A stretch of DNA of 23,385 bases from a virus. Each line of letters begins with the position of its first letter. The first letter of the stretch is position 1. Made by a program: the position numbers and the translations under genes. This document shows, one piece after another, positions 1-23,385 of this stretch. The DNA lies in IMG/VR virus record IMGVR_UViG_3300028590_000087, positions 1 to 23,385 of that record; one strand, written 5' to 3'. Under the pieces are notes generated by a model. The model saw only the letters and a list, made by a program, of their open reading frames with translations. It made no database searches and was not told where the DNA came from.

Positions 1-28
1 GTGGGGGAGCTGCCCCTCGGGGGGTTAG

Positions 29-43
29 GGGAATCCCGTAAGG
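29..43 (+). promoter_or_regulatory. Operator-like site 1 (GGGAATCCCG core)
   Basis: The sequence ggggaatcccgtaag contains the near-palindrome GGGA-A-TCCC followed by gtaagg. It matches the other four copies of the motif in this window, but with T in place of the first A after the CCCG. Binding by a repressor is an inference from repetition and symmetry. Confidence 0.4.
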
Positions 44-82
44 GGTGTACCTACCCGGCAGGGGCCTAGGCTGTGCGCTTTG

Positions 83-100
83 CGGGAATCCCGAAACTCG
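83..100 (+). promoter_or_regulatory. Operator-like site 2 (CGGGAATCCCGAAACTCG)
   Basis: Bases 83-93 form a perfect 11-bp palindrome, CGGGA-A-TCCCG, followed by AAACTCG. The 12-mer TCCCGAAACTCG recurs exactly at 3040-3051. The site lies upstream of the RHH gene at 265, whose paralogue at 3436 carries a similar palindrome within its own reading frame. Confidence 0.5.
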
Positions 101-264
101 CGGCGGCCGTCATCGCCAGATGCTGTCAAGAGGTCCTGGTGGCCAGTTCTGGCACGCAATGCCAGCCCCCTCGGGGACGTCGGACACCCCCAGAAGCCCA
201 GACAGGGCCTACGTTTGCCGACGCCACACCATCGCCATCCCTGATCCGCCAGGGAAGCGGTCCC

Positions 265-669
265 ATGTCAGAATCACCGTTCTATACCGGACATCCCGAT
301 ACGATCTTGGGCATGGGAAGACCACCTCTGGGCAACGCGGGCCGCACGATCACGGGCTCCACGAAGCTGACCGCCGACGAGTCCGCCTGGCTCGTCCAGC
401 GCGACGGCACCGTCCACCGTGGTCTGCGGCGAGCCCTGGATCTGTACAGGAACACCAACGGTGTCCTCTCAGTGGTCCCCGATCCCATATCCGCACAGCC
501 GGCCAAGGTACCCGTGGGCACGATCCACACCCAGGAGCCCCTGACCGGTCGCTGCCGAATCCACGACTACGGGGACCCCCGGATGTTCATGGACAAGGGG
601 CAGACCTTCGCGGAGAAGACCTGTCTTACCTGCGGGTACGTCACCACCGGGGTGGCACACAGTGGTTAG
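265..669 (+). CDS. Ribbon-helix-helix-like DNA-binding protein with C-terminal Cys motif
   Basis: A 134-residue protein. ATG 265 is chosen because agggaag lies about 8 bases upstream; upstream in-frame starts lack a ribosome binding site. Residues 18-61 begin GRPPL and then follow the ribbon-helix-helix pattern: a short strand (about 28-36), helix A (37-47), turn, and helix B (49-61). This segment aligns without gaps to residues 6-49 of the protein at 3436, with 17 identical positions including GRPPL and G-LR-A. The C-terminal part has two Cys-rich pieces (a C-x2-H near 99, then C-x2-C in TCLTCG) that could bind a metal. The role is inferred to be small transcriptional regulator. The palindromes at 29-100 are candidate targets. 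The specific family is not recognised. Confidence 0.65.
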   Translation: MSESPFYTGHPDTILGMGRPPLGNAGRTITGSTKLTADESAWLVQRDGTVHRGLRRALDLYRNTNGVLSVVPDPISAQPAKVPVGTIHTQEPLTGRCRIHDYGDPRMFMDKGQTFAEKTCLTCGYVTTGVAHSG

Positions 670-727
670 CGCTCACCACTGGGATGATCGAGGAAACCAG
701 GGGGACCAGAGGATGTGGAGACGACCG

Positions 728-946
728 ATGCAGGAACAGGACGCCACGGGGGCGGCGAACTTCGCCTCGTACCAGGAGCCCTCGGCTGTGCTGGACGCGG
801 CGACGCTGGCGTACATGCGCATGGAGAACCACGCCGCACAGCTGGGGATGGCCATCAACTACGCCACCGTCGAGTGCAAGGTCGTCCAGTGCGGCGAGGC
901 CAAGTACCAGATCAGGTACACGGCACGGGTCGGGGCGATCGCGTGA
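728..946 (+). CDS. Small hypothetical phage protein
   Basis: 72 residues from ATG 728, preceded by GGAG seven bases upstream. An in-frame ATG at 713 would add five residues and is less well placed. The protein has no recognised domain. The middle (YMRMENHAAQLGMAINYATVECK) looks helical and the C-terminus has two Cys residues six apart. The stop overlaps the GTG of the next gene (GTGA at 943-946), so the two are probably translationally coupled. Function unknown; real coding is supported by GC-rich third positions and the overlap. Confidence 0.6.
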   Translation: MQEQDATGAANFASYQEPSAVLDAATLAYMRMENHAAQLGMAINYATVECKVVQCGEAKYQIRYTARVGAIA

Positions 947-1158
947 CCGCCGGGATCATCAACACCCCCCGGGACGTCGCCGTGCTCAACGTCCTAGAGG
1001 CGGTCATCAAGATGGCCGGGATCGGCGGACCCGAGGGGTACGCGACGCTGTCCTGGCGCGACGCGCAGACCGGGCTGCTGCTCTCGATCGGCGCCTCGGC
1101 CCCGGCCCCTGATGAGGACCAGGAGGGGCCGGCTGATGTCGGGGACCCGCTCTTCTGA
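943..1158 (+). CDS. Small hypothetical phage protein
   Basis: 71 residues starting at GTG 943, which shares GTGA with the stop of the upstream gene. The sequence is mixed helical and strand (VAVLNVLEAVIKMAGIGG, then ATLSWRDAQTGLLLSIGA) with an acidic, Pro-rich tail. It has no signal peptide, membrane span or recognisable motif. The end overlaps the next gene by 23 bases, which suggests one operon. Function unknown. Confidence 0.6.
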   Translation: MTAGIINTPRDVAVLNVLEAVIKMAGIGGPEGYATLSWRDAQTGLLLSIGASAPAPDEDQEGPADVGDPLF

Positions 1159-1387
1159 GGTCGCCGAGTCGCTGAACCGGGCGATCCGCGAGGCCGGCCA
1201 GGGCGAGATCGGGTACCCGTGGTTCACCCTGGTGATCGGGTCGCAGGGCGTGGTCATGGACCCCCTGCCGTCCTGGCACACGCTGCCCCCGGGCGAGAAG
1301 CGCGACCGGTACCTCGACACGGCGAACGCGCTGTGGTCCACGGCGGTCAACATGCTCGACGAGCTGGCCGATTCGATGGAGGACTGA
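1136..1387 (+). CDS. Small hypothetical phage protein
   Basis: 83 residues from ATG 1136; gaggggcc lies just upstream as the ribosome binding site, inside the previous gene. The sequence begins MSGTRSSEVAESLNRAIREAG (amphipathic helix) and ends in a helical, acidic segment (LDTANALWSTAVNMLDELADSMED). No family recognised. It is the last gene before a 100-base gap with a strong hairpin, so it may end a small operon. Confidence 0.6.
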   Translation: MSGTRSSEVAESLNRAIREAGQGEIGYPWFTLVIGSQGVVMDPLPSWHTLPPGEKRDRYLDTANALWSTAVNMLDELADSMED

Positions 1388-1422
1388 AACCGAGTAGTCT
1401 GCGTTTCGTCCAGATTGTGAAA

Positions 1423-1464
1423 GACGGCACCCCCATTGCCGTCCCGGGCGCGGGGGGTGCCGTC
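1423..1464. terminator. Stem-loop with 12-bp perfect stem
   Basis: gacggcaccccc (1423-1434) pairs perfectly with gggggtgccgtc (1453-1464) across an 18-base loop. There is no T-run after it, so it is not a classic rho-independent terminator. It could be an attenuator or an mRNA-end stabiliser. It ends 11 bases before the GGAGGA ribosome binding site (1476-1481) of the gene at 1488. Confidence 0.45.
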
Positions 1465-1487
1465 ACGAGGCTCGTGGAGGAGCACTC

Positions 1488-2453
1488 ATGAGGCTAGAAC
1501 AAGTAGAGATGACACCCAACCAGGCTCGCGATTTGCTAGAAGCATCGCTCGGGCAGAAGCAACGGGCACTGGCCAACAGCCGCGTCGAGCGCATCGCCCA
1601 CGCGATCGTGGAAGGCCAGTGGAAGCTCACGCACCAGGCGATCGCGCTCTCGCCCGAGGGGTTCATCCTCGACGGCCAGCACCGCCTGGCCGCGATCGTC
1701 CGGGCCAAGATGCCGGTCCAGGTCATGGTCGCCTACGACGCGGACCCCGCCACGTTCGACGTCATCGACACCGGCGCCGCACGTACGGCCGCGAACACGC
1801 TGCAGGTCGCTGGGTACACGAACGCGAACGGCCTCTCGGCGTGCTCGCGGATGCTGCTGACCTACGACAAGATCAAGACGAGCCGTACCCCGCCCAAGTC
1901 GGCCACGTCCAAGCTCACCACGGCCGACGTCATCCGGCTGATGAACACCGAGCGCGGCGAGCTGGTCTCCGACTCCCAGTCCGACGCCACCGGGCTGGCC
2001 ACGGCGTGGGGCCGGTACGGATCGCGGTCGTGGATCATGGCCGGCCAGGTCATCCTGCGCGAGGCCGGCCACTCCAAGGAGCAGCTCGACACCTTCAACG
2101 CGCGGATGCGCGACGGGGCGTTCCTCGAGCCCGGGTCTCCGATCCTCGCGTTCCGCCGGTTCGTGATGTCCGACACCGGTCTGGCCCGCCTGGCCAAGGA
2201 CACCAAGTCCTACGTGGCCCTGGCGGTGTTCATCAAGACGTTCAACGCCTACGTCAGTGGCCAGGAGCGCCTGCTGGCCATCTTCAAGCTCGGCGTGGAG
2301 ACCTTCCCGGTCCCGTACACCCCCGAGCAGGTCGAGCGGATGCGCATCGAGGCCCAGAAGCTCGCGCACAAGCACAACCTGACCAAGGAGCAGGCCCTGG
2401 CGGCGGCTGAGAAGGCTGAGTCGGCCGAGATGGCCGCGCAGGCCGCTTCCTGA
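1488..2453 (+). CDS. DGQHR / ParB-like domain protein
   Basis: 321 residues; ATG 1488 has GGAGGA six bases upstream. The hallmark is ILDGQHRLAAIV near residues 63-74, the core of the DGQHR/ParB-N fold seen in many phage proteins. It is preceded by an N-terminal helical segment with the typical layout (R-V-E-R-I-A-H-A-I-V-E-G-Q-W-K). FDVIDTGAARTAANTLQ follows around residues 89-105, also standard for this phage family. The rest is helical; the C-terminus is a Lys/Ala/Glu-rich helix. The family sits in the ParB/sulfiredoxin superfamily; biochemical roles in phages are mostly unassigned (nuclease or DNA-modification accessory roles have been suggested). It is followed after one base by the gene at 2455. 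A second ParB-like gene is at 6154. Confidence 0.75.
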   Translation: MRLEQVEMTPNQARDLLEASLGQKQRALANSRVERIAHAIVEGQWKLTHQAIALSPEGFILDGQHRLAAIVRAKMPVQVMVAYDADPATFDVIDTGAARTAANTLQVAGYTNANGLSACSRMLLTYDKIKTSRTPPKSATSKLTTADVIRLMNTERGELVSDSQSDATGLATAWGRYGSRSWIMAGQVILREAGHSKEQLDTFNARMRDGAFLEPGSPILAFRRFVMSDTGLARLAKDTKSYVALAVFIKTFNAYVSGQERLLAIFKLGVETFPVPYTPEQVERMRIEAQKLAHKHNLTKEQALAAAEKAESAEMAAQAAS

Positions 2454-2454
2454 C

Positions 2455-2943
2455 GTGGGCAGACAGGTCCTCACGCCCGCTGACCGGGCCAACATCGTCC
2501 GGTGGTCGGCTGAGGGCCTGTCTGATGCCCAGATCGCGACCAAACTCGGCGGGAAGTGCACCGACTCGGCCATCTTCGCGTTCCGTACCCGCGCCGGGGT
2601 CCCCTCGGGGTACGTGCGGCCCCCCAACGCCCTCGAACGCGGCGAGCACGGCATAGAGACCGCCTGGAACCTGGGCTGCAAGTGCGGGCCGTGCCGCGCG
2701 GCCCACACGGCCCGTCAGAAGGCCACGATGGCGCGGCTGAACAGGGAGACGGCCGGCGGAGCCCGCCAGGGCCAGCCCTGGGAGCCGTGGGAGGACGATC
2801 TGCTGGTCGCGCCGCGCGAGAACGGCGACCTGGTCGCCCTGGCCAAGTTCCTCGGCCGCAGCTACACCGCGTGCTCCCAGCGCATCCGACGCGCCAAGGA
2901 GAAGGTCCGCGCCAGGGAGCAGGGGAGGGGTACGCTCTTCTGA
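2455..2943 (+). CDS. HTH / zinc-knuckle DNA-binding protein
   Basis: 162 residues from GTG 2455, one base after the preceding stop. Three pieces are visible. Residues about 7-30 form a helix-turn-helix-like segment (TPADRANIVRWSAEGLSDAQIATKLG). Near residues 65-85, HGIETAWNLGCKCGPCRAAH matches the short H-G...C-x-C-x2-C-R-x-A motif common in actinophage proteins and probably binds zinc. Residues about 108-150 (WEPWEDDLLVAP...SYTACSQRIRRAKEK) resemble a Myb/SANT-type helix bundle. Nucleic-acid binding is likely and the exact role unknown. It is the last gene before the terminator at 2976. Confidence 0.65.
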   Translation: MGRQVLTPADRANIVRWSAEGLSDAQIATKLGGKCTDSAIFAFRTRAGVPSGYVRPPNALERGEHGIETAWNLGCKCGPCRAAHTARQKATMARLNRETAGGARQGQPWEPWEDDLLVAPRENGDLVALAKFLGRSYTACSQRIRRAKEKVRAREQGRGTLF

Positions 2944-2975
2944 CCAAGGTTGTTCAGCATCCTTGCGTCGCCTGT

Positions 2976-3017
2976 CGAGGCCCCCGGTAGTCACCTTCCG
3001 GGGGCCTCGGCTTTTTT
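2976..3017 (+). terminator. Rho-independent terminator
   Basis: The 12-bp perfect stem cgaggcccccgg / ccgggggcctcg (2976-2987 and 2998-3009) has a 10-base loop and is followed by gc and six T (3012-3017). It lies 32 bases after the stop of the gene at 2455 and ends the first transcription block. It is the only hairpin in the window with a classic U-tract. Confidence 0.9.
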
Positions 3018-3034
3018 GTCATAATCACTATTAT

Positions 3035-3051
3035 CGGCTTCCCGAAACTCG
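3035..3051 (+). promoter_or_regulatory. Operator-like site 3, abutting a -10-like box
   Basis: cggcttcccgaaactcg carries the 12-mer TCCCGAAACTCG found also at 89-100. The box TATTAT (3029-3034, five of six matches to TATAAT) directly precedes it. The operator-like site at 3612 is arranged the same way, after TAATAT. No good -35 box is present here because the terminator stem and T-run occupy that space. Confidence 0.45.
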
Positions 3052-3099
3052 TTGTAGGTACAACGACTTCGCCAGGAGCCAACGAGAGCGTCGACCGAT

Positions 3100-3110
3100 A
3101 GTTTCGGGAT
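3100..3110 (-). promoter_or_regulatory. Operator-like site 4 (inverted copy)
   Basis: agtttcgggat on the plus strand reads atcccgaaact on the minus strand, the same half-site as sites 2 and 3. It lies 60 bases from site 3 in the opposite orientation. The pair could support looping or divergent control, which is an inference. Confidence 0.4.
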
Positions 3111-3114
3111 GCCT

Positions 3115-3178
3115 GTTAGGACCTAACATCGCGCGTCAGCCTGACATCACCCTGTCGTCAGCCTGATGTCACCCTGAC
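3115..3178. repeat. Dispersed stem-loop repeat, copy 1
   Basis: The unit starts with the dyad gttaggacctaac. Two imperfect tandem copies of a 20-mer follow: gtcagcctgacatcaccctg (3135-3154) and gtcagcctgatgtcaccctg (3157-3176), which match at 18 of 20 bases. tgacatca (3142-3149) can pair with tgatgtca (3164-3171). The same dyad plus 20-mer recurs at 14344-14391, and a related hairpin is at 20315-20356. Confidence 0.7.
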
Positions 3179-3283
3179 ACGGCGCGGCCCCACCGCCGGC
3201 AAGAGTAAGGGGGGCTCGGGCCGGTCGACGGGGCCGCAGGTCGAGGCTAGCTCGGCTCCCCCGGGGATCGCCAGAGGTTCTGC

Positions 3284-3313
3284 TTGGCACACTTTTATTT
3301 CGTTAACGATATT
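3284..3313 (+). promoter_or_regulatory. Candidate sigma70-type promoter
   Basis: TTGGCA (3284-3289, five of six matches to TTGACA), 18-base spacer, GATATT (3308-3313, four of six). The spacer is strikingly AT-rich for this genome. It would drive the RHH gene at 3436 and the block after it. This is a sequence match only. Confidence 0.4.
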
Positions 3314-3435
3314 GCGTTGGTGTGCGGCGGGGCCGCACTAGGTCAAGAGTCGGGCAACCCTGCGCTGGCCGGCGAGAGGGGCCATAATCGCGGACATGCC
3401 CTTCCCGTCACGAAACTGCCTGGCCGGATAACGGC

Positions 3436-3708
3436 GTGCCGGGGCGTAGGGGGCGCCCGCCACTAGTTGACGGGGAGACACTAGAGACGGTTGGCGTACG
3501 GCTGCGCTCTTCCGAGGTTGCAGCTCTGGTGGAAACATACGGATCGGTTAGTGCAGGGCTCAGGGTGGCGGTTGCTCGTCTGGTTGCGAGCGATTCGGCG
3601 GCTGCTAATATCGGGATTCCCGAAAGGGATGCACGAGGCGCCGCTGTCACCCCCCCTGCTTTGGACGGCGGCGCCTCGCCGCGTACCCAGGGGGAGAAAG
3701 ATGTCTGA
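3436..3708 (+). CDS. Ribbon-helix-helix-like protein, paralogue of the protein at 265
   Basis: 90 residues from GTG 3436. There is no good ribosome binding site. The start is supported by the GRPPL motif at residues 6-10, which aligns gaplessly with the protein at 265 through residue 49 (17 identities in 44). Strand (18-24), helix A (25-35), turn, and helix B (37-50) fit the RHH fold. Codon use is unlike that of its neighbours: many A/T third positions (gtt, gca, gaa, aca, agt), which suggests a different origin or a constraint from overlapping DNA signals. The 3' part (after about residue 55) overlaps a promoter-like element and operator at 3584-3627 and looks less protein-like. The inferred role is regulator, perhaps autoregulatory. 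The frame could be partly non-coding at its 3' end. Confidence 0.55.
   Translation: MPGRRGRPPLVDGETLETVGVRLRSSEVAALVETYGSVSAGLRVAVARLVASDSAAANIGIPERDARGAAVTPPALDGGASPRTQGEKDV
3584..3611 (+). promoter_or_regulatory. Candidate promoter overlapped by operator
   Basis: TTGCGA (3584-3589, four of six), 16-base spacer, TAATAT (3606-3611, four of six) sits inside the RHH reading frame. The perfect palindrome at 3612-3622 begins at the very next base, where it would cover the transcription start. It would drive the operon beginning at 3701. Confidence 0.4.
3612..3627 (+). promoter_or_regulatory. Operator-like site 5 (CGGGATTCCCGAAAGG)
   Basis: A perfect 11-bp palindrome CGGGA-T-TCCCG followed by AAAGG. 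It directly follows the -10-like TAATAT, the same arrangement as site 3. A protein bound here would block transcription initiation. This is inference from position and symmetry. Confidence 0.5.
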
Positions 3709-3964
3709 CCACGACTTCTACGTCACGTACACGCTCGGCGTCCGGGACATGTTCGACGCACGCGCAAAGACGCACGTGCTGGCACGTCGCTCGATCAAGC
3801 CGAACACCCGCGTCACCACGGTGCTGTGCGGGCGCGACGTCACCGACCCGCTGGCCTCGCCGTGGGACGAGGAGCCCGTGGCGGTGCGCTGCGCCGCGTG
3901 CTCGGGGCTGCTGGCCGCGCGCCGGGAGAAGGCCCAGTCCCCCGCGTGGAGCGTGGCCCGGTGA
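3701..3964 (+). CDS. Small hypothetical protein with Cys motif
   Basis: 87 residues. ATG 3701 has the strong ribosome binding site gggggag, which selects it over upstream in-frame starts. The N-terminal half is strand-rich (DFYVTYTLGVRDMF). C-x2-C occurs at VRCAACSGLL near residue 68, with another Cys at VLCGRD, a possible zinc ribbon of three or more ligands. It overlaps the RHH frame by 8 bases and shares GTGA with the next gene, so it is the first strongly translated gene of the second block. Function unknown. Confidence 0.7.
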   Translation: MSDHDFYVTYTLGVRDMFDARAKTHVLARRSIKPNTRVTTVLCGRDVTDPLASPWDEEPVAVRCAACSGLLAARREKAQSPAWSVAR

Positions 3965-4272
3965 CCCCCGCCGAGGAGCAGCTGATCGACTTCTCCAACG
4001 ACTGGGCGCTGTCGATGACGGCCCTGACCCAGGCGTTCGAGTCCCTGGGGCGGGCCTCGGGCTCGGCCCAGTTCGCGTTCGAGGCTCTCGAGCGGGTCCT
4101 GGACCTGCACGAATGTGTCCCCCACGCCGACTACGTTGAGGGCCTGTGCCGCGAATGCCGGCGCATCGAGGAGGCAGATCTGCGGTGGGTGGAGACGGAG
4201 AAGTACGGGTACCGGACGAGCCGGTGGCCGTGCCCGACGGCGAGGGCGTGTGGAGCCGGCTCGCTGCGGTGA
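3961..4272 (+). CDS. Small hypothetical protein
   Basis: 103 residues from GTG 3961, overlapping the upstream stop as GTGA. The sequence is mainly helical (EEQLIDFSNDWALSMTALTQAFESLG...FAFEALERVLDLHE). A small Cys/His cluster follows around residues 44-59 (HECVPHADYVEGLCRECRR), which may bind a metal. The last 15-20 residues lie in the overlap with the next gene. GC-rich third positions persist in this frame to about 4245, so the overlap appears real. Function unknown. Confidence 0.6.
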   Translation: MTPAEEQLIDFSNDWALSMTALTQAFESLGRASGSAQFAFEALERVLDLHECVPHADYVEGLCRECRRIEEADLRWVETEKYGYRTSRWPCPTARACGAGSLR

Positions 4273-4544
4273 ACCGCCTGGCGGTGGAGGCCGGGGAGGC
4301 CACGCCGATCGCCTGGCACCTGTTCCAGGGCGTGCTCAGCGCCGAGCGGCACCAGCGCCTGGTCCAGACGCACGACCAGCTGATGGCCCTGCCCGGGGAG
4401 ACGGTCGTGGTCGACGCCGGCGGGGACAAGTACTGGCGCGAGCCCACGGCGGCCCCGCGCGACTGCTGGTACCCCCTGGGGTTGGACTACGGCGACGACG
4501 GGCACCAGATCAAGCTGCCCGCCCGAGTGATGTTCGCGCTGTGA
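4224..4544 (+). CDS. Small hypothetical protein
   Basis: 106 residues if GTG 4224 is used; third-position bias favours a start near here. An alternative GTG at 4185 has a better ribosome binding site (gaggagg, 10 bases upstream) and would add 13 residues. The protein has a helical N-terminal half (VWSRLAAVNRLAVEAGEATPIAWHLFQGVLSAERHQRLVQTHDQL) and a strand-rich acidic C-terminal half. No family recognised. Confidence 0.55.
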   Translation: MAVPDGEGVWSRLAAVNRLAVEAGEATPIAWHLFQGVLSAERHQRLVQTHDQLMALPGETVVVDAGGDKYWREPTAAPRDCWYPLGLDYGDDGHQIKLPARVMFAL

Positions 4545-4554
4545 AGGGAGAGAC

Positions 4555-4737
4555 ATGGCTCGCACGGAACGACGGATGTGGGTCTACGACAGGCAGTCCG
4601 ACGGCTCGCACATCGAGCAGTCGCACCGCGACACGGGCTGCCACCACTGGCTGTGCAACGGGTACAAGCGCCCCGAGCGCAAGAGTGCCCGGGCCAAGGC
4701 CAAGGCCCGGCTGCGCCGGAACCCCGAGGAGGCGTGA
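4555..4737 (+). CDS. Small basic protein
   Basis: 60 residues from ATG 4555 with gggagag just upstream. C-x4-C within a His-rich patch (DTGCHHWLCNGYK, residues about 25-37) suggests metal binding. The C-terminus is a Lys/Arg-rich helix (KSARAKAKARLRR), which suggests nucleic-acid contact. Its stop overlaps the 14-residue open frame at 4737. Function unknown. Confidence 0.6.
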   Translation: MARTERRMWVYDRQSDGSHIEQSHRDTGCHHWLCNGYKRPERKSARAKAKARLRRNPEEA

Positions 4738-4781
4738 TGTTTGAAGGGCTGCGCAACGTGATCGTGGGATGGGAGAGGTGA
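4737..4781 (+). CDS. 14-residue micro-ORF
   Basis: ATG 4737 overlaps the preceding stop (TGATG) and has gaggagg 5 bases upstream, inside the preceding gene. It encodes MFEGLRNVIVGWER and stops at 4781, where the next ATG begins in another TGATG. It may be a coupling device that carries ribosomes to the next gene, or a real peptide. At this length coding cannot be proved from sequence. Confidence 0.35.
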   Translation: MFEGLRNVIVGWER

Positions 4782-4990
4782 TGGCGGTAGACATGGACCA
4801 GGTGGCCTACGGGATCGACGGGAGCCGGGCGGGGATCTACGACGGGGTGATCGCGTGGGTCATGAAGGACGGCACGATCGTGAACCGGTGGGCCGGGGTG
4901 CCGGGCGCCAAGCGCCGGGCTGCGGCCGTCGACCGGTACCTGGCCACTGCGGCCGAGCTGCGCGCCCAGGGGGAGGCCAACGATGTCTAG
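4781..4990 (+). CDS. Small hypothetical protein
   Basis: 69 residues from ATG 4781, overlapping the stop of the micro-ORF. An in-frame ATG at 4769 is possible but lacks a ribosome binding site. The strand-rich N-terminal half (VAYGIDGSRAGIYDGVIAWVMKDGTIVNRWAGVPG) is followed by a helix (AKRRAAAVDRYLATAAELRAQGE). The compact pattern suggests a small folded domain of unknown family. It overlaps the next gene by 8 bases. Confidence 0.6.
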   Translation: MAVDMDQVAYGIDGSRAGIYDGVIAWVMKDGTIVNRWAGVPGAKRRAAAVDRYLATAAELRAQGEANDV

Positions 4991-5657
4991 CCCCATGCCG
5001 GAGATCTCCGAGCAGGACTGGCACATGGGGATGCTGGTCGACGAGGACGGCAACGGCCCCATCGCGCTCGGCGAGCCCTTCGCCACCATCGTGTGCGCCC
5101 ACTGCGGCCAGCCATGGATCTGCGACGGGACCGACGGCGTCCAGCGTGCCCCCATGGACGTCGTGCGCGACGCCACCGAGTACCTGCTGGCGGGCAACGC
5201 CTACGGTGCCCAGGCGCTCGTCATGCTCGAACCGCTCTCGATCGCGCACCTGGCCGACCTGACCATGGCCTCCACGATGTTCGCCGGGCGCCTGCTGCGC
5301 ACGGTTGCCGGCCAGGAGGAGAGGTTCGCCCAGGGCGACGGCTTCGCCGCCCTGCGGGTGGGCCGGCTCGACACCGAGACTGGGGAGATCGAGGACACCA
5401 GCATCGAGGAGGCCCCGCCCGCCGTGCGCTACGGGGGCCGGATGGTCACCGCCGCCGTCAACGACGACAAGGAGACGCTCTTCGCGCTGATGTACGCCGC
5501 CGTCGAGGAGGTCGTGGAGAAGGAGGAGGAGGGGGACGAGGACGCGATCAACCTGTTGCTCGACCTGCTCATCATGACCTTCGCCACGATCGCCGAGATC
5601 GGCGGCGAGGTCCGCGAGATCTGGGCATCGCAGCAGGGTTCCACCGAAACCGAGTAG
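4983..5657 (+). CDS. Hypothetical protein with Cys motif
   Basis: 224 residues; ATG 4983 has gggggagg just upstream. CAHCGQPWIC near residues 38-47 is a possible zinc site. The rest is mostly helical: LADLTMASTMFAGRLLRTVAG, a Glu-rich stretch (EEVVEKEEEGDED), and a hydrophobic helix (INLLLDLLIMTFATIAEIGGEV). That last segment is long enough to span a membrane but is followed by acidic residues, so buried packing is as likely. It ends one base before the left arm of the inverted repeat at 5659. Function unknown. Confidence 0.7.
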   Translation: MSSPMPEISEQDWHMGMLVDEDGNGPIALGEPFATIVCAHCGQPWICDGTDGVQRAPMDVVRDATEYLLAGNAYGAQALVMLEPLSIAHLADLTMASTMFAGRLLRTVAGQEERFAQGDGFAALRVGRLDTETGEIEDTSIEEAPPAVRYGGRMVTAAVNDDKETLFALMYAAVEEVVEKEEEGDEDAINLLLDLLIMTFATIAEIGGEVREIWASQQGSTETE

Positions 5658-5658
5658 C

Positions 5659-5728
5659 GGTACGGACACTCACAGGCGATCCTGATCTCAACGACGAGCA
5701 TCAGGGGGTTCTCGTGAGTGTCCGTACC
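5659..5728 (+). promoter_or_regulatory. Long hairpin enclosing the start of the DUF7352-like gene
   Basis: ggtacggacactcac (5659-5673) pairs perfectly over 15 bp with gtgagtgtccgtacc (5714-5728). The right arm is itself the first five codons of the next gene. An inner stem, cctgat/atcagg (5681-5686 and 5700-5705), reaches into the Shine-Dalgarno G-run (5704-5708). Folded RNA would hide both ribosome binding site and start codon. Translational control is an inference. Confidence 0.65.
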
Positions 5729-6007
5729 ATCTGGAAGATCCCGATCGCCCACGGCCAGAGCCGTGTTGCCGTACCGCCCGGCTCCACGTTGCGTTCCATC
5801 GCGATCGCACGGGGTGAAATGTGCGCCTGGTACGAAGTGGACCCCGCAATGCCGGCGTCTGAGGATCACCTTTTGTGGGTGATCGCCACCGGGGACAGCG
5901 TCCCGCCCAATGGTGAGTACTTCACGATGCTGATGGATCACCTGGGCTACGTGTGGCACGCGTACGCCTGCACGGATGCGGCGAAAGCGCGAGCCCAGAT
6001 TCGCTGA
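5714..6007 (+). CDS. DUF7352-like small phage protein
   Basis: 97 residues from GTG 5714, with a G-run (ggggg) five bases upstream. The pattern resembles the actinophage family I know as DUF7352: a short N-terminal strand (TIWKIPIAHGQSRVAVPPGSTLRSIAIARGEMCAWYEVDP), then a repeated strand layout ending LLWVIATGD...YVWHAYACT. The fold is predicted to be all beta. Function is not established. The start codon and ribosome binding site lie within the hairpin at 5659-5728, which is unusual. The family assignment is from memory and not certain. Confidence 0.65.
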   Translation: MSVRTIWKIPIAHGQSRVAVPPGSTLRSIAIARGEMCAWYEVDPAMPASEDHLLWVIATGDSVPPNGEYFTMLMDHLGYVWHAYACTDAAKARAQIR

Positions 6008-6023
6008 CAGTTCCTCTGGACTT

Positions 6024-6051
6024 CTGACGGGACGTCGGGTGACGGTATACA
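6024..6051 (+). promoter_or_regulatory. Candidate promoter for the packaging/structural block
   Basis: CTGACG (6024-6029), 16-base spacer, TATACA (6046-6051); each box matches four of six consensus positions. It lies in the gap between the DUF7352-like and ParB-like genes. This is weak support from sequence alone. Confidence 0.3.
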
Positions 6052-6119
6052 CCTAGACGGAACACGCCGTACAGGGTTGCAGGGGGCATCTGTGACGAGC
6101 TTTTGTTGCGTGCGCTTCG

Positions 6120-6154
6120 CTGTTCCCACACGCCAAGGGGGGGTGTGGGAACAG
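6120..6154 (+). promoter_or_regulatory. Hairpin ending on the start codon of the ParB-like gene
   Basis: ctgttcccacac (6120-6131) pairs perfectly with gtgtgggaacag (6143-6154) across an 11-base G-rich loop. The last base of the right arm is the first base of the GTG start. The G-run that could serve as ribosome binding site lies in the loop, so folding would present or restrict it. Confidence 0.5.
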
Positions 6155-6705
6155 TGAGCGCCGTGCGATTTCACGACGACGTCCGCGAGATGCTCGTGGA
6201 TATAGAGACGGTCAAGCAAGCGGATAGGAACCCCAATCAGGGGGACGTCGAGGCGATCGCCGAGTCGATCGTGCTCAACGGCTACGCCGTGCCCGTCATC
6301 GCCCGTCGCGACACCCGCGAGATCATCGCCGGGAACCACCGGTACGCCGCCCTGCTCTCCCTCGGCGCCACCCTGATCCCGGTGATCTGGGTCGACATGA
6401 ACGACGAGCAGGCCGCGAGGTTCCTGCTGGCGGACAACCGCACCGCACGCCTGGGCCGAGACGACCTCGGGCTGCTCGCAGCGGTCCTGGACGAACTCGA
6501 CGCCTCCCGCCACGGCCTCCTCGGCACCGGCTACACGCACGAGGACCTCTCCCGCTTCCACCAGATCATCGAGAACCCCCTGTCGTTCGACTCGGGCAAC
6601 GATGCACGCCAGCGCGTGGGCGCCAAGTCCGTCTTCGAGTGCCCCGAGTGCGGGCACCGCTGGGGTCCTGGCCTGCGCGTCACACCGTCGGAGGACTACC
6701 TGTGA
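6154..6705 (+). CDS. ParB-like nuclease-domain protein
   Basis: 183 residues from GTG 6154. Residues about 13-95 form a ParB N-terminal domain: IETVKQADRNPNQGDVEAIAESIVLNGYAVPVIA, then the signature IIAGNHRYAALLSLG with the G-N-H-R motif, then VIWVDMNDEQAARFLLADNRT. The C-terminal segment has a CxxC (ECPECGHRWGP) that could bind zinc. ParB-like proteins commonly sit next to terminase genes in actinophages; roles in DNA processing are proposed but not settled. GTGA overlap with the next gene shows coupling. An upstream in-frame TTG at 6103 was rejected because it would encode through the hairpin without a ribosome binding site. Confidence 0.8.
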   Translation: MSAVRFHDDVREMLVDIETVKQADRNPNQGDVEAIAESIVLNGYAVPVIARRDTREIIAGNHRYAALLSLGATLIPVIWVDMNDEQAARFLLADNRTARLGRDDLGLLAAVLDELDASRHGLLGTGYTHEDLSRFHQIIENPLSFDSGNDARQRVGAKSVFECPECGHRWGPGLRVTPSEDYL

Positions 6706-6923
6706 ACGACCTGCTCGACTACCTCACCCGCGCCGTCGACGGCGACGCCATCCCCCGCCCGATCGACGGGGAGTCGATGGACGTCTACCGCCTGCGCGCC
6801 GCCCACGCCGGGGCGATCGTGGGGATCAAGTGGATCACCGACCGCAACACCGCCCTCGCGGCCGAGGACGCCGCCGCTGCGGCCCAGGGCGCCGAGCCTG
6901 ATGTTGTGGTGGACCCGGAGTGA
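6702..6923 (+). CDS. Small hypothetical protein before terminase
   Basis: 73 residues from GTG 6702, overlapping the ParB-like stop by GTGA. It looks helical (DLLDYLTRAVDG, YRLRAAHAGAIVGIKWITDRNTALAAEDAAAAAQ) with an acidic C-terminus. Its stop overlaps the GTG of the terminase small subunit. No family recognised. Placement suggests an accessory of packaging, but this is only context. Confidence 0.65.
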   Translation: MNDLLDYLTRAVDGDAIPRPIDGESMDVYRLRAAHAGAIVGIKWITDRNTALAAEDAAAAAQGAEPDVVVDPE

Positions 6924-7495
6924 GTGCGGATCTGGGGGTGAAGATCCCTCGCGACATCGTGGCTGAGGCGGCGCAGATCGGTACGCGTGGTGCGGAGGCG
7001 GTGCGTCGGGCGGAGCTGGCGGAGCGGGTCAAGAACATGGACCCGCCGACGCGGGCTGCTGCGGCGATGGTGCTGGCGGTGGAGGGGTGTCCGTACCCGG
7101 AGATCGCGAACGTGTTGGACTACCCGACGGCCAAGCTGGCCAAGGAGGCGGTCTGGGCGGCGATCGCGGATGCGGGGGCGGATCACGACGACGTCGCGCG
7201 GATGCGGTCGCTGCAGTCGGCGCGGTTGGACAAGCTGTTGTACTCGGTGATGCGTCGGGCGACGGCGAACTCGGACCCGGACCAGCTGTCCTATGCGCGG
7301 GTGGCGTTGGCGATCTTGGATCGTCAGGCCAAGTTGTTCGGGATCGACGCGGCGCAGCACGTGGTGGTGTACACCCCCACGCAGCGGGAAATCGCGCAGT
7401 ATGCCGAGCAGGTCACTAGCCTGATGCGTACCCAGGCTGGGGCCATCGAGGCGGACATCATCGTCGAGGCAGAGATCGAGGACGATGATGCCTAG
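6920..7495 (+). CDS. Probable terminase small subunit
   Basis: 191 residues from GTG 6920, overlapping the previous stop. The middle has a helix-turn-helix-like segment (PPTRAAAAMVLAVEGCPYPEIANVLDYPTAKLAKEAVWAAI, residues about 41-81). A helical segment follows, ending LSYARVALAILDRQAKLFGID, which is typical of small terminase subunits that end DNA-recognition and oligomerisation regions with this pattern. The C-terminal tail is acidic. The small subunit would recognise phage DNA and recruit the large subunit encoded one gene downstream. Identification relies on pattern and location. Confidence 0.7.
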   Translation: MSADLGVKIPRDIVAEAAQIGTRGAEAVRRAELAERVKNMDPPTRAAAAMVLAVEGCPYPEIANVLDYPTAKLAKEAVWAAIADAGADHDDVARMRSLQSARLDKLLYSVMRRATANSDPDQLSYARVALAILDRQAKLFGIDAAQHVVVYTPTQREIAQYAEQVTSLMRTQAGAIEADIIVEAEIEDDDA

Positions 7496-7916
7496 TCATC
7501 GTGCGCCTCGCCAGCATCTACCAGGGGACGCCGCAGGGGGGCGTCCCGGGTGGCAGGGCCGTCTTCTGGCGCTCGTGGAAGGTAACGAGCGCCAGAAGGC
7601 AGCCGGGAGGGGTTCGGGGTCGCGGCATTGGCCGGCTCGGACCGTCCTGATTTCCGACATCGAGTTCCGTGGTCTGCTGCACCAGGTGGCCAGTGCGCGG
7701 GGGATGTCGCGGGCTGGGTACGTGCGTCGGGCGGTGGCGGCGTTCGTGGCTGCGGACCTGGGGGTGGAGCTGGCTGAGGTTGCGGTGCACATGCCGCGCC
7801 CTACCCCTGATGGTGGGCCGATGGCGTTGCCGGCGGCTGAGCACCCGCGTAACAACCCGGGCAAGTGGGCTGATGACGGGCTGGGGTTCGGGTCGTGGGA
7901 GGTGGCTCGTGGTTGA
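7485..7916 (+). CDS. RHH-like protein between terminase subunits
   Basis: 143 residues from ATG 7485 (ATG 7488 equally possible); overlaps the small terminase by 11 bases and the large terminase by 8. The centre (RTVLISDIEFRGLLHQVASARGMSRAGYVRRAVAAFVAADLG, residues about 51-93) has the strand-helix-helix pattern of ribbon-helix-helix DNA-binding proteins. It lacks the GRPPL motif of the two regulators at 265 and 3436. The Pro-rich tail (MPRPTPDGGPMALPAAEHPRNNPGKWADDGLG) looks flexible. The position suggests a packaging accessory or regulator; neither is proved. Confidence 0.6.
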   Translation: MMPSHRAPRQHLPGDAAGGRPGWQGRLLALVEGNERQKAAGRGSGSRHWPARTVLISDIEFRGLLHQVASARGMSRAGYVRRAVAAFVAADLGVELAEVAVHMPRPTPDGGPMALPAAEHPRNNPGKWADDGLGFGSWEVARG

Positions 7917-9354
7917 GAGCTTCGACCCGGATCTGCCGAACCGGTGGACGCCGTCGGCGCAGGAGAAGTTCCTCGAGATCATGTCCGTGGCTGGGGAGCA
8001 GCGGGTCTGGTACTGCACCCGGGGGCGTACGTGTGATGGGAACCCGCACGACGGGTACGACTACCAGCACGCTCGGGCGGACCAGTGGCCTCCCTCGTTG
8101 CGCGAGGCGTGGATGTTCTGGCTGATGATCTCGGGTCGTGGGGCGGGCAAGACGCGGGCCGGGGCCGAGTGGTTGCGGAACATGACGCGGTACACGGGGC
8201 GGTTGTGCATGGTGGCCCCCACGGCGGCGGACCTGCGCGACACGATGATCGAGGGCGAGTCGGGGATCTTGCGGGTGTGTGAGAACGCGGGGTACCTGCC
8301 GGACTGGTCCCCGTCCAAGCGTCGGTTGACGTTCCCGAACGGGGCGGTGGCGCTGGGGTACACGGCCGAGGAGCCGGACCGGTTGCGTGGGCGCAACGAC
8401 GGCGCGGGGTGGCTGGACGAGCCGGCTCACTACCCGAACGTGGGCTACGTGTGGGACATGTTCATGTACGGGCTGCGGCACGGCACGCACCCGAGGGTCG
8501 CGATCACCACCACCCCGACCCCGTCGGACTGGTTGCGGATGATGCTGGCCGATGAGGCGGCGCGGGTCTCGGTGGTCTCGACGTTCGCGAACGAGGCGAA
8601 CCTGGCCCCGGCGTTCGTCGACCAGATGCGCAAGAAGTACGCCGGCACCCGCCAGGGGCGCCAGGAGCTGTACGGGGAGCTGCTCGACGACGTCGAGGGC
8701 GCGCTGTGGAGCGGGGAGCTGCTGGACGAGACGCGGCGCCGCGAGCACCCGGAGGTGGTGCGCACCGTGGTGGCCGTGGACCCGGCCGGCACGTCCGCCA
8801 AGCGCTCGGACATCACCGGGATCGTGGTGTGCGGCAAGGGGTTCGACGGGCACCTGTACGCGCTGGCGGACTACTCGGGGCAGTACACGCCCCGGGAGTG
8901 GGCGCTGGCGGCGCTGCGCGCGTTGGAGGAGTGGGACGCGGACGCGATCGTGGCCGAGACGAACTACGGCGGGGAGATGGTCCTGTCCAACATCCGGCAC
9001 AACGTCGAGCTGGGCGCGGTGGTTCCCCGGCTCAAGGCGGTCAACTCTCGGCGCGGGAAGTTCATCCGCGCCGAGCCGGTGTTCGCACTGTTCGAGCAGG
9101 ACCGGGCGCACATGCTCGGGCACCTGCCGGATCTAGAGGCCCAGCTGTGCGGCTGGGTGCCCGGGTCGGGGAAGTCCCCGGACCGGATGGACGCCATGGT
9201 CCACGGCTTCCACGAGCTGGCGCAGTTCAACGACGGGTCGATCGCCGTGGCCCACGGGCGCATGCGCCCCCCGGAGAACGACTCGCGCGGCTCCCACTAC
9301 AAGGACCTCAAGAAGATGCTGAGAGGGGCACTGCCTGATGCTCGACGCCGGTGA
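7909..9354 (+). CDS. Terminase large subunit (packaging ATPase/nuclease)
   Basis: 481 residues; GTG 7909 has ggagg six bases upstream. The N-terminal ATPase carries Walker A SGRGAGKT at about residues 75-82, Walker B-like GAGWLDEPAH at about 165-174 (D170/E171), and a coupling-type motif ITTTPTPSDW near 205. The C-terminal nuclease is consistent with VVAVDPAGTS near 286-295, VAETNYGGE near 348, and DRMDAMVHG near 426, where conserved acids would bind metal. The enzyme pumps DNA into the prohead through the portal and cuts it. It overlaps the next gene by 17 bases. Length and motifs fit the family well. Confidence 0.95.
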   Translation: MVESFDPDLPNRWTPSAQEKFLEIMSVAGEQRVWYCTRGRTCDGNPHDGYDYQHARADQWPPSLREAWMFWLMISGRGAGKTRAGAEWLRNMTRYTGRLCMVAPTAADLRDTMIEGESGILRVCENAGYLPDWSPSKRRLTFPNGAVALGYTAEEPDRLRGRNDGAGWLDEPAHYPNVGYVWDMFMYGLRHGTHPRVAITTTPTPSDWLRMMLADEAARVSVVSTFANEANLAPAFVDQMRKKYAGTRQGRQELYGELLDDVEGALWSGELLDETRRREHPEVVRTVVAVDPAGTSAKRSDITGIVVCGKGFDGHLYALADYSGQYTPREWALAALRALEEWDADAIVAETNYGGEMVLSNIRHNVELGAVVPRLKAVNSRRGKFIRAEPVFALFEQDRAHMLGHLPDLEAQLCGWVPGSGKSPDRMDAMVHGFHELAQFNDGSIAVAHGRMRPPENDSRGSHYKDLKKMLRGALPDARRR

Positions 9355-9685
9355 ATGGCTCTGGTGGCTCGCGGCGATCGTCGTGGGCGTGGGGGGCGCG
9401 GCCCGCTTCACCCGGCTGATCGTGCACGACGACTGGCCACCGACCAAGACGATCCGCGAGTGGTGGATCACCAAGACCTCTCACGTGTGGGACAACGGCA
9501 CCGTCGTGGACGGCCCGTGGACCAAGCTCGCGACGTGCCACTGGTGCTTCGGCCCGTGGGCGATGGCAGCTGTCATGCTGAGTGCGTACTTCTCGAACTT
9601 CCACCCCGCGTGGTGGCTCTTCTGGGGATGGCTGGCCGCTGCCTACCTCACGTCCTGGCTCGTCGAACACGACGAGCAGGACTGA
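9338..9685 (+). CDS. DUF1360-like membrane protein
   Basis: 115 residues from ATG 9338, overlapping the terminase end. Residues about 6-28 (EWLWWLAAIVVGVGGAARFTRL) and about 71-97 (GPWAMAAVMLSAYFSNFHPAWWLFWGW) are membrane-spanning candidates. Between them lies DWPPTKTIREWWITKT, then CHWCFGPW, the Cys-x2-Cys-G-x-W feature typical of DUF1360-type small membrane proteins. Such genes commonly sit between terminase and portal in actinophages. The role is unknown; inner membrane location is inferred. Confidence 0.75.
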   Translation: MLDAGEWLWWLAAIVVGVGGAARFTRLIVHDDWPPTKTIREWWITKTSHVWDNGTVVDGPWTKLATCHWCFGPWAMAAVMLSAYFSNFHPAWWLFWGWLAAAYLTSWLVEHDEQD

Positions 9686-9722
9686 CAACCGAACATCTAC
9701 GAGGCGCTTCGCAGGGGGAGCA

Positions 9723-11537
9723 ATGCCACGCAGCAAGACAGCGGCCAGCACGAGCCTGTCTGTACCCGAAACCTCGGGCCAGACCTCGCTCGTGGCTGCC
9801 GCCCGCCGCCTGACGGGCAAGCCCGACGTCGGGAAGATCAGTCGCACCGGACGCGGCTGGCAAGAGAAGTCCTGGGAGTTCTTCGACACCGTCGGAGAGT
9901 TCCGCTACGGCGCCGACTGGGTGGGCAACATGCTCTCCAAGGCGACGCTGTACCTGGCCTACGACGGCCTGGCGCTCGCGGCCAACGAGGATCATGGGGA
10001 GGCCTCTACCTACGTCTCCTCGTTGTTCGGGGGGACCGAGTCCCAGGGCGAGCTGCTGCGACAGTGCGGGGTGCACCTGACGGTCGCCGGCGAGCTGTTC
10101 ATCGTGGGCTGGACCGAGAAGGGCGCCGACCGGTGGCAGGTCGTGGCCGCGACCGAGCTCTCAGCCCGGGCCGGCAAGTGGTACGCCTCGGGCAAGGTCC
10201 TGGGCGACGGCAAGGACCCGTACATCCTGCGCCTGTGGCGCCCCCACCCCCGGCGCGGGGAGATCGCCAACGCCCCGGCCCGCGCGGTCCTGGCGATCCT
10301 CTCGGAGATCGACTCCCTGACCAAGCACGTCTTCGCGCAGATCGACTCGCGCCTGGCCGGTGCCGGCATCCTGATGCTGCCCTCCGAGCTGACGATGGCG
10401 ACCTCGGCGCAGAACGCGGCCGGGAACCAGCAGAACGAGGGCACCGCCGCCGACCGGTTCCAGTCCCAGCTGCAGGAGGCGATGGTCACCGCGATCGGGG
10501 ACCGCGAGGACGCCTCGGCCATGGTGCCGATCGTGATCCTGGCCCCGGGCGAGCAGATCGGCAACGCCAAGCACCTGACGTTCTGGTCCGAGCTGGACAA
10601 GCAGGCCATCGAGCTGCGCAACGAGGCCATCCGCCGCCTGGCCCTGGGCCTGGACCTGCCCCCCGAGATCATCACCGGCACCGCCGACCTCAACCACTGG
10701 TCCTCGTGGGGCGTCTCGGAGGAGGCCATCAAGGCCCACGCCGAGCCCCTGCTGAACATGGTCACCGAGTCGTTGACCACCGGGTACCTGCGCCCCCTGC
10801 TCATCGACGACGGCATGGACCCCGCCGAGGCCGAGCGGTACTCCATCGAGGCCGACACCTCCCTGATGCGGGTGCGGCCCAACCGCTCCCAGGAAGCGTT
10901 CGAGCTGTACGACCGGGGCCAGCTGTCCTCCAAGGCGCTGCTGCGCGAGGTCGGGTTCGACGCGACCGACGCCCCCGACGCCGACGAGACCAAGCTGTGG
11001 TTCCTGCGCAAGGTCGCCTCCGGCTCCACCACCCCCGAACTCGTCGCCGCAGCCCTGCAGGCGCTCGGGATCGGCATCAATCCCGCCTCGGCCGGTGACA
11101 GCGCCCCGGCCGAGGCGCGACCAGTGCCCTCCTTGGAGGACCACCCGGTCACTGGACCCCCCGAGCAGCCCACCACCGTGGCGCCCTCCTCTGATGATGG
11201 GCTGTTCGGGGCCGCAGAAGTCATCGTCTACCGGGCCCTGGAACGCGCCGGGAACAGGCTCAAGAACCGGGTCGGCACCCAGCGCCTGGCCAACATCCCC
11301 GCCGCCGAGGCCTACCTGTTCGTCCCGGTCACCACCGGCCAGCTCGACTACCTTCTCGAGGACGCGTTCACCAACCTCGGGCGCTACTCGGTCTGCGCCA
11401 AGATGCCCGCCGAACGACTGGAAGCCGCGCTCGACCGGTACTGTCGCACCCTGCTCGTGGAGGCCCGCCCCCACGACCCCGGCGTCCTGGCGACCTTCCT
11501 CGATTCCCAGCGGCGCACCGCGTTGGAGTGTGCCTGA
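9723..11537 (+). CDS. Portal protein
   Basis: 604 residues from ATG 9723 with gggggag just upstream. The portal is a dodecameric ring at one capsid vertex through which DNA enters. Support: location between terminase and head maturation genes, length, and features such as WEFFDTVGEFRYGADWVGNMLSKATLYLAY (residues about 49-80), FWSELDKQAIELRNEAIRRLALGLDLPPEIITG (about 289-321, a typical portal helix and P-P-E-I loop), and WGVSEEAIKAHAEPLLNMVTESLTTGYLRP. The last 120 residues after a Pro/Ser-rich linker form an extra domain (AEVIVYRALERAGNRLKNRVGTQRL) reminiscent of the portal-linked segments preceding MuF proteins. It overlaps the next gene by one base (TGATG). Confidence 0.9.
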   Translation: MPRSKTAASTSLSVPETSGQTSLVAAARRLTGKPDVGKISRTGRGWQEKSWEFFDTVGEFRYGADWVGNMLSKATLYLAYDGLALAANEDHGEASTYVSSLFGGTESQGELLRQCGVHLTVAGELFIVGWTEKGADRWQVVAATELSARAGKWYASGKVLGDGKDPYILRLWRPHPRRGEIANAPARAVLAILSEIDSLTKHVFAQIDSRLAGAGILMLPSELTMATSAQNAAGNQQNEGTAADRFQSQLQEAMVTAIGDREDASAMVPIVILAPGEQIGNAKHLTFWSELDKQAIELRNEAIRRLALGLDLPPEIITGTADLNHWSSWGVSEEAIKAHAEPLLNMVTESLTTGYLRPLLIDDGMDPAEAERYSIEADTSLMRVRPNRSQEAFELYDRGQLSSKALLREVGFDATDAPDADETKLWFLRKVASGSTTPELVAAALQALGIGINPASAGDSAPAEARPVPSLEDHPVTGPPEQPTTVAPSSDDGLFGAAEVIVYRALERAGNRLKNRVGTQRLANIPAAEAYLFVPVTTGQLDYLLEDAFTNLGRYSVCAKMPAERLEAALDRYCRTLLVEARPHDPGVLATFLDSQRRTALECA

Positions 11538-14158
11538 TGGACACCATCGCGTTCGCCGCCGCCCGCCGCGAAATCATGGACCGCTCCGACGACGAGCTGA
11601 CCGAGCTGGTCATCGAGGCCCTGGACCTGTACACCCAGGGCAAGCACGACTGGTTCGACGACCTGGTCATGGCCGCGACCGTCCTGTTCTCGGAGATCTT
11701 CGAGTCCGAGACCGGCCGCGCCCCCGACTCGAACGACATCGCCGAGTACGAGTCCGCCGCCGTCGAGGCGTTGGAGAAGACCACACCCCCCACCGACCCA
11801 CCCGCCGACGCCCAGATCGAACGCGTCACCAAGTGGCTGACCGTCTTCACCGTCAACAACGCCATGCTCGCCGCGTTCTCCACCAGCGGCCAGGTCGAGC
11901 TGCAGTGGGTCACCATGCACGACGGCGCCGTCCGCGACATCCACGTCGCCGCCGACGGACAGCGCCGCATCGCCGGGCAGCCGTTCAACATCGACGGCCA
12001 GCCCCTGCACTTCCCAGGAGAACCCGTCGGGCCGCCGCACGGATGGATCAACTGTCGCTGTGTCCTGATGCGAGTCCCGGAGGTAGAGATGAGCGCCGCA
12101 ACAACCGACCCCGAAACCCTCGCCCTCGCAGCCGCGAGCGCCCCCCCGGAGGAGGAGGTGGTCGAGGTCGAGGAGATCGACGACGACGTCCCGGGGTGGG
12201 ACGAGGAGGAGATCGACACGGACATGTACTGGCACGGGGTGATCGCCCCCACGGGGGTCACCTCGGGGGACTCGCGGCGGTTCGCGGTCGATGCGCTGCG
12301 CACGCGGGACCTGCCGGTGCCGTTGCGGTGGCAGAAGATCGACATGCCTGGGCACGACGGGTCGGTGGTGGTCGCGAACATCACCCGGGTCTGGGAGGAG
12401 GACGGGCTCATCAAGGCCGAGGGCCGGTTCGCGGTCAACGCTGAGGCTGATGAGGTGATCGCGTTGATCGCTGACCAGATGCTGCGCGGTGTCTCGGTGG
12501 ATCTGGACGACGCGACGGTGGAGCTGCAGAACGAGGACGGGACGCAGTTCGATCTGGACACCCCTTCGGAGGTGCGTCCGATCGAGACGATCGTGGACGG
12601 GCGGGTGGCTTCGGCCGCGCTCGTGTCGATCCCCGCGTTCCAGGAAGCATTCGTCGCCCTTGGCCCCTGGGACGACGAGGACACCCTGGTCGCTGCCGGG
12701 TGTGCGCCGTGTGCGGCGCGCGAGATCGACGACATGTACCAGTCGTGGAGCGAGTACGCGGTCTCGGAGGGGGCGTGGGACGGTGCGGCGAGCCGGTTCA
12801 CCGATGAGGAGTGGTTCCGTTCCACGCTCGTGCACCGCAACGGGGACTCGACGGACAAGGCTGACAACGCGTTGCCGATCCTTGAGCCGAACGGGGACGT
12901 GAACCGGGCCGGGGTGCACGCTGCGGCGGCGCGCATCGACCAGGTCGAGGCGCCGGCGGAGGCGTTGGCTCGGGCGCGCAAGGGTCTGATCGCGGCGTAC
13001 GCCAAGATCGAGGAGGAGCCGCCGGAGGGCCTGGTGGCGGCGGCGTTCCCGCCGGTGGAGATCACCGAGGCCTCCGAGGAGCGGGCCGCGACGTTGGACG
13101 CGGAGATCGAGGCGTTCGCCCCGGGGACCAAGGACGGGCCGGGGTGGGTCACGAACCCCAAGGAGACCCAGCGGCTGCGCACGTACTGGACCAAGGGCAA
13201 GGGCGCGGCCAAGATCCGCTGGGGTGCCCCCGGGGACTTCAACCGCTGCCGCAAGCAGCTGGCCAAGTACGTCCCGAACCCGCACTACCTGGCCGGGACC
13301 TGCTCGAACCTGCACAAGGTCGCGCTGGGGGTCTGGCCCGGGCAGGAGACCGGCAAGCACAGCATCGAGGGAGCCCTGGTGGCCGCAGCATTCACGGTGG
13401 CGGACATCGCCCCGACCCACGTCCCCCCGGCCGACTGGTTCTTCGCGGACCTGGACGGCCCCACCCCGATCACGATCACCGAGGACGGGCGCATCTACGG
13501 GCACCTGGCGGTGTTCAACACCTGCCACTCGGGCCTGGGCCTGTCGGTCGGGGACGGGGACGTGTGCACCACCGCGCCCCGCTCCCCCTCGGGGTACGCG
13601 TACTTCCGCACCGGGTCGATCCTGACCGACGACGGCGAGATCGCGGTCGGGCACATCACGATCGGCACCGGCCACGCCCCCGGGCGCATGGGCGCCATGC
13701 CCGCCGCCGCGCACTACGACAACACCGGGTCGGTCGCGGCCGACGTCGCCGCCGGGGAGGACGCCTACGGCATCTGGGTCGCCGGGGCCGTGCGCCCGGG
13801 CACCGACATCGTCGCGCTGCGCTCGGCGACGCTGTCCGGGGACTGGCGCACCATCGCCGCCGGCCTGGACCTGGTCGGGGCGCTGGCGGTCAACGTCCCG
13901 GGCTTCCCGATCCCGCGCCTGCAGGTCTCGGCCTCCGGCGGGCGTCCCACGTCCCTGGTCGCGGCCGGCATCGTGGCCCCGGCCACCGTGGCGGAGATCG
14001 AGCTGGGTGCCCTGACCGTCGACTCGCGCGCGGTGGCCAAGGAGATCTTCGCCGAGCTGCGCCAGATCACCGCCCGCGCCAAGGCCCGCGAGGACCTGGT
14101 CGCCCGCGCCCGCGCCATGCGCGTAGCCCGCACCCGCGAGCGCTGCGCCAACCTCTGA
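11537..14158 (+). CDS. MuF-like minor capsid protein fused to capsid maturation protease
   Basis: 873 residues from ATG 11537. In order: residues 1-184 are a MuF-like head morphogenesis piece ending HGWINCRC (168-175), the hallmark end of that family; about 196-230 is an acidic linker; about 233-365 is an S78-like prohead protease (YWHGVIAPTG..., H273 in MPGHDG and S320 in RGVSVD are candidate catalytic residues); about 525-605 is a Cys/Trp-rich module (YWTKGKGAAKIRWGAPGDFNRCRKQLAKY... CSNLHKVALGVWPG); about 630-825 is a beta-rich domain with GHLAVFNTCHSG and GHITIGTGHAPG. An internal ATG at 12089 has its own ribosome binding site. The protein would prime and mature the head. Domain identities are from pattern recognition. 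Confidence 0.8.
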   Translation: MDTIAFAAARREIMDRSDDELTELVIEALDLYTQGKHDWFDDLVMAATVLFSEIFESETGRAPDSNDIAEYESAAVEALEKTTPPTDPPADAQIERVTKWLTVFTVNNAMLAAFSTSGQVELQWVTMHDGAVRDIHVAADGQRRIAGQPFNIDGQPLHFPGEPVGPPHGWINCRCVLMRVPEVEMSAATTDPETLALAAASAPPEEEVVEVEEIDDDVPGWDEEEIDTDMYWHGVIAPTGVTSGDSRRFAVDALRTRDLPVPLRWQKIDMPGHDGSVVVANITRVWEEDGLIKAEGRFAVNAEADEVIALIADQMLRGVSVDLDDATVELQNEDGTQFDLDTPSEVRPIETIVDGRVASAALVSIPAFQEAFVALGPWDDEDTLVAAGCAPCAAREIDDMYQSWSEYAVSEGAWDGAASRFTDEEWFRSTLVHRNGDSTDKADNALPILEPNGDVNRAGVHAAAARIDQVEAPAEALARARKGLIAAYAKIEEEPPEGLVAAAFPPVEITEASEERAATLDAEIEAFAPGTKDGPGWVTNPKETQRLRTYWTKGKGAAKIRWGAPGDFNRCRKQLAKYVPNPHYLAGTCSNLHKVALGVWPGQETGKHSIEGALVAAAFTVADIAPTHVPPADWFFADLDGPTPITITEDGRIYGHLAVFNTCHSGLGLSVGDGDVCTTAPRSPSGYAYFRTGSILTDDGEIAVGHITIGTGHAPGRMGAMPAAAHYDNTGSVAADVAAGEDAYGIWVAGAVRPGTDIVALRSATLSGDWRTIAAGLDLVGALAVNVPGFPIPRLQVSASGGRPTSLVAAGIVAPATVAEIELGALTVDSRAVAKEIFAELRQITARAKAREDLVARARAMRVARTRERCANL
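12079..12091 (+). promoter_or_regulatory. Internal ribosome binding site and start in the MuF/protease gene
   Basis: GGAGG (12079-12083), five-base spacer, ATG (12089-12091), in frame with the gene. It falls at the boundary after the MuF hallmark HGWINCRC and would give a separate product of 689 residues starting MSAATTDPETLALAAASAPP, containing the protease and later domains. The element is as strong as any in the window. Confidence 0.6.
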
Positions 14159-14192
14159 CCCCCCTACCCCACCAGCTAGCAAGGAGAACGAC

Positions 14193-14348
14193 ATGGCACC
14201 GTGCAACTGCGGGTCCAAGGGCAACAAGTTGGAGTACATCGTGCAGTTCCCCGACGGGACCTCCAAGACGTTCAACACCGAGGTCGAGGCCAAGATCGCC
14301 ACCCAGCGCAAGGGCGGCACGTACAAGGCCCAGACGAAGAACCGTTAG
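14193..14348 (+). CDS. DUF7196-like small Cys protein
   Basis: 51 residues; ATG 14193 follows aaggaga 7 bases upstream. It begins MAPCNCGSKG, then a strand-rich core (LEYIVQFPDGTSKTFNTEVEAKIATQRKGGTYKAQTKNR). This matches the actinophage family I know as DUF7196, small proteins with an N-terminal C-x-C-G near capsid genes. Function unknown. Its stop codon TAG lies inside the dyad gttaggacctaac that begins repeat copy 2. Confidence 0.75.
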   Translation: MAPCNCGSKGNKLEYIVQFPDGTSKTFNTEVEAKIATQRKGGTYKAQTKNR

Positions 14349-14391
14349 GACCTAACACGTCAGCCTGACATCACCCTGATGTCAGGCTGAC
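14344..14391. repeat. Dispersed stem-loop repeat, copy 2
   Basis: The dyad gttagg-a-cctaac (14344-14356) matches copy 1 exactly. The hairpin after it has a 15-bp perfect stem (14359-14373 and 14377-14391) with loop ccc. Its left arm plus loop carries the same 20-mer as copy 1, gtcagcctgacatcaccctg. It lies at the end of the DUF7196-like gene, with no T-run, and could end or stabilise that mRNA. Confidence 0.75.
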
Positions 14392-14393
14392 GC

Positions 14394-14508
14394 GTGTCCA
14401 CTGGACACCTGTTCGATCACAGGTCAACATGGTGACCAGAAGAAGTGCCCCGTCACGGCGTAGCCGGACAGGAATTCCCTGTCCCTACGCCCTTACGGAG
14501 GCACTTCC
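14394..14508 (+). promoter_or_regulatory. Structured RNA leader of the major capsid gene
   Basis: Nearly every base can pair in consecutive hairpins: gtgtcc-act-ggacac (14394-14408); acctg-8 nt-caggt (14407-14424); ggtca-acatgg-tgacc (14422-14437); then a nested structure with gaagtgcc/ggcacttc (14442-14449 with 14500-14507), gcgtag/ctacgc (14458-14463 with 14485-14490) and ggacagg-aattc-cctgtcc (14466-14484). The outer arm includes two bases of the GGAGG ribosome binding site (14497-14501) of the gene at 14509. Confidence 0.6.
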
Positions 14509-16146
14509 GTGTCTGACTTCCAGATCCCCGAGGACCTTGGTGCCCTCGATGACAGCGCGCTCGCCGAGGCGCTGGACCAGGCTCTCGCCACCGCAGCGTC
14601 CTACAACGACGTCGCCGACGAGGACCTCACCGACGAGGACCTTGACCAGCTCAAGGCGCTCGCAGACTTCGCCACTGCTGCGCGGGAGAGTGTTTCTCAG
14701 CGCCAGGAGGCAGCCAACGCTCGCTCGGCCGAGATCGCGGCAGCACGTGCGACGCTGACCGCCCCCGAGGTCGTCGAGGGCGAGATCATCGAGGACGCCC
14801 CGGTCGCCGAGGAGGCCAAGGAGCCCGTCGTCGCCGCCGCCCGCAAGCCCATCGTGGCTCGCGCGGCCGTCGCCAAGGCCCCCAAGGCCGACGAGATCGT
14901 CCCCACCAAGGCCCTGGCGACGCTCACCGCGAGCGCCGATGTGCCGGGGTTCGGGATCGGGTCGGACCTGGGCGACCTGGACGAGGTCGGCAAGGCCGTC
15001 GTGGCGCGGATGCAGGCGCTTCCCACGCACCGTCTGGGCGGGGAGAAGGGCATTCAGAACCGGTACAGCGTCGCCAAGATCGACCTGTCGCAGGTTCGCA
15101 CCCAGACCCTGAACCAGACCGAGTTCCGCGACGACCAGGCGCTGCTCGCAGCGGCCGGTCGTGAGGCTCGCCTGCCCGGTGGTTCGCTGACGGCTGCCGG
15201 TGGCTGGTGCGCCCCGTCCGAGACGCTGTACGACCTGTGCTCGATCGAGTCGACCGATGGTCTGATCGACCTGCCCACGGTCAACGTCTCGCGCGGTGGT
15301 CTGCGCTTCACCAAGGGCCCGCAGTTCTCGGACCTGTACACCGACGCGGACCTGGGGTGGATTCTCACCGAGGCCGAGGTCATCGCCGGTACCCCCGAGA
15401 AGACGTGCATCGACATCACGTGCCCCCCGTTCGAGGAGGTGCGTCTGGACGCGATCGGTCTGTGTGTGCGGGTGCCGCTGCTCACCCAGGCCGCGTACCC
15501 GGAGCTGGTGCGCCGCACGATCGAGCTCGCGCTGATCGCTCACCAGCACAAGGTCGACGCGAACCTCATCGGGCGCATCGTGGCCGGGTCGACGGCGCTG
15601 GACGTCACGGGTCAGTTCGAGACCACGATCGACTCGATCGCCAAGCTTGAGCAGGCGGCGAACTACATCCGCCAGGCCGACCGCATGGCGTTCTCCGAGA
15701 CCCTCGAGATGCTCGCCCCGTACTGGTACAAGGCCACGGTCCGCGCGGACCTGGCGCGCCGCACCGGGGTGGACCTCATCAACGTCACCGACGCCACGAT
15801 CGAGGGCTACTTCGCTCAGCGCGGTCTGCGTATCCAGTGGCTGTACAACTACCAGCCGCTGACGCTCACCGGTGGCGCGGTCACCACCCCCGAGACGGCT
15901 GAGGTCGTCGTGTACCCGGCCGGTACCTGGGTCAAGGGCACCACGGACGTCATCTCGCTCGACGCGGTCTACGACTCGCAGAGCCTGCTGCAGAACATGT
16001 TCACGGCCCTGTTCGTCGAGGAGGGCGTGATGGTCGCCAACACGTGCTTCGAGTCCTACAAGATCTCGCTGCCGACCTGCGCATCGGGTCGGACCGGGGC
16101 TGCGGACATCACGTCCTGCATCTACGAGGCCGCTGTTACCCCGTGA
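14509..16146 (+). CDS. Major capsid protein (HK97-like)
   Basis: 545 residues from GTG 14509 with GGAGG 7 bases upstream. The first 130 or so residues are acidic and helical (DDSALAEALDQALATAASYNDVADEDLTDEDLDQLKALADFATAARESVSQRQEAANARSAEIAAARATL), the usual N-terminal scaffold-like region removed by the protease. The capsid fold follows: LPGGSLTAAGGWCAPSETLYDLCSIESTDGLIDLPTVNVSRGGLRFTKGPQF, a typical HK97-type start. A long helical P-domain-like region includes AAYPELVRRTIELALIAHQHKVDANLIG. The C-terminal half has two Cys residues in the last 50. The product is expected to be abundant; codon use here is more even (ggt, cgt) than elsewhere. The structured leader upstream suggests tight control. 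Confidence 0.9.
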   Translation: MSDFQIPEDLGALDDSALAEALDQALATAASYNDVADEDLTDEDLDQLKALADFATAARESVSQRQEAANARSAEIAAARATLTAPEVVEGEIIEDAPVAEEAKEPVVAAARKPIVARAAVAKAPKADEIVPTKALATLTASADVPGFGIGSDLGDLDEVGKAVVARMQALPTHRLGGEKGIQNRYSVAKIDLSQVRTQTLNQTEFRDDQALLAAAGREARLPGGSLTAAGGWCAPSETLYDLCSIESTDGLIDLPTVNVSRGGLRFTKGPQFSDLYTDADLGWILTEAEVIAGTPEKTCIDITCPPFEEVRLDAIGLCVRVPLLTQAAYPELVRRTIELALIAHQHKVDANLIGRIVAGSTALDVTGQFETTIDSIAKLEQAANYIRQADRMAFSETLEMLAPYWYKATVRADLARRTGVDLINVTDATIEGYFAQRGLRIQWLYNYQPLTLTGGAVTTPETAEVVVYPAGTWVKGTTDVISLDAVYDSQSLLQNMFTALFVEEGVMVANTCFESYKISLPTCASGRTGAADITSCIYEAAVTP

Positions 16147-16151
16147 TCCTC

Positions 16152-16189
16152 CCTGGTCCCCCCGCCGGCGGCCCGGCGGGGGGACCAGG
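16152..16189. terminator. Strong GC-rich hairpin after the major capsid gene
   Basis: cctggtccccccgccgg (16152-16168) pairs perfectly over 17 bp with ccggcggggggaccagg (16173-16189) around the tetraloop cggc. It starts 6 bases after the capsid stop. There is no T-run. It may attenuate downstream transcription or protect the capsid mRNA end, so that capsid is made in excess. Confidence 0.6.
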
Positions 16190-16222
16190 CGAGACCCACC
16201 TTCCTGAGAGGAGGTAGGGCCG

Positions 16223-18865
16223 ATGGCACTACGAGCACCTGAGCGCATCGAGGCACCGGCAGTCGCGCCGGCCCTCGGCGGTCTGCTGGGCGTCGCCTCG
16301 ATCACCGAGTCCGGTGACCGTGTGATGAACGGCGTCACGTACTTCTCCTTCCTGTGCGGCAAGGCCGGCATCGCGCCGGGCCTGTGCGACGTCGCACCGG
16401 GGGTCACGTTCGACCAGGAGAAGCTCTTCACCGGTGGGGAGGTCGTGGAGGGTCAGCCCTTCCCGGTCTACGCCGGTGTCATCTGCGACCTGCTGGGCGG
16501 GGGCTACGAGGAAGCTGCTCGTGCCCGGCTGGCCGGCGGGGAGGAGCGGGCCGTTGGGCGCGCGTTCTACGAGGTCTCGTTCGCCGGCGGGTTCCCCACC
16601 GGGGACGCGTTCGCGGGCACGATCGCCACCGAGGACGAGCTGCTCGCAGCGATCGGTGAGCTTGAGCAGTACGCCGGTGAGAACTACGCCGGGCTCCCGG
16701 TCCTGCACATGAACCGGGCGACCGCTGCCCGGGCCCTCAAGTGGGACCTGATCGACAACGACTCGATCGACGGGACCCTGCACACCAAGCAGGGCACCCC
16801 CGTGGCGAACAGTCCCGGGTACCCCGACGGGATCGTGTGGATCACCGGCGCCGTGCACCTGTGGCGCACCTCGGTCCAGGCGTACGACGTCAACGACGTC
16901 ATGAACAACCAGGCCCTCTCGCTCGCCGAGCGGGTCTACACGGTCGCGACCGACTGCATCCTGGCCTGGGCGGGGGAAGAGCCCCCCGTAGATACCGCCC
17001 CGGTTCTCACGGACCTGGACCCCGACTCGATCCGCACCGGTGTCGCCACGACCGTCACGGTCTCTGGCACCGGCTTCACCGCTGACACCAAGTTCTACGT
17101 CGACGGGGAAGAGATCGCAGCCGTGGTCGACGCCGGGGCGGGTACTGCACAGGTCGTCATCCCCGCCCCCACCGGGGCGGACACCCTGGTCATCACGGCC
17201 TCCAACGGCGGGGCGCAGTCCAACGCCCTGTCGCTGGCGGTCGTGGTCCCGGTCGCTCCGGTCCTGACGTCGGTGGACCCCACGATCTACCCGCGCGTGG
17301 CGGGCACCCAGTGGGACACCGTCCTGACCGGTGTCTTCGCCCCGTGGGACGCGGTCACGACCCCGTCCACGTTCGTGGAGACCTCGCGCACCGCCACCAC
17401 GATCACCGGGCACTGGACGACCACGGCCAACGTCAGCCAGAACTTCGACGTCACCGGCCCCGGCGGGATCTCGGCCCTGGCGACCCAGACCGGGGCCAAC
17501 TACCCGGTGGTCTCGGCCACCTACACCCCGACCACCGCCCCCACCGGGTCGACCGTGTACGTCTCGTGGCAGGGGGTCAGCGCGGACCCGGCCACCGACG
17601 TCGTCCTGGTCGACGGGGAGCAGTACACGCTGCGCGTGGTCGGCAGCCGCACCGGGTTCGACTACACCTTCACCGAGCCCGAGGGCTCCACGGTCACGTT
17701 CAAGCTGCTGCGCTATGGCCTGCTTGAGTCCGCGAACTCTGGGTCGGTGCTGGTGGGCCCGGCGGCGCTGGCCCCGGTCATCACGTCCATCTCCCCGAAC
17801 CCGGGGTACGCGAACGAGACGATGAACTCGGTCCAGGCAGCCAACCTGGCCACCGTCGCGGGCCTGACCCGGTTCTACATCGACGGGGTCGAGTTCCCCA
17901 TCACGTCCTACGGCGCATCCTTCGCCAGGGTCGCGGTCCCGGCAGGCACGCTGTCCGTCGGAGACCACCAGGTCGTGCTCAGCAACGGCCCGGGCCTGGA
18001 CTCGGCGCCGTTCACCTGGCCGGTGGGCCTGCGCCCCTCGCTCACCTCGATCTCCCCGACGTCGGTCACGCGCCCGGGCCCGTGGACCATCACCGCGACC
18101 GGCACGTTCCCCACCGGCACGATCATGCACGCCGGCAACCCGAACATCCCCTACGCCCAGGTCTCGGCCACCGGCACCGAGATCGTGTACACGGTCCCCG
18201 ACCGTGCCCCGGCCAGCCAGGTCGCCCAGTACGCGGCCGTCCCGCCGCAGAACGCGACGTCGACCTCCCGGCCGCTGACGATCCTCGAGAACCCTGTCCC
18301 GACCCTGACCTCGATCTCCCCCAACCCTGGGCCTCGTGGCCAGGGGTGGGAGTACACGCTGACCGGGACCAACTTCACCGCGACCGGGACCACGGTCTCG
18401 GTCAACGGGCAGTCCCCGGCGGTCACCTACGTCTCCCCCACCCAGATCACCGTCACCGCCAACATCACGGCCGGCGTCGGGGAGTTCACCGTCACTACCG
18501 CCGCCGGCACCAGCGCCATGGTCGAGATCACCACCGAGGCGCTGCCGAACTTCGCCCCGGCCGCGACCGACCCGCCCACCGTCCCCCCGGACACCGAGAC
18601 CTCGGTCGTGTTCATCACCTCCAACGTCGGGGACGGGTCGAACATCGTGGCCCGCGAGACCGACGCGACGGGCGACACGATCATCGGCGACCTGCCGGTC
18701 ACCGCCACCACCGGCTCGACCATCACCGTCACCATCCCGGCCCGCCCGGCCGACTCGACGGTGTACGTGCGCCCCTACCGCACCACGCTGCCCGCCGGTG
18801 CCCAGACCGACCCGGCCGTGCCCCCCAAGGCCATCGCCGTGGTCGCCCCCGCAGAGGAGCCCTGA
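16223..18865 (+). CDS. Head-associated protein with IPT/TIG array
   Basis: 880 residues from ATG 16223 (gaggagg upstream). Residues 1-255 resemble a second head protein encoded after the capsid gene in many actinophages, with an encapsulin/capsid-like pattern (ARARLAGGEERAVGRAFYEV, AIGELEQYAGENYAGLPVLHMNR, ANSPGYPDGIVWITGAVHLW). From about 260 onward come about five or six IPT/TIG-type Ig-like modules, beginning near residues 261, 347, 430, 518, 605 and 693, each marked by an LTS(I/V)(S/D)P-like opening. A Thr/Pro-rich C-terminus follows. Such modules bind polysaccharide or other ligands in other systems; surface display on the capsid is an inference. Overlaps the next gene by one base. Module boundaries are approximate. 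Confidence 0.75.
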   Translation: MALRAPERIEAPAVAPALGGLLGVASITESGDRVMNGVTYFSFLCGKAGIAPGLCDVAPGVTFDQEKLFTGGEVVEGQPFPVYAGVICDLLGGGYEEAARARLAGGEERAVGRAFYEVSFAGGFPTGDAFAGTIATEDELLAAIGELEQYAGENYAGLPVLHMNRATAARALKWDLIDNDSIDGTLHTKQGTPVANSPGYPDGIVWITGAVHLWRTSVQAYDVNDVMNNQALSLAERVYTVATDCILAWAGEEPPVDTAPVLTDLDPDSIRTGVATTVTVSGTGFTADTKFYVDGEEIAAVVDAGAGTAQVVIPAPTGADTLVITASNGGAQSNALSLAVVVPVAPVLTSVDPTIYPRVAGTQWDTVLTGVFAPWDAVTTPSTFVETSRTATTITGHWTTTANVSQNFDVTGPGGISALATQTGANYPVVSATYTPTTAPTGSTVYVSWQGVSADPATDVVLVDGEQYTLRVVGSRTGFDYTFTEPEGSTVTFKLLRYGLLESANSGSVLVGPAALAPVITSISPNPGYANETMNSVQAANLATVAGLTRFYIDGVEFPITSYGASFARVAVPAGTLSVGDHQVVLSNGPGLDSAPFTWPVGLRPSLTSISPTSVTRPGPWTITATGTFPTGTIMHAGNPNIPYAQVSATGTEIVYTVPDRAPASQVAQYAAVPPQNATSTSRPLTILENPVPTLTSISPNPGPRGQGWEYTLTGTNFTATGTTVSVNGQSPAVTYVSPTQITVTANITAGVGEFTVTTAAGTSAMVEITTEALPNFAPAATDPPTVPPDTETSVVFITSNVGDGSNIVARETDATGDTIIGDLPVTATTGSTITVTIPARPADSTVYVRPYRTTLPAGAQTDPAVPPKAIAVVAPAEEP

Positions 18866-19089
18866 TGTCCATCAAGGAGGGCGAGGTGTTCGTGGCCGGC
18901 CTGACCACAGCCAACGCCCGAGACCTGATCGCCCGGGCCAAGGCCAAGGACATCGACCCCAGAAGCATCCGCGTCGACTCTGACGGCGGATTCATCGTCC
19001 CGGCCGAACTCATGGCCGCCGACGAGACGCCCAAGCCCACCCGGGCTCGGCGCAAGACACCGACCAAGTCCGCCAAGGGCAAGGAGTAG
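18865..19089 (+). CDS. Small basic-tailed protein
   Basis: 74 residues from ATG 18865, overlapping the previous stop (TGATG). The first half is KEGEVFVAGLTTANARDLIARAKAKDIDPRSIRVDSDGGFIVPAELM, a compact helix/strand pattern. The last 25 residues are basic (KPTRARRKTPTKSAKGKE), which suggests an extended, nucleic-acid or acidic-surface-binding tail. No family recognised. It ends four bases before the next gene. Confidence 0.65.
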   Translation: MSIKEGEVFVAGLTTANARDLIARAKAKDIDPRSIRVDSDGGFIVPAELMAADETPKPTRARRKTPTKSAKGKE

Positions 19090-19092
19090 ATC

Positions 19093-20304
19093 ATGGGTGC
19101 GAGCAAGTGCTTCTCCCCCGTCCGCGGACGGGCCATGCGTGTCACCAAGCTCGATGGCTGTGGACGCCCCGTCTACGGCGATTCGAGCGTAGGAGTCACC
19201 GACGGGTTCGTGACGATCTCGTTCACCGCGAACACCGACGAGGGCGAGGAGATCTCGGTCACCAAGGCCAACGGCCAGATCTGTGTGCGCGAGACCCCGT
19301 GCCCCACGTTCCTGGGGTACTCGACCGAGATCGAGTTCTGCAACGTCGACCCGGCGCTGTTCGCGATCCTCACCGGTCAGGACACCGTCACCGACAGCTT
19401 CGACGGCACCGACGCCGGGTTCCGCATCAACTCTGACGTCTCGGCCTGCGACAGCGGTTTCGCCCTGGAAGTGTGGACCGGCACCCCGGGCGTGGCCTGC
19501 GCCCCCGAGACCGACGCTGGCGCCAACCCCGACGCCTCCCCCGGCGGCTACCTCCTGCTGCCCTACATGCAGGGCGGGGTGTTCGGCGACTTCGAGATCA
19601 CCAACGGCGCGATCTCCTTCACCGTCACCGGCGCCGCGACCAAGACCGGCTCCGGTTGGGGCCTTGGCCCCTACGACGTCGTGCCCGACGTCGCGGGCGA
19701 CCCCGGCCCCCTGGCCACCCCGATCCAGTCCGGGGACCACCTGCACATTCAGTACACCGACGTCGCACCCCCCGAGGCCTCCTGCGGCACCAAGCCGCTG
19801 CTCAACCCGAACGGCGCCGAGATCACCGCCGTGGTCTCCACCCCCTCGGGCCTGAGCGTGCTGTTCACCCCGACCCCTCCCGGGGTCGACCCGTGGTGGA
19901 TCGACTTCGGCGACGGCACCTGGGACTACTCGGAGACCGGCGCCGGCATCTCCCACACCTACGCCATGGCCGGGACCTACACGGTCACCGCCTACCGGGG
20001 CTCCACCTCGGTCACCTCCACGGTCACCGTCGCGGCCACCCCCCCGGTCGCCCCCTCGATCACGTCCCTGAGCCCGGTCTCGGGCCCGGCCGCTGGCGGC
20101 ACCGCCGTCACGATCACCGGCACCGGCCTGACGACCATCACCTCGGTCACCTTCGACGGGGTCGCGGGCACCGCGCTCAACGTCTCCTCGGCCACGTCGC
20201 TGACCGTCACCACCCCTCCCGGCACCGTCGGGGACGTCGACGTCGTGGTCACCGGCTCCGCCGGCACTGACACCGAGGTGGACGGGTTCGAGTACACCGC
20301 CTGA
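19093..20304 (+). CDS. Probable major tail protein with PKD and TIG domains
   Basis: 403 residues from ATG 19093, with aaggag upstream overlapping the end of the previous gene. The first 255 residues look like an actinophage tail tube protein: RAMRVTKLDGCGRPVYGDSSVGVTDGFVTISFTANTDEGEEISVTKANGQICV..., TEIEFCNVDPALFAILTGQ, and a C-terminal core with GVFGDFEITNGAISFTVTGAATKTG. Residues about 266-316 form a PKD-type domain (WIDFGDGTWDY...SHTYAMAGTYTVT). Residues about 322-403 form one IPT/TIG module (SITSLSPVSGPAAGGTAVTITGTGL). Tail tube proteins with C-terminal Ig-like domains are known; here the domains are in the same frame, without a shift. The identity as tail protein is likely but from memory. 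Confidence 0.65.
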   Translation: MGASKCFSPVRGRAMRVTKLDGCGRPVYGDSSVGVTDGFVTISFTANTDEGEEISVTKANGQICVRETPCPTFLGYSTEIEFCNVDPALFAILTGQDTVTDSFDGTDAGFRINSDVSACDSGFALEVWTGTPGVACAPETDAGANPDASPGGYLLLPYMQGGVFGDFEITNGAISFTVTGAATKTGSGWGLGPYDVVPDVAGDPGPLATPIQSGDHLHIQYTDVAPPEASCGTKPLLNPNGAEITAVVSTPSGLSVLFTPTPPGVDPWWIDFGDGTWDYSETGAGISHTYAMAGTYTVTAYRGSTSVTSTVTVAATPPVAPSITSLSPVSGPAAGGTAVTITGTGLTTITSVTFDGVAGTALNVSSATSLTVTTPPGTVGDVDVVVTGSAGTDTEVDGFEYTA

Positions 20305-20307
20305 TCC

Positions 20308-20356
20308 CCCCTGTCAGGGGTGACGTCAGCCTGACAACAGGCTGACGTCACCCCTG
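20308..20356. repeat. Dispersed stem-loop repeat, copy 3 with competing hairpin
   Basis: A 19-bp perfect stem (20315-20333 and 20338-20356) with tetraloop acaa includes gtcagcctgac. A shorter hairpin, cccctg-t-cagggg (20308-20320), shares bases with its left arm, so the two cannot form together. There is no T-run. It lies just after the tail protein stop and may act as a terminator or RNA-end stabiliser. Confidence 0.7.
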
Positions 20357-20383
20357 CACCCCTCGTCTCTGGAAGGAGGACCA

Positions 20384-21223
20384 GTGAGCGAGCCCACTCT
20401 CCCCGCCCTGCCGGACATCTGCTGGCCGGTGGACTGGTCCTGCGCCGACCCCGACTGGGTCGCCGGACTCGACGAGGGCGTCAAGGCCCGCGCCGAGGCG
20501 CTCGCGGCCTCCTCCCTGCGGGCCCTGACCGGGTACCAGGTCGGGGGGTGCCCGATCCGGGTGCGCCCGTGCGCCTCGGGCTGCGGGAACCCGAGCGGGT
20601 ACATCGAGGCGCCCGTGCTCGGCGCCTCCGCCGGTGCCCTGGGGGCGCGCGTGGGCCAGTGGTGGGCGCACATCGGCATCGACGGGAACTGGGTCAACAC
20701 CGCCTGCGGGTGCCGCACCGAGTGCTCGTGCACCTACGTCCCGGAGGTCAAGCTGCCCGCCCCGGTCGGAGAGATCACCCTGGTCTCGATCGACGGGGCG
20801 GTGCTCGACCCGGCCGCGTACCGCGTCGACAACGGCAACCGCCTGGTGCGCCAGGACGGCGGGGACTGGCCCAAGTGCCAGGACATGGCAGCCCCGGCCG
20901 GGGACCAGGGCACGTTCGTCGTGGAGTACCTGCAGGGGTACCCCGTCGACGGGCTCGGGTCCTTCGCGGCCGGCAAGCTCGCGATCGAGTTCGCCCAGGC
21001 CTGCACCGGCGGGGCGTGCGCCCTGCCCACCGGGGTGCAGTCCATCACCCGCCTGGGCGTCACCTTGGAGATCCCCACGGGGATGTTCGAGGGCGGGGTC
21101 ACCGGCATCGTCGAGGTCGACGCGTACATCCGGCTGTGGAACCCCAACGCGCTCAAGGTCCCCTCCCAGGTCTGGTCCCCCGACATCGGGCGCCCGCGCC
21201 GCACCACGTGGAGCCCCTCGTGA
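20384..21223 (+). CDS. Head-to-tail adaptor protein
   Basis: 279 residues from GTG 20384 with ggaggacca upstream. The N-terminus (WPVDWSCADPDW...AEALAASSLRALTGYQVGGCPIRVRPC) and the segments LPAPVGEITLVSIDGAVLDPAAYRVDNGNRLVR, QDMAAPAGDQGTFVVEYLQGYPV, and VQSITRLGVTLEIP...RLWNP match the actinophage head-to-tail adaptor family. Many Cys residues lie near 95-125, possibly metal sites. Adaptors sit under the portal and begin the neck. It shares GTGA with the next gene. Confidence 0.75.
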   Translation: MSEPTLPALPDICWPVDWSCADPDWVAGLDEGVKARAEALAASSLRALTGYQVGGCPIRVRPCASGCGNPSGYIEAPVLGASAGALGARVGQWWAHIGIDGNWVNTACGCRTECSCTYVPEVKLPAPVGEITLVSIDGAVLDPAAYRVDNGNRLVRQDGGDWPKCQDMAAPAGDQGTFVVEYLQGYPVDGLGSFAAGKLAIEFAQACTGGACALPTGVQSITRLGVTLEIPTGMFEGGVTGIVEVDAYIRLWNPNALKVPSQVWSPDIGRPRRTTWSPS

Positions 21224-21747
21224 GCGCCCCCACGATCGACGACGTGCGGGTCGACACGCACATCTGGCCGGTCATGGAAGAACTCGCCGCGTGCCTGTGC
21301 AACGAGATCGCCGCCGCCGGCCTGCCCGACACGTGCTTCTGCGGCATCCTGCCCGGCTCCCAGATCGCCGCCGACTACGTCACCCCCAAGGCCGGGATGG
21401 CCTGGGTGCGCCTGGGCTCGGGCTGGCCCTACACGACGTTCCCCGCGTTCGACCAGCGCGGGTCCTCGTGCGCGTCCCCGCTCGCGTTCAACATCGAGGT
21501 CGGGGTCCTGTACTGCGCCCCGGTGTTCCGCGACTCGCGCGGCAACCCCCCCACCGTCTCCGCCCAGGCCGACGCCGCCCGTATCCAGGTCGCGGCCATG
21601 GCCGCGATGCACCGCGCCATCGCGTGCTGCCTGGGCGGGGCACCCAAGGGCATCGCCATGGGCCAGTACACCCCCATCGGCCCCGAGGGCGACGTCGTGG
21701 GCGGCATGTGGGAAGTCATCGTCGACGGGAGGTACCTCGGTGGCTAG
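21220..21747 (+). CDS. Head-tail connector / tail terminator-like protein
   Basis: 175 residues from GTG 21220, overlapping the adaptor stop. Residues 13-40 are helical with a Cys pair, then GMAWVRLGSGWPYTTFPAFDQ, SPLAFNIEVGVLYCAPVF, PPTVSAQADAARIQVAAMAAMHRAIACCL, and GQYTPIGPEGDVVGGMWEVIVDG. This layout matches neck or tail-terminator proteins in actinophages; I cannot decide between stopper and terminator from sequence. It overlaps the next gene by 8 bases. Confidence 0.6.
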   Translation: MSAPTIDDVRVDTHIWPVMEELAACLCNEIAAAGLPDTCFCGILPGSQIAADYVTPKAGMAWVRLGSGWPYTTFPAFDQRGSSCASPLAFNIEVGVLYCAPVFRDSRGNPPTVSAQADAARIQVAAMAAMHRAIACCLGGAPKGIAMGQYTPIGPEGDVVGGMWEVIVDGRYLGG

Positions 21748-22174
21748 CCGCGCGTACGTCCGGGTCCACAACACGATCATCGCCCAGATGTTCTTCCCCA
21801 CCGGGGAGATCGGCCAGTTCAGCAAGGCCCTGAGCGAGAGCATCCAGGCCGAGTCCCGGCGCCTGGTGCACAAGCGCTCAGGCGCACTGCGCGGCTCGAT
21901 CTTCACCGACCGCATCGGGTCCAACCAGTACCACTCCAAGCACTCGGTCTACACGAACGTGCCCTACGCGCCGTTCGTGCACGACGGCACCACCGGCCCC
22001 ATCCGCTCGCGCGTCCCCGGCAAGGCGATGGTCCTGTACCAGGGCCCCCGCCTGGTCCCCGGCCGCTGGGCCCACACCCACGGCTGGTTGGTGCTGCAGG
22101 TCAAGGGCCAGAAGGGCCAGAAGTTTCTCGAGCGCGGGATGCGCTCGGGGATGCGCAAGCACGGGCTCCTGTGA
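21740..22174 (+). CDS. HK97-gp10-like neck/tail completion protein
   Basis: 144 residues from GTG 21740 with gaggta upstream. AESRRLVHKRSGALRGSIFTDRI (residues about 34-56) followed by VYTNVPYAPFVHDGTTGPI (about 69-87) is the pattern of HK97 gp10-type proteins: a long helix, R-S-G-x-L-x-x-S, then Y-A-x-x-V-x-x-G-T. The C-terminal basic segment is KGQKGQKFLERGMRSGMRKHGLL. Such proteins help close the head-tail junction. The gap to the chaperone gene is 27 bases. Confidence 0.7.
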   Translation: MASRAYVRVHNTIIAQMFFPTGEIGQFSKALSESIQAESRRLVHKRSGALRGSIFTDRIGSNQYHSKHSVYTNVPYAPFVHDGTTGPIRSRVPGKAMVLYQGPRLVPGRWAHTHGWLVLQVKGQKGQKFLERGMRSGMRKHGLL

Positions 22175-22201
22175 TGGGAGCCCCCAACGAAAGGGCCGCA
22201 C

Positions 22202-22645
22202 ATGACCAAGAGTTTCCAGCTGGCTGCCGCCGAGGCATCCGGCCTGACCGAGGACGCACTGCCGTTCGAGATGGAAGGGCACGACGAGCAGCTGTACGCG
22301 TACCTGCCCACCGAGGGGCAGCTGGTCCTGCTGATGGGCGCCATGTCCGAGTTCTCCGGCGCCGAGGAACAGGGCATGGCAGTCATGGACCTGTTCTGGT
22401 CCCTGATGGAACCCGAGACCGCGACCGCGCTGCGCCGACGCCTGCGCGACCGCACGGACCCGTTCGGCCTGCAGGACATCCTGAACATCATCGAGTGGCT
22501 CGTCGAGGAGAGCAGCGCCCGCCCTACGAAGTCGTCGTCCGCCTCCACGCCGTCGCGATCGACGAGTGGCCAGCGATCGACGGCACCTGCGCGGCGGCAG
22601 GCATCGACCCGTTCGCGCTCTCCCCGAACCGCTTCTGCAACCTGA
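22202..22645 (+). CDS. Tail assembly chaperone, zero-frame product
   Basis: 147 residues from ATG 22202. Residues 1-108 are chaperone-like (SFQLAAAEASGLTEDALPFEMEGHDEQLYAYLPTEGQLVLLMGAMSEF, then LRRRLRDRTDPFGLQDILNIIEWLVEESS). After about residue 108 the sequence becomes Ser/Thr/Arg-rich and looks like non-optimised read-through, while the -1 frame takes over strong coding bias. The usual role is to bind the tape measure during tail assembly. Position directly before the tape-measure gene fits. A share of ribosomes should shift to the longer form (next entry). Confidence 0.8.
   Translation: MTKSFQLAAAEASGLTEDALPFEMEGHDEQLYAYLPTEGQLVLLMGAMSEFSGAEEQGMAVMDLFWSLMEPETATALRRRLRDRTDPFGLQDILNIIEWLVEESSARPTKSSSASTPSRSTSGQRSTAPARRQASTRSRSPRTASAT
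22517..22528 (+). other. Putative -1 frameshift site
   Basis: The window gcccgccctacg (codons GCC CGC CCT ACG) is where protein-like sequence passes from frame of 22202 to the -1 frame. A P-site slip of proline tRNA from CCT (22523-22525) to CCC would do it. No classic X-XXY-YYZ heptamer is present. Downstream structure was not evaluated. Confidence 0.45.
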
Positions 22646-22821
22646 TCTACGCCTGGGCCCTGGCACGCGTCGAGGACCGCGCCAAGTTCGACGCCCAGCT
22701 GACCATGCCCCTGCCCGGCCGCGAGCGCCGGGCCCCGACCCCGGCGGTGCGGGCCAAGGAGACCGGGGACCTGATGGCGATGGCCTCGTGGGCGTCGGCG
22801 ATGCAGCAGGGGCGGGGGTGA
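22525..22821 (+). CDS. Tail assembly chaperone, frameshifted extension
   Basis: This frame has no start codon or ribosome binding site at its natural beginning, yet shows strong coding bias and a protein-like sequence (YEVVVRLHAVAIDEWPAIDGTCAAAGIDPFALSPNRFCNLIYAWALARVEDRAKFDAQL, then a Pro/Arg tail with MAMASWASAMQQGRG). It is best read as the extension of the upstream chaperone: join of 22202-22525 and 22525-22821, a product of about 206 residues. Frameshifted chaperone pairs in this position are a conserved feature of siphophages. The precise slip point is uncertain. Confidence 0.7.
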   Translation, partial: YEVVVRLHAVAIDEWPAIDGTCAAAGIDPFALSPNRFCNLIYAWALARVEDRAKFDAQLTMPLPGRERRAPTPAVRAKETGDLMAMASWASAMQQGRG

Positions 22822-22825
22822 TGGT

Positions 22826-23385
22826 GTGGCTGGACCGGTGATCGCCAGCGCCGAGGTCGACGTCGACCTCAACGGCGACGACATCCCCCGCCAGGCCAAG
22901 CGCATCGCGCAGGCTGCGGGGAACTCGCTGAGCAAGGAGCTGGTGCCCTACGGGAAGTCGGCCGGGCGCGAGCTGGCTATCGGCATCGGGGACGGTGTCG
23001 ACAACCAGTTGGTCTCGGAGATCAAGGTCATCGGGCGCAACGCGTCCAAGGCCCTGGGGGACAACCTGCAGATCGACGGGCCGCGCATCGCCCGTCAGAT
23101 CGGTGGGTCCCTGGGGCCTGATCTGGACGAGGAGTTCCGGTCGCTGGGCTCACGTGCGCTGGTCCAGCTCGGGGACGGCATGGGTGAGGGCTCCAAGGAG
23201 CTGGTGCCCGTGGCCAAGCGTGCCTCGCGCCGGTTCGAGCAGGGGTTCGTCTCGGAGATCCGGGTGGTCGGGGACAAGGCCGCGCGCGGGTTCCGCGACG
23301 GGTTCGAGAAGGGCACCGGGGGGTCCTCGTTCTGGGGGAACCTGCGCCGCTCGATCCTGAACCAGTTCGGTGGCGGGGGCGGTGG
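22826..23385 (+). CDS. Tape measure protein, 5' part (runs off the window)
   Basis: Partial gene, open from GTG 22826 to the window end (186 codons). GGGGG lies about 8 bases upstream, inside the chaperone frame. The sequence begins MAGPVIASAEVDVDLNGDDIPRQAKRIAQAAG, typical of tape-measure N-termini. It continues helical with loosely repeated pieces (KELVPYGKSAGRELAIGIGDGVDNQLVSEIKVIG; KELVPVAKRASRRFEQGFVSEIRVVGDKAARGFRDGF), then a Gly-rich stretch at the end. The protein spans the tail lumen and sets tail length. An ATG at 22821 leads only to a stop after six codons and was rejected. Confidence 0.8.
   Translation, partial: MAGPVIASAEVDVDLNGDDIPRQAKRIAQAAGNSLSKELVPYGKSAGRELAIGIGDGVDNQLVSEIKVIGRNASKALGDNLQIDGPRIARQIGGSLGPDLDEEFRSLGSRALVQLGDGMGEGSKELVPVAKRASRRFEQGFVSEIRVVGDKAARGFRDGFEKGTGGSSFWGNLRRSILNQFGGGGG

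Follow-up and report, generated by a model that had tools for sequence, protein, structure and literature searches.

Which function, if any, is shared by a short sequence that recurs at three non-coding sites of one phage genome? The question was raised for the IMG/VR virus record IMGVR_UViG_3300028590_000087, in which a preliminary description recognised a dispersed family of stem-loops at 3115–3178, 14344–14391 and 20315–20356, and suggested factor-dependent termination, RNA stability or protein binding as a common role. The window analysed here is this whole record (23,385 bases). It is probably a fragment of a larger genome, and the copy numbers given here refer to these 23,385 bases.

Gene order in the virus record

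The gene order is like that of a Bclasvirinae-like or Arthrobacter–Microbacterium type phage. The following genes define the positions discussed below.

7669–9354: terminase gene, followed by the portal gene and then a protease fusion
14193–14348: small gene (phrog_32120 in the family scan; DUF7196 under the cut-off)
14509–16146, + strand: major capsid protein gene, from tblastn to annotated phage capsid proteins; copy 2 lies before it and the hairpin at 16152 after it
16223–18865: TIG-domain protein gene, which occupies the place of the capsid pentamer protein
19093–20304, + strand: major tail protein gene (phrog_792 major tail protein, E 3e-77), followed by copy 3
20384–21223: adaptor gene

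Immunoglobulin-like domains of the TIG (and PKD) type are appended to both the 16223–18865 protein and the major tail protein. ARAGORN called a tRNA-Thr at 16743–16816 on the minus strand, antisense within the gene at 16223–18865, which is probably a false positive. Two more long hairpins, at 7561–7600 and 6117–6157, are found close to where genes begin in the stretch from the ParB-like to the terminase gene.

An 11-bp unit common to the three copies

The non-coding elements identified in the window are listed here.

3115–3127, + strand: 13-bp palindrome GTTAGGACCTAAC, read directly, 5' of copy 1; the same word is found at 14344–14356
3135–3178, + strand: copy 1, four GTCASCCTGAY units of 11 bp in direct tandem, within a 492-nt non-coding gap
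14344–14356, + strand: the 13-bp palindrome GTTAGGACCTAAC again, sharing bases with the stop codon of gene 14193–14348 (the small gene)
14358–14392, + strand: copy 2, a 16-bp perfect stem capped by a CCC loop and made of three 11-bp units, in the gap between the small gene and the capsid gene
16152–16189, + strand: 17-bp perfect hairpin without a T-run and without the 11-bp unit, 6 nt past the capsid stop codon
20315–20356, + strand: copy 3, 19-bp perfect hairpin with an ACAA loop and 11-bp units, in the gap between the major tail and adaptor genes

Direct reading confirmed that the 20-mer GTCAGCCTGACATCACCCTG is present at 3135–3154 and 14359–14378, each time with the upstream dyad GTTAGGACCTAAC, and the related third hairpin was also where it had been described. 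What the three copies have in common is shorter than first described, namely an 11-base near-palindrome, GTCASCCTGAC, repeated head-to-tail in exact 11-bp phase, with four units at 3135–3178, three at 14359–14391 and about four at 20314–20357. In order, the units read GTCAGCCTGAC, ATCACCCTGTC, GTCAGCCTGAT and GTCACCCTGAC in copy 1; GTCAGCCTGAC, ATCACCCTGAT and GTCAGGCTGAC in copy 2; and TCAGGGGTGAC, GTCAGCCTGAC, AACAGGCTGAC and GTCACCCCTGC in copy 3. The palindromic half-sites GTCA and TGAC are kept and the central triplet varies. With at most one mismatch allowed, GTCAGCCTGAC matched 10 times on the strands of the window, compared with 0.82 ± 0.89 times in shuffled sequences. The longest word shared by copies 1 and 2 is 21 nt and that shared by copies 2 and 3 is 14 nt; among 989 pairs of junctions taken from different genomes, the longest shared word was 11 nt at most.

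Copy 1 is a poor stem-loop: its predicted RNA fold is weak (z −3.7), with CC/CC internal loops and four C·C oppositions. The 492-nt gap that contains it comes after the gene at 2455–2943, which encodes an HTH-like protein and has an ordinary T-run terminator. This canonical intrinsic terminator (2976–3015) has a stem of 15 positions, one of them mismatched, and then GCTTTTTT; it contrasts with the T-less hairpins described below. Directly 5' of copy 1, the non-coding stretch 3036–3108 is also folded (z −3.1), with a closing stem formed by CCCGAAACT and AGTTTCGGG. A tRNA was considered as the source of this fold and rejected, as none was called there; the stretch had no Rfam match either.

Hairpins at the borders of the capsid and major tail genes

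Copies 2 and 3 form strong hairpins. The arms of copy 2 (14358–14373 and 14377–14392; RNA z −9.1) begin 10 nt past the stop codon of the small gene and lie 5' of the capsid gene; the first mismatch outward from the perfect stem is A-C, not G-U. Copy 3 (RNA z −9.1) likewise starts 10 nt past the major tail stop codon and ends 27 nt ahead of the adaptor start. The location of both hairpins just past gene ends, and the lack of a T-run in their tails, agree with the preliminary description, as does the 19-bp stem of copy 3; the perfect stem of copy 2, given there as 15 bp, is 16 bp long. The hairpin at 16152–16189 was absent from that account. The gap that it occupies between the capsid gene and the next has an RNA z of −5.3, and 33 nt separate position 16189 from the next gene start.

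The word CGTCAGCCTGACA, common to copies 2 and 3, falls within the 5' arm in copy 2 and runs from the arm into the loop in copy 3. Because the two copies pair their shared letters in different registers, they are not one structure that was copied but separate hairpins built from the same unit. With copy 1 poorly folded and the sequence found in no relative searched, the notion of a dispersed stem-loop family was not supported in the sense of one structural family.

The 16-, 17- and 19-bp stems are G+C-rich, as in intrinsic terminators, but no U-tract is found directly 3' of them, the tails of the set formed by copies 2 and 3 and the 16152 hairpin being GTCCACTG, CGAGACCC and CACCCCTC. An Rfam scan of the window gave 0 matches at or above the gathering cut-off.

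The leader of the capsid gene (14441–14508) also contains nested stems, which pair its Shine-Dalgarno sequence (z about −7.3). The same plan, consisting of a Shine-Dalgarno stem, a GTAG/CTAC stem and an inner stem, was observed in Arthrobacter phage leaders and in loci L092 and L095. An alignment of six capsid leaders showed no changes on both sides of a pair and no covariation. It is possible that this fold mediates translational control of capsid synthesis.

The hairpin position, not the sequence, is found in related phages

Searches for the repeat beyond the window returned no further copy. Exact and degenerate patterns of the 20-mer and of the array had no match in IMG/VR, blastn against the phage collection identified no copy of the repeat, and the degenerate form gave six single hits in 85,000 reference genomes, about the chance expectation. 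For copy 1, a search through the gene at 1488–2453 gave no relatives, and arrays were present in none of seven loci identified through the adaptor gene; a record with a 91% identical terminase (L002) spans none of the three sites. The letters common to copies 1–3 appear, from these searches, to be peculiar to this one virus.

We read the same junctions, namely small gene to capsid, capsid to next gene and major tail to next gene, in locus L001, in 21 annotated phages and in about 80 IMG/VR loci found by their capsid protein. The relatives carry long hairpins at these three junctions, with sequences unrelated to those of the window. Across 23 syntenic segments (410,588 bases, from relatives that are partly related to each other), 44 of the 77 long hairpins with a stem score of at least 11 were located in the three junctions, which total 7,114 bases or 1.7% of the sequence scanned. 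A T-run was missing in 42 of the 44 and present in 2. This phage group has many such hairpins, whereas the preliminary description had considered an element of this kind exceptional for a compact phage genome.

The 70 nt after the capsid stop codon had a median RNA z of −3.45 over 88 loci, with 58% below −3, compared with a median of 0.0 and 2% below −3 for random windows, which are mostly coding. About 40% of the relatives are without strong structure after the capsid gene, so the hairpin is not indispensable. Where present, it usually begins 6–13 nt past the stop codon, and its loop is GGCCCA-like in many relatives. According to annotated coordinates, a hairpin that follows the capsid or tail gene typically ends about 20–35 nt ahead of the next start codon, Shine-Dalgarno sequence included. 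Outside the window, one hairpin sequence placed at two such junctions was seen only in Arthrobacter phage Tank (L015), where an identical 26-nt hairpin follows the capsid and major tail genes (9253–9278 and 11468–11493).

Selection on the RNA strand

Compensatory changes had been proposed as a test of the repeat itself; we sought them at the hairpin position in relatives, since no close relative spans copies 2 and 3, and the outcome favours structure. In 11 phages the post-capsid hairpin could be aligned around the GGCCCA-like loop. Of 14 pairs in this alignment, 13 had changed on both sides with pairing kept, and 94% of cells were paired compared with 38–54% when the partners were slid as a control.

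Mismatches within the stems provided a second measure. On the coding strand, the junction hairpins contained 44 G·U and 5 A·C mismatches (p 8e-9), or 28 and 5 after similar hairpins had been collapsed (p 7e-5), whereas hairpins elsewhere contained 15 G·U and 14 A·C. In a DNA palindrome G·T and A·C should be equally tolerable, since a G·T seen from one strand is an A·C seen from the other. For an RNA hairpin the transcribed strand alone counts, and G·U is the only one of the two that it accommodates; the bias of 44 to 5 therefore indicates selection on RNA. The junction hairpins of the relatives thus show compensatory change on the transcribed strand, as would be looked for in an RNA stabiliser or punctuation element.

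A covariance model built from the 11 phages produced hits at +4 to +6 nt past the capsid stop codon in 10 further loci (1.04 Mb searched); the E-values were mostly 0.02–0.9, and the hits are convincing by position. The hairpin at 16152 in the window itself, which has a different loop, is not recovered by the model at E<1.

Proposed function and alternative explanations

Given where the hairpins lie, how they covary in relatives, the RNA-strand bias of their mismatches there and the absence of T-runs, we consider it fairly probable that copies 2 and 3 and the 16152–16189 hairpin punctuate the late transcript as intercistronic RNA elements, with the unit copied locally. The model sets them in a class of long G+C-rich RNA hairpins that, in this actinophage-like group, flank the capsid gene on either side and follow the major tail gene, and that fold about 6–11 nt past the preceding stop codon. 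The lack of a U-tract and the little promoter room before the next gene mean that transcription most likely continues through the hairpins; the late transcript may be read through or partly attenuated. After endonucleolytic cleavage or partial termination, the hairpins could mark where the abundant capsid and tail mRNAs end and shield those 3' ends, which would raise capsid and tail protein over the products of downstream genes. The unit itself was probably propagated within the genome, by copying or by template switching. The simplest account may be that, with such copying, template switching made a perfect hairpin out of a quasi-palindromic array, such that an 11-bp unit local to this phage would have been recruited into two hairpin positions. 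The shared role suggested at the outset would, on this evidence, hold for the RNA structures of copies 2 and 3, with a stability- or termination-like function in the transcript; as a protein-binding DNA site it is disfavoured for the junction hairpins, with copy 1 standing apart.

The hairpins could instead be true terminators, tailless or factor-aided, with the downstream genes served by their own promoters. We regard this as unlikely. A role for tailless termination has been proposed for actinobacteria, and the stems are stable, G+C-rich and directly past gene ends. The comparable stem-loop after the major tail gene of Cluster O phages has been interpreted as a terminator (PMC4351075). However, 42 of the 44 junction hairpins are without a T-run, although the same window carries a canonical T-run terminator at 2976–3015, and the next gene, about 20–35 nt from the foot of the hairpin, leaves no room for a promoter. 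Mycobacterial RNA polymerase reportedly requires a U-tract, in work attributed to Czyz et al. in 2014, which also counts against the terminator reading. Furthermore, late transcripts of actinophage L5 extend beyond the capsid gene to one terminator (PMC5712189). Full termination at the hairpins is accordingly disfavoured. Less likely still, in our estimation, is a role at the DNA level, in which each 11-bp unit, spanning one helical turn, would bind a dimeric protein of the phage or its host and the hairpins would be a by-product of the palindromic unit. The exact 11-bp phase in three copies, with GTCA/TGAC kept and the central triplet variable, would suit such sites, as would the precedent of the 17-bp palindrome of Corndog, interpreted as a dimer site. 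Yet relatives keep hairpins at the same junctions but not this sequence, the G-U over A-C bias indicates RNA-level selection for the class, the 16152 hairpin is without the unit, and only three clusters occur in 23 kb. A DNA operator, disfavoured for the junction class, may still apply to copy 1, which would suit it as a direct array with kept half-sites and a poor fold in a long non-coding gap.

An improbable combination of both ideas would have conserved gene-dosage hairpins in this phage group, the loop of the post-capsid one (GGCCCA in a subset) being read by an RNA-binding protein or nuclease of phage or host, together with the 11-bp unit as a DNA operator upstream, at copy 1, in this phage; if true, this operator would link late-promoter control with control of the capsid and tail messages. 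That a mobile or host-derived repeat of the MITE or REP type was inserted at three places is very improbable. The dispersed, intergenic location and the 13-mer and 20-mer common to two sites would fit, but no copies were found in IMG/VR or the phage collection, the six degenerate single hits in 85,000 genomes are about what chance gives, and the register and spacing of the units vary between copies.

Comparison with known systems

REP-type 3' stabilisers and phage RNase III processing sites are intercistronic hairpins that stabilise or process mRNA. Like these, the hairpins favoured here as RNA punctuation lie between genes that are probably co-transcribed, beside a highly expressed gene and without a T-run. 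Unlike them, they keep to the borders of the capsid and tail genes in many phages, their sequence turns over and the stems are mostly 12–19 bp. Stems of 16–19 bp are at most compatible with an RNase III site. Intrinsic (rho-independent) terminators share the stable G+C stem after a gene and differ in the U-tract, missing here, and in that here the downstream gene is immediate.

In Cluster O mycobacteriophages, too, a G+C-rich stem-loop follows the major tail gene, with TTTCT after it (PMC4351075); in our set, by contrast, 42 of 44 hairpins have no T-run and the next gene lies about 20–35 nt on. The 17-bp palindromic repeats of that cluster, with 34 copies in Corndog (PMC4351075), and the stoperators of Cluster A are also short repeated motifs in non-coding gaps of an actinophage, and those of Cluster O are palindromic. 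There, however, 34 identical sites occur, many of them in genes, whereas here three clusters of phased 11-bp units were found, two of which were made into long hairpins. Repeats of the stoperator or Cluster O type would be expected as numerous copies of one conserved site that related phages also keep; the 23 kb of record contain three clusters, and no arrays were found in the relatives or in IMG/VR.

Intercistronic hairpins are already known as a kind; of a conserved set around the capsid and tail genes of this group, no description was found in the openly accessible literature searched. Of greater interest than the three starting repeats is the class itself, with its constant location and its signature of selection at the RNA level. 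A repeat noticed in a single phage can turn out to be one local version of a structural position that is widespread, and the elements at this position are non-coding ones for which we found neither an annotation nor an Rfam family. How hundreds of coat subunits and few neighbour products are obtained from one long late transcript is an outstanding question for most actinophages. Hairpins in fixed places, with RNA structure kept while sequence changes, would offer a simple, testable answer to coat dosage.
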